The position numbers and the translations under genes were made by a program. 64,000 nt of DNA. Source: Flavonifractor sp. An10 (GTDB lineage: Bacteria > Bacillota > Clostridia > Oscillospirales > Oscillospiraceae). Below are positions 1 to 64,000 of the stretch, piece after piece. The notes below the pieces were generated by a model, which saw nothing but the letters and a program-made list of their open reading frames with translations, was not told the DNA's origin and did not search any database. Within the stretch, counting starts at the first letter, position 1; every line of letters starts with the position of its first letter. The stretch covers positions 186,001 to 250,000 of the forward strand of contig NZ_NFMB01000006.1 in the NCBI RefSeq assembly GCF_002161215.1. Direction: 5' to 3'.

Positions 1-56
1 AAATCTCTTATAATGTGTGCTCTGTGCGTAATGAGAAACGGCCTGGGAGGTGTCTC

Positions 57-2051
57 ATGCGGAAAAATAAGCTGACCCATCTGCTGGAGCCCGGCATGCG
101 GCTCTATTTCGTGTTTCTGCTGCTGTTCGCGGCGGCCTCCGCCCTGTTCAGCGTCCCCATCGCGGTGATCGAGGCGGCGGTGGTGCTGGTGCTCTATCTG
201 TATCTCCGCCGCACCAACGCCCAGCGGCAGAAGGAAATCCTCAAGTATATCGACTCGGTGACCTGCAACATGGACACGGCCACCAAGGACACCATGGTCA
301 ACGCCCCCCTGCCCATGGTGATCTTCCGGCCGGAGAACGACGAGGTGATCTGGTCAAACGACCGCTTCCTCCAGCTCACCGGCGAGAAGGAGCACCTGTT
401 CGACACCAAGCTCACCGCCGCGGTGCCCGACTTCTCCTCCCGCTGGCTGATGGAGGGCAAGACCGAGTGCCCCACCGAGGTGCGCATCGGGGAGCGGCGC
501 TTCCTGGTGTTCGGCCACCTGGTGCGCACCGAGGAGCAGGGGGCCCGGGGCTACCTGGCCACCACCTACTGGGTGGACGTCACCGACTTCGCCCAGGTGC
601 GGGACGACTTCTACGCCACCCGCCCCGTGGTGGCCATCCTCACGGTGGACAACTACGAGGAGCTGATGAAGGGGGCCAACGACTCGGCCAAGTCCGCCAT
701 GCGCAGCGGCATTGACGACCGGCTGAGCCAGTGGGTGGCCCCCGCCCAGGGCCTGTTCTGCCGGTATGAGCGGGATCGCTATCTCTTTGTGTTTGAGGAG
801 CGGTTTCTGGCCCAGTTCCAGGAGGGGAAGTTCTCCATCCTGGAGACCGTGCGGGAGGTGGCCAGCCCCTCCGGCATCCAGGCCACTCTGTCCATCGGCA
901 TCGGCAAGGACGCGGAGAGCCTGGGGGAGCTGTTCCAGTACGCGGCCCTCTCGGTGGAGATGGCCCTGAGCCGGGGCGGCGACCAGGTGGTGGTGAAGAA
1001 CCGCTTCAACTTCGAGTTCTTCGGCGGGCGCACCAAGGAGCTGGAGAAGCGCACCAAGGTGAAGAGCCGGGTCATGGCCAACGCCCTGGGCGAGCTGATG
1101 GCCGACGCCTCCAGGGTGTTCGTCATGGGCCACAAGTACCCCGATCTGGACTGCATCGGCGCCGCCGCCGGCGTGTGCGCCATGGCCCGCAAGAAGGGGG
1201 CCCCGGTGCACATCGTCCGGGAGTCCGGCCAGAACCCGGCCAGCGAGATGTCCGACCGGCTGGGGGCCCTGCCCGAGTACAAGGACGTGTTCATCAGCGC
1301 CCAGGAGGCCATGATCCAGGCCGACGCCAACTGCCTGCTGGTGGTGGTGGACACCAACCGGCCGGAGCAGGTGGTGAGCCAGGATCTGCTGGAGGCGGTG
1401 CACAAGGTGGCGGTGATCGACCACCACCGCCGGGCCTCCTCCTATATCGCCGACGCGGCCCTCAACTTCCATGAGCCCTATGCCTCCTCCGCCAGTGAGC
1501 TGGTCACCGAGCTGCTGCAGTACCTGCTGGAGCCCGCCGACCTGCTCAAGACCGAGGCGGAGGCCCTGCTGGCCGGCATGGTGCTGGACACCAAGCAGTT
1601 CACCATGCGCACCGGCAGCCGCACCTTTGAGGCCGCCGCCTTCCTCCGCCGCTCCGGCGCGGACACCGGCGACGTAAAGAAGCTGTTCCAGAACGATCTG
1701 GAGGGCATGATCGCCAAGTACGACATCATCCAGAACGCGAAAATGGTCAAGGCCGGCATCGCCGTGGCCAAGGTGGATCACACCGTGGGCCGGGTCACCG
1801 CCGCCCAGGCCGCCGACGAGCTGCTCAACATCTCCGGCGTGGACACCTCCTTTGTCCTGTTCCCCGACCAGGAGGGACGGGTGATCCTCTCCGCCCGCAG
1901 CATGGGGGACGTGAACGTGCAGGTGGTGCTGGAGAAGCTGGGGGGCGGCGGCAACGCCGCCACCGCCGGCGCCCAGGTGCCGAACAAGTCGGTGGACGAG
2001 GTGCACCAGCTGCTCCTCCAGGCCATCGAAGCGTATTTGGAGGACGAATAA
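57..2051 (+). CDS. gdpP: c-di-AMP phosphodiesterase, GdpP/YybT family
   Basis: This 664-aa membrane protein belongs to the family that hydrolyses the second messenger c-di-AMP. Two hydrophobic helices (about residues 10-55) are followed by a PAS-like stretch and a degenerate GGDEF region (about 170-310). The DHH phosphoesterase domain shows GHKYPDLDCIGA near residue 355, VVVDTNRP near 427 and VIDHHRR near 453. The DHHA1 part ends with a glycine-rich GGGGNAATAG near 630. The ATG at 57 is preferred to the upstream ATG at 15 because GGGAGGT lies just before it. The downstream order rplI-dnaB is conserved in Firmicutes. Function is well supported by family; activity is inferred. Confidence 0.93.
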   Translation: MRKNKLTHLLEPGMRLYFVFLLLFAAASALFSVPIAVIEAAVVLVLYLYLRRTNAQRQKEILKYIDSVTCNMDTATKDTMVNAPLPMVIFRPENDEVIWSNDRFLQLTGEKEHLFDTKLTAAVPDFSSRWLMEGKTECPTEVRIGERRFLVFGHLVRTEEQGARGYLATTYWVDVTDFAQVRDDFYATRPVVAILTVDNYEELMKGANDSAKSAMRSGIDDRLSQWVAPAQGLFCRYERDRYLFVFEERFLAQFQEGKFSILETVREVASPSGIQATLSIGIGKDAESLGELFQYAALSVEMALSRGGDQVVVKNRFNFEFFGGRTKELEKRTKVKSRVMANALGELMADASRVFVMGHKYPDLDCIGAAAGVCAMARKKGAPVHIVRESGQNPASEMSDRLGALPEYKDVFISAQEAMIQADANCLLVVVDTNRPEQVVSQDLLEAVHKVAVIDHHRRASSYIADAALNFHEPYASSASELVTELLQYLLEPADLLKTEAEALLAGMVLDTKQFTMRTGSRTFEAAAFLRRSGADTGDVKKLFQNDLEGMIAKYDIIQNAKMVKAGIAVAKVDHTVGRVTAAQAADELLNISGVDTSFVLFPDQEGRVILSARSMGDVNVQVVLEKLGGGGNAATAGAQVPNKSVDEVHQLLLQAIEAYLEDE

Positions 2052-2170
2052 GAATTGATAATTGAAAATTGACAATGGATCATTGTCCGCGCGAAACCAG
2101 ACTGCGTCACGAACCGCATGCCGCGGTGACCGCCCTAATTTTCAATTCTCAATTGTCAATTATCCATTGG
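2052..2170. repeat. Intergenic element with AT-rich terminal inverted repeats, copy 1
   Basis: The spacer between gdpP and rplI begins with AGAATTGATAATTGAAAATT and ends with the inverted counterpart (CAATTCTCAATTGTCAATTA), around a GC-rich unrelated middle. A second copy with the same ends and a different middle fills the dnaB-tilS spacer (4179-4347). The pattern resembles a MITE or other mobile palindromic unit inserted between genes. It carries no coding sequence. Confidence 0.65.
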
Positions 2171-2192
2171 ATTCAGAAAGGAACGGGATACC

Positions 2193-2639
2193 ATGAAAGT
2201 GATTCTGCAGCAGGACGTGAAGGGCCAGGGCAAGAAGGGCCAGCTCATCGAGGCCAGCGACGGGTACGCCCGCAATTTCCTCCTGCCCCGCAAGCTGGCG
2301 GTGCCCGCCACGGCGGAGAACATCAACACCATGAAGATGCAGGAGAAGGCTAAGAAGGCCCAGGAGGCCGCCGAGAAGGCGGAGGCCGAGGCCACCGCCG
2401 CCAGGCTCAAGGAGCTCACCGTCAAGGTGGCGGCCAAGGGGGGCAACGGCGGCCGGCTGTTCGGCGCGGTGACCAGCAAGGAGATCGCCGACGCCCTCCA
2501 GGCCCAGCACGGCATCACCATCCCCAAGACCAAGATCGTCCAGGACGAGCCCATCAAGACCTTCGGCGGCTATGAGCTGAAGGTGAAGCTGGGCTATGAG
2601 GTCACCGGCACCCTGAAGGTGGTCGTGGCCGAGGCCTGA
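2193..2639 (+). CDS. rplI: 50S ribosomal protein L9
   Basis: This 148-aa protein matches bacterial L9, which binds 23S rRNA near the base of the L1 stalk. The N-terminal RNA-binding lobe starts MKVILQQDVKGQGKKG and has the conserved YARNFLLPRKLA segment around residues 25-36. A lysine/glutamate/alanine-rich helix (about 40-75) links to the C-terminal lobe with GRLFGAVTSKEIADAL. Length is standard for the family. AAAGGAACGG precedes the ATG. It sits between gdpP and dnaB as in many Firmicutes. Confidence 0.97.
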   Translation: MKVILQQDVKGQGKKGQLIEASDGYARNFLLPRKLAVPATAENINTMKMQEKAKKAQEAAEKAEAEATAARLKELTVKVAAKGGNGGRLFGAVTSKEIADALQAQHGITIPKTKIVQDEPIKTFGGYELKVKLGYEVTGTLKVVVAEA

Positions 2640-2799
2640 GCGGGCCGCCGAGGGCGGCGGCCCCTACGGGTATGCGTGGCCGCGGCCGCCATATATGGCG
2701 GCCCTACGTGTATGAAACCAAACAGCATATATGTAGGGCCGCGATAAATCGCGGCCGCCAGCGCGGCCCCGTCTGTAGGGGCGGATATCATCCGCCCGC
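2640..2799. repeat. Cluster of TAGGG-palindrome (REP-like) repeats
   Basis: The rplI-dnaB spacer contains four short palindromes, each flanked by a TAGGG or CCCTA tag: around 2645-2670, GCCGCCATATATGGCGGC at about 2690, GGCCGCGATAAATCGCGGCC at about 2736-2755, and GGGCGGATATCATCCGCCC at about 2779-2797. The last type recurs at 23956-23979 and, inverted, at 24863-24886. These look like bacterial REP sequences. No coding sequence is seen. Confidence 0.7.
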
Positions 2800-2825
2800 T
2801 GTTTCCAGTCCCAGGAGGTGAGAAC

Positions 2826-4178
2826 ATGCCAGGTGAAGAGGAGCTGCTCAGCCGCCAGATGCCCCACAGCACGGAGGCGGAGCAGAGCGTGCTGGGCTCC
2901 ATGCTCATCGACGCCCGGTGCGTGCCCGAGGTGATCGAGGCCCTCAAGCCCGAGGACTTCTACCTGCGCACCAACCGGGAGATCTACGAGACCATCTACT
3001 CCATGTTCAACTTCTCCCTCACCATCGACCCGGTGACGGTGCTGGAGCACATGCGTCAGAACGGGGTGTACGACGAGAACACCTCCCGCAATTATATTCT
3101 CCAGCTCATGGAGATCACCCCCACGGCGGCCAACGTGAAGGAGTACGTGGCCATCGTGAAGGACAAGGCCCTGCTGCGGCGCATCGCCGAGACGGCGGGG
3201 GAGCTGACCGCCCTGGTGCAGGAGGGCACCGGCACGGGCCAGGAGGTGCTGGAGGCCGCGGAGCAGCGCATCTACGCCATCCGGCAGGGACGGGCCGCCC
3301 AGGGCCTGACCCACATCTCCAGCGTGATTCTGGGGGTGTACGAGCGGCTCAACGAGCTGGCCGCCAGCGACGCGGCGGTGCCCGGCCTGTCCACCGGCCT
3401 GCCCGACGTGGACATGGCCATCTCCGGCCTGAACAAGTCCGATCTGATCCTCCTGGCCGCCCGGCCGGGCATGGGCAAGACCTCCTTCGCCCTGAACCTG
3501 CTGCTCCACGCGGGCAAGTTCTCCGGCAAGACGGTGGTGTTCTTCTCTTTGGAGATGAGCCGGGAGCAGCTGTGCATGCGCCTCATCTCCAGCGAGTCCT
3601 TTGTGGACAACAAGAAGCTGGTCACCGGCAAGCTGGGGGAGGACGACTGGACTAAGATCGCCGCCGCCTCCGCCGCCCTGAACCAGACCCAGATCTTAAT
3701 CGACGACAACCCGTCCCTCTCCGTGGCGGACATGAACGCCAAGTGCCGCCGGGTGGATAACCTGGGCCTGGTGGTCATAGACTACCTCCAGCTCATGACC
3801 TCCGCCGGCGGGCCCCAGCGCAGCGGCGACAACCGCCAGCAGATCGTCTCCGACATCTCCCGAGCTCTGAAGATCATGGCCAAGGAGCTCAACGTGCCGG
3901 TGGTGTGCCTGTCTCAGCTCTCCCGCGGCCCGGAGAGCCGCTCCGACAAGCGGCCCATGCTCTCCGATCTCCGCGAGTCCGGCGCCATCGAACAGGACGC
4001 CGACATCGTCATGTTCCTCTACCGGGACGACTACTACAACGACGACAGCGAGAACCACAATCTGGCCGAGTGCATCATCGCCAAGAACCGCCACGGCGAG
4101 ACCCGCACCGTGGAGCTGCAATGGCTGCCCGAATATACGACATTCTCCAGTATTGACCGGAGGCACGAGGAATACTAA
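2826..4178 (+). CDS. dnaB: Replicative DNA helicase DnaB
   Basis: This 450-aa protein is the hexameric helicase of the replication fork. The N-terminal DnaB domain (about 10-115) contains the conserved PHSTEAEQSVLGSMLID. The RecA-like domain has Walker A ARPGMGKTS near residue 214, SLEMSREQL near 242, Walker B LVVIDYLQLM near 315 and the arginine-finger region with LRESGAIEQDADIVMFLYR near 385. Length matches the family. CCAGGAGGTGAG precedes the ATG. It may form an operon with rplI and tilS, though repeat elements separate the genes. Confidence 0.96.
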   Translation: MPGEEELLSRQMPHSTEAEQSVLGSMLIDARCVPEVIEALKPEDFYLRTNREIYETIYSMFNFSLTIDPVTVLEHMRQNGVYDENTSRNYILQLMEITPTAANVKEYVAIVKDKALLRRIAETAGELTALVQEGTGTGQEVLEAAEQRIYAIRQGRAAQGLTHISSVILGVYERLNELAASDAAVPGLSTGLPDVDMAISGLNKSDLILLAARPGMGKTSFALNLLLHAGKFSGKTVVFFSLEMSREQLCMRLISSESFVDNKKLVTGKLGEDDWTKIAAASAALNQTQILIDDNPSLSVADMNAKCRRVDNLGLVVIDYLQLMTSAGGPQRSGDNRQQIVSDISRALKIMAKELNVPVVCLSQLSRGPESRSDKRPMLSDLRESGAIEQDADIVMFLYRDDYYNDDSENHNLAECIIAKNRHGETRTVELQWLPEYTTFSSIDRRHEEY

Positions 4179-4347
4179 GAGAATTGATAATTGACAATGG
4201 ATAATTGATAATGATATTGGGACGAGGCCATGGCGCACAAAATTGATGGGAGTTCTCCCTGTTTGTGCCGTGCATGGCTGGGTCACATCGAATCGGCTGC
4301 CGATTATATCCATCATTATCAATTCTCAATTATCCATTCTCCATTTC
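4179..4347. repeat. Intergenic element with AT-rich terminal inverted repeats, copy 2
   Basis: The dnaB-tilS spacer starts with AGAGAATTGATAATTGACAA and ends with the near-inverse ATTATCAATTCTCAATTATC. The ends match copy 1 at 2052-2170, but the centre differs. An open frame runs through this element into tilS, so automated start calls would wrongly extend tilS upstream by 41 codons. Confidence 0.65.
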
Positions 4348-4365
4348 TGGAGGGAGGTGAGCGCG

Positions 4366-5748
4366 GTGCTGGAGCGGATCCGCGCCCTGACAGCGGAATA
4401 CGACATGCTGCCCCGGGGGGGCGCGGTGCTGTGCGCCGTGTCCGGCGGGGCGGACTCCATGTGCCTGCTCCACCTGCTCTCCTCCCTGGCAAAGGAGGGG
4501 GGCTTCCGGGTGAGTGCCGCCCACTACAACCACAGCCTGCGGGGGGCGGAATCCGACCGGGACGCCGCCTTTGTGGCCGAGTGGTGCGCCCTGCGGGGCA
4601 TCCCCTGCATCGTGGGGGCGGGCGACGTGGGCCGGGAGGCCGAGCTGCGGGGCCTGGGGGTGGAGGAGACCGCCCGGCAGATGCGCTATGAGTTCCTGCG
4701 CACCGTGGCGGACACCACGGGGTGCGACCGCATCGCCACCGCCCACAGCGCCGACGACAATCTGGAGACCCTGCTGCTCCACCTGGTGCGGGGGGCGGGG
4801 CTCCACGGACTGGCGGGCATCCCGCCCCGCCGGGGGGACATTGTGCGCCCCCTGCTCACCACCGCCCGCGCCGACATCATGGCCTACCTGGAGGAGCACC
4901 ATGTCCCCCACGTGGAGGACTCCACCAACACCGACGAGGCCTACGCCCGCAACCGCATCCGGCGGCAGGTGGTGCCGGTGCTGCGGCAGCTCAATCCCCG
5001 CCTCACCGAGAGCGCGGCGGAGACCATGGGCTACCTCCGGGCCGACGACGACTTTCTCAATGCCCAGGCCGCGGCGGCCTGCCGGAACGCCCGATGGGCG
5101 GAGGACGACCTGGTCATCGAGGCCCGGTACATCGCCCAGCTGCCCGCGGCCATCGCCCCCCGGGCGGTGCGCCGCCTGCTGGAGATGATGGGGGACGGGG
5201 GGGCTGTCAACTGCTCCGCCGCCCATCTGAAGGCGGTGGTGGGTCTGGCCCGGGGGGACGACCCCTCCGCGGTGGTGCACCTGCCCGGCGGGCGTCTGGC
5301 CCAGCGGGTGTACAAGGAGCTGCTGCTCACCACCCAGTCGCCCCCTGCCCCCTTCCTGCCCACCCCCTGGCGCTGGACGGGAGACGAGGTGGCGGGCACG
5401 CCCTGGCGGGTGCGCTGCCGCCCGGTGCGCTGCCCCGACGGGAGCGACCGGCAGCCCGGGGCCCTCTACCTGGCCCGGGAGGCCCTGGCGCCGCCGCTGG
5501 TGCTCCGGCCCCGGCAGACGGGAGACGAGATCTCCCTGCCCCGGCGGGGGGGAACCAAGAGCCTGAAAAAGCTGTTTATCGACGAAAAGGTGCCCCGGCG
5601 GGAGCGGGAGCGCATCCCGGTGCTGGCCGACGGCCGCGGCGTGGCCGCCGTGGCGGGCTTCGGCCCCGACCAGGGGCGCACCGCACAGCCGGGTCAGAGC
5701 GCCTATGAAATTCTGTTCTGGAAAAAAGATGATAAAGGGAGAGGCTGA
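4366..5748 (+). CDS. tilS: tRNA(Ile)-lysidine synthetase
   Basis: This enzyme uses ATP and lysine to convert C34 of the tRNA-Ile CAU anticodon to lysidine, so that the tRNA reads AUA. The N-type PP-loop SGGADSM lies at about residues 26-32, followed by HYNHSLRG and TAHSADDNLET. The C-terminal TilS domain shows LRPRQTGDEISLP and GTKSLKKLFIDEKVPRRER. The GTG at 4366 is chosen because AGGGAGGTGA ends 5 bases before it and upstream codons lie in a repeat; this gives 460 aa, normal for the family. It runs directly into hpt, a common Firmicute pairing. Confidence 0.95.
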   Translation: MLERIRALTAEYDMLPRGGAVLCAVSGGADSMCLLHLLSSLAKEGGFRVSAAHYNHSLRGAESDRDAAFVAEWCALRGIPCIVGAGDVGREAELRGLGVEETARQMRYEFLRTVADTTGCDRIATAHSADDNLETLLLHLVRGAGLHGLAGIPPRRGDIVRPLLTTARADIMAYLEEHHVPHVEDSTNTDEAYARNRIRRQVVPVLRQLNPRLTESAAETMGYLRADDDFLNAQAAAACRNARWAEDDLVIEARYIAQLPAAIAPRAVRRLLEMMGDGGAVNCSAAHLKAVVGLARGDDPSAVVHLPGGRLAQRVYKELLLTTQSPPAPFLPTPWRWTGDEVAGTPWRVRCRPVRCPDGSDRQPGALYLAREALAPPLVLRPRQTGDEISLPRRGGTKSLKKLFIDEKVPRRERERIPVLADGRGVAAVAGFGPDQGRTAQPGQSAYEILFWKKDDKGRG

Positions 5749-5752
5749 CAAC

Positions 5753-6307
5753 ATGGAACATTTACTGGACAGAGACGTGGAGCGGGTGCTCTTCTCCGAG
5801 GAGGAGCTGCGCCGGAGAGTGGCGGAGATCGCCGCCGAGATCGACCGGGACTACGCGGGGAAGGAGCCCCTGCTGGTCAGCGTGCTGCGGGGCTCCTTCG
5901 TGTTCATGGCGGATCTGGTGCGCCAGATCCATCTGCCCTGCACGGTGGACTTTATGGCCGTGTCCTCTTACGGCTCGGGCACCTCCAGCTCCGGCCAGGT
6001 GAAAATCGTCAAGGATCTCAGCGAGCACATCGAGGGCAGGGATCTGATCGTGGTGGAGGACATCCTGGACAGCGGCAACACCCTGAGCTATCTGCTCCAG
6101 CTGCTCCAGGCCCGGCGGCCCGCCTCGGTGCGGCTGTGCACCCTGCTGGATAAGCCCTCCCGCCGCACCAAGCCGGTGGAGCTGCACTACTCCGGGTTCA
6201 CCATCCCCGACTACTTCGTGGTGGGCTACGGCCTGGACTACGACGAGAAATACCGCAACCTGCCCTACATAGGGGTGCTGAAGCCCTCGGTGTACGGGGG
6301 CGAATGA
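5753..6307 (+). CDS. hpt: Hypoxanthine phosphoribosyltransferase
   Basis: This purine-salvage enzyme joins hypoxanthine or guanine to PRPP. The 184-aa protein starts [19 protein letters not shown], contains [16 protein letters not shown], a flexible loop with [11 protein letters not shown], and the PRPP-binding motif [11 protein letters not shown] near residue 100; [20 protein letters not shown] is the C-terminal signature. The ATG at 5753 follows AAAGGGAGAGG; upstream in-frame ATGs fall inside tilS. The tilS-hpt-ftsH order is conserved. Confidence 0.96.
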
Positions 6308-6344
6308 GCTTCGCCGAACGGCGGAATCTGCCCGGAAAGGACGT

Positions 6345-8312
6345 GTGCCCAGCTTGAAATTCAGAGGAAGCCTCCGCGATGTGGGCTTTTACCTGCTCAT
6401 CGCCGTGATCCTGCTCCTGACCATCTTTGCGCTCCGTGGAGGGAGCGACGCCCGTGACCCGGTCACCTACGGCCAGATACGCCGCCTGCTGGAGCAGCAG
6501 CAGGTGTCCAACGTGGTGCTGGAGGACAACCGGGTGACCCTCACCCTGAAGGAGCCCCAGGACGGCCAGTACACCGTCACCTATGACGTGGGGAGCCGGG
6601 ACCAGTTCCTGGAGGACTTCAACGACCTGATCGTCCAGCAGTTCCGCAGCGGGATCCTCCTGGACTATGACTACCGCCAGGGGTGGGTTCCCCCCTTCTG
6701 GGTGTCCTTCCTGCCGTGGATCGCCATCATTGTGGTGTTCTTCCTGCTGTGGTACTTCATGTTCCTCCGGCAGGCCGGCGCCGGCGGCGGGGGCGGCGGA
6801 GGCGGCGGCGTGGATCGCTCCGCCCGGTTCGGCCGGGCCCGCACCCGCACCATCTCCGACGAGCAGAAGAAGGTCACCTTCGCCGACGTGGCCGGCGCCG
6901 AGGAGGAGAAGGAGGAGCTCCAGGAGATTGTGGAGTTCCTGAAGGATCCCAAGCGCTACCTGGAGCTGGGGGCCCGCATCCCCAAGGGCGTGCTGCTGGT
7001 GGGCCCGCCGGGCACCGGCAAGACCCTGCTGGCCAAGGCCGTGGCCGGCGAGGCCGGGGTGCACTTCCTGTCCATCTCCGGCTCCGACTTTGTGGAGCTG
7101 TACGTGGGCGTGGGCGCCTCCCGCGTCCGGGATCTGTTCGACCAGGCCAAGCGCAACTCCCCGGCCATCGTGTTCATCGACGAGATCGACGCCGTGGGCC
7201 GGCAGCGGGGCGCCGGCCTGGGCGGCGGCCACGACGAGCGGGAGCAGACCCTCAACCAGCTGCTGGTGGAGATGGACGGCTTCGGCTCCAACGAGGGGGT
7301 GGTGGTCATGGCGGCCACCAACCGGCAGGACATCCTGGATCCCGCCCTGCTGCGCCCCGGCCGGTTTGACCGGCAGATCTATGTGGGCTACCCGGACATC
7401 AAGGGCCGGGAGGCCATCCTCAAGGTTCACGCCCGCAACAAGCCCCTGGGGGACGACGTGTCCCTGGCGGAGCTGGCCAAGGGCACCGGCGGCTTCACCG
7501 GCGCGGATCTGGAGAACCTGATGAATGAGGCCGCCCTCCTCTCCGCCCGCAAGCGCCACCGCTTCATCGGCATGGCCGAGCTCAACGAGGCGGTGATCAA
7601 GGTCATCGCCGGGCCGGAGAAGAAGAGCCGGGTGGTCATCCAGCGGGAGCGGAAGCTCACCGCCTACCACGAGGCGGGCCACGCCATCGTGATCCACGAC
7701 CTGCCCACCCAGGATCCTGTCCACGAGATCACCATCATCCCCCGGGGCATGGCCGGCGGCATGACCATCTCCCTGCCCCAGGAGGACGTGACCTTCCAGT
7801 CCAGGCAGCAGCTCACCGAGCACATCGCCGTCTGCCTGGGCGGCCGGGCCGCCGAGCAGCTGGCCCTGGGGGACATCTCCACCGGCGCGGGCAACGACCT
7901 GCAGAGGGCCAGCTCCATCGCCCGCAACATGGTCACCCGGTACGGCATGAGCGACAAGCTGGGCAACGTGGTGTTCGACTCCGGCCACGACGAGGTGTTC
8001 ATCGGCCGCTCCATGGCCCAGACCAAGAACTACTCCGAGGAGGTGGCCGCCCTCATCGACGAGGAGGTCAAGGCCCTCATCGACGGGGCCTACGCCAGGT
8101 GCGGGGAGATCCTCACCCGGCGGCGCCGCGAGCTGGACATCGTGGCGGAGTACCTGCTGCAATACGAGAACATGGACGCCAAGACCTTTGCCCAGGTCTT
8201 TACGGATCCGGAGCACCTCCAGCCCCCCGCCGCCTACAAGGCCGTGGAGGCCGACGCCCGGGAGGAGAGCCGGGAGATCGCGGAGAAAGAGGCGGAACAT
8301 GGGGAGGATTGA
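6345..8312 (+). CDS. ftsH: ATP-dependent zinc metalloprotease FtsH
   Basis: This 655-aa membrane-anchored AAA+ protease degrades misfolded and regulatory proteins. Helix 1 (about 8-27) and helix 2 (about 120-143) frame a small extracytoplasmic domain. A glycine-rich linker precedes the AAA domain with Walker A GPPGTGKT near 220 and Walker B VFIDEIDA near 275; the arginine-finger segment is RPGRFDRQI. The protease domain has the zinc motif HEAGH near 442. GGAAAGGA precedes the GTG at 6345. The last 14 bases overlap the macrodomain gene. Confidence 0.97.
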
Positions 8313-8808
8313 CACGTTGCTGGGCGACATCACCCAGGTGAAGGCGGACGCCATCGTCAACGCCGCCAACTGCACCCTGCTGGGGGGCGGCGGCGTGGAC
8401 GGGGCCATCCACCGGGCCGCCGGGCCGGAGCTGCTGGCCGAGTGCCGCACCCTCCACGGCTGCGCCACCGGCCAGGCCAAGATTACAAAGGGTTATAAAC
8501 TCCCCGCAAAATACGTGATCCACACCCCCGGCCCCATCTGGCGGGGCGGCGGGCAGGGGGAGGACGGCCTGCTGGCCTCCTGCTACCGCAGCAGCCTGGA
8601 GGTGGCAGCGGAGCACGGCTGCAAGACCGTGGCCTTCTCCGCCATCTCCACCGGGGTGTACCGCTTCCCGCTGGAGCGGGCGGCCGCCATCGCGGTGGGC
8701 GCCGTGCGGGAGTTCCTCTCCCACAGCGGCCTGCCCGAGACCGTCACCTTCGTCTGCCTCCTGCCCGAGGTGAAGGCGGCCTTCGACCGGGCTTTGCAGG
8801 AATCCTAG
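8299..8808 (+). CDS. Macrodomain ADP-ribose-binding protein
   Basis: This 169-aa protein is a single macrodomain, a fold that binds ADP-ribose or O-acetyl-ADP-ribose and often removes ADP-ribose from proteins. Visible signatures are [34 protein letters not shown] and [14 protein letters not shown]. The ATG at 8299 lies within the end of ftsH (14-base overlap), which suggests translational coupling; upstream in-frame codons read through ftsH in another frame and are rejected. The substrate cannot be told from sequence. Confidence 0.9.
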
Positions 8809-8815
8809 AAAACCA

Positions 8816-8849
8816 GGCGGCGCGTGCCCAGGCACGCGCCGCCCTTTTT
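8816..8849 (+). terminator. Rho-independent terminator after the ftsH/macrodomain operon
   Basis: A perfect 13-bp stem (GGCGGCGCGTGCC with GGCACGCGCCGCC, loop CA) is followed by CTTTTTG. It closes the transcription unit that includes ftsH and the macrodomain gene. Confidence 0.88.
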
Positions 8850-8857
8850 GTATCCCA

Positions 8858-9560
8858 AAACCACTCGCTAGGCGAGTGGTAGAAAAAAGCCTATGGCGAT
8901 AAAGAAGATAGAAAAACTCCCTTTGCTATAATGAAAGTGCGGTCTGCCAACTGCACAAAGAATAGCAAAGGGAGGGCATTCAGATGGGACTGAATGACAT
9001 CAATAGTTTATCTCATACGCGATGGAATTGCAAATATCATATTGTATTTGCGCCGAAGTACCGTAGGAAAGTATTTTACAAAGAAAAGAAAGCAGCAATA
9101 GGGAAGATACTGCGGCGGCTGTGCGAGTGGAAAGGGGTAAGAATCATAGAGGCGGAAGCGTGCCCCAACCATATTCACTTGTTTGTAGAGATACCGCCGA
9201 AAATCTCGGTGTCGCACTTTATGGGGTATCTGAAAGGGAAGAGCAGCACAATGCTGTATGAGCAATTCGGCGAGTTGAAATACAAGTATCGAAACCGGGA
9301 ATTTTGGTGTAGAGGGTACTACGTGGATACGGTGGGGAAAAATGAGAGCCGAATTGCGGAGTATGTGAGGAACCAGCTAAAAGAGGACGAGATGGGAGAG
9401 CAACTGAGAATTCCATCTAGTGGCCCGTTTACGGGCGGCAAGTAGCAGTCCTCACGCAGCTGGCAGACCGTATTACGCGTTGCACGCGTCCGCGAGGAAC
9501 AAAGGGCTATGCCCGCACAGTGACAACCACCAGCTTCGCTGGTGGATGTGTTCATTTCGA
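8858..9560 (+). mobile_element. IS200/IS605-type insertion sequence (tnpA only)
   Basis: The element holds one HUH transposase gene and no tnpB. A hairpin at 8862-8880 (CCACTCGCTAGGCGAGTGG) marks the left end, and another at 9527-9544 (CCACCAGCTTCGCTGGTGG) marks the right end, as expected for single-strand IS200 transposition. There are no terminal inverted repeats or target duplications, which also fits. Exact ends are estimates. Confidence 0.8.
8984..9445 (+). CDS. tnpA: IS200/IS605 family transposase TnpA
   Basis: This 153-aa HUH-type transposase nicks and rejoins single-stranded element ends. It starts GLNDINSLSHTRWNCKYHIV, contains the HIHLFVEIPP segment with the HUH histidine pair (about residues 66-68) and the catalytic-tyrosine region WCRGYYVDTVGKNE near 120. 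Length is normal and the frame is intact, so the copy may be active. AAGGGAGGG precedes the ATG. GC content is clearly lower than in the flanking genes. Confidence 0.95.
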   Translation: MGLNDINSLSHTRWNCKYHIVFAPKYRRKVFYKEKKAAIGKILRRLCEWKGVRIIEAEACPNHIHLFVEIPPKISVSHFMGYLKGKSSTMLYEQFGELKYKYRNREFWCRGYYVDTVGKNESRIAEYVRNQLKEDEMGEQLRIPSSGPFTGGK

Positions 9561-9604
9561 CGCAGTCAGTGTAAGAAAACCGTAAGAAACGGCGGGGCCG
9601 GGAT

Positions 9605-9616
9605 GTGCTATAATCT
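9605..9616 (+). promoter_or_regulatory. Extended -10 promoter for the amidase gene
   Basis: TGCTATAAT is a perfect extended -10 element about 35 bases before the amidase start. No good -35 box is visible at the usual distance, which fits an extended -10 promoter. Confidence 0.5.
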
Positions 9617-9649
9617 GAAGCAGCGATGGAAAAAGGGGGGTATGATGCC

Positions 9650-10279
9650 ATGCCAGTGGAGACGCCAGCGCGGCGGAGGCGGCCGGCCCGCCGCCGGCGC
9701 AGCCCCATCCCCTGCCTGGCCGCTCTGGTGCTGGTGCTGCTGGCGGTGAAGTGGATCGACCCCTTCGCGCCCCGAACCATCCCCGTGCCGGACACGCCGG
9801 AGTGGGTCACGGTGGAGCTGCTCCCCCTCAACGAGTACTCCCGGCCGGGCACCCCTCTGGAAAAAGTCAACGGCATCGTGGTGCACTACGTGGGCAATCC
9901 GGGCACCACGGCGGAGCAGAACCACAGCTACTTCGAAAACCTGGCCCAGACCGGGGAGACCTACGCCAGCAGCCACTTCCTGGTGGGGCTGGACGGGGAG
10001 ATCATCCAGAACGTGCCCCTGGACGAGATCGCCTACTGCTCCAACGAGCGCAACGACGACACCATCTCCATCGAGTGCTGCCACCCCGACGACAGCGGGG
10101 CGTTTACCCAGGCCACCTATGACTCCCTGGTGCGGCTCACCCGGTGGCTCATGGAGGAGTACGGCCTGGAGACCGGCCAGGTGATCCGCCACTACGACGT
10201 GACGGGGAAGATCTGCCCCAAGTCCTTTGTGGAGCACCCGGAGGAGTGGGAGCAGTTCCTGGCGGATCTCTCTCAATAG
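9650..10279 (+). CDS. Membrane-anchored N-acetylmuramoyl-L-alanine amidase (Amidase_2/PGRP fold)
   Basis: The 209-aa protein has a basic N-terminus (RRRRPARRRRS), one membrane helix (about residues 22-37) and an extracellular amidase_2 domain that would cut the amide bond between MurNAc and the stem peptide. Likely zinc ligands are the His in VVHYVG (about 80) and the His in VIRHYDVTGKICP (about 185), with the Cys or Asp nearby. The ATG at 9650 follows AAAAGGGGGG by 9 bases; the ATG at 9626 has no site. It stands alone behind its own promoter. A role in sporulation or wall turnover is possible but not shown. Confidence 0.85.
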   Translation: MPVETPARRRRPARRRRSPIPCLAALVLVLLAVKWIDPFAPRTIPVPDTPEWVTVELLPLNEYSRPGTPLEKVNGIVVHYVGNPGTTAEQNHSYFENLAQTGETYASSHFLVGLDGEIIQNVPLDEIAYCSNERNDDTISIECCHPDDSGAFTQATYDSLVRLTRWLMEEYGLETGQVIRHYDVTGKICPKSFVEHPEEWEQFLADLSQ

Positions 10280-10345
10280 TCCGTTTTATAGGACGGCGCT
10301 TCTTTTATACTGTACTCACAACGAGACAGAAAGGAGCGCTGACCG

Positions 10346-10471
10346 ATGAATTACGAGATTCGTTACGTACGTGGACATGTGGAGGTTTACGACCAGGCAG
10401 GCCGGTTCCGGTTCTCCGCCGACTCCGAGCGGGAGGCGCTGGAGGAGCTGGAGCAGGACTCCGCCGCATAA
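10346..10471 (+). CDS. Small hypothetical protein, 41 aa
   Basis: This short gene encodes 41 residues starting MNYEIRYVRGHVEVYD and ending EALEELEQDSAA, with alternating charges that suggest a beta-hairpin followed by a helix. AAAGGAG lies 9 bases before the ATG and TATACT at about 10306 could be a -10 box. It is isolated between the amidase gene and a strong hairpin. I do not recognise a family; the good ribosome site and codon use make it likely to be real. Confidence 0.6.
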   Translation: MNYEIRYVRGHVEVYDQAGRFRFSADSEREALEELEQDSAA

Positions 10472-10482
10472 TTGAGAGCAAA

Positions 10483-10520
10483 ACAACGGGCGTCCGGCCA
10501 AGAGGCCGGACGCCCGTTGT
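10483..10520 (-). terminator. Strong hairpin terminator between convergent genes
   Basis: A perfect 17-bp stem (ACAACGGGCGTCCGGCC and its complement, loop AAGA) lies between the 41-aa gene and the radical SAM gene. On the minus strand it is followed by TTTTG, so it best serves the radical SAM gene; it can also stop the plus-strand transcript. Confidence 0.8.
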
Positions 10521-10530
10521 GATACGTGGT

Positions 10531-11148
10531 TCAGTCCGGGATGTACGCCCGGATGCGCAGGGTGACGCCCAGCTCCTCACAGAGCTTCCGGCACCGCTCC
10601 ACGTCCTCCGGGGTCTTGTCCTTGTCCACGATGGTCATCACCACGTGGGGGACGTACTCCCGGCACTTGCGTGCGAAGTCCAGCATGGCGTCCCACGCCT
10701 TCACCCCGTCCCGGGGCTTGGTGACGGCGCAGTACTCCTCCGGCGTGGAGCCGTTGAGGGAGATGGAGATGGTGTCAATGCGCCCGGCCAGCTCCGGCGT
10801 CACGTCCCGGCCCAGGAACAGGTTGGCGTGGCCGTTGGTGTTGATGCGCACCGGCGGCAGGTTGGGCACCCGCTTTTTCAGCTCGTCCACCAGCCACAGG
10901 ATGTCGTCGGTGCGGTACATGGGCTCGCCAAAGCCGCAGAACACCAGCTCCCGGTATTTGCTGTAGTCCCGGGAGAGCAGGTTGTCCAGGGCCTCCTGCC
11001 GGGTGGGCTCGTGCTCCAGCCACAGGTCGTCGGCGTAGATGGAGCCCTTGTGGCCGTTGTGCCGCAGGCAGAACACGCAGGCGCAGTCGCACCGGTTGGT
11101 CAGGTTCACGTAGAGCGCACCCTCATACTCATAGGAAATGGTCTCCAT
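10531..11148 (-). CDS. TatD-associated radical SAM protein
   Basis: The 205-aa protein has the radical SAM cysteine cluster in NRCDCACVFCLRHNG (C-x3-C-x2-C, about residues 19-26), which would bind a 4Fe-4S cluster and S-adenosylmethionine. FCGFGEPMYR and INTNGHANLFLG are typical of the compact radical SAM proteins encoded beside tatD in Clostridia. The upstream neighbour is indeed tatD. The reaction is unknown. AGGTAATCTGTC precedes the ATG. Confidence 0.85.
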   Translation of the reverse strand: METISYEYEGALYVNLTNRCDCACVFCLRHNGHKGSIYADDLWLEHEPTRQEALDNLLSRDYSKYRELVFCGFGEPMYRTDDILWLVDELKKRVPNLPPVRINTNGHANLFLGRDVTPELAGRIDTISISLNGSTPEEYCAVTKPRDGVKAWDAMLDFARKCREYVPHVVMTIVDKDKTPEDVERCRKLCEELGVTLRIRAYIPD

Positions 11149-11183
11149 GACAGATTACCTCCGTTTGATGATAAAATGTGGAC

Positions 11184-11213
11184 GGCGGGGGCAAGCCCCC
11201 GCCCTACAGGGCG
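11184..11213. repeat. TAGGG-palindrome repeat between tatD and the radical SAM gene
   Basis: GGCGGGGGCAAGCCCCCGCC is followed by CTACAG. This is the same layout (GC-rich palindrome plus TAGGG tag) as the repeats at 2640-2799 and 23.9-24.9 kb. It extends into the 3' end of tatD. Confidence 0.55.
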
Positions 11214-11974
11214 ATGCCGAAGAACTTCTTTCCGTTGGCCAGGGTGATCTCCTCCACCTCGTCCCGGGTCAGGCCCCTGAGCTGGGCCACCGTCTCGGCG
11301 GAGCGGGCGATCATGGTGGAGTCGCACCGCTGGCCCCGCCAGGGCTCGGGGGCCATGTAGGGGGCGTCGGTCTCCAGCATGAGCCGGTCCAGGGGCAGCC
11401 ACTTCAGGATCTCCGGGGCGCGGCGGGCGTTCTTGAAGGTGATGTTGCCGGTGAAGGAGAGCATCCAGCCCCTGTCCACCAGCACCTTGGCGTCCTCGAT
11501 GCTACCGGAGTAGCAGTGGAACACCCCCCGGGCGCTGGGGTGGGCCCGGACGATGTCCAGGCTGTCTTTATGGGCGTCCCGGTCGTGGACGATGGCGGGG
11601 AGATCCAGCTCCTCCGCCAGGGAGAGCTGGGCGTCGAACATGTCCCGGGAGAAGGCCCGCTCCTCGGGGGTCTTGACCCAGTAGTAGTCCAGGCCGATCT
11701 CCCCCACCGCCACCACCTTTTCGTGGGCGCACAGGGCCTTGATCTGGTCCACATGGGCCAGGGTCACCCCCTCCAGGTTCTCCGGGTGGTAGCCGGCGGC
11801 GGCATAGAGGAAGGGGTAGCGCTCCGCCAGGGCGATGGACTGCCGGGAGGACTCCAGATCGCAGCCGGGGCAGACCACCAGGGCCACCCCCCGCTCCGGC
11901 AGGGAGGACAGCAGCGCGTCCCGGTCGGCGTTGAAGGCGTCGTCGTAGTAATGGGCGTGGGTGTCGAAAATCAT
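11204..11974 (-). CDS. tatD: TatD family metal-dependent deoxyribonuclease
   Basis: The 256-aa TIM-barrel hydrolase starts MIFDTHAHYYDDAFNADRD with the metal-binding HAH. Further metal ligands are the Glu in VGEIGLDYYW (about residue 93), the His in IVHDRDAH (about 130), the His in FHCYSGS (about 155) and the Asp in LETDAPYMAPEP (about 205). These are the YcfH/TatD signatures of 3'-5' exonuclease or D-aminoacyl-tRNA deacylase-like proteins. Length matches the family. It lies upstream of its common radical SAM partner on the same strand. Confidence 0.93.
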   Translation of the reverse strand: MIFDTHAHYYDDAFNADRDALLSSLPERGVALVVCPGCDLESSRQSIALAERYPFLYAAAGYHPENLEGVTLAHVDQIKALCAHEKVVAVGEIGLDYYWVKTPEERAFSRDMFDAQLSLAEELDLPAIVHDRDAHKDSLDIVRAHPSARGVFHCYSGSIEDAKVLVDRGWMLSFTGNITFKNARRAPEILKWLPLDRLMLETDAPYMAPEPWRGQRCDSTMIARSAETVAQLRGLTRDEVEEITLANGKKFFGIAL

Positions 11975-12042
11975 AGCACAGACCTCGCAATTGGATGGTT
12001 CAAACTCTCCCCCTTATCATAGCGCGAAACGGGGGAAAATAC

Positions 12043-12077
12043 AAGGAGGCGGCGCGGGTTTTCCGCGCCGCCTCCTT
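12043..12077 (-). terminator. Terminator hairpin of the lost histidine kinase gene
   Basis: A perfect 15-bp stem (AAGGAGGCGGCGCGG and complement) lies just after the stop codon of the kinase remnant; on the minus strand it is followed by TTGTATTTTCC. It appears to be the original terminator of that gene. Confidence 0.7.
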
Positions 12078-12079
12078 GT

Positions 12080-12352
12080 CTAGGGTTCGGCCAGGGAGAG
12101 GGTGAGCGCCGCCCTGGCCCCCGTCCCCGTGTTGGAGAGGGCCAGTTCCCCGCCGTGGCGGGCCGCCACCTGCCGGGGTGAAGCGGGCGGCGTTGTCCAG
12201 CAGGTTGAGCACCGCCCGATCCACGTCCGCCCGGCACAGGGGGCAGGGCTGGGAGGCGGGGCAGTCCAGGATGAAGTCCAATCCCCTGGGGGAGCACAGA
12301 TCCCGGCCGGCGGCCGTTAGCTCCACGCTCTGCCAGAGGGATAGCCCATCGC
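12080..12352 (-). pseudogene. Remnant of a sensor histidine kinase (C-terminal ATPase part)
   Basis: Reading the minus strand, one frame gives DGLSLWQSVELTAAG, then AVLNLLDNAARFTPAGG, which is the N box of a histidine kinase ATPase domain. The frame then shifts, and the other frame gives VAARHGGELALSNTGTG followed by TLSLAEP and a stop, the usual kinase C-terminus. The D-x-G-x-G and other nucleotide-binding boxes that should lie between are missing, so an internal deletion of about 60 codons joined the two parts. The upstream half is also gone where the arsenic cassette begins. The gene cannot be functional. Confidence 0.75.
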
Positions 12353-12369
12353 TGCCTGATTATTGCCGC

Positions 12370-12420
12370 TTGACAAAACAACGCTTTCTGCATATACTGA
12401 TCATATCAAAACAATTTGAT
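12370..12420 (+). promoter_or_regulatory. ars promoter and ArsR operator
   Basis: TTGACA at 12370-12375 and TATACT at 12393-12398 are spaced by exactly 17 bases. The inverted repeat ATCAAAACAATTTGAT at 12405-12420 lies just downstream and matches the ATCAA-N-TTGAT style of ArsR/SmtB operators. Binding of ArsR here would block the promoter until arsenite or antimonite is present. Confidence 0.8.
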
Positions 12421-12433
12421 GTGAGGCAAAAAC

Positions 12434-12748
12434 ATGAGGACAGTATATCAGGAACAAGCAAAAGTATTTAAAGCGCTCTGCGACCCTAAGCGGCTTGCAA
12501 TTCTGGAACAGTTAAGGAGCGGTGAAAAGTGTGCTTGTGTCCTGCAAGAGCCGTTGGATTTAACGCAGTCCGGCCTTTCCTACCACATGAAAATCCTCTG
12601 TGATTCCGGCATCGTCGTCAGTCGTCAAGAGGGCAAATGGACGCACTACCGACTGAGTTCTTCAGGCAGGGACTATGCAATAGAACTGCTGAAAAAATTG
12701 ACAACTCCAGATGTAGAACAAGAGAGTACCTGTCCCCGTTGTGGATAG
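12434..12748 (+). CDS. arsR: ArsR family arsenic-responsive repressor
   Basis: The 104-aa winged-helix repressor contains the arsenite-binding EKCACVLQE (CxC, about residues 33-35) in the position used by type-1 ArsR proteins, and the recognition helix LTQSGLSYHMKIL. It ends with extra cysteines, STCPRCG, a possible additional metal site. It is the first gene of the arsenic cassette and is separated from the permease gene by its own terminator and a second operator. GC content is much lower than in the surrounding chromosome. Confidence 0.93.
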   Translation: MRTVYQEQAKVFKALCDPKRLAILEQLRSGEKCACVLQEPLDLTQSGLSYHMKILCDSGIVVSRQEGKWTHYRLSSSGRDYAIELLKKLTTPDVEQESTCPRCG

Positions 12749-12776
12749 AAACGCCATCTAATTTAGATGGCGTTTC
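12749..12776 (+). terminator. Hairpin between arsR and the permease gene
   Basis: AAACGCCATCTAA pairs with TTTAGATGGCGTTT directly after the arsR stop. It probably lowers read-through into the efflux genes. Confidence 0.75.
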
Positions 12777-12790
12777 CTTCGGCACAATAC

Positions 12791-12806
12791 ATCAAAAAGT
12801 TTTGAT
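12791..12806 (+). promoter_or_regulatory. Second ArsR operator
   Basis: ATCAAAAAGTTTTGAT is a perfect 16-bp palindrome 34 bases before the permease start. It shares its half-site with the operator upstream of arsR, so the efflux genes are probably controlled separately by the same repressor. Confidence 0.7.
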
Positions 12807-12840
12807 ATGTTGTCCATGAAATAGAAAGTGAGGTTTTTGT

Positions 12841-13842
12841 ATGGGCGTATGGGACTTTATTCAAGATCAGGTGCTTGGCATGAAATGGCTGAACGAACTT
12901 CTCGGCGTAGGGCTGTCGGCACTGGGCTTGGATGTAAATGGGCGCGTTGGCGGCAGCGTCCAGTTTTTTATCTACGATGTCTTGAAAATCACGGTGCTGC
13001 TCTGCATATTGATTTTTGCAATCTCCTATATTCAAAGTTATTTTCCGTCAGAGCGAAGTAAGCGCATTTTAGGTTGTTTTCATGGGATCTGGGCGAACAT
13101 CATCTCCGCTCTGCTGGGAACAGTGACCCCCTTTTGCTCCTGTTCCTCTATCCCGCTGTTCATCGGTTTTACCAGTGCGGGACTTCCCTTGGGTGTGACG
13201 TTCTCCTTTTTGATTTCATCACCGATGGTCGATTTAGGAAGTCTTGTCTTGTTAATGAGCATTTTCGGTGCAAAAGTGGCGATCGTCTATGTGATCCTTG
13301 GGCTTGTGATCGCGGTGATCGGCGGCACCATGATCGAGAAACTGCATATGGAAAAGTACGTTGAAAGTTTTGTGCTTTCGGCTGGCAGCGTTGATATTGA
13401 GTCTCCTGACCTGACGATCCGGGAAAGGCTCACCTATGCAAAGGAACAAATGCTTGGCACCTTCAAGAAAGTGTTCCCCTATATTCTGGTTGGTGTCGGG
13501 ATCGGTGCGCTGATCCACAACTGGATACCGGAAAGTTGGATCGAAACCGTACTTGGCAGCAACAATCCTTTTGGCGTGATCCTCGCTACAATCGTTGGGA
13601 TCCCCATGTACGCAGATATTTTTGGCACCATTCCTGTTGCAGAGGCTTTACTTTCTAAGGGGGCACAACTGGGGACAGTTCTTTCCTTTATGATGGCGGT
13701 TACTACCTTGTCCCTGCCGTCCCTTATCATGCTCCGCAAGGCTGTGAAACCCAAACTGCTGGCGCTGTTCATTGGCGTTTGTGCGGTTGGCATTATTTTG
13801 GTCGGCTATCTGTTCAATGCGTTTCAATTCATTTTGATTTAA
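12841..13842 (+). CDS. arsP: ArsP-type arsenical efflux permease
   Basis: The 333-aa protein has about eight membrane helices and belongs to the COG0701 permease family. The motif TPFCSCSSIPLF (about residues 96-107) is the hallmark of ArsP, which exports trivalent organoarsenicals and perhaps arsenite. A second conserved half has NPFGVILATIVGIPMYADIF. GTGAGGTTTTT precedes the ATG. Its place between arsR and a redox protein/arsC supports arsenic export; other members of this family move other metals, so substrate is inferred. Confidence 0.88.
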   Translation: MGVWDFIQDQVLGMKWLNELLGVGLSALGLDVNGRVGGSVQFFIYDVLKITVLLCILIFAISYIQSYFPSERSKRILGCFHGIWANIISALLGTVTPFCSCSSIPLFIGFTSAGLPLGVTFSFLISSPMVDLGSLVLLMSIFGAKVAIVYVILGLVIAVIGGTMIEKLHMEKYVESFVLSAGSVDIESPDLTIRERLTYAKEQMLGTFKKVFPYILVGVGIGALIHNWIPESWIETVLGSNNPFGVILATIVGIPMYADIFGTIPVAEALLSKGAQLGTVLSFMMAVTTLSLPSLIMLRKAVKPKLLALFIGVCAVGIILVGYLFNAFQFILI

Positions 13843-13861
13843 TTTAAGGAGGTCATTCACA

Positions 13862-14203
13862 ATGGGATTGTTTGGTAAGAAGAAAGAGGAAAAAAGTTGT
13901 TGCTGTGGCGATAGTTGCACACCTGAAAAGATGGCGCAGGCAGAAGCCGCAAAAACAACTGCCGGGGTCAAAGTGCTGGGGTCTGGCTGTGCGAAGTGCC
14001 ATGCGTTGGAAGATGCCACCAAAGCGGCGCTCGCGGAACTGAATATGGACACGACCATAGACCATGTAACAGACTTCTCGCAGATCGCCGCCTTTGGCGT
14101 GATGACCACCCCTGCCCTTGTGGTAGATGGCAAGGTCGTGTCCTATGGCAAGGTTTTGAAAAAAGATGAGGTAAAAGCCCTCATTCAGAAGGTCAGGGGA
14201 TGA
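13862..14203 (+). CDS. Thioredoxin-like redox protein with a cysteine-rich N-terminus
   Basis: The 113-aa protein has a C-terminal thioredoxin_3 fold with the active site GSGCAKCHAL (about residues 40-49) and MTTPALVVDGKVVSYGKV with the cis-proline. The N-terminus has a cysteine cluster, KSCCCGDSC, that could bind arsenite or another metal. The position between the permease and arsC suggests that it supplies electrons to ArsC or passes metal to the permease; this is inferred. AAGGAGGTC precedes the ATG. Confidence 0.85.
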   Translation: MGLFGKKKEEKSCCCGDSCTPEKMAQAEAAKTTAGVKVLGSGCAKCHALEDATKAALAELNMDTTIDHVTDFSQIAAFGVMTTPALVVDGKVVSYGKVLKKDEVKALIQKVRG

Positions 14204-14206
14204 CGT

Positions 14207-14650
14207 ATGGGTCAAAAACCCAAGGTGGCGTTTATCTGCGTCCACAATTCCTGCCGGAGCCAGATCGCCGAGGCACTCGGAAAGTATCTGGCCTCCGATG
14301 TATTTGAAAGTTACTCCGCTGGCACAGAGACTGTGCCGCAGATCAACCAGGACGCAGTTCGGCTGATAAAACAACTCTATGGTATTGACATGGAGCAGAC
14401 GCAATATAGCAAATTGCTGAACGAACTTCCGCCCGTAGACATTGTCATAACGATGGGGTGCAATGTGGCCTGCCCCTATCTGCCCTGCAAGCACCGGGAG
14501 GATTGGGGGCTTGACGATCCGAGCGGTTCCGGGGATGCGGCATTTATACAGACAATCAAACAAATTTATAACAATGTATTAAATCTCAAGAACCGCTTGC
14601 AAATGGGTGATAAGGGTATAGAACGACATCACACCTCAGAGGAACTGTAA
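14207..14650 (+). CDS. arsC: Arsenate reductase, low-molecular-weight phosphatase type
   Basis: The 147-aa protein reduces arsenate to arsenite. The P-loop CVHNSCRS (about residues 11-18) has the catalytic Cys and Arg of the thioredoxin-coupled ArsC class, and DIVITMGCNVACPYLPCK supplies the two further redox cysteines. LDDPSGSGD is the conserved acid loop. It starts 3 bases after the thioredoxin-like gene and ends the cassette. Confidence 0.95.
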   Translation: MGQKPKVAFICVHNSCRSQIAEALGKYLASDVFESYSAGTETVPQINQDAVRLIKQLYGIDMEQTQYSKLLNELPPVDIVITMGCNVACPYLPCKHREDWGLDDPSGSGDAAFIQTIKQIYNNVLNLKNRLQMGDKGIERHHTSEEL

Positions 14651-14670
14651 GCGGACTTGGAATGAGTAGA

Positions 14671-14711
14671 GGAACAGCCCCCCGGAAATCATCCGGGGGG
14701 CTGTTCCTTTT
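14671..14711 (+). terminator. Terminator closing the ars cassette
   Basis: A 16-bp stem (GGAACAGCCCCCCGGA with its complement) is followed by TTTTC. It lies between arsC and the convergent crcB gene and may act in both directions. Confidence 0.88.
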
Positions 14712-14719
14712 CTCTAATC

Positions 14720-15082
14720 CTAGACCGGGGCCAGCGACCGAACCAGGGTGCGGCCCAGCACCACGCCGGCCAGGCACAGGGCCACGCTGGCCAGCACATA
14801 GCCGCCGCCTTTCAGCCACTGCCCGCGCTCCAGCAGGCCCACTGCCTCCAGCGAGAAGGTGGAAAAGGTGGTGAAGCCGCCGCACACGCCGGTTTTGAGG
14901 AAGAGCACGGCGGGGGCGGGGAGGGCGGAGCGCTCCGCCAGGGCGGCAATGGCCCCGATGGCCGCCGCCCCCAGGAAGTTGGTGAGCAGGGTGGCGAAGG
15001 GAAAGGCGGCGGGAAAGGGGGCCAGGCTCAGCAGCCACCGCCCCGCGGCCCCCAGGGCCACCAGCAGAAGGTTGGTCAGCAC
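14720..15082 (-). CDS. crcB: Fluoride ion exporter CrcB/Fluc
   Basis: The 120-aa protein has four membrane helices. GAAGRW near the N-terminus, TLLTNFLGA and GGFTTFSTFSLE are the family signatures of this dual-topology fluoride channel. The GTG start overlaps the stop of the upstream DUF4177-like gene (GTGCTGA), which implies translational coupling. Only one crc gene is present here, so a homodimer is expected, unless a partner lies elsewhere. Confidence 0.92.
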   Translation of the reverse strand: MLTNLLLVALGAAGRWLLSLAPFPAAFPFATLLTNFLGAAAIGAIAALAERSALPAPAVLFLKTGVCGGFTTFSTFSLEAVGLLERGQWLKGGGYVLASVALCLAGVVLGRTLVRSLAPV

Positions 15083-15279
15083 GGCTCGTCCGCTTCCTCC
15101 CGCTCAAAGATCAGATCCAGCCACTGGGGAATGCCAGATCCCATATACTCCATGGGCACATATCCCACATAGCGCCAGCCGTCCCGGGCCCGGGCGTCGA
15201 TGACCTCCCGGTGCCGGCAGTCGCTGTTGTCAAACATAAAGCCGCTTATTTTGATGGACTCGTACTCGTAGCGGTACAC
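15076..15279 (-). CDS. Small DUF4177-like protein
   Basis: The 67-aa protein starts MYRYEYESIKISGF, has DARARDGWRYVGYVP, and ends LIFEREEADEPC. This is the layout of DUF4177, a small beta-rich domain of unknown function. It is translationally coupled to crcB and begins 10 bases after metG, so it belongs to the metG-crcB transcription unit. Confidence 0.75.
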   Translation of the reverse strand: MYRYEYESIKISGFMFDNSDCRHREVIDARARDGWRYVGYVPMEYMGSGIPQWLDLIFEREEADEPC

Positions 15280-15289
15280 GGCTGTCTCC

Positions 15290-17335
15290 TCAGCACAGGC
15301 CGTAGCCGGCGGGCACCTTGTCGTCCAGCATGATCAGATGGAGCTTCTCGGAGCCGTCGGGCTCCTCCTTCACGGCGGAGATGAGCATGCCGTTGGACTC
15401 CAGGCCCATCATCTTGCGGGGGGCCAGGTTGGTGCAGGCCACCACGGTCTTGCCCACCAGCTCCTCGGGCTCATAGTACTCGTGGATGCCGGAGAGGATC
15501 TGCCGGGGCTTGCCCTCGCCGCAGTCCAGGGTGAAGCAGAGCAGCTTCTTGCTCTTCTTCACCGCCTCGCAGGCCAGGATCTTGGCGGTGACAAAGTGAA
15601 CCTTGTTGAAGTCGTCGATGGTGATATACTCGGGGGCCTTCTCCTCCGCGGCGGGGGCGGCGGCCTGGGCGTGCAGCTCCTCCAATGCTTTCAGCTCCTT
15701 TTCCATGTCGATGCGGGGGAACAGGTTCTCCCCCTTGCTCACGGGCGCGCCGGTGGGGAGCAGGCCCCACTGCCCGGCGGCCTCCCAGGTGCGCAGGCCC
15801 TCCTCCGCGCCGATCTGGGCAAAAATCTTCTCACAGGTGGCGGGCATGAAGGGGGTGAGCAGCACCGCCGAGATGCGCACGCACTCCAGCAGGTTGTAGA
15901 GCACGTGGGCCAGCCGGGGCTTGTTGACCTCGTCCTTGGCCAGCAGCCAGGGCTTGTTCTCGTCGATATACTTGTTGGCCCGGCCGATGAGCTTGAACAC
16001 CTCCGCCAGGGCGTTCTGGAAGGCGTACTGCTCCATGGCGTCCTCATAGGCGTCCCGCAGGCCGGCGGCCAGGGCCACCAGCTCCGCGTCGTACTTCCGG
16101 GGGTCGTCCTCCGGGAAGTTCAGGACCATGCCAAAGGTGCCCTTGGCCTGGGTCACCATGCCGGCCAGGTCGCGCTCGTCCTCGGTGGCGCCGCTGTCCT
16201 CCGGCAGGTGGGGCCCGAAGTACTTGCCCACCATGGCGGTGGTGCGGCTCACCAGGTTGCCCAGGTCGTTGGCCAGGTCGGTGTTGATGGTCTGGATCAG
16301 CAGCTCGTTGGAGAAGTTGCCGTCGGTGCCGAAGGGGAAGGTGCGCAGCAGGAAGAAGCGCAGGGCGTCCACGCCGAAGCGCCCGGCCAGCACGTAGGGA
16401 TCCACCACGTTGCCCTTGGACTTGCTCATCTTGCCGCCGTCCAGCAGGAGCCAGCCGTGGCCGAACACCTTCTTGGGCAGAGGCAGGCCCAGGCTCATGC
16501 AGAAGGCGGGCCAGATGATGGAGTGGAACCGGACGATCTCCTTGCCCACAAAGTGGACGTCGGCGGGCCAGTACTTGTCGTAGTCATGATACTTGTCGTT
16601 CATGAAGCCCAGGGCGGTCATGTAGTTGAACAGGGCGTCCACCCACACGTACACCACGTGGCCGGGGTCGAAGTCCACCGGCACGCCCCAGGTGAAGGAG
16701 GTGCGGGAGACGCACAGATCCTCCAGGCCGGGCTTGATGAAGTTGTTCACCATCTCGTTGACCCGGCTGCGGGGCTCCAGGAAGTCGGTGTTCTCCAGCA
16801 GATCCTGGATTTTATCGGCGTACTTGGACAGGCGGAAGAAGTAGGCCTCCTCCTCCGCGTCCACCACCGGGCGGCCGCAGTCGGGGCAGCAGCCGTCCTT
16901 GAGCTGGGACTCCGTCCAGAAGGACTCGCAGGGCTTGCAGTACTTGCCCACATACTTGCCCTTGTAGATGTCGCCGTTGTCGTACATGGCCTTGAAGATC
17001 TTCTGGATGGCGGAGACATGGTAGTCGTCGGTGGTGCGGATGAACCGGTCGTTGGAGATGTTCATCAGCTTCCACAGATCCTTGACCCCCTGGGGGCCCT
17101 CCACGATGCGGTCTACAAACTCCTTGGGGGAGACGCCGGCCTCCCTGGCCTTGTCCTCGATCTTCTGGCCGTGCTCGTCGGTGCCGGTGAGGAACATCAC
17201 GTCATAGCCGGTGAGGCGCTTGTACCGGGCCATGGCGTCGGTGGCCACGGTGCAGTAGGTGTGGCCGATGTGCAGCTTGTCCGAGGGGTAGTAGATGGGG
17301 GTGGTGATATAAAAGGTCTTTTTCTCAGGGTTCAT
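15290..17335 (-). CDS. metG: Methionyl-tRNA synthetase
   Basis: The 681-aa enzyme charges tRNA-Met. YITTPIYYPSDKLHIGHTYC holds the HIGH motif (about residues 22-25). Zinc-binding cysteines are in YCKPCESFW and CCPDCGRPV. The KMSKS motif is in GGKMSKSKGNVVDPY near 305. A C-terminal EMAP-type tRNA-binding domain starts around YITIDDFNKVHFVTAK (about 575). The ATG at 17335 follows GGAGGG; the open frame upstream overlaps the previous gene and is rejected. It overlaps that gene's end by 11 bases. Confidence 0.96.
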   Translation of the reverse strand: MNPEKKTFYITTPIYYPSDKLHIGHTYCTVATDAMARYKRLTGYDVMFLTGTDEHGQKIEDKAREAGVSPKEFVDRIVEGPQGVKDLWKLMNISNDRFIRTTDDYHVSAIQKIFKAMYDNGDIYKGKYVGKYCKPCESFWTESQLKDGCCPDCGRPVVDAEEEAYFFRLSKYADKIQDLLENTDFLEPRSRVNEMVNNFIKPGLEDLCVSRTSFTWGVPVDFDPGHVVYVWVDALFNYMTALGFMNDKYHDYDKYWPADVHFVGKEIVRFHSIIWPAFCMSLGLPLPKKVFGHGWLLLDGGKMSKSKGNVVDPYVLAGRFGVDALRFFLLRTFPFGTDGNFSNELLIQTINTDLANDLGNLVSRTTAMVGKYFGPHLPEDSGATEDERDLAGMVTQAKGTFGMVLNFPEDDPRKYDAELVALAAGLRDAYEDAMEQYAFQNALAEVFKLIGRANKYIDENKPWLLAKDEVNKPRLAHVLYNLLECVRISAVLLTPFMPATCEKIFAQIGAEEGLRTWEAAGQWGLLPTGAPVSKGENLFPRIDMEKELKALEELHAQAAAPAAEEKAPEYITIDDFNKVHFVTAKILACEAVKKSKKLLCFTLDCGEGKPRQILSGIHEYYEPEELVGKTVVACTNLAPRKMMGLESNGMLISAVKEEPDGSEKLHLIMLDDKVPAGYGLC

Positions 17336-18158
17336 CGGGCGTTCCCTCCGTCGTGTCATTGGTATCGTTTTCCGCCTGGGCCGGAAGCTCCGGCCGGCCG
17401 GCGTTGTACAGCAGGGTGATGGCCGACACCGCCAGGTAGACGATGGCGAAGGCGTAGAGCAGGGTGAAGCCCAGCTCATGCCCGTCGGCCAGGGTGGTGA
17501 TGGAGAAGTAGATCCCCAGCAGGGCGAAGAGCACCGCCCAGAAGGGGCGGCCCTTGGTGAAGGCGAAGGCGGCGTGGAAATAGAGCCCCAGCAGGGAGGC
17601 GATGATGGCGAAGAGCTCAAACACGTAGTCCAGCTGCACCGGGTCGCCGGCCCGCACCTGGTAAGCGGCGATGAGCCACACGCAGCAGGCGTAGGCGGGC
17701 AGCAGCAGGGTGAAGTTGAGCTTCCCCCTGCCCAGGCCCTTGAAGTTGTTCTGCACGGTGCCCATCACGCAGAAGCCGGCCGCCAGGGCCAGAGCGGCCA
17801 CCAGCAGGTTGGTGTACACCCGGTCGGGCCCGGCCTGGAGGAACTCGTACACCAGCAGGGCCGCCGCGGCCAGCAGCAGGAAGGCGCTGAGGATGCCGGC
17901 GGTGGCGTAGGCGGTGTTCCCCTTGGCCTGGAAGGCCTGGTCATAGCCGGTGAAGGCCGGGTATTTGCCCCGGCACAGCAGGGCCAGCACAACGGCCATG
18001 ACCACCGACAGCACAATGAGGGCCATGGTGGCCGGGGCCCCGTCGATGGGCAGGCCGGTGTCCGCCTCAAAGGCGGTGGCCAGCTCCCAGCGGCGGAAGG
18101 CGAAGCCCACCACGCCGCCCGCGGCGGCCACGGCGGGCAGCAGGATTTCTTTTCGCAT
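17325..18158 (-). CDS. Multi-pass membrane protein of unknown function
   Basis: The 277-aa protein has about eight predicted membrane helices in an even spread, short loops and an acidic, hydrophilic tail (PAQAENDTNDTTEGTPDEP). No catalytic motif is seen and I do not recognise a family. The ATG at 18158 follows GAAAGGAC. It overlaps metG by 11 bases, so the two are probably co-transcribed, but no functional link is evident. Confidence 0.75.
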   Translation of the reverse strand: MRKEILLPAVAAAGGVVGFAFRRWELATAFEADTGLPIDGAPATMALIVLSVVMAVVLALLCRGKYPAFTGYDQAFQAKGNTAYATAGILSAFLLLAAAALLVYEFLQAGPDRVYTNLLVAALALAAGFCVMGTVQNNFKGLGRGKLNFTLLLPAYACCVWLIAAYQVRAGDPVQLDYVFELFAIIASLLGLYFHAAFAFTKGRPFWAVLFALLGIYFSITTLADGHELGFTLLYAFAIVYLAVSAITLLYNAGRPELPAQAENDTNDTTEGTPDEP

Positions 18159-18417
18159 AGTCCGCGTCCTTTCGGAGTGAAGTGATATCGAAAATATAGT
18201 ATAGCACACTTTGCCAAAAAGTGCACCATTTTTGTGGATTTCTCGGCGCCGCAGATGGCCGGTGTCTCCGGCCGCAGCCGGAGGCGCAAAAAGCCCTTTT
18301 GGGATTGACATATCTTTGTTTTGTGCTATAACTGCCTTTGTAGAACCTGTAAAAGTGCCGGCGCATGGTATGAAATGGGCGGCTCGGGGAAGCGCCCACG
18401 GCGGGAGGTCGGAAGAG

Positions 18418-18726
18418 ATGAGGCATGGGAATTTCTGCAAACAGTGCGGGACGGAGAACGCCCCGGAGGTGCGGTACTGCCAGGGCTGCGGGGCATGGCT
18501 GGATCCCAGGCCGCCCCTGCTGGACTCCCTGGATCTCCGCTGGCTGGCCGGCGTCGGGCGGCGGGACGTGAACGTGGCGCCCCTGTTCACCGCGGAGCCG
18601 GCGCCCGGCCCGGCGGCCCGGGCCAGGGTGGTTCCCCTCCCGGACGGAAGCTGGTACTGCCCCGACTGCGGGAGGAAAAACGCGCCCCGCGCCCTCTTTT
18701 GCGGAGGCTGCGGCCGGGAGCTGTAA
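18418..18726 (+). CDS. Double zinc-ribbon protein
   Basis: The 102-aa protein has two zinc ribbons, FCKQCGTENAPEVRYCQGCG (about residues 6-25) and CPDCGRKNAPRALFCGGCG (about 79-97), joined by a proline- and alanine-rich linker. Such proteins usually mediate contacts with nucleic acid or protein. GGGAGGTCGG precedes the ATG at 18418; the open frame upstream lacks a site. Its role is unknown. Confidence 0.75.
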   Translation: MRHGNFCKQCGTENAPEVRYCQGCGAWLDPRPPLLDSLDLRWLAGVGRRDVNVAPLFTAEPAPGPAARARVVPLPDGSWYCPDCGRKNAPRALFCGGCGREL

Positions 18727-18747
18727 ACATATATCTTGTCATGCCAT

Positions 18748-18781
18748 GCGGCGGCGGGAAGAGGACTCTTCCCGCCGCCGC
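18748..18781. terminator. Hairpin between convergent genes
   Basis: A near-perfect 16-bp stem (GCGGCGGCGGGAAGAG paired with its complement) separates the zinc-ribbon and Lrp genes. No U-run follows on either strand, so its terminator role rests on position and stem strength. Confidence 0.5.
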
Positions 18782-18787
18782 GCTGTG

Positions 18788-19246
18788 TCACAGCCGCAGG
18801 CCCTTGATGTCCTTGATGCGGGAGAGGATGATGTTGCAGCTCAGGCCCGTCACCCCCGGCAGGCGGTGGATCACCCCGTCCAGGAAGGCCTCCAGCTCCT
18901 CCTGCCCCGCCGCCACGGCGTGGACGTGGAGCTTGTTGTTGCCCGACACCTGGTAGATCTGGGTCACCGTCTCGTTGTCCCGCAGGGTGTCCACCACCCG
19001 GGGGAACCAGGCGGGCTCCACCTCAATCTCGAAGTAGCAGGACACCGCCCCGCTGATGCGCTGGGGGTTGACGATGGTGGTGTACTCCTCGATGACCCCC
19101 CGCTCCTCCAGGGCGCGGATGCGGGCCTTCACCGCCACCCGGGACAGGCCCACCGCCTCCCCCAGGTCGGAGTAGGACATGCGGGCGTTGTGGATGAGCA
19201 GCTCCACAATGCGCCGGTCGGTATCGTCCAGGCCGCTGAGAAACAC
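18788..19246 (-). CDS. Lrp/AsnC family transcriptional regulator
   Basis: The 152-aa protein has an N-terminal helix-turn-helix (LDDTDRRIVELLIHNARMSY, then DLGEAVGLSRVAVKARIRAL) and a C-terminal RAM ligand domain (about 75-150). The GTG at 19246 follows GAGGAGGGG and begins the usual Lrp N-terminus; the ATG 60 bases upstream has no site. It is divergent from the MATE pump gene, which could be a target. The ligand is unknown. Confidence 0.88.
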   Translation of the reverse strand: MFLSGLDDTDRRIVELLIHNARMSYSDLGEAVGLSRVAVKARIRALEERGVIEEYTTIVNPQRISGAVSCYFEIEVEPAWFPRVVDTLRDNETVTQIYQVSGNNKLHVHAVAAGQEELEAFLDGVIHRLPGVTGLSCNIILSRIKDIKGLRL

Positions 19247-19391
19247 GCCGACCCCTCCTCTGTCACAGTCTGCCTGTATCTTATCCCGGTATGGAGAAAA
19301 ACGCAAGCATCCCCTTGTATTTTCCGCAGGAATTTGCTATGATACTTACGAAAAGAAATTTATAACTTGCGTTTTGAAAGGAGAGAGGGCC

Positions 19392-20729
19392 GTGCAGGTG
19401 GATCTCACCCGGGGCGGCATCACCCGCCCCATGCTGGCCTTTGCCGCGCCCATGATCGCGGGCAACCTGCTCCAGCAGTGCTACAACATCGCCGACACCC
19501 TCATCGTGGGCCGGGCCCTGGGCCCGGCCGCCCTGGCGTCGGTGGGCTTCGCCTTCACCCTGATGACCTTCCTCACCTCGGTGCTGCTGGGCCTGTGCAT
19601 GGGCAGCGGGGCCCTGTGGTCCATGCTCTACGGCGCCGGGCGGGAGGAGGAGCTGAAGCGGTGCCTCTTCGCCTCCTTTGTGTTCATCGGGGCGGTGGCG
19701 GTGGCCCTCAACATCGGGGTGCTGGCGCTGCTGGAGCCCGTCATGTCCCTGCTCCAGACCCCGGCCGAGGCCTGGGAGCAGACCCACGCCTACCTGCGGG
19801 TGGTGCTGCTGGGCATCTGCTTCACCTTTGTGTACAACTACTTTGCCTGCCTGCTGCGCTCGGTGGGCAACTCGGCGGCCCCGCTGGTGTTCCTGGGGGT
19901 GTCCACGGCGGTGAACATCGCACTGGATCTCTGGTTTGTGCTGGGCCTGGGCTGGGGGGTGGCCGGCGCCGCCGGGGCCACGGTGATCGCCCAGGGGGCC
20001 TCCGCCGCGGGCATCGCGTGGTACAGCTGGCGGCGGGTGCCCTTCCTCCGCCTGGAAAAGCGCCACTGCGCGGTGCGGCGGGGGGAGCTGGGGCGCATCA
20101 TCAACTACTCCCTGCTCACCTGCGTGCAGCAGTCGGTGATGAACTTCGGCATCCTGATGGTGCAGGGGCTGGTGAACTCCTTCGGGGTCAATGTCATGGC
20201 CGCCTTCGCCGCGGCGGTGAAAATCGACGCCTTCGCCTATCTCCCCGTCCAGGACTTCGGCAACGCCTTCTCCACCTTCGTGGCCCAGAACACCGGGGCG
20301 GAGCAGCCGGAGCGGGTGCGCCGGGGCCTGCGGGCCGCCGCGGCCACCTCCCTGGTGTTCAGCCTGGCGGCCTCGGCCCTGGTGTGCCTCTTCGCCGCCC
20401 CCCTCATGACCATCTTCGTCAGCCCGGAGGAGGCGGAGATCATCGCCATCGGCGTGCAGTACCTGCGCATCGAGGGGGCCTGCTACTGCGGCATCGGCAT
20501 CCTGTTCCTGTTCTACGGCCTGTTCCGGGGGATCGGGCGGCCGGGGGTGTCGGTGGTGCTCACCGCCGTCTCCCTGGGCACCCGGGTGGCCCTGGCCTAC
20601 CTCCTCTCCCCCATCCCCGCCGTGGGCCTGCTGGGCATCTGGTGGGCGGTGCCCATCGGCTGGGGCCTGGCGGATCTGATCGGGCTGGGGTTCTGGCTCC
20701 GCCGGAAGAGGGCCGCGCCCGCCCTGTAA
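19392..20729 (+). CDS. MATE family efflux transporter
   Basis: The 445-aa protein has twelve membrane helices in two repeats, starting LTRGGITRPMLAFAAPMIAG and NLLQQCYNIADTLIVGRALG, the typical start of the Na+- or H+-driven MATE pumps. The second repeat begins near INYSLLTCVQQSVMNFGILM. GAAAGGAGAGAGGG precedes the GTG at 19392. The gene is divergent from the Lrp regulator. Substrate is unknown; organic cations or drugs are usual. Confidence 0.92.
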   Translation: MQVDLTRGGITRPMLAFAAPMIAGNLLQQCYNIADTLIVGRALGPAALASVGFAFTLMTFLTSVLLGLCMGSGALWSMLYGAGREEELKRCLFASFVFIGAVAVALNIGVLALLEPVMSLLQTPAEAWEQTHAYLRVVLLGICFTFVYNYFACLLRSVGNSAAPLVFLGVSTAVNIALDLWFVLGLGWGVAGAAGATVIAQGASAAGIAWYSWRRVPFLRLEKRHCAVRRGELGRIINYSLLTCVQQSVMNFGILMVQGLVNSFGVNVMAAFAAAVKIDAFAYLPVQDFGNAFSTFVAQNTGAEQPERVRRGLRAAAATSLVFSLAASALVCLFAAPLMTIFVSPEEAEIIAIGVQYLRIEGACYCGIGILFLFYGLFRGIGRPGVSVVLTAVSLGTRVALAYLLSPIPAVGLLGIWWAVPIGWGLADLIGLGFWLRRKRAAPAL

Positions 20730-20733
20730 AGCA

Positions 20734-20767
20734 GCACCGCCGGATCGCAGACGCGATCCGGCGGTGC
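20734..20767. terminator. Hairpin between convergent MATE and ABC-F genes
   Basis: A perfect 15-bp stem (GCACCGCCGGATCGC and its complement, loop AGAC) lies between the two stop codons. A clear U-run is absent on both strands. Confidence 0.6.
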
Positions 20768-20780
20768 CGTATGGTTCGGA

Positions 20781-22376
20781 TTACTGGGCGCTCTGGCTCT
20801 CCAGATACTCGTCGTAGGTCATCTTCCGGTCGATGAGCTGCCCCTCGGGGGTGAAGTCGAACACCCGGTTGCACACGGTCTGGATGAGCTGGTGGTCGTG
20901 GGAGGCCACCAGCACGTTGCACTTGACGGCCTCCAGGCCGTTGTTCAGGGCGGCGATGGACTCCAGATCCAGGTGGTTGGTGGGCTGATCCAGCAGCAGC
21001 ACGTTGGCCCCGGAGAGCATCATGCGGGAGAGCATGCACCGCACCTTCTCGCCGCCGGAGAGCACCTTCACCGGCTTGTACACCTCGTCCCCGGAGAAGA
21101 GCATCCGGCCCAAAAAGCCCCGGAGATAGGCCTCGTGGGGGTCGGAAGACCACTGGCGGAGCCACTCCACCAGGTTGTCGTCGCAGTCCTGGAAGAACTG
21201 GGTGTTGTCCTTGGGGAAGTAGGAGAAGGTGGCGGTCTGGCCCCACTTGACGGTGCCCTCGTCGGGCTCCATCTCGCCGGTGAGGATCTGGAACAGGGCG
21301 GTGTGGGCGTTCTCGTTGTCGCCCACGAAGGCGATCTTGTCCCCGTGGCCCACGATGAAGCTCACCTTGTCCAGCACCTTCACCCCGTCGATGGTCTTGC
21401 TGACGTCGGTGACGAACAGGATGTCCTTGCCCACCTCCCGGTCGGGGGAGAAGGCCACCCAGGGGTAGCGGCGGGAGGAGGCGGGGATCTCCTCCAGCGT
21501 GATCTTCTCCAGCAGCTTGCGCCGGGCGGTGGCCTGCTTGGACTTGGACTTGTTGGCGGAGAAGCGGGAGATGAACTCCTTGAGCTCCTGGGCCTTCTCC
21601 TCGTTCTTCTTGTTCTGGTTCTTCATCAGGTTCTGCATCAGCTGGGAGGCGTCGTACCAGAAGTCGTAGTTGCCCACATACATCTTGATCTTGTTGTAGT
21701 CGATGTCCACGATGTGGGTGCAGATGGTGTTGAGGAAGTGCCGGTCGTGGCTCACCACGATCACGGTGCCCTCAAAGTCCAGCAGGAAGTCCTCCAGCCA
21801 GTTGACCGCGTTGATGTCCAGGTTGTTGGTGGGCTCGTCCAGCAGCAGGATGTCCGGATTGCCGAACAGGGCCTGGGCCAGCAGCACCTTCACCTTCAGC
21901 CGGGGATCCAGGGTGGCCATGGCGCTCTGGTGGTACTCGGTGCCCACGCCCAGGCCCTGTAGGATGCGGCTGGCGTCGCTCTCCGCCTCCCAGCCGCCCA
22001 GCTCGGCGAACTCCTCCTCCAGCTCGCAGGCCCGGATGCCGTCCTCCTCCGTCATCTCCTCCTTCTCGTAGAGGGCGTCCTTCTCCTTGCCGATGTCATA
22101 GAGCCGCTGGTTGCCCATGATGACCGTGTCCATCACGTTGTAGGCGTTGTAGGCGTTCTGATCCTGCTTGAGCACCGACATGCGGGTCTTGGGCAGAATG
22201 GACACCTCGCCGGAGGTGGGCTCCAGCTGGCCGGAGAGGATCTTCAGGAAGGTGGACTTGCCGGCGCCGTTGGCGCCGATGATGCCGTAGCAGTTGCCCT
22301 TGGTGAACTGGAGATCTACGTGGGAAAAGAGGGGCTGGCCGCTGTAGGCCAGGCCCAGATCGGAAACTGTAATCAT
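20781..22376 (-). CDS. ABC-F family ATP-binding protein with one degenerate ATPase site
   Basis: The 531-aa soluble protein has two ABC cassettes and no membrane part, like ABC-F translation factors that act on the ribosome. Cassette 1 has intact Walker A (GANGAGKS, residues 34-41) and Walker B (LLLDEPTNNLD) but a degenerate signature (LDPRLKVKV). Cassette 2 has an intact signature (LSGGEKVR) but a degenerate Walker A (GDNENAHT, His for Lys) and DQPTNHLD (Gln for the catalytic Glu). The linker between cassettes is about 80 residues and charged. The result is one canonical and one dead composite site. Whether it gives antibiotic resistance or regulates translation is unknown. Confidence 0.9.
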   Translation of the reverse strand: MITVSDLGLAYSGQPLFSHVDLQFTKGNCYGIIGANGAGKSTFLKILSGQLEPTSGEVSILPKTRMSVLKQDQNAYNAYNVMDTVIMGNQRLYDIGKEKDALYEKEEMTEEDGIRACELEEEFAELGGWEAESDASRILQGLGVGTEYHQSAMATLDPRLKVKVLLAQALFGNPDILLLDEPTNNLDINAVNWLEDFLLDFEGTVIVVSHDRHFLNTICTHIVDIDYNKIKMYVGNYDFWYDASQLMQNLMKNQNKKNEEKAQELKEFISRFSANKSKSKQATARRKLLEKITLEEIPASSRRYPWVAFSPDREVGKDILFVTDVSKTIDGVKVLDKVSFIVGHGDKIAFVGDNENAHTALFQILTGEMEPDEGTVKWGQTATFSYFPKDNTQFFQDCDDNLVEWLRQWSSDPHEAYLRGFLGRMLFSGDEVYKPVKVLSGGEKVRCMLSRMMLSGANVLLLDQPTNHLDLESIAALNNGLEAVKCNVLVASHDHQLIQTVCNRVFDFTPEGQLIDRKMTYDEYLESQSAQ

Positions 22377-22527
22377 GTCGTACTCCTTATGATTGATAAA
22401 AACGGAACATTACCATGCGGAGCGCATTATACCATAGATCCCCCGCGGGGGCTAGAGAAAAAATGGACAAGACCGCCCTTTTGTGGTGTAATAGATTGCA
22501 TAAAGGAGCGCAAGGAGGTAAAAAGCG

Positions 22528-23106
22528 GTGGATGAGACGAGACGCTGCCCCTGGGCGAAGTCAGAGCACGAGGCCGCCTACCACGACGAGGAGTGGTGCC
22601 GGCCCTGCCGGGACGACAAGGCCCTGTTCGAGCTGCTGGAGCTGGAGGGCTTCCAGGCGGGGCTGACCTGGCGGCTGATCCTGGAGCGGCGGCAGGCGCT
22701 GAACGCCGCCTTCGCCGGGTTCGACCCGGCGGTGCTGGCGAACTGGGGGGAGGCGGAGATCGCCGCCGCTCTGGCCGCGCCGGGGGTGATCAAAAACAGG
22801 AGCAAGGCCCGGTGCGCCGTCACCAACGCCCGGGCCTTTCTGCAGGTGCAGGAGGAGTGGGGCAGCTTTGCCGGCTACCTGTGGCACTGGGTGGACGGCG
22901 TGCCGGTGGATCACAGGCTGGAGCGGACGGAGGACATGCCGGCGGAGGACGACCTGTCCCGGCGGGTGAGCGCCGATCTGAAACAGCGGGGCTTCCGCTT
23001 TGTGGGGCCGGTGATTATCTACTCCTACCTCCAGGGGGCGGGGCTGATCAACGACCACCTGGTCACCTGCCCCTGGCACGACCGGGTACAGGAGGAGATG
23101 CCATGA
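22528..23106 (+). CDS. tag: DNA-3-methyladenine glycosylase I
   Basis: The 192-aa base-excision enzyme removes 3-methyladenine. It has the Tag layout CPWAKSEHEAAYHDEEWCRP, then LFELLELEGFQAGLTWRLIL with the base-binding aromatic, and ends with GLINDHLVTCPWHD, in which His and Cys form the zinc site with the N-terminal Cys and a further His. AAGGAGGTAAAAAG precedes the GTG at 22528. It overlaps the next gene by 4 bases (ATGA). Confidence 0.95.
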   Translation: MDETRRCPWAKSEHEAAYHDEEWCRPCRDDKALFELLELEGFQAGLTWRLILERRQALNAAFAGFDPAVLANWGEAEIAAALAAPGVIKNRSKARCAVTNARAFLQVQEEWGSFAGYLWHWVDGVPVDHRLERTEDMPAEDDLSRRVSADLKQRGFRFVGPVIIYSYLQGAGLINDHLVTCPWHDRVQEEMP

Positions 23107-23912
23107 ACAGCCTGTTCGTCTGCCCCCACTGCGGCGGCCCTCTGGAGCGGGGGGAGCGGGCCTACGCCTGCCCCCGCGGCCACAGCTTCGACATCGCCCG
23201 GGAGGGGTACGTCCATCTGCTGCCCGCCAACCGGAAGCACGCCAAAAACCCCGGCGACGACAGGGGCATGGCCGCCGCCCGGAGCCGCTTCCTGTCCAAG
23301 GGCTACTACGCCCCCCTGCGGGACGCCCTGTGTGGGCTGGCCGGGGCCTGCGCCGGGCCGGGGGAGGGGGTGCTGGACTCCGGCTGCGGCGAGGGGTACT
23401 ACACCGCCGGGCTGTGGGAGGCCCTGGAGCGCCCCCGGCTGGCGGGGGTGGATCTCTCCCGGCCGTCGGTGCGCCTGGCCGCCCGTCGGGTGCCCGGGGC
23501 GGAGTTCGCCGTGGCCTCGGTGTACCACCTGCCTCTGGCGGATGCCTCGGCGGGCCTGGTGCTCAACTGCTTCTCCCCCCTGGCGCTGGAGGAGTTCCGG
23601 CGGGTGCTCCGCCCCGGCGGCGCCTTCCTCTATGTGGTGCCGGGGGCCGGGCACCTGTGGGAGCTGAAGCAGGTGCTCTACGACAGCCCCTACCCCAACA
23701 AGGAGGAGAACATCCCCTATGAGGGGTTCTCCTATGAAAGGGTCGTCCCGGTGGAGACCGTGATGGACGTGGCCGGGGAGGATCTCCGCGACCTGTTCCA
23801 GATGACCCCCTACTACTGGAAGACGCCCAAGGCGGGGGCGGAGCGGCTGGCCGCCCTGGACGGCCTGCGGGTCAGGGCGGAGTTCCGCATTCACGTGTTC
23901 CGGAAAGCCTGA
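23103..23912 (+). CDS. rlmA: RlmA-like 23S rRNA (guanine-N1) methyltransferase
   Basis: The 269-aa protein begins with a zinc ribbon (FVCPHCGGPLERGERAYACP and GHSFDIAREGYVHLL), as in RlmA(I/II), which methylate G745/G748 of 23S rRNA. The SAM-binding motif I is VLDSGCGEGYYTAGL (about residues 95-109), motif IV is LVLNCFSPLALEEF. The ATG overlaps the stop of tag (ATGA), so both are translated from one message. Homologues include macrolide-resistance TlrB; which guanine is modified here is inferred. Confidence 0.88.
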   Translation: MNSLFVCPHCGGPLERGERAYACPRGHSFDIAREGYVHLLPANRKHAKNPGDDRGMAAARSRFLSKGYYAPLRDALCGLAGACAGPGEGVLDSGCGEGYYTAGLWEALERPRLAGVDLSRPSVRLAARRVPGAEFAVASVYHLPLADASAGLVLNCFSPLALEEFRRVLRPGGAFLYVVPGAGHLWELKQVLYDSPYPNKEENIPYEGFSYERVVPVETVMDVAGEDLRDLFQMTPYYWKTPKAGAERLAALDGLRVRAEFRIHVFRKA

Positions 23913-24999
23913 CGGCCCCAGTGTCTCCGCCGCGCGTGCGCCGTCTGCCGGGCCCGTAGGGGCGGATATCATCCGCCCGAAGCGTTCCCCCGCTGGGGGG
24001 AAGGTGGATGACCGAAGGCCAGACGGATGAGGGGTTCCCCCGTTCCCACGCCGTGGTGCCCCCTGCGGGGCGCGCCGCTTTTTTGAAGGTGGCTTCGCTG
24101 GATTTTTATCGGAAGCGCCCCCGGCGCCTCCGACGCGGCGGGCGCCCCCATTTCTTCCCGAAGAAATGGGGGGAAAGAAGGGCCGGGGGGCTTCGCCTAT
24201 TTTGAGGTGGCTTCGCATTGATTTTCATCGAAGGCGCCCCCGGCGCCTTCGACCCCAGCCCCCCAATACGGGGGCTCATGGCGGCGGTGGGCTGTACGCA
24301 CAGGGCAGAGACCGGGCGTGCATTGCCGCCCGCATCGTCGGCACAAGTTGCGGATCGCTCGCTTCGCCGCAAGCGGCAAAGCTCGTTCCCTCCACTGTGC
24401 CTCCTCTCCCCACCGAACCCGCTTCGCTGGGCTTCGGCGGGGGCCCCGTTATTGGTCACGTTACAGGCGCTGCCGCGCCTCGGGTGGCACGCATCGGGGT
24501 TACCCTGCAAGCCCTGAGAGCAGCTGCGCTGTACCGGCTTGGCCCGCCGGGCCGCCGTCGGTACCATGCCGCTGAAATACCGGGGCGGTTGCTGTGGCTT
24601 GGAAACGGCGCGCCGGGGTCGTCGCGCCTCACGTAGGGGCGACCCGTGGTCGCCCGCCCCGAGCGGCGGCCCCACGAAGTAAGGCCGCCGCCGAACGTTA
24701 CCTGTAGGACAGCTTGGGGGCATCCAATAGGGAGCCGCAGCTCCCCTGATTGGTCGTTTTAAGGGTGGGTGCAGGGCGGGGAAATCGAAATCCCCGCCCC
24801 CTTCTTCCCCACTTTCTTTGGAAAGAAAGTGGGGCCGCCGGAGGCCGGTGCCTCCATGGGGCGGGCGGATGATATCCGCCCTACAGGCGGCGCGTCAAGG
24901 ATGCCGCGCCCTACAACGTCCCGTGTCACACAAAATGTCCCACAATGTGTGGTGCTTACAAACGCCACAATTTGCCATACATTAAACTTGGTGATTTGT
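23913..24999. repeat. 1.1-kb non-coding mosaic of palindromes and direct repeats
   Basis: No convincing gene is seen in these 1087 bases. They hold TAGGG-palindromes (23956-23979, 24631-24660, inverted at 24863-24886). A unit is repeated in tandem with about 118-bp spacing (TTGAAGGTGGCTTCGC near 24083 and TTGAGGTGGCTTCGC near 24202, each followed by a GGCGCCCCCGGCGCC-type palindrome). There are two hairpins of the form CCCCCATTTCTTC/GAAGAAATGGGGG (near 24148) and CCCCACTTTCTTT/AAAGAAAGTGGGG (near 24808). A 29-bp segment at 24412-24440 recurs exactly, inverted, at 43395-43423. An inverted repeat also spans about 24726-24756 (CCAATAGGGAGC with GCTCCCCTGATTGG). Confidence 0.75.
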
Positions 25000-25191
25000 A
25001 TGGCAAGAAAGTTTCAACTGCCTTCGGTTCCAGAGACAACCCCGAAAAACATCCGTTTTCCAAATGAGATTATCCAGCAGGTGGATGAGGCGATCCAGGG
25101 CACCAACGTGACCTTTTCCCGGTTTGTGATAGAGGCCACCCGGGTGGCGCTGGAGAGTATGCGGGAGGAGGACGGCGAAGATGAGAGCTGA
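25000..25191 (+). CDS. Small ribbon-helix-helix-like protein
   Basis: The 63-aa protein starts MARKFQLPSVPETTPKNIRF and continues PNEIIQQVDEAIQGTNVTFS with RFVIEATRVAL, the pattern of a ribbon-helix-helix DNA-binding protein such as an antitoxin or a plasmid copy regulator. The ATG at 25000 follows a weak site (TTGGTGATT). It overlaps the next gene by 11 bases, so the two form a bicistron that could be a toxin-antitoxin-like pair, though no toxin motif is seen in the partner. It sits at the edge of the repeat mosaic. Confidence 0.6.
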   Translation: MARKFQLPSVPETTPKNIRFPNEIIQQVDEAIQGTNVTFSRFVIEATRVALESMREEDGEDES

Positions 25192-25459
25192 CTGGGAAAC
25201 CGCCTTTGAAAACTGCCCGCCCTATGGGGAGGGCAAGGGAGCTTACACCCAAGAGGACTTCAAGTGCATGATGGAGATGGAGCGGAACATGGAGGCCCTT
25301 CTGCACTGGCTGGAGTCGGAGGGCAGCTTTTTCCTGGATCAATATCTGAGCTGCTACCGCCAACATGTCCGCCGCCAGTGCCGGTATTACTTCTACCGGG
25401 GGATGCTCCATGGCACCCGGGAGGCCCTGGACGTGTGGAGCGAAGAGCACGGGGGCTGA
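25181..25459 (+). CDS. Hypothetical protein, partner of the ribbon-helix-helix gene
   Basis: The 92-aa protein starts MRADWETAFENCPPYGEG and is predicted to be helical, with aromatic and charged residues (DQYLSCYRQHVRRQCRYYFY). No family is recognised. Its start lies within the preceding gene and GGAGGAGG lies upstream, which supports coupled translation. It converges on the surface-protease gene. Confidence 0.55.
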   Translation: MRADWETAFENCPPYGEGKGAYTQEDFKCMMEMERNMEALLHWLESEGSFFLDQYLSCYRQHVRRQCRYYFYRGMLHGTREALDVWSEEHGG

Positions 25460-25499
25460 TCTCCGCCTCCGGAAGCCGACCGGGCATGTCAGGAGATGG

Positions 25500-27953
25500 T
25501 CAGCGGAGCGGGCTGTCCCCCTCCGGCCAGTCCAGACCCAGGTTCTGTCGGATGGCGGCGCGCAGGGCCGCCATGTCCGGGTCGGCCCAGAAGAAGCGCA
25601 GCTTCTCCTCCGCCACGGTGCTCCCCTGGGGCTGTCCGCCCAGGACAAAGACGGCGAAGGTGTCGGCGATGTCCTCGTGGAAGTAGTTGGCGCCGTAGCG
25701 GCTCACGTAGTGGGTGGGGTTGGCGTCGTAGTCCCCCACGCCGGTGTCCCCCAGATCGCTCCAGAAGGCGTCGTAGAACCCCTTGCGGAAGGAGCCCTCA
25801 ATAAAGGTGGCCGGGTCGTGGGTGCTGTCGCCCTTGGTCAGATCCACCTGGGTCTCGTCCTCCAGCAGCACATGGCCGTACTCGTGGAGGATGGTGTAGG
25901 TCAGCTTGCTCCAGTCCCGCTTCTCCCCGTTCTCGTCGTACACGTCGTAGTAGTCGATGCTGATGGCAAACCGGGTGTTATCGGAGACGCCGTCCACCTG
26001 CACCGGGGAGGTGTAGGCCAGGATGTTGCTGGTGCCGTCGGTAAACAGGTTGAACTGGGCGATCTTCTGCCGGGCCTCCAGGGGGAGGATGGAGCACAGA
26101 TAGTCCCACACCAGGGCGTCCTCCGGGTCGGTGATGCTGGCCTGGCCGCCGCTCACCGGGTAGGAGGAGAGCACGTTGGTGATGCCCACGGAGTAGTTGC
26201 CCACCGTCACCAGGCAGCCCGCCTCGTCGCTGGAGAGGGTGATGTACTTGCTGTAGACCGGGTCGGCCCAGCTGGCCTGCCCGTCCTCCTGGGAGGTGGG
26301 GGCGCCGTACATGGCCTCAATGAGCGTCCGTACCTGCTCCGCCGTGCAGCCGGTCTCCTCCGGCCGGATTTCGATGCGCTCCAGGAAGCCGTTACGGTAC
26401 TGGTAGTAGGTGTTCATGGGGGTCTCCCCGTCGAACCAGCGCATGGAGTAGCGGTAGCTCTCATACACGTCAGTCCAGCCCTCGCCGGAGATCTCCCAGG
26501 TGTCCGCCAGCTCCCCGGCGGCGCCGATGTAGGCCTCGGTGTCGGCCCGGGAGCTGCTGAAGTAGATCACGTTCTGCCGGGTCTGGCGGTAGGTGCAGCC
26601 CTCCCCCTGCTCCCGGGCCAGCGCCCGGCAGGAGCCGGTCTCAGGGGAGCAGATCTCCGCCGCTGCGGCCACGGCGGTCTCCGCCGCGCCTGCGATGGCG
26701 TAGGGATTCAGCTGCTCCGCCGTGTCCGCCGCCGAGTGGTACAGATAGCCCTGCCCGTCCTGCATCAGCAGGACGGAGGGCACGCCGGCCAGCTGCAGGG
26801 AGGCGTGGTCGCTGGCGGTCTCCGCGTCCCGCGCCAACTCCGGATCCTTCTCCTGGAGCAGGTCGCTGACCCAGTTGGCCTCCCCGTCCATGGTGCACAC
26901 CAGGGTGCCGCCGGAGCCCAGGCCGCCCAGCATGTCAAACTGGATGGCCCCGATCATCCGCCCCTTCTCCTCCTCCGTCAGGGCGGCGGTGTAGGCCCGG
27001 GAGCCGTTCTTGCCGTTCTCCTCGTCGGTGAAGCTGATGAAGCGCAGCTCCGTGTCGGTGTCCGCGTCCTTCAGCGCCTCCGCCGCGTAGAGCAGGGCGG
27101 CCGCGCCGGAGGCGTTGTCATTGGCCCCGTAGGCGGTGGGCACGCTGTCGTGGTGGGCGGAGAGAATCAGAATATCGGCGTCAGGGGAGGACGCCTCTTT
27201 CACAGCGACGACATTGTTCCCGGAGCGGCCCTGGCTGTCGGTGTAGGGCTGGAGGGTGACGGTGTAGCCCATGGCCTCAAAGCGCCCCTTCAGGTACTGG
27301 ACGGCGTCCGCCTCCCCCTGGGAGCCGATGGGCCGGTGGGCGGCGGTGAGGGCCTCCAGATCTGCCCGGAGCCGGGTCACATCGGGCAGGGTGTGGGCCC
27401 GCTCCAGCATCACCAGGGCCTCCGCCGCCGTAATCGTGCCGGAGGGGGCCAGCCGGCCGCCGCTCTGCCCGGCCATCACGCCGGCCTGGAGGGCCCAGAG
27501 CACCGGCGTCCGGGCCCACTCTCCCACGGCTCCGGCGTCCCGGAACTGATCCAGCCCCTGAACTGCCGCGCCGGGGGAGCCGGCCCGCCGCCAGAGGATG
27601 GCGGCGAACTCCTGCCGGGTGACGGAGCGGTCGGGCTCGTATTTTCCGTCCCCCACGCCGGTGAGATAGCCCCGCTCCGCCGCCCAGGTCACCGCGTCGG
27701 CGTTGTCACCGGACACGTCGGTGAAGGGGCACTCCCCTGACACCGCGGGCTTCCCCGCCGCCTCGTAGAGCAGCTGGGCCGCCATGCCGCGGGTGACGGT
27801 CTCCTCCGGTTGGCTCAGGAATTCCTGGCTGATGGACGCCTCCCGGCCCCAGCTCAGGGCCTCCTCCGCCCAGGCCGGCCAGGCATCCGCCGCCCCGGCA
27901 CCCTGGGGGAACAGCAGTGCGCCGCACAGCAGCAGGGCACAAATCCGTTTCAT
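25500..27953 (-). CDS. SLH-domain surface protein with two zinc peptidase domains (M28 plus HExxH)
   Basis: The 817-aa protein has a signal peptide (MKRICALLLCGALLFPQGAGA) and SLH repeats (about 35-200; FTDVSGDNADAVTWAAERGY, KYEPDRSVTRQEFAAILWRR) that would hold it on the cell wall. An M28 aminopeptidase domain follows, with SAHHDSVPTAYGANDNASG near 266, FTDEENG near 300 and YHSAADT. A second C-terminal domain has HEYGH near 690 and a downstream HEDIADTFAVF Glu, as in gluzincin proteases. Two unrelated zinc peptidases in one chain are unusual. GAGGTGG precedes the ATG at 27953. It probably degrades host or dietary peptides. Confidence 0.85.
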   Translation of the reverse strand: MKRICALLLCGALLFPQGAGAADAWPAWAEEALSWGREASISQEFLSQPEETVTRGMAAQLLYEAAGKPAVSGECPFTDVSGDNADAVTWAAERGYLTGVGDGKYEPDRSVTRQEFAAILWRRAGSPGAAVQGLDQFRDAGAVGEWARTPVLWALQAGVMAGQSGGRLAPSGTITAAEALVMLERAHTLPDVTRLRADLEALTAAHRPIGSQGEADAVQYLKGRFEAMGYTVTLQPYTDSQGRSGNNVVAVKEASSPDADILILSAHHDSVPTAYGANDNASGAAALLYAAEALKDADTDTELRFISFTDEENGKNGSRAYTAALTEEEKGRMIGAIQFDMLGGLGSGGTLVCTMDGEANWVSDLLQEKDPELARDAETASDHASLQLAGVPSVLLMQDGQGYLYHSAADTAEQLNPYAIAGAAETAVAAAAEICSPETGSCRALAREQGEGCTYRQTRQNVIYFSSSRADTEAYIGAAGELADTWEISGEGWTDVYESYRYSMRWFDGETPMNTYYQYRNGFLERIEIRPEETGCTAEQVRTLIEAMYGAPTSQEDGQASWADPVYSKYITLSSDEAGCLVTVGNYSVGITNVLSSYPVSGGQASITDPEDALVWDYLCSILPLEARQKIAQFNLFTDGTSNILAYTSPVQVDGVSDNTRFAISIDYYDVYDENGEKRDWSKLTYTILHEYGHVLLEDETQVDLTKGDSTHDPATFIEGSFRKGFYDAFWSDLGDTGVGDYDANPTHYVSRYGANYFHEDIADTFAVFVLGGQPQGSTVAEEKLRFFWADPDMAALRAAIRQNLGLDWPEGDSPLR

Positions 27954-28132
27954 AAAACCACCTCGACCACACAGAATGGATTGGTATGATATAGACGCTC
28001 CGGCACCCCAAAAAGTTTCCCGCATTCTCGATGAACCCGTGTATGGCCAACCTGTACGCGCTGCCGCAGATACTCGGTGCCGGACGAGAACACCATCTGG
28101 GGCGAGAAAATTGCGGACATTACCAGCGCAAA

Positions 28133-28160
28133 AGCGCGCGGCGCATCATCGCCGCGCGCT
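28133..28160 (-). terminator. Hairpin after the DUF3592-like gene
   Basis: AGCGCGCGGCG pairs with CGCCGCGCGCT around CATCAT, 40 bases beyond the stop codon of the minus-strand gene. On that strand it is followed by TTTTGCGC. The rest of 27954-28200 shows no gene. Confidence 0.6.
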
Positions 28161-28200
28161 CCAGCCTGTTGCTGCCGGGCGCCCCGGGCCGCTTTGCCGC

Positions 28201-29148
28201 TCAGGCCCCCAGCAGCCGCGCGAATCCTATGGCCGCTATGCAGAGGGTTCCCGCCGCACAGGCCGCCAGCGACAGGATGAACAGGAGGAAAAAACCGATG
28301 GGGATGAGAGAGAAGGGGGCGGAGAGCAGCTCCATGGCGCCGGGCCGCAGTGCGCACCCCCCGGTCACGGTGTCGCGGTACAGTGTGTACCGGTCGCCGG
28401 GCCTGTATCGCTTGCGGGACATCCGGTGGCTGGGGAACCAATGGAGCTGCTCACCCTCCACGGTGTACTGAAAAAAGGGGTAGTAGCTGACGTCCTCATC
28501 GCCGGTCTCCCGCCAGATGATCCCGACGCACTGGGCATCCACCTCCTCAAACCGGTGCAGGACGCGGGCCTTGAGCAGCCAGACCACCGGCTCGGCGGCC
28601 GTCCGGAGCAGGGAGGGCATCAGGCCCCGGACACAGGCATAGGCGCAGGCCCCGCAGACCAGCCCGATCAGCGCGCAGACGGCGCTGCCGGCCAGGTTGG
28701 GGGCCTCCACACGGTAGGCGGCCAGCTCCGCCAGGAGTCCGAATCCATCCAGCAGCAGAGCCAGCCCCGCCGCGGTGCAGAGACAGCCCAGCGCCGTGAA
28801 CACGCACCAGTGGGTGCGGGCCTCCTTCCGCAAAATCCACTCCCTGCTGTCCCGGTCAAAGAGGATGGGGAGCTTCTGCCCCGGAACCGGCGCAAGGATG
28901 ATCCCCGGGAACTGCCGGCGCTCCTCGTATGCCCTGCCCCGGTCGGTGAAGCAGAGCGTGGCCTCGGTGGACGATTTGTGGTCGTTGATCTCCGTTTTCC
29001 GCTGCCGCGCCTCCTGATACCGCACGGATTTCACCACGGCCAGCAGGCGGACGGCGCCGCGCCACCGGGCGCGGCGCCGGTACTGCCGGGCGGCCAGACA
29101 CAGAAACAGGCCGCCCAGGAGCAGGCATGCCGCGATTCCCACTGCCAT
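28201..29148 (-). CDS. DUF3592-like membrane protein
   Basis: The 315-aa protein has an N-terminal membrane helix, a soluble domain, two central helices (about 115-170), a second soluble domain with VDAQCVGIIWRETGDEDVSY, and two C-terminal helices. The paired helix/soluble pattern, with RPGDRYTLYRDT, resembles DUF3592 proteins of unknown function. A GGTATAAT sequence on the minus strand near 29200 may be its -10 region. No operon partner is seen. Confidence 0.6.
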   Translation of the reverse strand: MAVGIAACLLLGGLFLCLAARQYRRRARWRGAVRLLAVVKSVRYQEARQRKTEINDHKSSTEATLCFTDRGRAYEERRQFPGIILAPVPGQKLPILFDRDSREWILRKEARTHWCVFTALGCLCTAAGLALLLDGFGLLAELAAYRVEAPNLAGSAVCALIGLVCGACAYACVRGLMPSLLRTAAEPVVWLLKARVLHRFEEVDAQCVGIIWRETGDEDVSYYPFFQYTVEGEQLHWFPSHRMSRKRYRPGDRYTLYRDTVTGGCALRPGAMELLSAPFSLIPIGFFLLFILSLAACAAGTLCIAAIGFARLLGA

Positions 29149-29388
29149 TGCAGATCCCTCCGATCCCTGTGCTCCGAACGTTCTTCTGGTGTCACAATCA
29201 TTATACCGGAAGACGCTTTTACGGGCGATACAGGAATCGTCAGCTCTTCGTCAGGTTTCTGTAAAGTTTCCTTCCGCAGCCCTGCAAGCACCCGACGCCC
29301 TGCGGGCGAGCCTCAGCAGAAACGCCCGCAGGAGAGAGCCTCCGCGCAGGCGGTGCCCCCCTGCCCAGCGCGTCCGCCGCCAAAGTCA

Positions 29389-29800
29389 TAACCACCAGCT
29401 AAGCCGGTGGCTTGAGTTGGCCCTATAAGGGCCTATTACCGGCATGCGTCTCAAGACGCACTGAATTTTATTTCACTCGCATTATTTGCCCCGCAGCCCG
29501 TAAACGGGCAACCGCCGTTCTAGGGCTTGTTTGAAACATGTCAACATGCCCCATCGGCGGGCCTTTTGCCCCCTGGACGGCGCAATTTTTCCTTGAAATC
29601 CGTCAGGATTCCTGCGAAAAAATTGCTTGCCAGCGGCCCAAAATCCCTCGCCGCTGGACACATCGCCAATTTTCAAACAAGCCCTAACCAAAGCATTTCT
29701 TCACTGATAATTTGCTGTTAGCAACTCGCTTCACTCGATGCTTGAAGCTAAAGCTTTTTTACGGGACACCTCCACCGGCAGAGCCGGTGGTTTCCCTACC
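29389..29800. mobile_element. Decayed IS200-like element (paired end hairpins, no transposase)
   Basis: The left end has three hairpins in a row: CCACCAGCTAAGCCGGTGG (29392-29410), GGCCCTATAAGGGCC (29419-29433) and TGCGTCTCAAGACGCA (29445-29460). The right end has CCACCGGCAGAGCCGGTGG (29772-29790). The end stems match each other and resemble the right-end hairpin of the intact IS at 8.9-9.6 kb. GCCCGTAAACGGGC at about 29498 also matches the 3' end of that transposase gene (inverted). No open frame remains, and a MITE interrupts it. The flanking 29149-29388 shows no gene. Confidence 0.55.
29521..29686. mobile_element. 166-bp MITE with perfect 16-bp terminal inverted repeats
   Basis: TAGGGCTTGTTTGAAA at 29521-29536 is exactly inverted at 29671-29686. 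The interior is itself an imperfect palindrome (GCAATTTTTCCTTG with CGAAAAAATTGC). The outer TA on both sides may be the target duplication, as for IS5- or IS630-like elements. It has no coding capacity and is inserted in the IS200-like remnant. Confidence 0.75.
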
Positions 29801-29801
29801 C

Positions 29802-29857
29802 AAAAAGAGAAGCTACATTTCAGCCTCGTTTATAAGACTGAAATGTAGCTTCCGGCT
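29802..29857 (-). terminator. Terminator of the split tRNA-Leu gene (repeat copy 1a)
   Basis: On the minus strand, right after the tRNA CCA end, GAAGCTACATTTCAG pairs with CTGAAATGTAGCTTC and is followed by TCTCTTTTTGGG. A copy of this segment together with the CCA end lies at 51823-51884 (57 of 62 positions identical over 29802-29863). Confidence 0.85.
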
Positions 29858-29910
29858 TGGTGCGCCTGAAGGGACTCGAACCCACACGCATCACTGCACG
29901 AGAACCTAAA
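29858..29910 (-). pseudogene. 3' half of a split tRNA-Leu(UAG)
   Basis: The minus strand gives TTTAGGTTCTCG (anticodon loop and 3' anticodon stem), a long variable arm, TTCGAGT (T loop), the acceptor strand CAGGCGC and ACCA. The acceptor pairs perfectly with GCGCCTG of the 5' half at 61725-61763, and CGAGA/TCTCG closes the anticodon stem around TTTAGGT. Joined at the shared 7 bases, the halves make an 85-nt tRNA-Leu. The T stem has a T-T mismatch, a possible sign of decay. Confidence 0.85.
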
Positions 29911-29970
29911 GGTGATGTCACCTTAGTGAAAATATACCGTCAATGGCGCCGAAGCGGTTTAGGTTCAGGT

Positions 29971-30516
29971 TTATCTCTGCCCTCTTCCGATCTCCAGGCC
30001 CTTCTCGAAGGCCTGCTTGTTGAGGGGCAGGAGCTTGGGCTTGGAGGAGAGCTTGTGCTCGATGGTCTGCCAGACGATATCGGGGGCGATGACCTCGGTG
30101 TAGCCCACGTAGACCCCCAGCATGATCACGTTGAGGACCTTGGCGTTGCCCAGCTCCAGGGCCAGCTCGGTGACGGGGGCCTTCACCAGCTTCACGTCGT
30201 CCCGGCCGATGTCGTCGGAGACGATAGAGCTGTTGATGAACAGGGTGCCGCCGCTCTTCAGCTTTCCGATGAACTTGGCCAGGGAGGGGCCGTTCATGAC
30301 GATGAGGTCGTCCATCACGTCCCCCAGGGGGGCGCCGATGGGCTCGTCGGAGATGACCACGTAGCAGTTGGCGGTGCCGCCCCGCTGCTCCGCGCCGTAG
30401 GAGGGGAAGAAGGTGACGTTTTTATCGGTGGAGTTGCAGGTGGCGTCGGCCAGAAACTTACCCAGGGTCATGACGCCCTGGCCGCCGAAGCCGGCCACAC
30501 ACAGGTTGGTTTCCAT
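29971..30516 (-). CDS. 2-oxoacid:ferredoxin oxidoreductase, gamma subunit
   Basis: The 181-aa protein starts METNLCVAGFGGQGVMTLGK, the glycine-rich start of POR/KOR/VOR gamma subunits, and has FFPSYGAEQRGGTANCYVVI and NVIMLGVYVGYTEVI. It forms the complex with the alpha, beta and ferredoxin subunits encoded upstream; together they oxidise a 2-oxoacid to an acyl-CoA and reduce ferredoxin. AAGGAGGAGA precedes the ATG at 30516. It is the last gene of the operon and lies 60 bases inside the island edge. Confidence 0.92.
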   Translation of the reverse strand: METNLCVAGFGGQGVMTLGKFLADATCNSTDKNVTFFPSYGAEQRGGTANCYVVISDEPIGAPLGDVMDDLIVMNGPSLAKFIGKLKSGGTLFINSSIVSDDIGRDDVKLVKAPVTELALELGNAKVLNVIMLGVYVGYTEVIAPDIVWQTIEHKLSSKPKLLPLNKQAFEKGLEIGRGQR

Positions 30517-30529
30517 GTTCTCTCCTCCT

Positions 30530-31267
30530 TTACCGGTCACGGATGACGCCCAGCGGGAACTCGGGCAGCATCTTTTCCTCGATGAAATCCAGGGCGGCTA
30601 GGGCATCCATGCCCCAGTTGGTGGGACAGCTGGTGACGATCTCCACCATGGAGAAGCCCTTGCCGTCCAGCTGGTTCTGGAAGGCCTTGCGGATGGCCTG
30701 CTTGGTCTTGTTCACATTGGCCGGGGTGTTGCAGCTGGTGCGGGCCAGATAGGCCGGCGCGGTGAGCTGGTTGAGGATCTCGCACATGTGCATGGGGTAG
30801 CCGTGCTCCTTGGGATCCCGGCCCATGGGGGCGGTGGAGGCCTTCATGCCCACCAGGGTGGTGGGGGCCATCTGGCCGCCGGTCATGCCGTAGATGCCGT
30901 TGTTGACAAAGATCACCGTGATGTTCTCCCCCCGGTTGGCGGCGGACATGGTCTCCGCCAGGCCGATGGAGGCCAGATCGCCGTCCCCCTGGTAGGTGTA
31001 CACCAGGGTGTCCGGGTTGGCCCGCTTCATGCCGGTGGCCACGGCGGTGGCCCGGCCGTGGGGGGCGGTGGTGTTGTCGTAGGCGATGTAGTCCATGTGC
31101 AGGCCGCAGCAGCCGATGCCCAGCACGCAGGCGGCCTTCTCCACCACGTTCATCTCCTCCAGCACCTCGCCGATGAGCTTGATCACCGTGGAGTGCATGC
31201 AGCCGGGGCAGAAGCCGGAGACCTTGTCCTCCTGGATGGTCTTGGTTCTCGAATAGATCAGTTCCAT
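30530..31267 (-). CDS. 2-oxoacid:ferredoxin oxidoreductase, beta (TPP-binding) subunit
   Basis: The 245-aa protein has FCPGCMHSTVIKLIGEVLEE with the cluster-binding Cys, GIGCCGLHMDY, and the thiamine-diphosphate motif YQGDGDLASIGLAET with VIFVNNGIYGMTGGQM. These fit KOR/VOR beta subunits. It starts 1 base after the alpha gene ends. Sequence alone does not separate branched-chain 2-oxoacids, 2-oxoglutarate and pyruvate as the substrate. Confidence 0.92.
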   Translation of the reverse strand: MELIYSRTKTIQEDKVSGFCPGCMHSTVIKLIGEVLEEMNVVEKAACVLGIGCCGLHMDYIAYDNTTAPHGRATAVATGMKRANPDTLVYTYQGDGDLASIGLAETMSAANRGENITVIFVNNGIYGMTGGQMAPTTLVGMKASTAPMGRDPKEHGYPMHMCEILNQLTAPAYLARTSCNTPANVNKTKQAIRKAFQNQLDGKGFSMVEIVTSCPTNWGMDALAALDFIEEKMLPEFPLGVIRDR

Positions 31268-31268
31268 C

Positions 31269-32351
31269 TTACTTCCCCTCCACGATTTTCTTGGCCGCGG
31301 CCAGCACCTTCTCGCGGCTCATGATGTTGCCGCCGGAGCACAGGCAGGTCTCGATGGGGCAGCGATCCTTCACGCCCACCATCACGTCCTTGACAAACTG
31401 GGCGGGGATGGACATCTCCACATCCAGCACGGCCTTCACCCTGCCGTAGTCGATGTGGTCGTAGGCGGCGTAGGGGAAGGGGTTGACGGTGATGGGGCGG
31501 ATCAGGCCGGCCTTGATGCCCTGGGCCCGGAGAATGTCCACCGCGGATTTGCAGATGCGCCCGGAGATGCCGTAGCCGGTGAGCACCACTTCGGCATCCT
31601 CCAGCCGGTACTCCTCCACCTGCACGTCCTTCTGCCAGGACCGGTAGAGCGCGGCGGCGTCCTCGTTGGCCTTCTGCATGTCCTCGGTGCGCCAGTGGCC
31701 GGGCTCGATCCAGGAGCGGTGGGCGTAGTCCAGCGGGTGGCCCACGCAGGCCCAGCTCTGCTTGGAGGCCTTGATGGCTGCCACCTCCTCGTCGCTCTTC
31801 ATCTCAGGCAGCACCACCGGCTCCATCATGGTGCCGATAACGCCGTCGGCCAGGATGAGGACGGGGTTGCGGTCCCGGTCGGCGTAGTCAAAGGCGGCGT
31901 AGGTCATGTCCACCGCCTCCTGGACGGAGGAGGGGGCAAAGACCAGCATCTGGAAGCCGCCGTTGCCGCTGGCCTTGGTGGCCTGGAGGTAGTCCATCTG
32001 GGCGGGCTGGATGGAGCCCACGCCGGGGCCGCCCCGGGAGATGTTGGCGTACACCATGGGGATGCGGGCGGCGGCGCAGTAGGAGATGCCCTCGCTCTTC
32101 AGGGCGATGCCGGGGCTGGAGGAGGAGGTCATGGAGCGGGTGCCCATGGAGGCCGCGCCGTACACCATGTTGACGGAGGCCACCTCCGACTCGCCCTGGA
32201 CAAAGACGCCGCCCACCTCGGGCATGCGGCGGGAGAAATACTCGGGAATTTCGTTCTGCGGGGTGATGGGGTAGCCGGCGAAGAACCGGCAGCCCGCCCG
32301 CACGGCCGCCTCGGCAATGGCCTCGCAGCCCTTCATGAATACTCTTGCCAT
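31269..32351 (-). CDS. 2-oxoacid:ferredoxin oxidoreductase, alpha subunit (VorB-like)
   Basis: The 360-aa protein has RFFAGYPITPQNEIPEYFSR, QGESEVASVNMVYGAASMGT and SSSSPGIALKSEGISY, the pyrimidine-binding domain of the alpha subunit, and a C-terminal domain with VVLTGYGISGRICKSAVDIL. The match is closest to the VorB class (2-oxoisovalerate or related acids). AAGGGGGTAAG precedes the ATG. It follows the ferredoxin gene by 14 bases. Confidence 0.9.
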   Translation of the reverse strand: MARVFMKGCEAIAEAAVRAGCRFFAGYPITPQNEIPEYFSRRMPEVGGVFVQGESEVASVNMVYGAASMGTRSMTSSSSPGIALKSEGISYCAAARIPMVYANISRGGPGVGSIQPAQMDYLQATKASGNGGFQMLVFAPSSVQEAVDMTYAAFDYADRDRNPVLILADGVIGTMMEPVVLPEMKSDEEVAAIKASKQSWACVGHPLDYAHRSWIEPGHWRTEDMQKANEDAAALYRSWQKDVQVEEYRLEDAEVVLTGYGISGRICKSAVDILRAQGIKAGLIRPITVNPFPYAAYDHIDYGRVKAVLDVEMSIPAQFVKDVMVGVKDRCPIETCLCSGGNIMSREKVLAAAKKIVEGK

Positions 32352-32365
32352 GTTGTCTTACCCCC

Positions 32366-32569
32366 TTATTTGTACACGTTGATCGCGCCGTCCGGGCACA
32401 TGCGGCCGCAGATGGCGCAGCCGATGCAGTCCTCCGGGCGGGCCGGGGTCACATACTCGTACCCCTTGGAGTTGACCTTGGTGCCGATCTCCAGCACGTG
32501 CTTGGGGCAGAATTTCACGCAGTAGCCGCAGCTTTTGCACCGCTCGGCCACAATTTCCACTTTTGCCAT
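32366..32569 (-). CDS. 2-oxoacid oxidoreductase ferredoxin-type delta subunit
   Basis: The 67-aa protein has two 4Fe-4S motifs, CKSCGYCVKFCPK (about residues 11-23) and CIGCAICGRMCPD (about 47-59). It carries electrons from the TPP site to free ferredoxin. The ATG at 32569 follows AAGGAGCC; it starts 4 bases after the P-loop gene. Confidence 0.93.
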   Translation of the reverse strand: MAKVEIVAERCKSCGYCVKFCPKHVLEIGTKVNSKGYEYVTPARPEDCIGCAICGRMCPDGAINVYK

Positions 32570-32573
32570 ATCG

Positions 32574-33281
32574 TCAGGCTCCTTCCTCAAGCGGGCCGCC
32601 GGCGTTGAGCCAGGGCTCGGAAAAATACAAGCGCAGGGGGAACAGCGGGAGATCCACCCGCCCGGCCAGGCTGGGACACAGCTCCTCCGCCGCGCAGGCG
32701 AAGCGGATGGGCCGGTAGGGCTCCACCAGCTCCTTTACCCTCCGGTGGCCCTCCAGGAACTCCTGGGCCGTTGTGCCCGGGCCGGTGTTGGGGTTGCTGA
32801 CCAGGTGGAGCTGGTCCAGGCGGACGTGGGATACCCCCAGGATCTTCCCCAGAGTCTCGTCGATCTGCTCGATGGCCTCCATCCAGGGGCGGTAGGCGTT
32901 GAGCACATAGAGCACCGCCGTGTCCGGCCGGTTGAGCAGGGGTGCGTACCAGCCCACGGCCCGGGCGCCGATGTAGTCCCCGCCCACGTCCAGCACCGTG
33001 CAGGCGTTTGGATCCCGCAGCAGAGGGGACACGCCGCCTGCCTGGGTGGGGGCGTCCATGAATTGCTCCTCAAAGTGGCAGACGACACCGCTCTTTTCAA
33101 ACACCCGGGCCTGATCCCGGGAGCGGAAGAGGGGCTTGGTCATGTCCAGATCAAAGAAGTGGACGGGCTTCTCCTGTTCCGAGGCCAGGCAGAGGGCGAA
33201 GTTGATGGACAGCTCGCTCTTGCCGCTCCCCGCGCCCCCCAGAAATACATAATTTTTCTTGCCCGGTATGGATACGTTCAT
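32574..33281 (-). CDS. P-loop ATPase associated with the 2-oxoacid oxidoreductase operon
   Basis: The 235-aa protein starts MNVSIPGKKNYVFLGGAGSG and has Walker A GGAGSGKS at about residues 15-22, a FFDLDMTKPLF Walker-A'-like segment near 50 and VLDVGGDYIGARAVGWY, where DVGGD replaces a Walker B. It resembles MinD/CooC-like NTPases that mature metal enzymes, but no family is certain. The place between the transporter and the ferredoxin subunit suggests a role in assembly or regulation of the complex. AGGAGGCGG precedes the ATG. Confidence 0.75.
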   Translation of the reverse strand: MNVSIPGKKNYVFLGGAGSGKSELSINFALCLASEQEKPVHFFDLDMTKPLFRSRDQARVFEKSGVVCHFEEQFMDAPTQAGGVSPLLRDPNACTVLDVGGDYIGARAVGWYAPLLNRPDTAVLYVLNAYRPWMEAIEQIDETLGKILGVSHVRLDQLHLVSNPNTGPGTTAQEFLEGHRRVKELVEPYRPIRFACAAEELCPSLAGRVDLPLFPLRLYFSEPWLNAGGPLEEGA

Positions 33282-33296
33282 GGTTTTCCGCCTCCT

Positions 33297-33335
33297 GACA
33301 CGGGGGAAAGGCATTCGCCTCTCCCCCGCGCGTAT
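33297..33335 (-). promoter_or_regulatory. Intercistronic hairpin
   Basis: CACGGGGGAAAGGCATTCGC and CTCTCCCCCGCG form an imperfect stem between the transporter and the P-loop gene. There is no U-run, so it may be a processing or attenuating structure rather than an operon end. Confidence 0.4.
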
Positions 33336-33350
33336 GGTCTATTTCCCGTC

Positions 33351-34622
33351 TTACACGGGGCAGAGCAGGTTGGCCAGGGGGTTATAGAACACCAGGCCAC
33401 AGATCATCAGGACCACCACATTGACAAAGGAGACAATCAGCAGCTGGACGAACACCTTGTTCTGATACTCCTTGGTAAACTCATCCTTCAGCTCACTGCC
33501 CAGGGCACCCATGATCAGGGCGCCGCCGGTGGACATAGGCGAGGTGCCGGCCAGGGCGCCGCCCGCCGCCACGGCGGACATGAGGGCCACCGGGTTGACG
33601 CCGCCCACCTGGGCCGCCAGATCGGCACACATGGGCATCATGGTGGGATAGACCACGCTGAGGGCGGAGCTGACCAGGCTCAGCAGGCCGGCGGACAGGC
33701 CCATCAGCGGTGTGGCGCTGAGGGAGTTCATAACGGAGGCCAGGGCGTCGGTCATCAGGGAGATGCCGCCCATGAGATCCACGATGTTCAGCAGAGCGCC
33801 CACACACAGCACCATGATGATGGTGTTCCAGGGCATGGCCTTGATGCAGACGTTGTCATCGGCCACCCGGAAGAGCAGAAGAATCGCCGCTACGGACAGA
33901 GCCGCCATACCGATATTCACGCCCACGAAGATGATGAGAATCAGCATCAGCAGGATACCGCCCAGGGCCGCCAGCTGCTTGCCGTTGAATTTTTCGGCAA
34001 CCTGCATCGCCACGCCCTCGGGAGCCTTCACCTTGTAGCCTTTGAACATGATGAAGAGAATCACACAGACGATGATGCTGGTGATGGCGGTGATGAGCAT
34101 GATGGCCGGGTTGGCAAAGTGTTCAAAGCCGCTCTCATTCACCGCATTGATAATGATGGCGCCCTCCGGTGTCAGGGGGGAGAACCGGCCGGACAGCATA
34201 CCGGAAATGCCGATCAGGGCCATCATCAGGGGATTATAGCCGGTCTGCCGGGCGATGGACACCGCCAGAGGCGGGATGATGGCCAGCACGGGTACGCCGC
34301 CGGGGCCCACAGCCACCAGGACGAAGCCGGTGATGGGGATCAGGATGGGCAGCAGCCAGATGCGCTTGCCGGCCAGAGCCACGATCTTCCGGGCCAGCAG
34401 ATCCAGTGCGCCGGTGTTGGTGACAATGGAGAACAACAGGGTGATTCCCACCAGAGTGGTGAACAGGGAGACGCTGACACCGGCGATCAGATCATTATCA
34501 GACAGGCCGAATACCCGGACAGCGATAACGCCCAGGGCCATGGCCAGGACACCGATGTTGTTTTTCCGTACGAAAGCCAGGATAATGGCCGCAAAGAAGA
34601 AAACGATAGACAGGATTGCCAT
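33351..34622 (-). CDS. MatC/SLC13-like carboxylate transporter
   Basis: The 423-aa protein has about eleven membrane helices. The N-terminus (ILSIVFFFAAIILAFVRKNN, then IGVLAMALGVIAVR) resembles the MatC dicarboxylate carrier, and the two helical hairpins contain GPGGVPVLAIIPP and GTSPMSTGGALIMGALG, like ion-transporter superfamily members. It is encoded with a CoA-transferase and a lyase, so it probably imports the acid that these genes activate and split. Confidence 0.82.
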   Translation of the reverse strand: MAILSIVFFFAAIILAFVRKNNIGVLAMALGVIAVRVFGLSDNDLIAGVSVSLFTTLVGITLLFSIVTNTGALDLLARKIVALAGKRIWLLPILIPITGFVLVAVGPGGVPVLAIIPPLAVSIARQTGYNPLMMALIGISGMLSGRFSPLTPEGAIIINAVNESGFEHFANPAIMLITAITSIIVCVILFIMFKGYKVKAPEGVAMQVAEKFNGKQLAALGGILLMLILIIFVGVNIGMAALSVAAILLLFRVADDNVCIKAMPWNTIIMVLCVGALLNIVDLMGGISLMTDALASVMNSLSATPLMGLSAGLLSLVSSALSVVYPTMMPMCADLAAQVGGVNPVALMSAVAAGGALAGTSPMSTGGALIMGALGSELKDEFTKEYQNKVFVQLLIVSFVNVVVLMICGLVFYNPLANLLCPV

Positions 34623-34682
34623 AATTGTACCGCCTCTCTTTATACTCGCCCCTCAGCCGAGGAGGCTGTGTTTTGGGTAAAC

Positions 34683-35588
34683 TCAGCTGTGCCTGCACAC
34701 CGCGCCCTGGCAACTGACCACGGCGGCCTGGATCTCGGCCGCCATCTCGGCGGCAGCCTGGTTGGCCAGCTCCAGATTCAGGCCGGTCTCAATTCCCATG
34801 GCGTGCATGAAGTAGATCAGATCCTCGGTGGCTACGTTGCCCTTGGCGCCGGGCACAAAGGGGCAGCCGCCCATGCCGGCCAGGGAGGAGTCGAACAGGG
34901 TGATGCCCTCCAGCAGGCCCACATAGGCGTTGGCGATGGCCATGCCGTAGGTGTCATGGAGGTGGAGGGAGAGCCGGTCTACGTCGGCGCACTCCTTCAC
35001 GGCCCGGATGACCCGCCGGGTGTTCTCCGGGGTGCTCAGGCCGGCGGTGTCCGCCAGGCCGAACTCCTCCACACCCACGCTCTGGGCCTCCCGGATGATC
35101 CAGCGGATGCGCTCCAGGGGCACCTCGTCCCCGAAGGGGGAGCCGAAGATGCAGGGGATGCCCAGCACGATGTGCAGGCCCTGGGCGTGGCTGGCCAGCT
35201 CCTTGAAGGCATCCATGGACTCCTGAATGGTACGCCGGGAGTTGCGCAGGTTGTGCTCCTCGCTGGCGGAGAGGACAAAGTTCACATTGTGAACCCCGGC
35301 GGCCCGGGCATCCTCCACGCCCCGTTTGTTCAGGGCCAGGACAAAGGCGGTGACACCCTTCTGATCCAGGTAGTCCTTCACGCCCTGAAACACCTCTTTG
35401 GCATCCCCCATCTGTGGCACGTACTTGGGGCTCACAAAAGAGGTGATCTCCATCTTACGGGCGCCGTAATCCACCATCTTTTTGATGTACTTGATTTTGA
35501 TGTCGGCGGGAATATGCACTGGGTGGTTCTGCCAGCCGTCTCTGGGGCAGACCTCGGAAACCAAAACCTTTTCAGGCAGCTTGCTCAT
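34683..35588 (-). CDS. HMG-CoA lyase-like enzyme
   Basis: The 301-aa TIM-barrel protein has VCPRDGWQNHP (catalytic Arg-Asp; Trp replaces the usual Leu), KMEITSFVSPKYVPQM, LHLHDTYGMAIAN with the metal-binding HxH, and SSLAGMGGCPFVPGAKGNVA, the HMG-CoA lyase active-site signature with its Cys. It would cleave a 3-hydroxy-3-methyl acyl-CoA to acetyl-CoA plus an oxo product. HMG-CoA or citramalyl-CoA are both plausible. GAGGAGGTTG precedes the ATG. It lies just downstream of the CoA-transferase. Confidence 0.85.
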   Translation of the reverse strand: MSKLPEKVLVSEVCPRDGWQNHPVHIPADIKIKYIKKMVDYGARKMEITSFVSPKYVPQMGDAKEVFQGVKDYLDQKGVTAFVLALNKRGVEDARAAGVHNVNFVLSASEEHNLRNSRRTIQESMDAFKELASHAQGLHIVLGIPCIFGSPFGDEVPLERIRWIIREAQSVGVEEFGLADTAGLSTPENTRRVIRAVKECADVDRLSLHLHDTYGMAIANAYVGLLEGITLFDSSLAGMGGCPFVPGAKGNVATEDLIYFMHAMGIETGLNLELANQAAAEMAAEIQAAVVSCQGAVCRHS

Positions 35589-35600
35589 GATACAACCTCC

Positions 35601-36818
35601 TCAATTCATGGCGCCGATCTCGCGATAGTGAGCCAGCTGTTCGTCGGTGAAACCCAGCGCCTTGAAGATGTCCTCGTTGTCCTCGCCCAGGTCGGGGGCG
35701 GCCTTGTAATACTGGCAGGGGGTTTCCTCCATCTTGATGGGGTTGCCCAGGACCGTCAACTCGGCGGGAGCCTCGGGATGATTTTTGGGCGCGGGCACCT
35801 TTACCAGCATCTCCCGTACCTCCACGATGTTTTTGTCCTTGCACACCCGCTCGCAGTTGTAGATGGGGCCCACGGGGATGCCGGCCTTGTCGATGATTTC
35901 CACCACCTCATCCACCGTCTTGTCGGAGGCCCATTGGTTAATGATCGCCTTCAGCTCGTCTGCGTTTTTCTTGCGGCTCTCGGTATCGATGTACTTGGGA
36001 TCCTGGGCCAGCTCCGGCATGCCCATGGCGGCGGACAGGTTTTGGAAATGCTTATCTGTGCCGGAGGCGATGACGAAGTAGTCATCCTTGGCCTTGAAAG
36101 AGTCGTAGGGGGCGCTGGAGATATACTTGTTGCCCGTAGGCACGGGAGAGACCCCCTCATAGAGGTACTGCATCATTTTGGCCTCCATGCCGGAGACGAT
36201 GGAGTCCACCAGGGCCACGTCGATGTGGTTGCCCTTGCCGGTTTCATTGCGCTTATAGAGGGAGGCACAGATGGCAAAGCTCGCATTCAGGGCTGCGAAC
36301 ATGTCACCGATAGCCATGCCGGCCCGGGTAGGCTCAGAGCCGGGCCAGCCGGTAATGCTCATGGAGCCGCCCATGGCCTGGGCGATCAGGTCATAGCCGG
36401 GCCGGTGGGAGTTGGGGCCGTACTGGCCGAATCCAGAGATGGAGGCGTAGACCAGACGGGGGTTGAGTTCCCTGCACTCCTCCCAGCCGAAGCCCAGCCG
36501 CTTCATAACGCCGGGGCGGTTGTTCTCGATGAGCACATCGGCGGACTTGATCAGCTCGGCAAAGAGCCTCTTGCCCTCTTCCTGCTTCAGATCCAGGGCC
36601 ACACCCCGCTTGTTGCGGTTCAGATTCTGAAAGTACATGCTCAGGCCGGAATTCTTTTCCTTGGGCCGGGCGTTTCGAACGAAGTTGCCGCCGCTGCGCA
36701 GGTTCTCAAACTTGATCACGTCGGCCCCCATGTCGGCGAAATACATGCCCACATACGGCCCCGCCAGGAAGTCGGTGAAGTCAATTACCCGGACACCTTT
36801 CAACAGTTGCTCACTCAT
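35601..36818 (-). CDS. CaiB/BaiF (family III) CoA-transferase
   Basis: The 405-aa protein starts MSEQLLKGVRVIDFTDFLAG and has the family III pattern GPYVGMYFADMGADVIKFEN, NRNKRGVALDLKQEEG, and NPRLVYASISGFGQYGP; the catalytic Asp is in DLIAQAMGGSMSITG (about residue 168). It moves CoA from a donor acyl-CoA to a carboxylic acid. It is the first gene after the sigma-54 promoter, followed by the lyase, transporter and oxidoreductase genes. The ATG at 36827 is an alternative start. Confidence 0.9.
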   Translation of the reverse strand: MSEQLLKGVRVIDFTDFLAGPYVGMYFADMGADVIKFENLRSGGNFVRNARPKEKNSGLSMYFQNLNRNKRGVALDLKQEEGKRLFAELIKSADVLIENNRPGVMKRLGFGWEECRELNPRLVYASISGFGQYGPNSHRPGYDLIAQAMGGSMSITGWPGSEPTRAGMAIGDMFAALNASFAICASLYKRNETGKGNHIDVALVDSIVSGMEAKMMQYLYEGVSPVPTGNKYISSAPYDSFKAKDDYFVIASGTDKHFQNLSAAMGMPELAQDPKYIDTESRKKNADELKAIINQWASDKTVDEVVEIIDKAGIPVGPIYNCERVCKDKNIVEVREMLVKVPAPKNHPEAPAELTVLGNPIKMEETPCQYYKAAPDLGEDNEDIFKALGFTDEQLAHYREIGAMN

Positions 36819-36872
36819 ACAATTCATCCTGCCTTTCTTTTTTGAGGTGGAATCGCTTTCGTCCCTGCTCTT

Positions 36873-36891
36873 AACGCAAGGGGCGTGCCAA
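36873..36891 (-). promoter_or_regulatory. Sigma-54 promoter of the CoA-transferase operon
   Basis: The minus strand reads TTGGCACGCCCCTTGCGTT, which matches the -24/-12 consensus TGGCAC-N5-TTGC at both elements. It lies 55 bases before the CoA-transferase start. The sigma-54 activator at 39138-41054 is the obvious candidate regulator. Confidence 0.85.
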
Positions 36892-36897
36892 GTCTTT

Positions 36898-36921
36898 AAA
36901 CCCTTGCAATGGCAGGGGTTT
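36898..36921 (-). promoter_or_regulatory. Inverted repeat next to the sigma-54 promoter
   Basis: AAACCCTTGC and GCAGGGGTTT form a 10-bp stem around AATG, immediately upstream of the -24 element. It could be a regulator site or the end of another transcript. Confidence 0.45.
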
Positions 36922-36964
36922 TGTGGATTGCTTCTTTTTCGGAGAGCCGGAAAATGTTTTATTT

Positions 36965-36984
36965 AGTTTACGTTAGTTAACGCT
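36965..36984 (-). promoter_or_regulatory. Putative upstream activator sites
   Basis: AGTTTACGTT and AGTTAACGCT are adjacent 10-bp direct repeats about 75-95 bases upstream of the sigma-54 promoter, the place expected for an enhancer bound by a PrpR-type activator. Confidence 0.5.
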
Positions 36985-36998
36985 ATTTGTTGGAGCGC

Positions 36999-37042
36999 AA
37001 AAAAACTGGACCCGCCCCGGTTGGGGGCGGATCCAGTTTTTT
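36999..37042 (-). terminator. Terminator of the TetR-MFS operon
   Basis: AAAAAACTGGACCCGCCCC pairs with GGGGCGGATCCAGTTTTTT. On the minus strand, it lies 7 bases beyond the MFS stop and ends in a U-run. Confidence 0.85.
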
Positions 37043-37048
37043 GGTGGA

Positions 37049-38407
37049 TTATATGGGCGAGGTTCTACGCCGCAGCCACAGGAGCAGAGACAGCAGTACC
37101 GGGGCCGCCGTCAGGAGGGCGGCCGCCCGGAAGCCGGTGAGATCCAGGGTTCCACCCGCCGATACCGCCGTGGCCGCCAGCACCAGCAGCGTGGAGCACA
37201 GGGAGCCACCGATCTGCCGCAGGGAGTTCAGGATAGCCATGCCCTGGGATGCCTCGTCCAGAGGCAAGGTGCTAACGGCATAGGCGGTGAGAGGCATGAG
37301 CAGGAAGGCCAGTCCGGCGGAGCGGGCGGCATATATCAGGGCGGCCAGGGCCGGGGCGGTGCCGGCGGACACAGCGGCGAACCCCCCAGTGCCGGCCAGC
37401 AAGAGCACCAGCCCCACCGCCGCCACCCTCTGAATGCCGAAGCGGTCGGTGAGCCGGCCGGTCACCGGGCTGAGGGCGGCCAACAGCAGAGAGCCGGGGA
37501 GCAGCACCAGGCCGGATACAGTGGCGGAGCGGCCGCAGATGGCCTGCACATAAAGGGGAACCAGGATGGTGCCCGAGGTCATGGCGGTATAGGCCAGCAC
37601 CATCAGGGCGGTGCCCACCACCATGGATCGGTGGCGGAACAGGGCCAGGTGGAGCAGGGGTGCGGGCTCCCGCAGCTGTACCCGGATAAACCAGACCAGC
37701 AGTCCCCCTCCGACCAGCAGCAGAATCAGGGTAAGGGCAGCAGACGTGCCCGCCTCTCCCAGCCGGGTCACCGCCAGCATAAAGGTGGAGAAGCCGGCGC
37801 CGTATAGCACGGCGGAGCCCAGCCGGAGGGGCGGCCGCCGGGGTACGCCCACCTGCCGAAAGGTGAAGATCCCCGCCGTGGCTACTGCCAGGGCGGCCAG
37901 GAGGAGCAGCCAGAACAGGCTGCGCCAGCCGAAAGCGTCCACCAGCACGCCGGCCACAGAGGGCCCCACCGCCGGGGCGAAGCCGATCACGATGCCGGAG
38001 AGGCCCAGAGCCCGTCCCTGCTGCTCCGCCGGATAAAGGTGGAGCAGGATCATCTGCAAAACAGGGATCAGTACGCCGGAGCCGCAGGCCTGGATAGCCC
38101 GGGCCAGGAGCAGTGCCCAGAACGCCGGGGCTAGCAGGGCCAGCAAGCACCCGCCCACGAAGAGCAGGAGGGACACCTCCAGCAACACACGGGTACGCAC
38201 CCGCTGAAACAGGTAGGCGGTCAGGGCGGTGATCACCCCCAGGATCAGCAGGTAGATGGTGGTGAGCCACTGGCCCACCAGAGCGCTGATCTGGAACTCC
38301 GCCAGGATGACGGGCAGGGCGGAGGTGAGCATGTTCTGGCTCAGGGAGCCCAGGAAGGCCCCCACCATGAGCACCGGGATCATCCACCGGTCTCTGCGCT
38401 CACTCAT
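37049..38407 (-). CDS. MFS multidrug efflux transporter (DHA2/EmrB-like)
   Basis: The 452-aa protein has about fourteen membrane helices, with SQNMLTSALPVILAEFQISA and QWLTTIYLLILGVITALTAY at the start (DHA2 motif D1) and GRALGLSGIVIGFAPAVGPS (motif C) near residue 140. The ATG at 38407 overlaps the end of the TetR gene by 8 bases, so the repressor and pump are co-translated. Export of a toxic small molecule is likely; the substrate is unknown. Confidence 0.9.
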   Translation of the reverse strand: MSERRDRWMIPVLMVGAFLGSLSQNMLTSALPVILAEFQISALVGQWLTTIYLLILGVITALTAYLFQRVRTRVLLEVSLLLFVGGCLLALLAPAFWALLLARAIQACGSGVLIPVLQMILLHLYPAEQQGRALGLSGIVIGFAPAVGPSVAGVLVDAFGWRSLFWLLLLAALAVATAGIFTFRQVGVPRRPPLRLGSAVLYGAGFSTFMLAVTRLGEAGTSAALTLILLLVGGGLLVWFIRVQLREPAPLLHLALFRHRSMVVGTALMVLAYTAMTSGTILVPLYVQAICGRSATVSGLVLLPGSLLLAALSPVTGRLTDRFGIQRVAAVGLVLLLAGTGGFAAVSAGTAPALAALIYAARSAGLAFLLMPLTAYAVSTLPLDEASQGMAILNSLRQIGGSLCSTLLVLAATAVSAGGTLDLTGFRAAALLTAAPVLLSLLLWLRRRTSPI

Positions 38408-38984
38408 GGAATCCGCCCCCCTCCATGCGGTGGAGCTGCTCCAGCGCGCAGGTAATGAGAAACTCATAGCTCTCCCCGGCGGGTGGCTCCATGTGGCTCA
38501 GATAGCCCCGGTTCTCCAGGGTGGCGAATCCGTGCATCAGGCTCCGCAGATACCGCTGGCAGTGGACCTGCTTCTCCGGTGTCAGCTCATAGTCCTCCAG
38601 AACCCGCTGTACCGGCCCGGTGATCTGGGCGGCGGCCGCCGCCACCGCTTCCCCCGCCATCCTAGGGAGGGTCAGCACCACCCGGTATACCTCCGGATTG
38701 GCGTGGACGTAGTCCCGGTAGGCATGGAACAGGGCGGTCACCGCCTCGTCTCCCGTCCTGCCCTTCAGTGCGCGGTAGAGGGCCCTGTTCATCTCGTCCA
38801 TCACGTGGCAGGCTACCCGGGCCAGCAGTTCCTCCAGAGAGGAGACGTGGTTATACAGGGAGGCGGACTGGACATGCAGCCTGCGGGCCAGTCCCCGCAG
38901 GGAGAATCCCTCCAGCCCCTCCTCCGCAATCAGGGAAACGGCCTCCCGCAGGATGTCCGTCTCCTCCAAGCCCTTTCGGCCCAT
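38400..38984 (-). CDS. TetR family repressor
   Basis: The 194-aa protein has an N-terminal helix-turn-helix (ILREAVSLIAEEGLEGFSLR, GLARRLHVQSASLYNHV) and a TetR_C ligand domain with a WHG-like AVTALFHAYRDYVHANPEVY. GGGAGGGG precedes the ATG at 38984. It is the first gene of the efflux operon and two palindromes upstream are likely operators, giving autorepression. Confidence 0.9.
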   Translation of the reverse strand: MGRKGLEETDILREAVSLIAEEGLEGFSLRGLARRLHVQSASLYNHVSSLEELLARVACHVMDEMNRALYRALKGRTGDEAVTALFHAYRDYVHANPEVYRVVLTLPRMAGEAVAAAAAQITGPVQRVLEDYELTPEKQVHCQRYLRSLMHGFATLENRGYLSHMEPPAGESYEFLITCALEQLHRMEGGGFHE

Positions 38985-39001
38985 GGCTGTCCCCTCCCTA
39001 T

Positions 39002-39103
39002 AAACTAGCAATGATAGTTTTAAGCGGTCAAAAAAGCGGCGCCGCTCCTTTGACTGGGCACTGCAATTGCCACGCCCAAAATAAACTGCTGATGATAGTT
39101 TAT
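39002..39103 (-). promoter_or_regulatory. Two TetR operator palindromes and promoter
   Basis: AAACTA-N7-TAGTTT (39002-39020) and ATAAACT-N9-AGTTTAT (39081-39103) share the same half-site and flank the start region of the TetR gene. TTGACC at 39032-39027 (minus strand) is a likely -35 box, so the nearer operator covers the -10 region. Confidence 0.7.
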
Positions 39104-39137
39104 CTTATCACAGACGTTCACCCCTGTCAACCACCGG

Positions 39138-41054
39138 TTACTCCTTCTCCTTCTGCCCCTCCAGCTTCTTGAACAGGGCGGTACGGCTGATTCCCAGGAC
39201 CTTGGCGGTTTGGGTCTTGGTCAGGCCCCGGTTGAGCAGGGACTGGATTACCAGATTCTCTACCGTCCAATTCAGTTCTTTCAGATCCACACGAAAATCG
39301 TCCCCCACGATCAGAGATTCTGCGGCCTCGGCATTCTCGGGGAAGAGGGCCTCCAAGGTATCCGGCCCATCCCCCCGCACAGCATATCGCTGGGCCACAT
39401 TGCGCAGCTCCCGGACATTTCCCCACCAGTTGTGGGTTATCAGGGCCTTCTCCAGCTCCTGAGACAGCCGAACCTCCCGCATGGGGCGGCCCTGCAGCTC
39501 GGAGATAAAGCTGCGGAACAGGTAGAGAATGTCCTTTGGCCTTTGATTCAGGGGCGGGATACGCACCTCCAGCACGTTGAGCCGGAAGAACAAATCCCGG
39601 CGGAAGGCGTCCCGCCGTACCATCTGCACCAGGTTCTCGTTGGCGGCGGTGATGATGCGCACGTCCAGAGGGATGATGTAGTCCGAGCCCAGGCGCATGA
39701 CCTCCTTCTGCTCGATGACCCGAAGGATCTTGGCCTGAGTGCTCAGGGACATGCTGTTCACCTCGTCCAGAAACAAGGTGCCCCGGTGGGCCAGCTCAAA
39801 CAGGCCGGCTTTGCCCTCCTTTCGGGCGCCGGTGAAGGCCCCGGCCTCATAGCCGAACAGCTCGCTCTCCAGCAGGCTCTCGGTGAGGGCGGCACAATTT
39901 ACTGCTACGAAGGGGCAGTCCCGCCGGGCGCTGGCGTTGTGGATGGACTGGGCAAAGAGTTCCTTTCCAGTACCGCTCTCCCCGTAGATCGTCACTGTGT
40001 TATCACTTTTGGCGCATTCCTGGGCCCATTGGATCAGGCGGCGCATGGAGTCCTCCCGTGTGAGGATGTCGTCAAAGTGGTATTTGGCGGTCAAGCCCCG
40101 CTTGCTCAGCTGGAATCTGAGGTTCTTCTCCAACTCTTGAATCTTGGTCACATCCCGCAGGGTGAGCAGGGTGGCGCCCACCGGCACATCCCCGGCCAGA
40201 TCGGTCACCGGGGCCACCTTGACAGACAGGGTATGGCTGCCGGCCTGTACCAGCTGCTCGGAGCGTTTGCCCTGGCTGTAGGCCTTCTGCACCGCGGCGA
40301 ACTGGGGCAGGCTTTGACACAGCTCCCGGCCAGCCAGGGCATGGTAGGGCTGCTCCAGCAGTTCCTCCGCCTTGCGGTTGCATAGGGTGACCCGGCTCTT
40401 GGTGTCCAGCACCACCACCCCATCCTCCACATTGGCCAGGATGGTGGCAAACTGCTGGGCCTTGGCGGCCTCCTTGTCCCGCTCCCGGAGGATGTGCAGG
40501 GCGTTTTCGTAGGACTCCCGCAGGCTGTCCGGGCTGCTGCGCAGCTGGATGGCGTCAAAGCCCCGCGCCGCCGCCGGTGTTAGGGTAAAGCCGCCGCCGA
40601 TGATCAGAGTGCGCTCCGGGGCCTCCAGGTTTTTCATAAACTCCAACATCTCCTCCACCGGGGAGTAGCGGAAGCAGTGAACCTTCTCCGGCAGCAAGGC
40701 CCGGCAGCGGTCGTAGTCGAAGTTCACCCACTCCGACAGCACCAGCCAGATGGCCTCATACCGGTCGATCACCCCGCTCAGCTCCGGCAGGATGTCCTGG
40801 GCGCCGATGGTCAGCGCCACCAGCGGCACGGGGATGTTGCTGTCCTGCAGATCATGGAAGCTGCCGCCCCGGGTAATGAGGGCCTGGGCCCCCGCCCGGA
40901 TCAACTCCTCCGCGGCCTCCAGCGCCTCGTTGGGCCGAACCGTACGCACCAGCACCTCTCCCCGGGCCACTTCCCGGGGAAAGAGCACCTCGCGGACCTG
41001 GTTGACCTCCTCCTCGGCAAACAAAATAAAGCCTACGATATGCCGCACTGTCAT
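39138..41054 (-). CDS. PrpR-type sigma-54-dependent transcriptional activator
   Basis: The 638-aa protein has an N-terminal PrpR_N-like sensor domain (about 1-190; [35 protein letters not shown]), a PAS domain (about 200-310), an AAA+ domain with Walker A GESGTGKE near 355, the sigma-54 contact loop [10 protein letters not shown] near 403 and Walker [12 protein letters not shown]. The Fis-type helix-turn-helix ends the chain ([20 protein letters not shown]). PrpR_N domains sense small organic acids or their CoA-pathway intermediates. It is separated from the sigma-54 promoter only by the TetR-MFS pair. Confidence 0.92.
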
Positions 41055-41112
41055 CCCTCCTCTTTGGACTTAGGAAAATACAATCTGCTTTCCTGCATAC
41101 GATTTCTCAGAT

Positions 41113-42186
41113 TCAGTTCTGGTTGAGTTTCTGTTTCAACCAGTCTGCAATTTCCGCTTTGGCTTTGCCATCCGCCATCCCTTCATACGCGGCCAGCGCC
41201 TGATCCCGCAGCCGCTCTGCCTCCCGGGCCCAGAGGTCAAATTCCGCCCTGCTCATGGTCCCCTTCCGGGTGCGGGCGAAGTACTTCTTATAGGCACGCT
41301 GATGGATCTTCCAGATCTCGTTGTTGCGCACCTTGTCCTGGAAGCTGGCGGCAGCGCCGATCTCCCGGCAGGTCTTGTCCTCCTGCCCTGGTGCGGGGCC
41401 GTCACAGTAGGAATAGGTCGCCCCCGGCGTCTGTAAAAACCAGCGGCCGCAGTTGGAGCACCGCTTCGGCACAAATCCCTTCTGCATTCCCTTCATGAGT
41501 TCCACGTAGACAAAGTCCAGCAGGCGGCCGAAGTACATCCTCTCCACAATCTCCGCCTCCCGGCCCTGACCGCGAAGCCTGTATTGGCTTCTCACCTGCG
41601 GTGGATCCACCTCCGGGTTCTCCCCCAGGCTGACGCCGCTGATAAATGCCCCCAGCCCTCGCTCATCTATCTGCTCCGCCAGAGGTTCTTTCCTCTGGCC
41701 TTTTTTCTTTTCAAACACCCTGCCGGCAGTCAGCGTGTCGAGAAACCAGGTATACCTCTTCTGGATGAACCGGATATCGTCGAGCTGCTGCTGCATGAAG
41801 GAGGGCAGTCTGTCTCTCTCGTCAACCACAAACTCCGCAAAGGTGTCCCGTGCCCCGCCGACGGCAAAGTCCTCCGCCTCCATAGCATCGCAGGCGCGGA
41901 AATCCCCCAAATACAGACGGTACAGCGGCAGGGAGCCAAACCCCTTCTTCATCTCCATGTAGGCACGGGGAGCGGCGCCGAGATCCTTCTGTTGGATCAC
42001 AAAATTCAGTCCGTCCAATAGGCGCTGAAACGGCACGGTGTCCAGGTTGAGAACCTCCGTCAGGACGGCGCCATACGGCTGCGGCTCCGGAGCGGACTCC
42101 ACCCAGTAGCAGGATGCTCCGAACTCCACCCTGATATTGGTATGGGGCCGGTGCAGATCCAGCAGGTCTTTTCCTAAAATGGCCAT
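41113..42186 (-). CDS. DUF6076-like protein of mobile elements
   Basis: The 357-aa protein has a C-terminal zinc-ribbon-like segment CSNCGRWFLQTPGATYSYCD with CREIGAAASF (about residues 245-285) and a helical tail. This architecture occurs in gut Firmicute mobilisable elements next to RepA-like ATPases, often under the name DUF6076. It is divergent from the RepA-like gene. GGAGGACAGCT precedes the ATG at 42186. Function is unknown. Confidence 0.7.
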   Translation of the reverse strand: MAILGKDLLDLHRPHTNIRVEFGASCYWVESAPEPQPYGAVLTEVLNLDTVPFQRLLDGLNFVIQQKDLGAAPRAYMEMKKGFGSLPLYRLYLGDFRACDAMEAEDFAVGGARDTFAEFVVDERDRLPSFMQQQLDDIRFIQKRYTWFLDTLTAGRVFEKKKGQRKEPLAEQIDERGLGAFISGVSLGENPEVDPPQVRSQYRLRGQGREAEIVERMYFGRLLDFVYVELMKGMQKGFVPKRCSNCGRWFLQTPGATYSYCDGPAPGQEDKTCREIGAAASFQDKVRNNEIWKIHQRAYKKYFARTRKGTMSRAEFDLWAREAERLRDQALAAYEGMADGKAKAEIADWLKQKLNQN

Positions 42187-42344
42187 AGCTGTCCTCCGCA
42201 GTAGATTATGTAATTCCGCCAATATAGTGTATCTTATAAAAGACTACATTATCTATTTACAAATGTCAAGAGCTATGTTAAGATCAAAATAGAAAATGAA
42301 CATATAAAAAACAAAATCGAAACCAGATTAACAAGGAGGTCAAT

Positions 42345-43379
42345 ATGAAAAAGCTGGATACCATCGACGCGGATACTCTGCTGGGCATCCCCTACGAGCC
42401 GCCTGCCTTTGTGGTGGATGACCTGCTGCCCCAGGGACTCCACCTGCTGGCGGGAGCTCCGAAAATCGGCAAGTCCTGGCTGGCCCTGTGGCTGTGCCTT
42501 CGGGTAGCCCAGGGTCAGCCCCTCTGGAATTTCGCCATCCGCCCGTGTGAGGTGCTCTATCTCTGTCTGGAGGACAGCTTTCAGCGCATCCAGAGCCGCC
42601 TCCTTGACCTCACCGAGGACGCGCCGCCCGCGCTGCACTTCGCCGTGATGGCGGAGCAGCTCCGCAGCGGGCTGGTGGAGCAAATCGAGCAGTTCCTCCG
42701 GGAGCACCCGGCCACTGGTCTGGTGGTCATCGACACGCTCCAGCGCATCCGGAGTGCGGGCAGCGAGGCCAATCCCTACGCCAGCGACTACCGGGACATC
42801 GGTGTTCTCAAAGCTCTGGCAGACCGGCACAACATCGCCGTTCTGTTGATCCACCACCTGCGGAAGCTGAGCGACGACGACCCCATGAACATGATCTCCG
42901 GCACCACCGGGCTCAGCGGCGCCACAGACTCCAACTTTGTGCTCCGAAAAATCAAGCGCAGGGAGAACACCGCCACCCTCTACTGCACGGGGCGAGACAT
43001 TCCCTACCGGGAACTGTCCCTGGAGTTCGACGGGGAGACCCACATCTGGAACCTGCTCTCCGACGACTGTACCCAGGTGGATCAGTCCGGCGGGCGGATT
43101 TCTTTCCTCCTCTCTGCACTGTTGCGGGAGCAGCCAGAGATCTGTGCCCCTGCCAAGGTGCTGCTGGAGAAGCTCGACCCTGGCGGTGTCGAAGGGCTGA
43201 CGCCCAACAGCCTCTCCCACCAGATCCGCAAAAGCGTTGACACTCTAAGGCGAAGCGGCATCGTGGTGACCTTCCGCAAGAGCAACGGGGAGCGGCTCAT
43301 CTGCCTGAAGAGGGTCGATGGTGTCGATGATCTTCCTTCCGAAAAGATCGTCACCATCGGCCCTGTTGGCAACGTCTGA
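42345..43379 (+). CDS. RepA-like AAA ATPase (DNA replication helicase of a mobile element)
   Basis: The 344-aa RecA-fold protein has Walker A GAPKIGKSWLA (about residues 37-45), VLYLCLEDSFQRIQSRL, Walker B GLVVIDTLQRI near 125, and VLLIHHLRKLSDDDPMNMIS with GTTGLSGATDSNFVL. This matches AAA_25/RepA hexameric helicases of plasmids and integrative elements. A C-terminal winged-helix-like part follows. AAGGAGGTCAAT precedes the ATG. The 42187-42344 spacer is AT-rich and must hold divergent promoters. Confidence 0.85.
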   Translation: MKKLDTIDADTLLGIPYEPPAFVVDDLLPQGLHLLAGAPKIGKSWLALWLCLRVAQGQPLWNFAIRPCEVLYLCLEDSFQRIQSRLLDLTEDAPPALHFAVMAEQLRSGLVEQIEQFLREHPATGLVVIDTLQRIRSAGSEANPYASDYRDIGVLKALADRHNIAVLLIHHLRKLSDDDPMNMISGTTGLSGATDSNFVLRKIKRRENTATLYCTGRDIPYRELSLEFDGETHIWNLLSDDCTQVDQSGGRISFLLSALLREQPEICAPAKVLLEKLDPGGVEGLTPNSLSHQIRKSVDTLRRSGIVVTFRKSNGERLICLKRVDGVDDLPSEKIVTIGPVGNV

Positions 43380-43600
43380 CCATCCACTGGAGCTCCCGCC
43401 GAAGCCCAGCGAAGCGGGTTCGGCGGGAAGAGGAGGAGCAAGGGAGCGGAGTAAGGAATACCCCCGCAGGGGTGTTCCGCGCGGAGCGGACTTTGCTCCG
43501 ACGAGGGCAAGCATCGCGTCCGGCTATACGCCGGCCACAGTTCCGGGGCGCTGCCCCGTCCCCCAGCCCCTGAAGGGGAGTATGGAAGAAGGAGATGTAA
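43380..43600. promoter_or_regulatory. Structured spacer before mobC, candidate oriT region
   Basis: CCCGCCGAA (43395-43403) pairs with TTCGGCGGG (43419-43427), and GGAGCGGACTTTGCTCC forms a second hairpin near 43475-43491. Relaxase operons of this type often have the transfer origin just before mobC. The first hairpin is also the 29-bp segment shared with 24412-24440. No nick motif is certain. Confidence 0.4.
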
Positions 43601-43918
43601 ATGCAGAGAGAACACAAAACGGAGCTCATTACCCTGCGGGTGACGCCCCGGGTCAAGGAGGCCATCCGAAAACGGGCGAGGGAGGCCGGCCTGACGGTCA
43701 CCGACTACCTGTGTTACAGCGGCCTTGCAAAAGAGATCATCCGGGTGGACGGTCTGGACAAGGTGCTGTCCGAGCTGAAGGCCCAGGGGCGCAACCTGAA
43801 CCAGCTCACCACGCTGGCCCACATGGGGAAGATCACCGTCGTGTACGGGGACAGGCTGGCGGAGGGCTACGGGCGGATCAGTGAACAGCTTCGGCAGCTG
43901 TTACGGGAGGTGACCTGA
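43601..43918 (+). CDS. mobC: MobC-like relaxosome accessory protein
   Basis: The 105-aa protein starts with a ribbon-helix-helix (HKTELITLRVTPRVKEAIRK, REAGLTVTDYL) and has GRNLNQLTTLAHMGKI, the MobC signature. It would bind oriT and help the relaxase nick DNA. GAAGGAGATG precedes the ATG. Its stop lies just before the relaxase frame. Confidence 0.88.
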   Translation: MQREHKTELITLRVTPRVKEAIRKRAREAGLTVTDYLCYSGLAKEIIRVDGLDKVLSELKAQGRNLNQLTTLAHMGKITVVYGDRLAEGYGRISEQLRQLLREVT

Positions 43919-43919
43919 G

Positions 43920-45218
43920 ATAGCTACTTTCACCGCCATCAAGAACCGGGGCGGTGGCCGGGGCGCTCTGGGTGGGGTGCTGCGGTATGTCCAGCAGGAG
44001 GAAAAGACGATGTGGGAGGGGCGTCAGCTGGTGACCGGCTGGAACTGTATCGCACAATCTGCCTATACCGAGATGCAGCTCACCAAGGAGCAGTTCCACA
44101 AAACGGACGGACGGCAGTACTACCACTTCGTCCAGTCCTTCGGGGAGCAGGACGGCCTGATGCCCCAGGAGCTCCACGCTATGGGCCTGGAGCTGGCCAA
44201 GCGGGAGTTCCCGGACTTCGAGGTGCTGGTGGCCACCCATGTGGACACGGCCCATCCGCATAACCACCTGGTGGTGAACAGCGTCAGCTTCCAGGACGGC
44301 CGCAAGCTCCACCAGAGCGCCGCCGACCTCCAGGCACACCGGCTGGCCAGCGACCAGATCTGCATTGCCCACGGGCTGGAGATCCTGCCGCCGCCCCAGC
44401 GGCGTGTCAGGCAGAAACGGATGGGTACCCGGGAGTACCGCTCCGCCGCCAAGGGCCAGAGCTGGAAGTTCCGGCTCATGAACACCATCGACCAGTGTAT
44501 GCGGTGCGCTGCCACCAGAGAGGATTTCATCTCTCTAATGGAGAGCAACGGCTATCAAGTGCGCTGGACGGATGGTCGGAAGTATATCACTTACACCGCG
44601 CCGGGCGGCATGAAGTGCCGGGACGACCGGCTCCACGAGGAAAAGTACACCAAGGAGGTCATGGAACGTGAATTCCGAATCCGGGCAGAGATTGTCCATG
44701 GAAGAATTGAAACAGCGGAATCTGCCGCCTGCGAATCCGTCCCAGCGGGACTGGGACGAGCTGCTAGCGCAGCTGAACCGTCTGGAGGCCAGCGTTGGCG
44801 CACAGGAGGCCCACGCGCGGGCGCTGAGCCGGCAGGTGGGGCAGCTCCCCACCCGGGAGCAGCTGGAGGCGCTGGCGCGGGAGGTGGCCCAGGTGCGGGC
44901 GGAGCTGAAACAGGCTGGGAAAAAGAAAGAGATCTCTATCTCACCGCCCAGTCTGGAATCGGCGCTGTCGGTGATGATCTGGCTGGCCCTGATTTTGCTG
45001 GCGGCCATGGTGGGTATGGTGGTCTTGCAGGCGATCTGGTCCGGCTTGGCCGCGCTCTGGAGCGCGGTGCGGACGCTGATCCCGTGAGAGACGCCACCAC
45101 GACATACCAGCACGCCGACCACAGGCTCCTGCAAAAGGAGCGGCAGAAAAAGATCGCCCTCGGCCACAAAGAGGACGACCACGAGGAAGAACCAACCTGG
45201 CAGCAGGCCATGCGCTGA
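43920..45218 (+). CDS. MobP-type relaxase, probable ATA start and long overlapping 3' part
   Basis: The relaxase frame begins right after mobC with ATA-GCT-ACT and encodes ATFTAIKNRGGGRGALGGVL, the expected conserved N-terminus, but no ATG, GTG or TTG precedes it; the first standard start (GTG at 43977) would remove that part. The HUH site is HVDTAHPHNHLVVN near residue 107. After about 250 residues, the frame stays open through a glycine/alanine-rich stretch that overlaps the gene at 44668-45087, then ends HEEEPTWQQAMR. The true end of the relaxase is therefore uncertain. It nicks the element for conjugative transfer. Confidence 0.75.
   Translation: MATFTAIKNRGGGRGALGGVLRYVQQEEKTMWEGRQLVTGWNCIAQSAYTEMQLTKEQFHKTDGRQYYHFVQSFGEQDGLMPQELHAMGLELAKREFPDFEVLVATHVDTAHPHNHLVVNSVSFQDGRKLHQSAADLQAHRLASDQICIAHGLEILPPPQRRVRQKRMGTREYRSAAKGQSWKFRLMNTIDQCMRCAATREDFISLMESNGYQVRWTDGRKYITYTAPGGMKCRDDRLHEEKYTKEVMEREFRIRAEIVHGRIETAESAACESVPAGLGRAASAAEPSGGQRWRTGGPRAGAEPAGGAAPHPGAAGGAGAGGGPGAGGAETGWEKERDLYLTAQSGIGAVGDDLAGPDFAGGHGGYGGLAGDLVRLGRALERGADADPVRDATTTYQHADHRLLQKERQKKIALGHKEDDHEEEPTWQQAMR
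44668..45087 (+). CDS. Coiled-coil membrane protein nested in the relaxase frame
   Basis: The 139-aa protein is read in another frame from GTG at 44668 (AAGGAGGTCATG upstream). It has a coiled coil (about 25-85; LLAQLNRLEASVGAQEAHAR, LEALAREVAQVRAELKQ) and one C-terminal membrane helix (MIWLALILLAAMVGMVVLQA). This is a sensible protein, unlike the low-complexity relaxase frame across the same DNA. Similar small membrane proteins follow relaxases in related elements. A role in transfer is inferred. Confidence 0.7.
   Translation: MNSESGQRLSMEELKQRNLPPANPSQRDWDELLAQLNRLEASVGAQEAHARALSRQVGQLPTREQLEALAREVAQVRAELKQAGKKKEISISPPSLESALSVMIWLALILLAAMVGMVVLQAIWSGLAALWSAVRTLIP
45084..45218 (+). CDS. Small hydrophilic protein or relaxase C-terminal tail
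   Basis: GTG at 45084 overlaps the stop of the nested gene (GTGA) and opens a 44-aa frame, VRDATTTYQHADHRLLQKER to HEEEPTWQQAMR, in phase with the relaxase. It may be a separate coupled gene or the real tail of the relaxase; the sequence looks coding. Confidence 0.45.
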   Translation: MRDATTTYQHADHRLLQKERQKKIALGHKEDDHEEEPTWQQAMR

Positions 45219-45259
45219 GCGTGGCCTGCTGATTGCCCCTGGGGGGCAGAAAGAGGTCT

Positions 45260-45469
45260 ATGGGGAAGCATAAGCAAAAAGCGGAGTTGTTCAGCGTGAT
45301 GTACTCCTATGTGGGGACAGACACACAGTTCGACGAGTTCCTGAAAATGATGATTCACGACTACCTGGCCGTGGACCATCCCTGTATAAAATCCGAACCC
45401 CAAATTGTTGGTTCCGTAGAACTTGAGAAAATACAACCGGTTCCCGTGGCTATTGGAAAGAACCTGTGA
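45260..45469 (+). CDS. Small hypothetical protein of the mobilisable element
   Basis: The 69-aa protein starts MGKHKQKAELFSVMYSYVGT and ends VAIGKNL. AAAGAGGTCT precedes the ATG. Its acidic middle (DTQFDEFLKMMIHDYLAVD) suggests a compact helical protein. I do not recognise a family; its place between relaxase and recombinase is typical of element cargo. Confidence 0.6.
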   Translation: MGKHKQKAELFSVMYSYVGTDTQFDEFLKMMIHDYLAVDHPCIKSEPQIVGSVELEKIQPVPVAIGKNL

Positions 45470-45512
45470 TATGTTGTGTTGCGCAAGCAGACGTGGTGGA
45501 AAGGAGGTGCCT

Positions 45513-47216
45513 ATGAAGGTCTGGCTGTACTATCGCCTCTCTCGGGACGAGGACGAGGAACTCAACTCCCTGAGCAATCAGAGGAAAATCATCTACAACT
45601 ACGCCGTCAGCAACGGCCATGAAGTGGTGGGGGAATCCTTTGATGACAATGTGAGCGGGATGCACTTCAACCGCCCCGGCATCGACCGGATTTACGAGGC
45701 GGTGGAGTCCGGCCTCATGGAGGCCATTGTGGTGAAGGACTTGTCCCGTCTGGGGCGCCACCGCACCCAGACGGCCCTGTTCATTGACTACCTGCGGGAA
45801 CACGATGTCCGGGTGCTCTCCGCCACGGAAAACATCGACACCTTCAATGAGAATGACGACCTGATCATCGGATTCAAGGGCCTGGTCAACGACTTCTACG
45901 CCCGGGACGGCAGCCGCCGGGTACGCACCGGCTACCGGCAGAAGCAGAAGGAGGGCATCGTGCTCATCCCTCCCTTCGGCTACTTCAAGGATAAAAACAC
46001 CAAGCGGGTGGTGGTCGTGGAAGAGGCGGCGGAGACCGTGCGCATGATCTTCACCGCCTACACCGGCGGACAGGGGGTGAAGGCCATCGCCCGGACTCTC
46101 AATGAGCAGAAGCGAAAAACACCGGCCCAGATCCAGCGGTATCTGCTGCGCAAACGACTGCCAAACACCCACGAAAAGGTCCTGAAGAAATACCTGTGGG
46201 ACGGCACCATGGTCAGACGGATCTTACGGGATGAGAGTTACATCGGCACCCTGATCTGCCACAAGAGTGAGCGCAACAAGATCAACAAGACCTTCCGCTT
46301 CACCGAGGCGGCGGAGCAGTTCCGGCACGAGAACTATTTCCCGCCTATTGTGTCCAGGGAGATCTGGGAACAGGCCCAGGCGCTTCTCCGGGATCGAAAA
46401 GAGAGGAATGTCCGGGCGGGGACAAACCGGGGTGTGCTCCGGTACGGCGGCCTGCTCCGGTGCGAGGACTGCGGCCGCACCTTCGTGGGCAAACGGGTCA
46501 AACTGAGAAGTGGCGAACGGGTGGAGTACCGCTGTGATACCTACCACCGCTACGGGAAAGAGCACTGTACCGCCCACACCGTGGATGAGGACGTGCTGGA
46601 TGAGCTGATCACAAAGGAACTGCTCCGGACGAAGCGGATGTATCAGGCCAATTTTCAGTCCATGGAGAAGCTGATCGAACAGTGGCGGCCCAAAGCGACT
46701 ACTGCTGCGGCACAGATAAAAAAGCTGGCTGATAAGATCACTCAGTTGGAGGAGGAAATGGAGGCCATTCTCATGGAACGGATCCGGGACAAGGCCAATG
46801 CAGAGCGTTACGACCGCATGATTCAGAAGCGGGAGGCGGAAATTGCCGCGGCGAAGCAGCGGATTCAGGAGCTGCAAAATATTGAGGCGACACTCCGCAG
46901 CCGGCAGTCCAAGCTGAAGCGGGACATCGGCATGATGGACGATATCCTGAAAGAGGGCAAGCTCTCGGAGGCCCATCTGAGGATGCTGGTGGATAAAATC
47001 TATGTCCACGAGGAGGACGGAAAGCTGTCCCTGGATATCCGTCTGAAAGCCCCCTTCCAGGACCATCTGGACATCTATGAAAGCGGCAGGCAGACGGAAT
47101 GCTTTGTGCCGCAAGAGGGCGGCTTTGAACGCCTGGAGAGCCTGATTATGACAGAAGCTCTGGAAGTTGAGGACGATAACAATGCGGGTTTGGATCTACA
47201 CCCGGCTGTCTCATGA
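45513..47216 (+). CDS. Large serine recombinase
   Basis: The 567-aa protein has the catalytic N-terminal domain (YYRLSRDEDEELNSLSNQRK, Ser near residue 10; VVKDLSRLGRHRTQTALFID), a Recombinase domain, a zinc ribbon (LRCEDCGRTFVG to TYHRYGKEHC, about 315-355) and a C-terminal coiled coil (about 380-480). AAAGGAGGTGCC precedes the ATG. It is full length and probably integrates or excises the mobilisable unit, perhaps with the next recombinase. Confidence 0.93.
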   Translation: MKVWLYYRLSRDEDEELNSLSNQRKIIYNYAVSNGHEVVGESFDDNVSGMHFNRPGIDRIYEAVESGLMEAIVVKDLSRLGRHRTQTALFIDYLREHDVRVLSATENIDTFNENDDLIIGFKGLVNDFYARDGSRRVRTGYRQKQKEGIVLIPPFGYFKDKNTKRVVVVEEAAETVRMIFTAYTGGQGVKAIARTLNEQKRKTPAQIQRYLLRKRLPNTHEKVLKKYLWDGTMVRRILRDESYIGTLICHKSERNKINKTFRFTEAAEQFRHENYFPPIVSREIWEQAQALLRDRKERNVRAGTNRGVLRYGGLLRCEDCGRTFVGKRVKLRSGERVEYRCDTYHRYGKEHCTAHTVDEDVLDELITKELLRTKRMYQANFQSMEKLIEQWRPKATTAAAQIKKLADKITQLEEEMEAILMERIRDKANAERYDRMIQKREAEIAAAKQRIQELQNIEATLRSRQSKLKRDIGMMDDILKEGKLSEAHLRMLVDKIYVHEEDGKLSLDIRLKAPFQDHLDIYESGRQTECFVPQEGGFERLESLIMTEALEVEDDNNAGLDLHPAVS

Positions 47217-48453
47217 CGATGACCGGGAGACAAATTCTCTGAGAAATCAGCGGGAGATCTGCCGTGCCTTCGCCGAGCAGCACGGCTGGCCGGTCGTCGG
47301 GGAGTCCGCCGATGACAATGCCAGCGGCATGAGCTTCAGCCGCTGCGGGCTGGATCAGATCACAGAGGCCGTGGAACACGGCAGGATCGACGGCGTGGTG
47401 GTCAAAGATCTGTCCCGCCTGGGCCGGCACCGCACCCAGACCGCCCTGCTCATCGATTACCTGCGTGAGCAGGGTGTCCGGATGCTCTCCGCCACGGAAG
47501 GGCTAGATACCTTCCGGGAGGAGGATGACCTGGTCATCGGCGTCCGGGGCCTGATGAACGACTATTACGCCAGGGATATCGGGAAAAAGATCCGCTCCGG
47601 CTACCGGCAGAAGCAGAGAGATGGTATCGTGATCACGCCGCCCTTCGGGTACTGGAAGAACCGGAATACCGGCGAAATCAAGATCCAGCCGGAGGCCGCA
47701 GAGACGGTACGGATGATCTACACGCTGTACCTGGCAGGCTGCGGGCAGAGGGAGATTGCCCGCCAGCTCAATGTGCTGGGGCGTAAAACTCCTGCGCAGC
47801 TCCGTGCCGAGCACTGCGGCCGGGAGGTGCGGGCCACGCACAAAACCAGGGAGGGAAATTACCTCTGGACGTATGCCAGTGTCAAGAATGTGCTGGTGGA
47901 GGAGAGCTACACCGGCGTACTGGTAAATCACCGCTCGGAAACCCACGGGGGAAAGGTGAAGAGGTTGCCCCAGAACGAGTGGTATCGACATGAGGGCTTC
48001 TTCCCGGTTATTATCTCAAGAGAACAGTGGGAGGCCGTTCGGCGGCGGCTAAAAGAGCAGGCCCGCCCCGCCAACGGGAACAAGGCCAAACACCGCTACG
48101 CCGGGCTGTTGACCTGCCAGGACTGCGGCAATCCCTTTGTTCCTATGATCCGGTACTGGCGTGGAAACCGACGGGTGGAATATGTGTGCCGTGGCTACCA
48201 GAGAAATGGAAAAAGCTACTGTGGTTCTCATCGGATTCACGAGGAGACGCTGGATGCTAGGGTGTGGGAGTATCTCACAGCGGTCCGGGACAGCCGTGTC
48301 AAAGAGCAGGAACAGATTGTAAAGTTGCAAAAAATGTGGGCGTTGAGGAAACCGGTCCTCGACGCCCACATTTTTGTGCTACGGGAGAAAATTCAGAAGT
48401 TGGAACGAGAGATTGATGGGATTGTAATGAAGCGAATATCAATCATACTGTAA
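47182..48453 (+). CDS. Large serine recombinase, C-terminally truncated
   Basis: The 423-aa protein resembles its upstream neighbour throughout (YTRLSHDDDRETNSLRNQRE, VVKDLSRLGRHRTQTALLID, zinc ribbon with LTCQDCGNPFVPM and RGYQRNGKSYC). It stops soon after the coiled coil begins (KLEREIDGIVMKRISIIL), about 140 residues short. The sequence directly after the break resembles the end gene of the 12-kb element at 60964-61143, so a recombination event probably cut it. The start overlaps the first recombinase by 35 bases. Activity is doubtful. Confidence 0.85.
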   Translation: MRVWIYTRLSHDDDRETNSLRNQREICRAFAEQHGWPVVGESADDNASGMSFSRCGLDQITEAVEHGRIDGVVVKDLSRLGRHRTQTALLIDYLREQGVRMLSATEGLDTFREEDDLVIGVRGLMNDYYARDIGKKIRSGYRQKQRDGIVITPPFGYWKNRNTGEIKIQPEAAETVRMIYTLYLAGCGQREIARQLNVLGRKTPAQLRAEHCGREVRATHKTREGNYLWTYASVKNVLVEESYTGVLVNHRSETHGGKVKRLPQNEWYRHEGFFPVIISREQWEAVRRRLKEQARPANGNKAKHRYAGLLTCQDCGNPFVPMIRYWRGNRRVEYVCRGYQRNGKSYCGSHRIHEETLDARVWEYLTAVRDSRVKEQEQIVKLQKMWALRKPVLDAHIFVLREKIQKLEREIDGIVMKRISIIL

Positions 48454-48454
48454 T

Positions 48455-48600
48455 CAAACAACAGATTGAAGCCATTACCTGTTGCATCTTGCCAAATATT
48501 TTAGTTTCTATGAGATCAAGGGGGGAAAACGGGAGTTTGTCAAGTAGATGGCACAGCAAGCAAAAGATGAAGAGCACAGGATACAGATAGAAAACAGTAT
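48455..48600 (+). pseudogene. Decayed copy of the small terminal gene of the MobV element
   Basis: Translated with one frameshift, this stretch gives QQIEAITCCILPNILV and FYEIKGGKREFVK, which lines up with QHQIEAIACCILPDILAFYE and SEEGQREFSEWKK of the intact gene at 60964-61143. It marks the old end of a related element next to the truncated recombinase. A further 90 bases up to the next gene show only a weak hairpin. Confidence 0.65.
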
Positions 48601-48691
48601 AAAACATACTAAAGGTGGGGCGTCGCCCCAAAATGATGACGCCCTGTCTTTCTTATGTTTATATGATTTAGCGTATTCAAAGAGAATAAAC

Positions 48692-49261
48692 TTATTTGCT
48701 AAATTGGGGAAAAGCAAAAGATAGCTTTTCGCCGAACGTGTACTCCCAGTATCGATATAGCCAGTAATATTTTTCCTTAATATGAAGATTTTCTGTGTTA
48801 AGTCCATCGTTAAGTTTTTTCAACTGATATTGCGCGGTATCCTTATCAGCAATTCCCAAATAATCTATAAACCAAAACCCATCATTTTCTTTTAGCACGT
48901 GTTCCAATGAGTTAACACCAACATCTGGCTTAAAGAATTCAAATAAGTTCTGAGAAACGATGATGCGAGGATAAATAGCGTCATTTAATTCCAGCTGATA
49001 AGCTTCAATAAGCGCTTGGCTAAACATAAAATCATTTTCTTTGTAGTGTTTCCCATATGCAATCGCACCACGACAAAGAATGGAATTATAAAGCAATTGA
49101 AGCTGATATTCTGCTAAAATTGTAATCAGCTTACGATAATTCTCTTTATTCAGGGATAGTGAAAAAATAATCGAATCGGAAAACTGTGTAATGTTGCAGT
49201 CGGTAATTTTTCTGGTTCTTTCGTTTAGATTTTTCAACGTTTCAAAGTAATAAGTTCGCAC
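48692..49261 (-). pseudogene. 5'-truncated nucleotidyl-cyclase-like protein
   Basis: The remaining 189 codons (GTG at 49261) encode QFSDSIIFSLSLNKENYRK, ILCRGAIAYGKHYKENDFMF and SQALIEAYQLELNDAIYPRI, a pattern seen in class-III cyclase-like proteins (second metal Asp in SDS, then an Arg-Gly strand). The first metal-binding strand, normally at the N-terminus, is absent. The break lies at a tRNA-Leu terminator repeat (49299-49362) that precedes the frame. Whether the parent protein was a defence cyclase is unknown. GC content is low. Confidence 0.5.
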
Positions 49262-49298
49262 TTCATCTCGTTGGGGGAATAGGTGGTTTCATATTAGC

Positions 49299-49362
49299 CA
49301 AAGAAAACAAATAATCCGAACCCCTCTCCTATTGGAAACAAGTCCGGATTATATTGGTTTGG
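49299..49362. repeat. tRNA-Leu 3'-terminator repeat, copy 2b (att-like)
   Basis: This 64-bp segment matches 61292-61355 at 61 of 64 positions in the same orientation. The original at 61292-61355 is the terminator of the intact tRNA-Leu and ends precisely with its CCA (TGG on the plus strand). The two copies are 11,993 bp apart and frame the FRG-to-MobV region like att sites. Confidence 0.85.
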
Positions 49363-49431
49363 AAGGGACGGTTAAAATCGATATTTTTGATTGGGTAATT
49401 GTAAGCCTACGATAAATGCTACCAGCTTATC

Positions 49432-50760
49432 CTATCTCTCTACCTCAATCTCACGCCCCTGGCCATATAACATTGTATAGATTCCATCTCTATACTTCTT
49501 TTGTTCTGGTCGTATATGAATTATATTGCCAATTTCCTTTTCAATATCTATGGAATCATACATTGCGTTAATCCGTTCCATAATGCTCGGAGCAATGGGA
49601 TAATCGACTTTGTCCTGAATGATTTTTATAGTATTTCCCTCAAAACTCCACCCAGCAAAAGCTGTTTTCAATTCCTTGGCATTGGGGAATAACGACAGAT
49701 CAACCTGTTCCCATTCAAATAGTGCATTCAAATCATCTTCTGAAAAAGTCCAAGAATTTTGCATGGCTGTGAGAACCGGTCTTGCCTCCGAAAGCCCCTC
49801 ATAAGGAAAAACTTTTTTCCCGCCATCCATCAGTTCAAAGACTTTTTCTGAGAGCTTTTGTGTTTGCTTAAATCGCAGTTTCTCAAATTTCGGATTTTCC
49901 TGCAGGGGAACATCTTTACACATTGGGAATATATACCCGCTCTGTGCACGGCATCGCAGGAAGGGCTGAAAGCCTATTTGAAATGCAATCCCGTCCCAAT
50001 CTCCGGAATCAGCCGCACGCCTTATTTCACCGCTCTCCATTCCCATAAGTTTTTTGTACGCTTTTGATTCAAAGTTAGGCATGGGCTGGAAGTAGTCTAT
50101 CGTCCAGTTCGGTGCGTGAAAAATGACCCCATATCGTGTCTTTTCCGATTGCTCAATATCTTTCTTTGTAAGCGGATAATAAGAATCCGTTTTCGCATCA
50201 TAACGGCTTGTGGCAAAAAACAGCGCAGTCTTAAAATCATTGGTCAAATCGAGCAGATGCGTTTCAAAGCCATAGTGCTGAGCAAGTGCCAGATCGTTTA
50301 TATCACTCAATGTGGCTATCCACCGAGAAGTAATATGAATATTCCATAAGAATTCGGAAAATTGATGAATACGCATATGAGAAATTGCCCGATAGAGTTC
50401 TTGATCCCTCGGTGACATTCCCGTTATTTTTCGGTTAAGACTGGGCACAGTTTTGTCATAGGCCGCCCGCTCTCCCCTAAAAAAGTGCCGGGAACTTCCA
50501 AAAGTTAAGGCATCTCCAAATGGATATGATACGATTGAGCCGGCGACATTGAGGACTCTAATTTGTTCAAGCAGAAATTCAGTAAGGCTGTTTCCAGGGT
50601 GTGTATCTTGATATATTACTTCACTGCGAACTTGCTTGGCCCACAGCTCATCCTCCCTCGCAAGATCCAACAGAGAAAAAATATCCTTTTCACTGATACC
50701 ATGAGGAATGTTCGACCCAACTTCCCCTTGGAATAGCCAGCCAGAATCAGAATATTTCAT
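49432..50760 (-). CDS. FRG-domain protein
   Basis: The 442-aa protein contains an FRG domain: HFFRGERAAYDKTVPSLNRK (about residues 92-111), then LALAQHYGFETHLLDLTNDF and KTALFFATSRYD. The C-terminal third is not recognised. FRG proteins have unknown activity and are common on mobile elements and near defence genes. It lies between two tRNA-terminator repeats with a serine recombinase. GC content is low. GGAGGATCAC precedes the ATG. Confidence 0.85.
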   Translation of the reverse strand: MKYSDSGWLFQGEVGSNIPHGISEKDIFSLLDLAREDELWAKQVRSEVIYQDTHPGNSLTEFLLEQIRVLNVAGSIVSYPFGDALTFGSSRHFFRGERAAYDKTVPSLNRKITGMSPRDQELYRAISHMRIHQFSEFLWNIHITSRWIATLSDINDLALAQHYGFETHLLDLTNDFKTALFFATSRYDAKTDSYYPLTKKDIEQSEKTRYGVIFHAPNWTIDYFQPMPNFESKAYKKLMGMESGEIRRAADSGDWDGIAFQIGFQPFLRCRAQSGYIFPMCKDVPLQENPKFEKLRFKQTQKLSEKVFELMDGGKKVFPYEGLSEARPVLTAMQNSWTFSEDDLNALFEWEQVDLSLFPNAKELKTAFAGWSFEGNTIKIIQDKVDYPIAPSIMERINAMYDSIDIEKEIGNIIHIRPEQKKYRDGIYTMLYGQGREIEVER

Positions 50761-50825
50761 GTGATCCTCCCTGTGCCATTATCTTAATTTGCTTCCTCCG
50801 TCCATAGACATCTGAACTGATTATA

Positions 50826-51761
50826 TCACAACATCTGCTCCATTTGTACTGCGTGTTTAATGTGTCCTTTCATCTCTTGCACCCGGTTAAAAGTTTTCTG
50901 GTCAATGATAGGCTCATGAGCATTCTCCACCAGGTACATCTCCAACCGCCCACGGTTCTTTTCTTTTTTGCCCGTCAGAAAATCCGGCACGTAGGTCTTC
51001 TGCATCAAAACCTGGCCTACATACTTCTCGTTGCTCAGCATCCGGTCGATGGTGGAAGTACTCCACTCTGATTTTCCAGTGACTGTTTTGATGCCATGGG
51101 ACTCAAGGTACTTCTTAATTTTTCGTACTCCGTTTCCTTGCACATAGAGGTTAAAAATCGTTCTGACAATTTCGGCCTCCTCGGGAACGATCTGCAATAC
51201 GCCGTCAGGCCCTTTGGTATAACCGAGAAATCGGGTGTGGTTGAGGAGCGTCTTGCCGCTCCTCATGCGGTGGCGGATGCCAAACTTGATGTTCTCGCTG
51301 CGGAAGTGGCTCTCCGCCTGATCCAAAGCAGCCAGTTGGTCAATGATACTGTCACTGGTAGTCAATGTGTTGATGCCTCCGGTTTCGATATAAACACCGA
51401 TATTCATACGCTTTAACCTCCGTATCTGTTTGATTGTTTCTACTGTGTCCCGCCCAAACCGGCTGAGGGACTTCACTAAAATCAGGTCGATCTTCTTTCT
51501 CCTGCAATCTTTAAGCAGCTGCTGATAGCCGGGGCGATGATTCTTTCGCAGGCCCGAAGCGGTATCATAGTAAACAAAGACAAACCGCCAATAAGGATTT
51601 TGCTGAATGTATTCGGTATAAAACTCGATTTGGTTCTTCAGACTATTCTGCTGCTCCTCATGGCCCGTGCTGACCCTGCAGTAAGCCGCCACCCTAAGCT
51701 GCTGGCCCCAAATAGGTACAAGATTCTTACTTTGTGATATCTCGATAACATTTCCGGACAT
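50826..51761 (-). CDS. Serine recombinase lacking zinc ribbon and C-terminal coil
   Basis: The 311-aa protein has the resolvase domain (RVAAYCRVSTGHEEQQNSLK, Ser near 31; LVKSLSRFGRDTVETIKQIR) and a Recombinase domain (about 175-280) but ends before a zinc ribbon, in NRVQEMKGHIKHAVQMEQML. Either it is a short natural form or it has lost its end. GGAGGTTTTGTC precedes the ATG at 51761. It is placed just after a tRNA-Leu terminator repeat. Confidence 0.88.
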   Translation of the reverse strand: MSGNVIEISQSKNLVPIWGQQLRVAAYCRVSTGHEEQQNSLKNQIEFYTEYIQQNPYWRFVFVYYDTASGLRKNHRPGYQQLLKDCRRKKIDLILVKSLSRFGRDTVETIKQIRRLKRMNIGVYIETGGINTLTTSDSIIDQLAALDQAESHFRSENIKFGIRHRMRSGKTLLNHTRFLGYTKGPDGVLQIVPEEAEIVRTIFNLYVQGNGVRKIKKYLESHGIKTVTGKSEWSTSTIDRMLSNEKYVGQVLMQKTYVPDFLTGKKEKNRGRLEMYLVENAHEPIIDQKTFNRVQEMKGHIKHAVQMEQML

Positions 51762-51822
51762 GACAAAACCTCCATGTTTTCTACTCATGTATTCATGAGC
51801 AGTATAACATGGAGGTTTCGAT

Positions 51823-51884
51823 AAAAAGAGAAGCTACATTTCAGCCTCGTTTATAAGGCCAAAATGTAGCTCCCAGCTTGGTGC
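51823..51884. repeat. tRNA-Leu 3'-end/terminator repeat, copy 1b (att-like)
   Basis: This 62-bp segment matches 29802-29863 at 57 positions, same orientation, 22,021 bp apart. It covers GCACCA (the tRNA 3' end) and the terminator hairpin of the split tRNA-Leu. The 3' end of the recombinase gene at 51834-53360 runs into it, so this is likely the junction formed when that element integrated. Confidence 0.85.
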
Positions 51885-53360
51885 AGTTGAGCAATCCAAA
51901 TCCGAACCTGTTTTCTGATCGGCCAATGCGGTTTTGAGGTCATCAAAAGTGATGGTCGTTGTCCCTTCCTTGTAGTTGAAGGTTATCACCATTTTGTCAT
52001 CGTACAGGAAAATGGCGTTGATAAAAGTGTCAATCAGCATCTTGCGGTGGGACTTTTGCCGTACATCTAGCTTGCGGAAGCGGTGGAGCCAGAAGGTCAT
52101 AAACTCGGCGCTCACCTTGGGCTTCGCCAGTTTCTCGCAGGCTATCTTGGTTTCCAGTTCCTCTTTCGTGGCTTCCAGTTCTTCCAGACGGCCTTTCGTG
52201 GACTTGGTTAAAATCCCCTGTTGGATGGCGTTCAAGAGGTTTTGAATGGCCGTGTCCGTTTCCCGCAATTGCTGTTCATAGAGCGGCAGATTGACATTCT
52301 CTCTGTCCTGCAAGTCCATCAGCATGGACACGATGGCCTCAATCGCCTTATCGTCCATCACCATTCTCATGGTTTCACTGACCACCAAATCCTCGATCCA
52401 CTCTTTACGGACAGATTTTTTATGGCACTCGGTGCGCTTCTTTTTCACGGACACGCACTTGTAGTAGTGGTGGACATTCCCCGTGTGGCTGGTGCCGCTC
52501 TCCCCGCAAAGATAGGCCCCGCAATAGCCGCAGAACAGCTTGGTCGTCAGCAGATAATCGTCCTCAGCCTTGTGGCGGGCCGGAGCCTTTTTGTTCTTTG
52601 CCAGTTTCTGCTGCACCCGGTCAAAGAGGTCTTGGGGGACAATAGCGGGAATGCCATCCGGCACCACAATGTCCCGGTAGGTGTATTCTCCGATATAGCG
52701 GCGGTTGCTCAAAAGGTGCTGCACGCTGTTGTAGGTCATCTTCTGGCCCCGTGTATTCTTCACACCCTGTTCGTTGAGCCAGTCCCGGATCTGGGTCATA
52801 GTGGCCCCCTCGTCATACCGCTGGAACGCCTCACGGACAAAAGGGGCGGTGAGCGGGTCAAGCTGGAAACACTGGTCGCTGTCAATCAGATAGCCGATAG
52901 GACGGGTGCCGCCGTTATACTTGGATTTCAAGGCATTTTCCGTCATGCCCCGAACTACCTTTTCGGACAGGTCAGCGGAGTAGTATTCGGCATAACCCTC
53001 CAGCACGCTTTCCAGAATGATGCCCTCGGCCCCGTCGGAAATGACCTCGGTGGCGGACACCACCTTGACCCCGTTCTTTTTCAGAGCGGCCTTGTAGCGG
53101 GCGCTGTCGTAGCGGTTGCGGGCAAACCTGTCCAGCTTCCAGACGATAATCATATCGAATAAGTGCTTGCCGCTGTCCTTGATCATGTTCTGAAATTCCG
53201 GGCGGTTGTCGGTCTTGGCGGAAAAGGCCCGGTCAATGTAGTGGCGCAGGATGGTGATACCGTTCTTCTCGGCAAAGGCGGTACACTCTCTAATCTGGCC
53301 CTCAATGCTTTCCTCCCGCTGGTTGTCGGAGGAATAGCGGGCATAGATAACGGCTTTCAT
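51834..53360 (-). CDS. Large serine recombinase whose 3' end is formed by an att site
   Basis: The 508-aa protein has the resolvase domain (VIYARYSSDNQREESIEGQI, Ser near 10; IIVWKLDRFARNRYDSARYK), Recombinase domain, zinc ribbon (LFCGYCGAYLCGESG) and a coiled coil (about 350-410). Its last 17 residues (APSWELHFGLINEAEM) are encoded by tRNA-Leu 3'-end/terminator sequence, as expected if integration fused the gene to the target. It is the best candidate integrase for the MobV/defence unit. Its start overlaps the TIGR02391-like gene by 4 bases (ATGA). Confidence 0.92.
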   Translation of the reverse strand: MKAVIYARYSSDNQREESIEGQIRECTAFAEKNGITILRHYIDRAFSAKTDNRPEFQNMIKDSGKHLFDMIIVWKLDRFARNRYDSARYKAALKKNGVKVVSATEVISDGAEGIILESVLEGYAEYYSADLSEKVVRGMTENALKSKYNGGTRPIGYLIDSDQCFQLDPLTAPFVREAFQRYDEGATMTQIRDWLNEQGVKNTRGQKMTYNSVQHLLSNRRYIGEYTYRDIVVPDGIPAIVPQDLFDRVQQKLAKNKKAPARHKAEDDYLLTTKLFCGYCGAYLCGESGTSHTGNVHHYYKCVSVKKKRTECHKKSVRKEWIEDLVVSETMRMVMDDKAIEAIVSMLMDLQDRENVNLPLYEQQLRETDTAIQNLLNAIQQGILTKSTKGRLEELEATKEELETKIACEKLAKPKVSAEFMTFWLHRFRKLDVRQKSHRKMLIDTFINAIFLYDDKMVITFNYKEGTTTITFDDLKTALADQKTGSDLDCSTAPSWELHFGLINEAEM

Positions 53361-54070
53361 ATTCTCACCTCGCCGCTTGTTAAAATACCCATCATTTGAC
53401 TTGCCTGCACGATCCGTTCAAAAGCTTCTCTTTGTGAGCAAGTTAGATTTGCGTGCATAGAGGGGTTCCGGTAAGCCATAAAAGCACCCTCAAAGATAGA
53501 CTTAACACCTTTACGAAAATTGGCTCCGCTTATTTCTGATGTATCGCAAAACTGATAGAAGCCATTGTCTGAAAGTAATGCGCCAATTAAACCCGCTGCA
53601 TCTTTAGGAATGGGAGAGTTCGGTTTTCCTTCCTTAAACAATTCTCGCATTCGAGTTTCAACTTCTTTAATGGCGGCTTCACCGGCGGCGGCAAAATGAC
53701 CATCACAAAACAGCCCTTTTGAAACAGCAATGATTCGAGGGTGAATGTCCTGCCAAACCCGAGTATCTATCGGTTCCGAAGAAATGTGTTTGATAATTAT
53801 GAAAAGCTCTCCAAACGCGGCTGAATTCAACAGCATCATGCCATAAGGAGGCTGGGGAGCAGAAAAAAGTATGTTCTTTATCTCTAATAATTCATGGCCA
53901 TAAAATGGGTATTCGTACTGAATATTTGTCGAAATCGTCTGCAACTCATTTTGTATTTTCCAACAATCGGTTTGGAGAAACGCTGGTAAGGCTCCTGTTG
54001 AAAGTTGGGCGTTGGTACGCTGTAGCCAGTCTTTTATTGCAGAAATTTCTTTTTCATATATAACCTTCAT
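53357..54070 (-). CDS. TIGR02391 (Ymh)-like protein
   Basis: The 237-aa protein has a C-terminal domain with DIHPRIIAVSKGLFCDGHFA, AAGEAAIKEVETRMREL and FEGAFMAYRNPSMHAN, which match TIGR02391, a family often found in phage and plasmid loci and related to HEPN-like folds by its RNP-x-x-H end. Its stop overlaps the recombinase start, and its own start overlaps the XRE gene stop, so the three are one transcription unit. Function is unknown; abortive-infection-like activity is possible. Confidence 0.7.
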   Translation of the reverse strand: MKVIYEKEISAIKDWLQRTNAQLSTGALPAFLQTDCWKIQNELQTISTNIQYEYPFYGHELLEIKNILFSAPQPPYGMMLLNSAAFGELFIIIKHISSEPIDTRVWQDIHPRIIAVSKGLFCDGHFAAAGEAAIKEVETRMRELFKEGKPNSPIPKDAAGLIGALLSDNGFYQFCDTSEISGANFRKGVKSIFEGAFMAYRNPSMHANLTCSQREAFERIVQASQMMGILTSGEVRI

Positions 54071-54420
54071 TCTCCATCCTCCATCATACGGAACAGTGTT
54101 TCCTTTAGCTTTTCGTTCATAGGAGATTGTGGGTCAAAACACATCTCAATAAAGCGCCGCATTTCCTCGCGCTCTGGAGCGGCTTTAGGCTTAAACTCGT
54201 ATATTACTCCCTGGGGCTTGTCCGTCCGGGCAAAGATATAATCTAAGGATACATCAAAGTAATCTGCATAGCGGCGGAATAGTTCCACAGATGGGGTGGA
54301 CTGCCCATTCTCATAGCGGTTGATACTGGACTGTGTGGAGCCGATGGCCTCAGCCATTTTTACCTGTGAAAGGCCGATACTCTCCCGCAGGGCCTTCAAA
54401 CGCTTACCCACTTCTTTCAT
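54067..54420 (-). CDS. XRE family repressor
   Basis: The 117-aa protein has an N-terminal helix-turn-helix (VGKRLKALRESIGLSQVKMA, EAIGSTQSSINRYENG) and a C-terminal tail. AGGAGGTTGG precedes the ATG at 54420. A perfect palindrome overlaps its promoter, so it likely represses its own operon, which includes the recombinase. Confidence 0.9.
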   Translation of the reverse strand: MKEVGKRLKALRESIGLSQVKMAEAIGSTQSSINRYENGQSTPSVELFRRYADYFDVSLDYIFARTDKPQGVIYEFKPKAAPEREEMRRFIEMCFDPQSPMNEKLKETLFRMMEDGE

Positions 54421-54433
54421 CTTCCAACCTCCT

Positions 54434-54462
54434 ATTCGGGTTAATTTTATTATAACCCGAAT
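54434..54462 (-). promoter_or_regulatory. XRE operator overlapping the promoter
   Basis: ATTCGGGTTA (54434-54443) and TAACCCGAAT (54453-54462) are perfect inverted arms. On the minus strand the arm-to-arm segment reads TTATAATAAAAT and so contains a TATAAT -10 box. Repressor bound here would block transcription of the XRE-TIGR02391-recombinase operon. Confidence 0.8.
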
Positions 54463-54533
54463 TGCACAAATTTTCAACCCGGAAATACAATTCTCCATAT
54501 GCACCTTGTCTCGTTCCGGCCCACAGGCCGAAT

Positions 54534-54588
54534 AAAGAAATGACGCAGACCAGCCCACCATTCATAGGCTGATCTGCGCCGTTTCTTT
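54534..54588. terminator. Bidirectional hairpin in the oriT region
   Basis: AAAGAAATGACGCAGACCAG pairs imperfectly with the complement ending GCGCCGTTTCTTT. On the minus strand it is followed by TTTATT. It divides the XRE operon promoter from the oriT region. Confidence 0.55.
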
Positions 54589-54660
54589 AGGTTTTGGATG
54601 GGGTGAGGACATAGATGAAGAAATGCAATCTGTGGCCACGCACTGACAAAACCGGGGGTT

Positions 54661-54730
54661 TCCAAAGGGGGCTTATGCCCCCTTTGGCACACGACCTTGC
54701 TTGCAAGGTGTAGTGTGTTATACCTGCTGG
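54661..54730 (+). promoter_or_regulatory. oriT of pMV158/MobV type
   Basis: ACCTTGC-TT-GCAAGGT (54694-54709) is followed by GTAGTGTGTTATACC (54710-54724). This is the layout of the pMV158 MobM origin, where the nick lies in TAGTG/TGTTATAC. GGTGTA and TATACC also form the second inverted repeat. A further palindrome (CCAAAGGGGGC-TTAT-GCCCCCTTTGG) lies directly upstream. The matching relaxase is the MobV protein at 59979-60935. Confidence 0.8.
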
Positions 54731-55100
54731 CGCGGCTGACAGGGTAAACGGGGTGCGATGCGGTTTGCGCCCCGCTTACACTGGCAGGAAAACGGGCAGG
54801 ATTTTTGTGAGCGGACGGGAACAAAAATCCCGTTCGTTTTCAGAGAGCACCAGCAGGTATACAAACCTCCGTCCCTCGTCCTCCGTCCCCTACTGATGGG
54901 ACAAAATGTCCCAAAGATGCGATTACCGTTATCCCTAGATTTAAAAGGGAGGGCAAGCACACTTGGAGCTTGCCCTCCTTGATTACCCATAAAGCAAGAC
55001 CGGGCAGTGCTGTCAACGGCGCCGCATGAAATGCACCGTTCATCTTGACCGTTGATGCCCCTAGATGGGGTTGCTACTTGCAAGAGAGTGACAAACCTCT
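54731..55100. other. Highly structured non-coding spacer
   Basis: No gene is seen. Several hairpins are present: GGATTTTTGT with ACAAAAATCC (54800-54831), GGGACAAAATGTCCC (54898-54912), and AAGGGAGGGCAAGC with GCTTGCCCTCCTT (54945-54980), the last one terminator-like. The spacer may extend the oriT/single-strand origin region of the element. Confidence 0.6.
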
Positions 55101-56099
55101 TTAAAACGGCCATTCGGAAAAATCTTCTTCCTCGTCAGCAGTTTCATTCTCAATTCCAAGTAGGAGTTTTGCTCGCATTAATAGTTGGTCATAAGTTATG
55201 ATATGCAATTGATGATATGCGGCATTTAAGATTCGCAAGGCCTTTAATTCATTATCATCCCAGTCAACTGATCGACCGTACACCAACATACATTGAGGTT
55301 TGACGGTTTTTGTATCCTCTACCCGTTCCATGAACTCCACGGAATTAGACTGAAGCTCTATTTTATATAAATAGTTCAAGCATTGGGTTATCGCAGCAGT
55401 AAGCTGGGAAGAAGGGCATAAATTTCCATGTGAATCTGGCCTTGTCCAAAATGGTAGATCAGGACGCTTTATTTCTACAACATCAAGAAAACCATCGATA
55501 GCTCTCATTAAATAATCTGCAATATCTGTGACATCAATATCTCGTTCTGGCAATATATTCAGATATTCGGACCCAAGCACCCATTTATTTCGGCTGAACC
55601 AATCTTGCCAATATGATTCAGGATAGCCGCTACTGATAGCTTGCTCAAATTCACTGACTGCACGATTTCTTTCTGCTGCCGTAATAGCAACGCTCAGGTT
55701 CTCGGTAAGTATCCCAGATTCATGAAGCTTTTTCACAACTTCTGCATCGGGAATTCCCAAGTCACGAACTTTAGCAAACAACTCGGCAGCATCCTTGTCT
55801 ACCGAAATAAACTCGGACATTCCCGTGTTTAAGGGCGCATAATACTCTTGAATATACTCAATTAGTTTATCTATCTCTCCACAGGAAAGCGTAATTGATT
55901 TGTCTTGCTTTTCATAAAATGTTCCATTGACTTTCCTATATCGAGCAATTTTCAATGAGACTATTTTTTCGCCAGTCGTTTGATGGGTGTTTCTAAAGAA
56001 AACTGCTCTTGACGAACTGCGCAAACCAGTTTTTAACTCACACGGCTCAACATACTCTTGGCCTTTAGATGTAAGCTTAACATTCTTCCATTCTTTCAT
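55101..56099 (-). CDS. Shedu-type (DUF4263) nuclease
   Basis: The 332-aa protein has a C-terminal PD-(D/E)xK-like domain: IADYLMRAIDGFLDVVEIKR with the E-x-K pair near residue 213, and SSQLTAAITQCLNYLYKIEL, the following helix with its conserved Gln, as in the Shedu antiphage protein SduA. The N-terminal 150 residues are a separate, unrecognised region, which in Shedu proteins varies with the trigger. TTAGGAGAAG precedes the ATG. It lies at the end of the restriction-modification operon. Confidence 0.82.
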   Translation of the reverse strand: MKEWKNVKLTSKGQEYVEPCELKTGLRSSSRAVFFRNTHQTTGEKIVSLKIARYRKVNGTFYEKQDKSITLSCGEIDKLIEYIQEYYAPLNTGMSEFISVDKDAAELFAKVRDLGIPDAEVVKKLHESGILTENLSVAITAAERNRAVSEFEQAISSGYPESYWQDWFSRNKWVLGSEYLNILPERDIDVTDIADYLMRAIDGFLDVVEIKRPDLPFWTRPDSHGNLCPSSQLTAAITQCLNYLYKIELQSNSVEFMERVEDTKTVKPQCMLVYGRSVDWDDNELKALRILNAAYHQLHIITYDQLLMRAKLLLGIENETADEEEDFSEWPF

Positions 56100-56138
56100 A
56101 AGCTTCTCCTAAAAGGGATGAAAATGTAGAAAACCCAC

Positions 56139-57050
56139 TTATTCCATCCCATATAGAGACCTGCGAATAGCATCCCGGTAAACATTGCCTTCTGGTAGAT
56201 TCATGGAAGAAAAGGCTTCTTGGACTTTGTAAACCGTTGTGCAGTGTTCCTCCAAGATACCAAGAGGAGTAATCGTTCCTTCACCAGTTGTTTCCAGATA
56301 GTCATAGGCAAGAAAATGGATAGAAGCTGGTTGTGTTGGAAAGCGTGGAATGCGTTCTTTTCCTCCCAGTCGGTTGAGAACTCGATCGTATACAGCTTTG
56401 GGACACACAAAGAACAAGCCTGTTCTACACAAATCCTCTCGCTGCAAAACCTGCCCTTTATAAATCAATTGTGGGATAATACGCTTAGAAACATTTTCCC
56501 AGTTCAATCCGACAGTGTCTGCAACGATGTCTCGGTTTTCCATAAGTGAATTGCGGGCTTCACGGTAGTTTCCTGTGGTATCAATAGTTTGGACTTCGAT
56601 AGCTGTAAATTCAACAAGCTCTCCGGCTCCATCCAAGCGTGCCAACACCCAATCAACAAAGTAGGAGCCTGTCCCGGCCCTTTGGGGCAGTCGTAACTCT
56701 CCGCCCCATCCATGCCCAAAAACAGCAATAGCTCCATTTTCCGCTTTGGCTTTTTCTACTGCTGCTCTCCCAGAGTAAAGCCCTAACTCACAGCCAAATG
56801 CCTGCTGCGCGACTAAGTGGAGCATCTTGTAATCTTCGGCATAAATCCGATTTGGACAACAGATGACATCCGGAGACCCTGGTGTTTTCTGTCGAACTGC
56901 ACAGACTCCAGAAATAATTCTATCCCGCGACAAAACTTTTGTGCATTGAGTTCCGAGAAAAGGACAAACCTGACGAGCTGCTGCTGTTGCAGCTTGTGAG
57001 GATTTATCTTCTGCACGATAACCGAAAAACTCTGAAATATATCCGGCCAT
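56139..57050 (-). CDS. NotI-like type II restriction endonuclease
   Basis: The 303-aa protein has AARQVCPFLGTQCTKVLSRD and ISGVCAVRQKTPGSPDVICC, which resemble the cysteine-rich iron-binding part of NotI. The nuclease core is seen in FTAIEVQTIDTTGNYREA (E-x-Q in place of E-x-K, as in NotI-type PD-(D/E)xK enzymes) preceded by FVDWVLARL. It begins 1 base after the C5-methyltransferase gene, the usual pairing of a type II system. The recognition site is unknown; a GC-rich site would be expected from the NotI family. Confidence 0.78.
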   Translation of the reverse strand: MAGYISEFFGYRAEDKSSQAATAAARQVCPFLGTQCTKVLSRDRIISGVCAVRQKTPGSPDVICCPNRIYAEDYKMLHLVAQQAFGCELGLYSGRAAVEKAKAENGAIAVFGHGWGGELRLPQRAGTGSYFVDWVLARLDGAGELVEFTAIEVQTIDTTGNYREARNSLMENRDIVADTVGLNWENVSKRIIPQLIYKGQVLQREDLCRTGLFFVCPKAVYDRVLNRLGGKERIPRFPTQPASIHFLAYDYLETTGEGTITPLGILEEHCTTVYKVQEAFSSMNLPEGNVYRDAIRRSLYGME

Positions 57051-57051
57051 T

Positions 57052-58242
57052 TTAAGACCCCTCCTCTAAAATGGATTTGAGTGCAAGACCAACAGCTTCT
57101 GCCAGCAAAGGAGGTACGGCGTTTCCTACCTGAGCGAACTGCTGTCCTTGCGTGCCAGTAAAGATAAAGTGATCTGGAAAGGATTGTAGGCGGGCGGCCT
57201 CTCTAACAGTAAAAGAGCGATCTTGATTGTAATGGAAATAAGCGCCCCAATGAGGATCGCATTTAGTTAAAATAGTCGAAGCCAAACCATCAGGAGTAAC
57301 ACGGCCATATCGCTTGGTGTGATCAGATTTTCTGGCCCTTTTCATACCTTTTGGCAAAAGCTCATCAGGTATATCTGTCCAATTCCCACCAGGCTTAATG
57401 TATTTCAATCTCTCTTGATTTTCTTTAGAAAGCCGGGGAGCTTCATGATTATATATTCCACAACTACCGATACGCGCTCGTTTCTGATAATCACACATTG
57501 GCTCACATATATATTCTTTTACTTCAGCACCTCTTTCCCCACACTTCAATGGCGGAAGATCGCCAATAGCTTCCTGCACTGTGGTGAATTTAGCAGATGC
57601 TTCAGGCGAAGGGAGCTTTACGAGTAACTGGCCGTCAAATGTAGTGGTAAAATTGGGCTTCACTGGCGCATGGTAGAGCGGCTCCGGGAATGCCAAAGAA
57701 GGAAGGTTTTTCCCCCTCAAGCCAAGAATGATGGTTCTCCACCTCATTTGGGGGACACCATAATATGCAGCACCAAGGATACGCACATCAGCGCCATACC
57801 CCAGTTCTGCCAAAGCATTGAGAATGGCGTGCAGAGTGGCACCATGTTCAAAAGAAACAAGTCCGGGAACATTCTCAATCAAAATTGCCCTTGGAGCAAA
57901 AGCATCTACAAAGCGCAAATATTCTTTGAACAAATGATTTCTTTGGTCAAGTACACTTCTGACTGGAGCATTGATTGAAAATCCCTGACACGGAGGACCG
58001 CCAGCAAGTAAATCTAACTCTCCACGCTCAATACCAAGTTCTTCTCGAATTTGATTTGCGTCTATACTACGAATATCTGCTGTTAAGACCCTAGCGGAAG
58101 GGTGGTTTTTCTGATATGTTGCAGCATAAACAGGCATGATTTCTGAAGCGAATAGACTGTGAAATCCAGCCTCAGAAAGTCCCTCAGACAATCCACCTGC
58201 ACCCGCAAATAAGTCAATCATTGTCAAATTATTGTTTGTCAT
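57052..58242 (-). CDS. DNA (cytosine-5)-methyltransferase
   Basis: The 396-aa enzyme methylates cytosine at C5. Motif I is MIDLFAGAGGLSEGL, motif IV holds the catalytic Cys in GGPPCQGFSIN (near residue 85), motif VI is AILIENVPGL, motif VIII is YGVPQMRWRTI, and motifs IX-X are RFTVREAARLQSFPDH-like and AQVGNAVPPLLAEAVG. The target recognition domain (about 190-310) is moderate in size. The ATG at 58242 is preferred; it overlaps the upstream HTH gene by 14 bases. It protects host DNA from the NotI-like enzyme. Confidence 0.95.
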   Translation of the reverse strand: MTNNNLTMIDLFAGAGGLSEGLSEAGFHSLFASEIMPVYAATYQKNHPSARVLTADIRSIDANQIREELGIERGELDLLAGGPPCQGFSINAPVRSVLDQRNHLFKEYLRFVDAFAPRAILIENVPGLVSFEHGATLHAILNALAELGYGADVRILGAAYYGVPQMRWRTIILGLRGKNLPSLAFPEPLYHAPVKPNFTTTFDGQLLVKLPSPEASAKFTTVQEAIGDLPPLKCGERGAEVKEYICEPMCDYQKRARIGSCGIYNHEAPRLSKENQERLKYIKPGGNWTDIPDELLPKGMKRARKSDHTKRYGRVTPDGLASTILTKCDPHWGAYFHYNQDRSFTVREAARLQSFPDHFIFTGTQGQQFAQVGNAVPPLLAEAVGLALKSILEEGS

Positions 58243-58432
58243 CTTTTGTCCTCGCTCTTGTATTGCTATCTTTAGTCGGCTTTTCTGCATTTTCTGGGAT
58301 GATCCAAATCCGACTCATACGCGCCGCACCGGCAATTCGGTTTTCTTTGCACAAAATTTGGACTTGCCGGGGAGTCACGCCCCATTTTTCAGCGGCTTCC
58401 TGTACCGTCATATATCCGTTCACTTGTGACAC
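58229..58432 (-). CDS. Small helix-turn-helix protein (possible R-M controller)
   Basis: The 67-aa protein has a MerR/excisionase-like helix-turn-helix (MTVQEAAEKWGVTPRQVQIL) and RIWIIPENAEKP, followed by a basic tail. It is the first gene of the methyltransferase/restriction operon and could set the timing of restriction or act in excision. The GTG start at 58432 is uncertain; GTG at 58423 or ATG at 58411 are alternatives. Confidence 0.7.
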   Translation of the reverse strand: MSQVNGYMTVQEAAEKWGVTPRQVQILCKENRIAGAARMSRIWIIPENAEKPTKDSNTRARTKDDKQ

Positions 58433-58625
58433 CTCAAAGTTTGTCTCATGGGGTAATATTAAACCATTATTAGTATATTCGTTTAAGCGAAATTAGGCAA
58501 GAGCTTTTTAAGCAACTGCCCGTATATACGCCAAAAATGTTTTTGAATTTTAGGAACAAAAAGTATATACTTATGTCGTATTATAATAGATAACATATTT
58601 TAAAGCATAAAAGGAGGTCAGCCCT
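58433..58625. promoter_or_regulatory. Divergent promoter region
   Basis: This AT-rich spacer separates the R-M operon from the sigma-like gene. On the minus strand TATACT lies near 58475; on the plus strand TTATAAT lies near 58579-58585, and AAGTATATACTT (about 58561-58572) is a palindrome next to it. AAGGAGGTC precedes the plus-strand start. Confidence 0.55.
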
Positions 58626-59489
58626 ATGGACGAACCACATCCGCATATGCAAGTAACTTTTCCCTTTGACAGCAACATCCGCTATCTGCCTCTTGTCTAT
58701 CTTATCCCAGCAGACCAGATCGTCAGGTATCCTACGCTGAATGCACTGCCACGGTGTCTTTCTGAAATAGCGGCATCCGAACCGATGATGGACTTGCTCG
58801 ACAGCGACGCTTTCTTGAAGGACATCATGGACGCCATAGCTGCTTTGGCCTTTCCGCACTTTGGCTTTGGCGGGTGGAAAGAACACTACACTGGCTACTG
58901 TCCAGTTTGGCGGCTCTCCTATGCGCTACCACTTTGGGCCAGCTTAATAGATCAGGAATGTGGTTGGGGATTGCAGCTTTTATTTCGCATGAAGCCTGGA
59001 ACACAAATTCCGTTCCCAGACGCCGATCAGGTAAGAGAATTATTTGCCCATGTGGTGAAGCGTGCGATTACGGAGCAGGGGTGGCAACCAATTTTGGACA
59101 TCGTGCGAGAAATACCCTGCGATGAAGATTTTGAAAAATGGGATACCAACGCTCGCAAAGACTTTCTCCGCAGGTGGTATCACACCCGCTCCAAGAAAGT
59201 ACAGACCGTTTCACTGGAAGGAATGCTGGAAAACAGTGATGACGACAGTCCTATTTTCCATATTCCAGATCCAAGCCAAAATGTAGAGGAATATGTGATC
59301 GCTAAGGACTTTGTGGAACGGTTTTTAAAGACCTTGCCCCTGAAAGATCGGCAGATTGTTGAACTGAGACAGGATGGATTTACTTACGAGGAAATTGCGG
59401 ACAAGCTGGGGTATAAAAACCACAGCGGAGTTATCAAACGAGTGGAGGCGGTAAAAAAGAAACTTCAAAAGTACAGATGCAGCGTATGA
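58626..59489 (+). CDS. Sigma-70-like protein of the mobile element
   Basis: The 287-aa protein ends in a sigma region-4 helix-turn-helix (LPLKDRQIVELRQDGFTYEE, IADKLGYKNHSGVIKRV). The first 200 residues do not match sigma region 2 and are unrecognised. Proteins of this type occur in gut Firmicute integrative elements and may direct polymerase to element genes. GGAGGTCAG precedes the ATG. Confidence 0.75.
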   Translation: MDEPHPHMQVTFPFDSNIRYLPLVYLIPADQIVRYPTLNALPRCLSEIAASEPMMDLLDSDAFLKDIMDAIAALAFPHFGFGGWKEHYTGYCPVWRLSYALPLWASLIDQECGWGLQLLFRMKPGTQIPFPDADQVRELFAHVVKRAITEQGWQPILDIVREIPCDEDFEKWDTNARKDFLRRWYHTRSKKVQTVSLEGMLENSDDDSPIFHIPDPSQNVEEYVIAKDFVERFLKTLPLKDRQIVELRQDGFTYEEIADKLGYKNHSGVIKRVEAVKKKLQKYRCSV

Positions 59490-59490
59490 A

Positions 59491-59527
59491 AGCCACGCAG
59501 ACCAGAAGGTTGTGCGTGGCTTTTTTG
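59491..59527 (+). terminator. Terminator after the sigma-like gene
   Basis: AGCCACGCA pairs with TGCGTGGCT, followed by TTTTTT. A second hairpin with a U-run (CGCCACC near 59640 and GGTTTGGCG near 59663, then TTTTTTT) lies downstream, before the next promoter. Confidence 0.85.
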
Positions 59528-59756
59528 CGCTCAAGCCGGATGAAAAGAGGTGAAAATTCCCCCGAATTTTTGAAGGATCGCCGTTCAATGAACGATTGAC
59601 TGTTTTTGTGTCGGTTATTTTCTGGAGAGCGCGCCACCGTGAAGCGAACGGAGTTCATGGTTTGGCGGGCTTTTTTTCATTTCCGGCAAATCCCACACAA
59701 AACAGCGAAACCGAATATTGCTCTTTACGGGGCAGACATAGAAAGGAGAGAGAACA

Positions 59757-59969
59757 ATGGGCATTCGAGAAGAAATCAAGTCCTATATCGTCCGTTCTGG
59801 CATGACCATGACAGAGGTAGTGGATAGGCTGTACGACGATTACGATTGGAGCCGCAGCGTTCCCAATCTATCCGGCAAATTGCGTCGGGGTTCCCTGCGA
59901 TACCAAGAAGCCGTGGAGCTTGCGGATGTGCTGGACTATGACATTGTCTGGGTCAAGCGTAAGCGGTAA
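59757..59969 (+). CDS. DUF6471-like small DNA-binding protein
   Basis: The 70-aa protein starts MGIREEIKSYIVRSGMTMTE and has VPNLSGKLRRGSLRYQEAVE with LADVLDYDIVWV, the pattern of a DUF6471/HTH-like element protein. AAAGGAGAGAG precedes the ATG. It lies 9 bases before the MobV relaxase gene and may bind near oriT or regulate mobilisation. Confidence 0.65.
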   Translation: MGIREEIKSYIVRSGMTMTEVVDRLYDDYDWSRSVPNLSGKLRRGSLRYQEAVELADVLDYDIVWVKRKR

Positions 59970-59978
59970 GGAGGTACA

Positions 59979-60935
59979 ATGGCACAAAAAGCACAGCACG
60001 CAATTTTACGCTTTGCCAAACACAAGGCGGGGCCGGCAGGGGCATTGGAAGCCCACCACGAGCGTACAAAGGAAAAGTACGCCAGCAATCCCGATATTGA
60101 CATCAGTAAAAGCAAGGACAATTTTCACATTATTCAGCCTACGCAGAAGTACCGAAAGGAAATTGACACTCGCATCAAGGCGGCGGGGTGCCGTACCAGG
60201 AAGGACAGCACTATGTTTGTGGACACGCTGATTACCGCCAGCCCGGAGTTCTTCACAGGCCGAAGCAAGAAAGAAGTACAAGCCTACTTCACCGAAGCGG
60301 TAGCTTTTATGGAGAAGAAGGTGGGCCGGGGGAACATTTTTTCCGCTGTGGTACACATGGATGAAAAAACACCTCATCTTCACCTGTGCTTTACCCCCAT
60401 CACAGAGGACGGGCGGCTGTCTGCAAAGGAGATTTTGGGCAACCGGGCGCAGCTTTCAAAATGGCAGGACGAGTTTCACGCCCACATGAAAAAGGTGTTC
60501 CCCGTCCTCAAGCGGGGCGAGAGCGCCCTTGTCACCAAGCGCAAGCACATTCCCACATGGTTGTTCAAGCAGTCCGTAGACCTCACCCGGCAACAGCAGG
60601 CCATAGAAAAGGCGGTGTCGGAAATCGGGGTGCTGAACGCCGGGAAAAAACGAGACGAAATTTTGGAGATGGTGGGGCCATATTTCTCCCGGCTGGAAAA
60701 GCATTTGGGACAGATGAAGAAATACCAAGCCACCATCGACTATCTGACGCAGGAGAACGAGGGCTTGAAGGAAAAGGTCAACAGCGAAAAGAGCATACAG
60801 AAGCAGATGGAGGTGTTGACACTGAAAAAGGATAACGAGCGGCTGCGGCGGTTTGTGGACAGTATTCCCCCTGAGGTGCGTCGGATACTCAGAGAGCAGC
60901 AGCGCCAGCAGCGACCCAAAGATCACGATCTGTAA
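59979..60935 (+). CDS. mobV: MobV (Pre/Mob) family relaxase
   Basis: The 318-aa protein starts AQKAQHAILRFAKHKAGPAG and has the MobV signature AVVHMDEKTPHLHLCFTPIT (H-x-D-E-x-x-P-H-x-H, about residues 125-135), with a coiled coil at the C-terminus (about 225-300). This class nicks pMV158-type origins, and such an origin is present at 54661-54730. AAGGAGGTAC precedes the ATG. It would let a conjugative helper mobilise the defence-carrying element. Confidence 0.92.
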   Translation: MAQKAQHAILRFAKHKAGPAGALEAHHERTKEKYASNPDIDISKSKDNFHIIQPTQKYRKEIDTRIKAAGCRTRKDSTMFVDTLITASPEFFTGRSKKEVQAYFTEAVAFMEKKVGRGNIFSAVVHMDEKTPHLHLCFTPITEDGRLSAKEILGNRAQLSKWQDEFHAHMKKVFPVLKRGESALVTKRKHIPTWLFKQSVDLTRQQQAIEKAVSEIGVLNAGKKRDEILEMVGPYFSRLEKHLGQMKKYQATIDYLTQENEGLKEKVNSEKSIQKQMEVLTLKKDNERLRRFVDSIPPEVRRILREQQRQQRPKDHDL

Positions 60936-60963
60936 ACCATCTTTGAGAAAAACGGAGGTACAT

Positions 60964-61143
60964 TTGGGTAGAAGAAAAAAGCTGATCAACAACACCGATA
61001 TTCCCCAGCACCAGATCGAAGCAATAGCCTGCTGCATCCTGCCGGACATTCTGGCCTTCTATGAGAGCGAGGAAGGGCAGCGGGAGTTTTCTGAATGGAA
61101 GAAGCAGAGAGAAATAGAGAAGCAAGAGGCAAAAACAGAATAA
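60964..61143 (+). CDS. Small hypothetical protein at the end of the MobV element
   Basis: The 59-aa protein starts (TTG) GRRKKLINNTDIPQHQIEAI and has ACCILPDILAFYESEEGQRE. ACGGAGGTAC precedes the TTG at 60964. A decayed copy lies at 48455-48600, so this is a fixed part of the element family. Function is unknown. Confidence 0.65.
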   Translation: MGRRKKLINNTDIPQHQIEAIACCILPDILAFYESEEGQREFSEWKKQREIEKQEAKTE

Positions 61144-61152
61144 TGGCATAGC

Positions 61153-61195
61153 AAAAGCGGGGTGTCATCCGAAAAGGGTGGCACCCCGCTTTTTT
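61153..61195 (+). terminator. Terminator at the end of the MobV operon
   Basis: AAAAGCGGGGTG pairs with CACCCCGCTTTT and is followed by TTT. The 61196-61291 stretch beyond it shows no recognisable gene. Confidence 0.88.
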
Positions 61196-61291
61196 GCGTT
61201 TATATAGATTTCTTCTTTTTCCGTGGCCCTCTTGGCTTGGAAGTCGGTTTGCGCTTCACCCCGTTGCGAAAATAGGCGGTTTCGTAACGGT

Positions 61292-61352
61292 CAAAGAAAA
61301 CAAATAATCCGAACCCATCTCCTATCGGAAACAAGTTCGGATTATATTGGTT
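61292..61352 (-). terminator. Terminator of the intact tRNA-Leu (repeat copy 2a)
   Basis: On the minus strand, AATCCGAAC and GTTCGGATT form a stem after the tRNA CCA, followed by TTTGTTTTCTTTG. The segment with the CCA end is repeated at 49299-49362. Confidence 0.8.
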
Positions 61353-61438
61353 TGGTGCGGGCGGCGGGACTCGAACCCGCACACCACTAAGGTAATGGAA
61401 CCTAAATCCATCGAGTCTGCCAATTCCACCACGCCCGC
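61353..61438 (-). tRNA. tRNA-Leu (anticodon UAG)
   Basis: The minus strand folds as an 86-nt class-II tRNA with encoded CCA. The acceptor is GCGGGCG/CGCCCGC, the D arm has GTGGAATTGGCAGAC, the anticodon stem ATGGA/TCCAT encloses the loop TTTAGGT (anticodon UAG), the variable arm is long, and the T arm is GCGGG-TTCGAGT-CCCGC. It lies 287 bases inside the right edge of the island and has the same anticodon as the tRNA that the island splits. Confidence 0.95.
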
Positions 61439-61538
61439 AGATATGAGCGGCAGGGAACCCTGTCGCTATTTTGCTGCCCTCTGTTTTCACACGGGGAGGG
61501 ACTACCCGAGGCGGAGCAATATGCTTGACCCGCGTGTA

Positions 61539-61567
61539 TAAAAACAGGCGTGGAGCCTGTTTTTATT
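61539..61567. terminator. Bidirectional terminator near the island edge
   Basis: AAAAACAGGC-GTGGA-GCCTGTTTTT has U-runs on both strands. It lies between the intact tRNA-Leu and the 5' half of the split tRNA. The remainder of 61568-61708 shows no gene. Confidence 0.75.
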
Positions 61568-61724
61568 AAAATAATAGTGTAGTGTGTGCAAAATTCTGGG
61601 ACTGACTTTGTCAGTCTGCGATTTCAACGCACAGAGTGCGATGAAATTATGATTTTTTATCCATGAGTGGCAATTGGGGATGGTCAGAATATCCGCTTAA
61701 ATAATCCGTCACTGAGGTGACAGC

Positions 61725-61763
61725 ACCTAAATCTCGCATGTCTACCAATTCCATCACAGGCGC
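61725..61763 (-). pseudogene. 5' half of a split tRNA-Leu(UAG)
   Basis: The minus strand reads GCGCCTG (acceptor), TG, a D arm with ATGGAATTGGTAGACAT, then GCGAGA and TTTAGGT (anticodon stem and loop). Instead of the matching TCTCG it continues GCTGTCACC into the island. The missing 3' half is at 29858-29910. Confidence 0.85.
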
Positions 61764-61870
61764 AGGGCAGGTAAATTAAGTGTACCATCCGGCATGGAAA
61801 ATGTCAATTGCACTCTGACACCGGGGCGGTTATAATAGAGGGGAAACCCAACACACAAGGGGGAACTCGT

Positions 61871-62740
61871 ATGAAACGCGCGCCGAGGATCGCCGCCATT
61901 CAGGATCTCTCCGGCTTTGGCCGCTGCTCCACCACCGTGGTGCTGCCGGTGCTGTCCGCCATGGGCGGGCAGTGCTGTCCCATGCTTACAGCTTACCTGT
62001 CCGCCCACACCGCCTTCCCGCCCAGCCCGCACTCCGTCTTTCTGGATCTCTCGGATCAGATGTCGGAGACCGCCGCCCACTGGGCGGAGCTGGGGGTGAC
62101 CTTTGACGCCATCTACAGCGGCTTTCTGGGCTCGGCCGGCCAGATCGCCCAGATTGAGGCATTTTACCGGCAGTTCCGCCGGGCGGACACCCTGGTGCTG
62201 GTGGATCCGGTGATGGGCGACCACGGGAAGCCCTACCGCACCTACACGCCGGAGCTGTGCCGCCGCATGGAGGAGCTGGCCGCCCAGGCCGACGTGATCA
62301 CCCCCAATCTCACCGAGGCCTCCCTGCTGCTGGGGGAGGACTACACCTCCTGCCCCGGGGACGAGGCCGGCCTGCGGGCCTGGCTGGAGCGGCTGAGCCT
62401 GGACGGGCAGCGCTCCGTGGTGCTCACGGGGGTGGGGCTGCACCCCGGCGTGACCGGCGCGGGCTGCTTCGACCGGGAGACCGGCCGGATCTCCTTCGCC
62501 ATGGCCCGGCAGGAGCCCGCCCGCTTCTCCGGCACCGGGGATCTCTTCGCCAGCGTGCTGCTGGGCTCCCTGCTGCGGGGGGAGGGCCTGGCCGACGCCT
62601 CCCAGCGGGCGGCGGATTTTGTCCAGCACTGTGTGGCCTATACCCTGGCCGTGGGCACTCCCCTGCCGGAGGGCGTCCAGTTTGAGCCCCTGCTGGGCGA
62701 GCTGATGGGCCCCGCCCCCAGCCGTACAGATGTTCGTTGA
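61871..62740 (+). CDS. pdxK: Pyridoxamine/pyridoxal kinase
   Basis: The 289-aa ribokinase-fold enzyme phosphorylates vitamin B6 vitamers to make PLP. It has IQDLSGFGRCSTTVVLPVLS, DPVMGDHGKPY, VITPNLTEASLLLG, and the anion-hole/catalytic FSGTGDLFASVLLG (about residues 220-233). Length fits the family. CAAGGGGGAAC precedes the ATG at 61871. It is the first chromosomal gene right of the island. Confidence 0.93.
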   Translation: MKRAPRIAAIQDLSGFGRCSTTVVLPVLSAMGGQCCPMLTAYLSAHTAFPPSPHSVFLDLSDQMSETAAHWAELGVTFDAIYSGFLGSAGQIAQIEAFYRQFRRADTLVLVDPVMGDHGKPYRTYTPELCRRMEELAAQADVITPNLTEASLLLGEDYTSCPGDEAGLRAWLERLSLDGQRSVVLTGVGLHPGVTGAGCFDRETGRISFAMARQEPARFSGTGDLFASVLLGSLLRGEGLADASQRAADFVQHCVAYTLAVGTPLPEGVQFEPLLGELMGPAPSRTDVR

Positions 62741-62812
62741 CAGACAATATGCAATGATATATGCAGGGTAAAGTCCCGGTCAGGATCGGGTAAAACCCCG
62801 GTATATAAGGCT

Positions 62813-62868
62813 CTTTCCACATTGTCCACAGGGTTATCCACATCGCTTTTCCACCGCGTTTGTCCACA
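62813..62868 (+). promoter_or_regulatory. Run of five DnaA-box-like 9-mers
   Basis: CTTTCCACA (62813), TTGTCCACA (62822), TTATCCACA (62834, a perfect box), TTTTCCACC (62847) and TTGTCCACA (62860) are all in one orientation with starts 9-13 bases apart. They lie before mnmE, a gene close to the replication origin in many Firmicutes. Confidence 0.7.
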
Positions 62869-62883
62869 GATATGCAGATTCCG

Positions 62884-62965
62884 GTTGACATAAGCAAAGT
62901 CAAGGGAAATTTGTCCGGCGGATTCGCCAATCTTTTTCCGCCGCCCGGCCTGCGCCGGGCGGCGG
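62884..62965 (+). promoter_or_regulatory. mnmE leader: possible -35 box and GC-rich hairpin
   Basis: TTGACA at about 62885-62890 could be a -35 box. CCGCCGCCCGGC (62938-62949) and GCCGGGCGGCGG (62954-62965) form a perfect 12-bp stem preceded by CTTTTT, 23 bases before the mnmE start. It may attenuate or stabilise the transcript. Confidence 0.5.
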
Positions 62966-62988
62966 CCGTGTCTCGTTGAGGTGAGAAT

Positions 62989-64000
62989 ATGTCCCAAACC
63001 ATCGCTGCCATTGCCACGCCCCCCGCCCCCAGCGCCATCGGCATCCTGCGCCTGAGCGGAGACGGCGCCATCGAGGCCGCCGCCGCCGTGTTCCGCCCCA
63101 CCGGCGGAAAGTCCCTGGCGGAGTATGAGAGCCGCCGGCTGGTCTACGGCACCCTGCTGGGCCCCGACGGTGCCCCCATCGACCAGGCCCTGGCCACCAT
63201 CTCCCGGGCGCCCCGCAGCTATACCGGGGAGGACACGGCGGAGTTTCAGTGCCACGGCTCGCCGGCGGTGCTCCAGCTGGGGCTGGAGGCCCTGTTTGCC
63301 CAGGGGGTGCGGCAGGCCGGGCCGGGGGAGTTCACCCGGCGGGCCTTCCTCAACGGCAAGCTGGATCTGACCCAGGCGGAGGCGGTGGCGGATCTCATCG
63401 ACGCGGAGACCCCCGCCGCCGTGCGGCAGGCCGCCGGGCAGCTCTCCGGCGCCCTGGGCCGCCGGGTGGGGGCAATCTACGACGGCCTGGTGGATCTCAT
63501 GGCCCACTTCCACGCGGTGCTGGACTACCCCGACGAGGACATCGACCCCTTCCGGGCGGACACCATCCGGGCGGGGCTGGAGGAGGCCCGGGCGGGCCTG
63601 TCCGCCCTGCTGGCCACCTATGAGCGGGGGCGGTACATCGCCGGCGGGGTGCCCTGCGTGCTGGTGGGGCGGCCCAACGCGGGCAAGTCCTCCCTGCTCA
63701 ACGCCCTGGTGGGCTACGACCGGGCCATCGTCACCGACGTGCCCGGCACCACCCGGGACACGGTGGAGGCCCGGTGCAGACTGGGCGGGGTGGTGCTCAA
63801 GCTCATCGACACCGCCGGCCTGCGGGACACGGAGGATGCGGTGGAGCGCATCGGCGTGGCGCGCAGCAGGGCCGCCCTGGAGGAGGCCCGGCTGGCCCTG
63901 CTGGTGGTGGACGGGTCGGAGCCCCTGACGGCCGAGGACTTGGCCGCCATGGACGAGGCCGAAAAGGCCCCCCGGGTGCTCTGCCTGGTGAACAAGTCCG
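62989..64000 (+). CDS. mnmE: tRNA modification GTPase MnmE (partial, runs off the window)
   Basis: The visible 337 residues start MSQTIAAIATPPAPSAIGIL and include the THF-binding domain with RAPRSYTGEDTAEFQCHGSP and FTRRAFLNGKLDLTQAEAVA, then the G domain with G1 GRPNAGKSS (near 228), the G2 segment VPGTTRDTVE and G3 DTAGLRDTEDAVE; the NKS of G4 is the last thing seen. MnmE with MnmG modifies U34 of several tRNAs. GAGGTGAGA precedes the ATG. Confidence 0.95.
   Translation, partial: MSQTIAAIATPPAPSAIGILRLSGDGAIEAAAAVFRPTGGKSLAEYESRRLVYGTLLGPDGAPIDQALATISRAPRSYTGEDTAEFQCHGSPAVLQLGLEALFAQGVRQAGPGEFTRRAFLNGKLDLTQAEAVADLIDAETPAAVRQAAGQLSGALGRRVGAIYDGLVDLMAHFHAVLDYPDEDIDPFRADTIRAGLEEARAGLSALLATYERGRYIAGGVPCVLVGRPNAGKSSLLNALVGYDRAIVTDVPGTTRDTVEARCRLGGVVLKLIDTAGLRDTEDAVERIGVARSRAALEEARLALLVVDGSEPLTAEDLAAMDEAEKAPRVLCLVNKS

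Follow-up and report, generated by a model that had tools for sequence, protein, structure and literature searches.

The stretch of DNA analysed here (the window; 64,000 nt from Flavonifractor sp. An10, genome G000) contains a 31.8 kb island that is very probably an integrative and probably mobilizable element, which would be inserted by its recombinase pair into the tRNA-Leu(UAG) anticodon loop and supplies a replacement tRNA. We call it a new variant of integrative element, one that replaces its target tRNA. The preliminary description had placed the island within a split tRNA-Leu(UAG) gene, and this was confirmed. On the minus strand, the host 5′ half (61725–61763; attL) ends in the core TTTAGGT (61725–61731) and the 3′ half of the same gene (29858–29910; attR) begins with it (29904–29910). 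The acceptor and anticodon stems pair when the halves are joined; ARAGORN accepted the joined flanks as tRNA-Leu(tag) and called no tRNA in either flank alone. The intact tRNA-Leu(UAG) of G001, a genome of the same genus, is 98 % identical to the rejoined host gene, and G015, G016 and G018 have tRNA halves of their own, broken at the same base as in the window (those of G015 on two different contigs). Because of this intact gene and the recurrence of the same break in independent genomes, chance or misassembly was excluded as the source of the split. G013 has a 99 % identical intact gene and, apart from it, a 5′ half whose last base is also the end of its contig; an element may be present there too.

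It had also been predicted that an intact gene would directly join the two flanks in relatives lacking the island. This was found on the side of pdxK (61871–62740, plus strand), the flanking host gene divergent from the tRNA locus: in all five empty relatives fetched, an intact tRNA-Leu(UAG) adjoins pdxK (71–77 % identical). Synteny on the DUF3592/MITE side was weak, with one ORF (19179–20729, about 9 kb from the tRNA 3′ half) matched in one of the five empty relatives, for each of which 9–15 kb was fetched.

At both ends the core is adjoined by inverted arms, namely the left-end arm (LE; 61705–61724, minus strand; GCTGTCACCTCAGTG...), which is conserved among elements, and its inverted counterpart, the right-end arm (RE; 29911–29930, minus strand; TTCACTAAGGTGACATCACC). 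Together the two ends form a near-perfect palindrome with 18 of 20 positions paired and TT at the centre, a result equalled in none of 5000 shuffles and as would be expected of a serine-integrase attP. That the two halves mark the limits of a single insertion, as the earlier view had it, is supported by these ends, which match as one attP, by the intact genes adjoining pdxK in the empty relatives and by an element core common to the three complete elements, in G000, G016 and G018. This core consists of two adjacent large serine recombinases, a relaxase, a NikA/MobC-like protein and an AAA protein, and was also found on the RE-bearing contig of G015. The spacing between the tRNA halves is 18.8 kb in G016, about 26 kb in G018 and 31.8 kb in G000, with differing gene content. 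Neither the joined attP nor LE had any match in viral contigs.

A complete element-borne tRNA-Leu(UAG) (61353–61438, minus strand) lies 286 bp inward of the 5′ junction; it had been overlooked in the preliminary description, as had the inverted arms at the core, the paired serine recombinases and the relaxase. It is the sole intact copy found in a genome that is 99.95 % complete, where the other tRNA-Leu genes among 51 tRNA matches were CAA, TAA, CAG (two copies) and GAG, and the host gene would therefore have been replaced rather than lost. The claim that the insertion leaves its target broken holds for the gene in place but not overall, since the element supplies a whole replacement. A pattern search gave a single intact UAG copy for 17 of the 20 genomes of the genus. 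A slightly looser pattern gave the same for 8 of another 10 LE-bearing genomes of the family, and the LE of the remaining two is about 100 bp away from the end of its contig. The first 39 nt of the replacement tRNA differ from those of the replaced gene in 34 of 36 scored cases, so that the two are only assumed to be equivalent in the cell.

Two promoter-like sites were found, against a mean of 0.7 in shuffled sequence: TTGACA-17-TACACT (61779–61807, minus strand) upstream of the broken 5′ half, and TTGCCA-16-CATAAT (61646–61673, minus strand) within the element between LE and the replacement tRNA. A candidate leader RNA (model R1; 61474–61558, minus strand) also lies upstream of the replacement tRNA. 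Its motif model used 31 of 57 spacers, or 30 after removal of a near-duplicate, and narrower filters retained 6 and 11 of the 57. No Rfam family was found for it, the matches above gathering score being tRNAs and the other five falling below, and it represents a candidate new leader RNA for tRNA-Leu(UAG). The replacement tRNA is probably expressed and functional. The DNA behind it recurs behind the host tRNA-Leu(CAG), more weakly behind tRNA-Leu(CAA), and at 49254–49371.

The core genes are encoded on the plus strand and comprise an AAA_25 ATPase (42345–43379), a NikA/MobC-like mobilisation protein (43601–43918), a MobA/VirD2-type relaxase (PF03432; 43977–45218) and the large serine recombinases B (597 aa, 45423–47216) and A (428 aa, 47167–48453). 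Both recombinases have Resolvase, Recombinase and zinc-ribbon domains, with a YYRLS motif in B and YTRLS in A. A DUF6076 protein (41113–42222, minus strand) weakly resembles (32 %) a protein that the other two complete elements encode. The cargo at 29971–41054 (minus strand) encodes 2-oxoacid:ferredoxin oxidoreductase subunits, a CitMHS-type transporter, an HMGL-like protein, a class III CoA-transferase, an MFS transporter and a PrpR-type sigma-54 regulator. The preliminary description had taken this metabolic operon to be acquired; its status as cargo is supported by the CoA-transferase, the one operon gene used for this comparison, for which no match in the other 19 genomes of the genus exceeded 45 % identity. 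The low-GC cargo at 48692–61049 encodes an FRG-domain protein, serine recombinases (50826–51788 and 51834–53360), a Shedu SduA protein, a NotI-like restriction enzyme, a C5 methylase, a sigma factor-like protein and a MobV relaxase, and perhaps constitutes a second mobile unit. Pfam scans of 26 chosen and two more ORFs inside the 31.8 kb found four serine recombinases and no tyrosine integrase.

LE was searched for in one genome per species across 84,980 species. It was found in 50 stretches, 47 of which adjoin a tRNA-Leu(UAG) 5′ half; the other three (L085, L106 and L132; Porticoccaceae, Idiomarina) have neither tRNA half and were dropped. Of the 47 loci, 37 continue into an intact tRNA-Leu(UAG), and 10 are cut off by the end of the contig within 349 bp. 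These counts include L096 (AGAT for AGAC), added by eye to a scripted count of 46. The survey is not independent of the genome set, as L097, L092, L107, L087, L088 and L111 correspond to G018, G015, G016, G107, G113 and G072, respectively. With three mismatches allowed in 20 genomes, the LE pattern gave 11 real matches versus 8 for a backward control, 10 of the 11 being described LEs and REs and the remaining one G015:C179; with two mismatches it gave 20 versus 2. At E≤1e-100, recombinase B was found in only 4 of 200 family genomes, all four LE-positive. It was missing from 9 of the 13 family genomes with the LE pattern, with at most six candidates scored per genome, and an RE-pattern match was missing from 8 of the 13; one of the 13 LE-pattern matches, that in G173, is really a degenerate RE. 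Searches with the recombinase pair gave one match in plasmid records (24 % of the query, 72.5 % identity) and four in phage records (28–29 % identity). Related elements seem to have repeatedly replaced the tRNA of this site across many gut bacteria.

Under the proposed mechanism, the pair of large serine recombinases would insert the element into the only tRNA-Leu(UAG) gene of the host, at its anticodon loop, with crossover within TTTAGGT, probably at TT, and the host gene would be destroyed on insertion. The element carries a complete tRNA-Leu(UAG) in the same orientation, 54 to ~1,700 bp inward of the left end and in many cases accompanied by a conserved leader, so that the cell would retain one functional, now element-borne, tRNA. 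As the replacement has the same anticodon loop, it would be a fresh target, and later elements could therefore insert there and stack 5′ halves. Such stacks, of up to four halves, were found in 16 of the 47 LE loci and are read as successive replacements, the 3′ halves perhaps having been lost by excision between the inner attL and the outer attR. It is possible, without being probable, that the stacks are not excision scars but nested insertions that persist downstream and whose 3′ halves have decayed or lie at a greater distance. Tandem LEs would be expected from nesting as well, and only limited stretches were examined; however, G018 has two LEs and a single 3′ half within the 80 kb examined, and G072 and G107 each have two LEs with no recognisable 3′ half in ~39 and ~24 kb.

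Other explanations for the locus were also considered. The inner tRNA is so close to the junction that the element could have disrupted the outer of two tandem host tRNA-Leu(UAG) genes, leaving a chromosomal inner copy. This is very unlikely, as the empty relatives have one copy at the locus, all 37 scanned loci showing both the 5′ half and the intact gene have LE between them, and the window copy is 100 % identical to the element-borne copy in G212, from another genus, versus 70 % to the G001 gene. The pairing of the stems across the joined halves might suggest a split tRNA with trans-spliced products, as in some archaea, but this is extremely improbable given the recombinase-type arms at the break, the intact tRNA and the piling up of 5′ halves without matching 3′ halves. 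The spacer, 18.8–31.8 kb long and of differing gene content between related genomes, led us to drop both a group I intron and a trans-spliced tRNA. The two low-GC recombinases have serine-recombinase domains, and one of them could be the integrase, with A and B belonging to a nested element. We consider this unlikely: close relatives of A and B, not of the two low-GC recombinases, occur within the complete G016 and G018 elements, on the RE-bearing G015 contig and beside LE in G072, G212 and L084. Recombinases A and B are the enzymes that probably carry out the integration reaction.

As in SCC elements, two serine recombinases are neighbours, and they have distant similarity to CcrA/CcrB models (75–87 bits against cut-offs of 700 for CcrA and 900 for CcrB). 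SCC elements form composite insertions at one site, their target being the end of rlmH, whereas the window element is inserted in tRNA-Leu(UAG). Mobilisation genes of its own (the PF03432 relaxase and NikA/MobC) lie in the shared core, and the matching attL/attR, palindromic attP and internal recombinase pair point to site-specific integration, as in an integrative mobilizable element (IME). According to the Islander report (PMC4383910), the known islands that target tRNA genes have tyrosine integrases and carry an attP fragment that restores the gene, and serine-recombinase integrases were, as of 2015, not known to target tRNA genes. Site-specific tRNA insertion is common to both, and the anticodon loop as one crossover sublocation and tandem islands at one gene are described there; here, in contrast, the recombinases are serine recombinases and the broken gene has a whole, different tRNA gene as its replacement. 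Past the core, both junctions run into an arm and not into a tRNA half, and in place of an attP fragment regenerating the tRNA at the junction there is the separate whole gene. Firmicutes IMEs/ICEs with serine recombinases, as described in two accounts (PMC5704250, PMC4701971), likewise have Resolvase, Recombinase and mostly zinc-ribbon domains, short direct repeats (7 bp here), a disrupted target gene and, in IMEs, mobilisation genes. Their disrupted targets are described as dispensable (PMC5704250) and their recombinases as single or in triplets (PMC4701971), unlike the single-copy tRNA target, recombinase pair and supplied replacement gene found here. IME_Rho_tet is similarly a serine-recombinase IME that is common in Oscillospiraceae and Lachnospiraceae and carries a relaxase and mobC, but with one recombinase described; small MAFF2-like ORFs account for 116 of its 256 mapped insertions, and no mention of tRNA was counted in the paper (PMC12904643).

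Two generalisations about tRNA-borne islands are contradicted by the element: that tRNA genes are used by tyrosine integrases alone, and that an attP fragment restores the target. The target gene, tRNA-Leu(UAG), is present in most bacteria, and the 42-bp attP and anticodon-loop attB define a testable serine-recombinase pair. At one locus, L129, a probably essential single-copy RNA gene has apparently given way to a different allele as many as four times, and what was left by each swap is preserved in order. On balance, we favour the view that whole-tRNA replacement by this family of serine-integrase elements is at once an addiction device and a landing site that renews itself, and that the sole tRNA-Leu(UAG) is mobile in parts of the Oscillospirales and has been exchanged several times. 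If so, an arriving element would destroy the only reader of CUA codons and supply its own copy, so that its loss would be lethal unless excision were precise, and each new tRNA gene would be a target for the next element.

The preliminary description placed the two halves of a host tRNA-Leu(UAG) gene, read from the sequence, at 29858-29910 (3′ half) and 61725-61763 (5′ half). These coordinates were borne out, both on the minus strand, with the core TTTAGGT common to both halves and a spacer of 31,814 bp between them. ARAGORN called tRNA-Leu(tag) on the joined flanks and no tRNA on either flank alone, confirming that the halves form one tRNA when rejoined. BLAST against 60 relatives found an intact tRNA-Leu(UAG) gene, 98 % identical, in G001, and separate tRNA halves in G015, in G003 (3′ half) and in G009 and G013 (5′ half). 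An empty site joining a DUF3592-like/MITE side directly to pdxK had been expected in related genomes, and only its pdxK side was recovered: pdxK (71–77 % identical) adjoined an intact tRNA-Leu(UAG) in all five relatives fetched (G001, G002, G004, G006 and G010). On the other flank the single match within 9–15 kb was the ORF at 19179-20729, 55 % identical to a tRNA-adjacent gene in G010, and no counterpart of the 9 kb between this ORF and the 3′ half was found in the five empty-site relatives. Just beyond the 3′ half lies a MITE-like sequence (29521-29686), bounded by inverted copies of TAGGGCTTGTTTGAAA, with an 82 % copy elsewhere in G006.

The earlier statement that the tRNA gene is left broken holds for the gene in place but overlooked an intact tRNA-Leu(UAG) inside the island, at 61353-61438 on the minus strand, the sole tRNA called by ARAGORN in the window. 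This replacement tRNA lies 286 bp inside the left junction in the same orientation as the broken gene. The genome (3.88 Mb, 99.95 % complete) gave 51 tRNA matches. Identification of all 11 exceeding 80 nt, as expected of tRNA-Leu, showed no tRNA-Leu(UAG) other than the one carried by the element; the remaining tRNA-Leu were CAA, TAA, CAG, CAG and GAG. CUA codons are in use (10 in 12 window genes) and are read under standard decoding by tRNA-Leu(UAG) only; the target is probably essential. An exact intact-gene pattern matched a single time in 17 of the 20 genus genomes (absent in G011, G014 and G019), and a slightly looser one occurred once in 8 of 10 further family genomes bearing the element’s left end, being absent in G159 and G210, where the left end lies ~100 bp from a contig end. 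The replacement tRNA matched the element-borne tRNA carried by G212, from another genus, at 100 % identity, the host’s own tRNA-Leu(CAG) at 80 % and the G001 gene at 70 %. Downstream of it, a 118-nt segment (61247-61364) resembles DNA behind the host tRNA-Leu(CAG) and tRNA-Leu(CAA) genes and has an 83 % repeat at 49254-49371, at the other edge of a low-GC part.

Past the core, the left end of the element has the sequence GCTGTCACCTCAGTG, matched in inverted form by the right end. Joining the ends gives an attP centred on TT, whose arms paired at 18 of 20 positions in the window genome, G016 and G018 (outer left end) and at 17 of 20 with the inner left end of G018, pairing that none of 5000 shuffles reached in any case; the tRNA target (attB) was far less symmetric, at best 8 of 20. 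Such complementary ends are as expected from one circular element. The right-end pattern was found at 10 places in 9 of 200 family genomes; eight of the places adjoin a clear tRNA-Leu 3′ half, and at the other two the half is degenerate. No right-end match was found in 8 of the 13 family genomes matching the left-end pattern. Among these 13, a 5′ half was present in 12 (degenerate in G135), and the match in G173 was a degenerate right end and not a left end.

Complete single-contig elements were found in G016 (18.8 kb) and G018 (about 26 kb). Common to these and the window element were two adjacent large serine recombinases, A (47167-48453; 66–72 % identical) and B (45423-47216; 77–93 %), a relaxase, a NikA/MobC protein and an AAA ATPase; a DUF6076 protein was weakly shared, and much of the remaining content differed. 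The right-end-bearing contig of G015 carried recombinase B, part of A, the relaxase and the ATPase, and in G072, G212 and the fetched stretch L084 the recombinases were adjacent to the left end and oriented towards it. Both recombinases keep the YxRxS motif and have TnpX as best solved-structure match; matches to the NCBIfam CcrA, CcrB and XisF models were far under their cut-offs. At E<=1e-100, recombinase B was limited to the window genome, G018, G072 and G212 among the 200 family genomes; all four belong to the 13 that match the left-end pattern, an overlap with a chance of ~1 in 90,000 draws by a hand calculation that ignores relatedness. The other nine, in which recombinase B was not found at this threshold, may hold element remnants, cassettes mobilised in trans or elements that rely on different recombinases. 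In G168 (C1:1053060-1059455; L146 7060-13455), both element ends and a replacement tRNA lie within 6.4 kb; no recombinase was seen among the ORFs listed in this cassette, and the genes scanned resemble a van-type set (response regulator, kinase, ligase, VanY-type peptidase and racemase). In the window element, the segment 48692-61049 has about 46 % GC vs about 62 % in 30–48 kb. It encodes a MobV relaxase of its own as well as two serine recombinases, carries a cluster of defence genes (Shedu, NotI-like restriction-modification and an FRG protein) and is perhaps a second mobile unit.

Within the genus, the left-end pattern (<=3 mismatches) matched in 6 of 20 genomes, as left ends in G000 (the window genome), G009, G015, G016 and G018 and as a right end in G003. 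A scan of 84,980 species, each represented by one genome, with the exact pattern gave 50 stretches, 47 of which adjoin a tRNA-Leu(UAG) 5′ half (L096 added by eye); L085, L106 and L132 have no such half and were dropped. Record titles included Flavonifractor, Pseudoflavonifractor, Oscillibacter, Intestinimonas, Anaerofilum, Gemmiger and Angelakisella, many uncultured Oscillospiraceae and Clostridia, and one bin labelled Lachnospiraceae. An intact tRNA-Leu(UAG) came next in 37 of the 47 stretches, 54 to 1,672 bp past the innermost left end, and a contig end lay within 349 bp of it in the other 10. The replacement differed from the replaced gene in 34 of 36 scored cases. Some broken 5′ halves (L066, L068 and L070) have TTTCGGT in place of TTTAGGT, possibly post-insertion decay.

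In 16 of the 47 stretches the 5′ halves are stacked: L129 holds four and the other 15 hold two each. Recombination between an inner left end and an outer right end may have excised material; the inner 5′ half would then join the outer 3′ half as a rebuilt tRNA, and one left end would stay as a scar. G018 has two left ends and one 3′ half in the 80 kb examined. Stacks could instead be nested insertions, a reading that gains from the limited extent of the stretches examined for 3′ halves and that we regard as possible but somewhat doubtful.

Upstream of the replacement tRNA lies a conserved leader RNA candidate (61474-61558), which several genera of the family have in front of tRNA-Leu(UAG). The alignment comprised 30 spacers and 87 columns (31 of 57 passed the filter and one near-duplicate was removed). 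RNAalifold predicted a three-way junction, to which covariation contributes little (-0.31 of -7.68 kcal/mol); pairing held in 94.8 % of cells, compared with 49–66 % in slid controls. Both-sided changes occurred in 11 cells vs a shuffled mean of 4.0, and because 10 of these are in one helix the rest of the structure is weakly supported. The fold of the window copy was better than that of its shuffles (z -3.8), but the minimum-energy structure is a terminator-like hairpin incompatible with the outer stem of the consensus. No Rfam match was found for the candidate. The model built on it, R1, matched at 12 places in 11 of 200 family genomes, all with tRNA-Leu(UAG) downstream (ARAGORN), at 6 to 36 nt in ten, about 400 nt at L182 (a partial match) and about 1.2 kb at L184, with a broken 5′ half in between. 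R1 also precedes the tRNA in G137, G193 and G237, which have no left-end match, a pattern that suggests a leader of tRNA-Leu(UAG) carried along by the elements. A promoter-like site is also present inside the element.

Our search, which took in few subscription papers and no bioRxiv preprints, found neither serine-recombinase elements reported in tRNA genes nor any account of whole-tRNA replacement. Islander (PMC4383910) gives tRNA genes as known targets of tyrosine integrases only, a review of IMEs (PMC5704250) treats genes disrupted by serine IMEs as dispensable, and PMC4701971 describes serine integrase triplets with 2–8 bp repeats. The table of attB sites in tRNA genes in PMC12884075 is, in the part seen, not split by integrase type, so earlier serine cases are possible.

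The integrative element is real and has an unusual way of living with its target. It very probably replaces the whole tRNA through recombinases A and B. Addiction of the host together with renewal of the landing site would be a plausible, somewhat favoured reason for its persistence.
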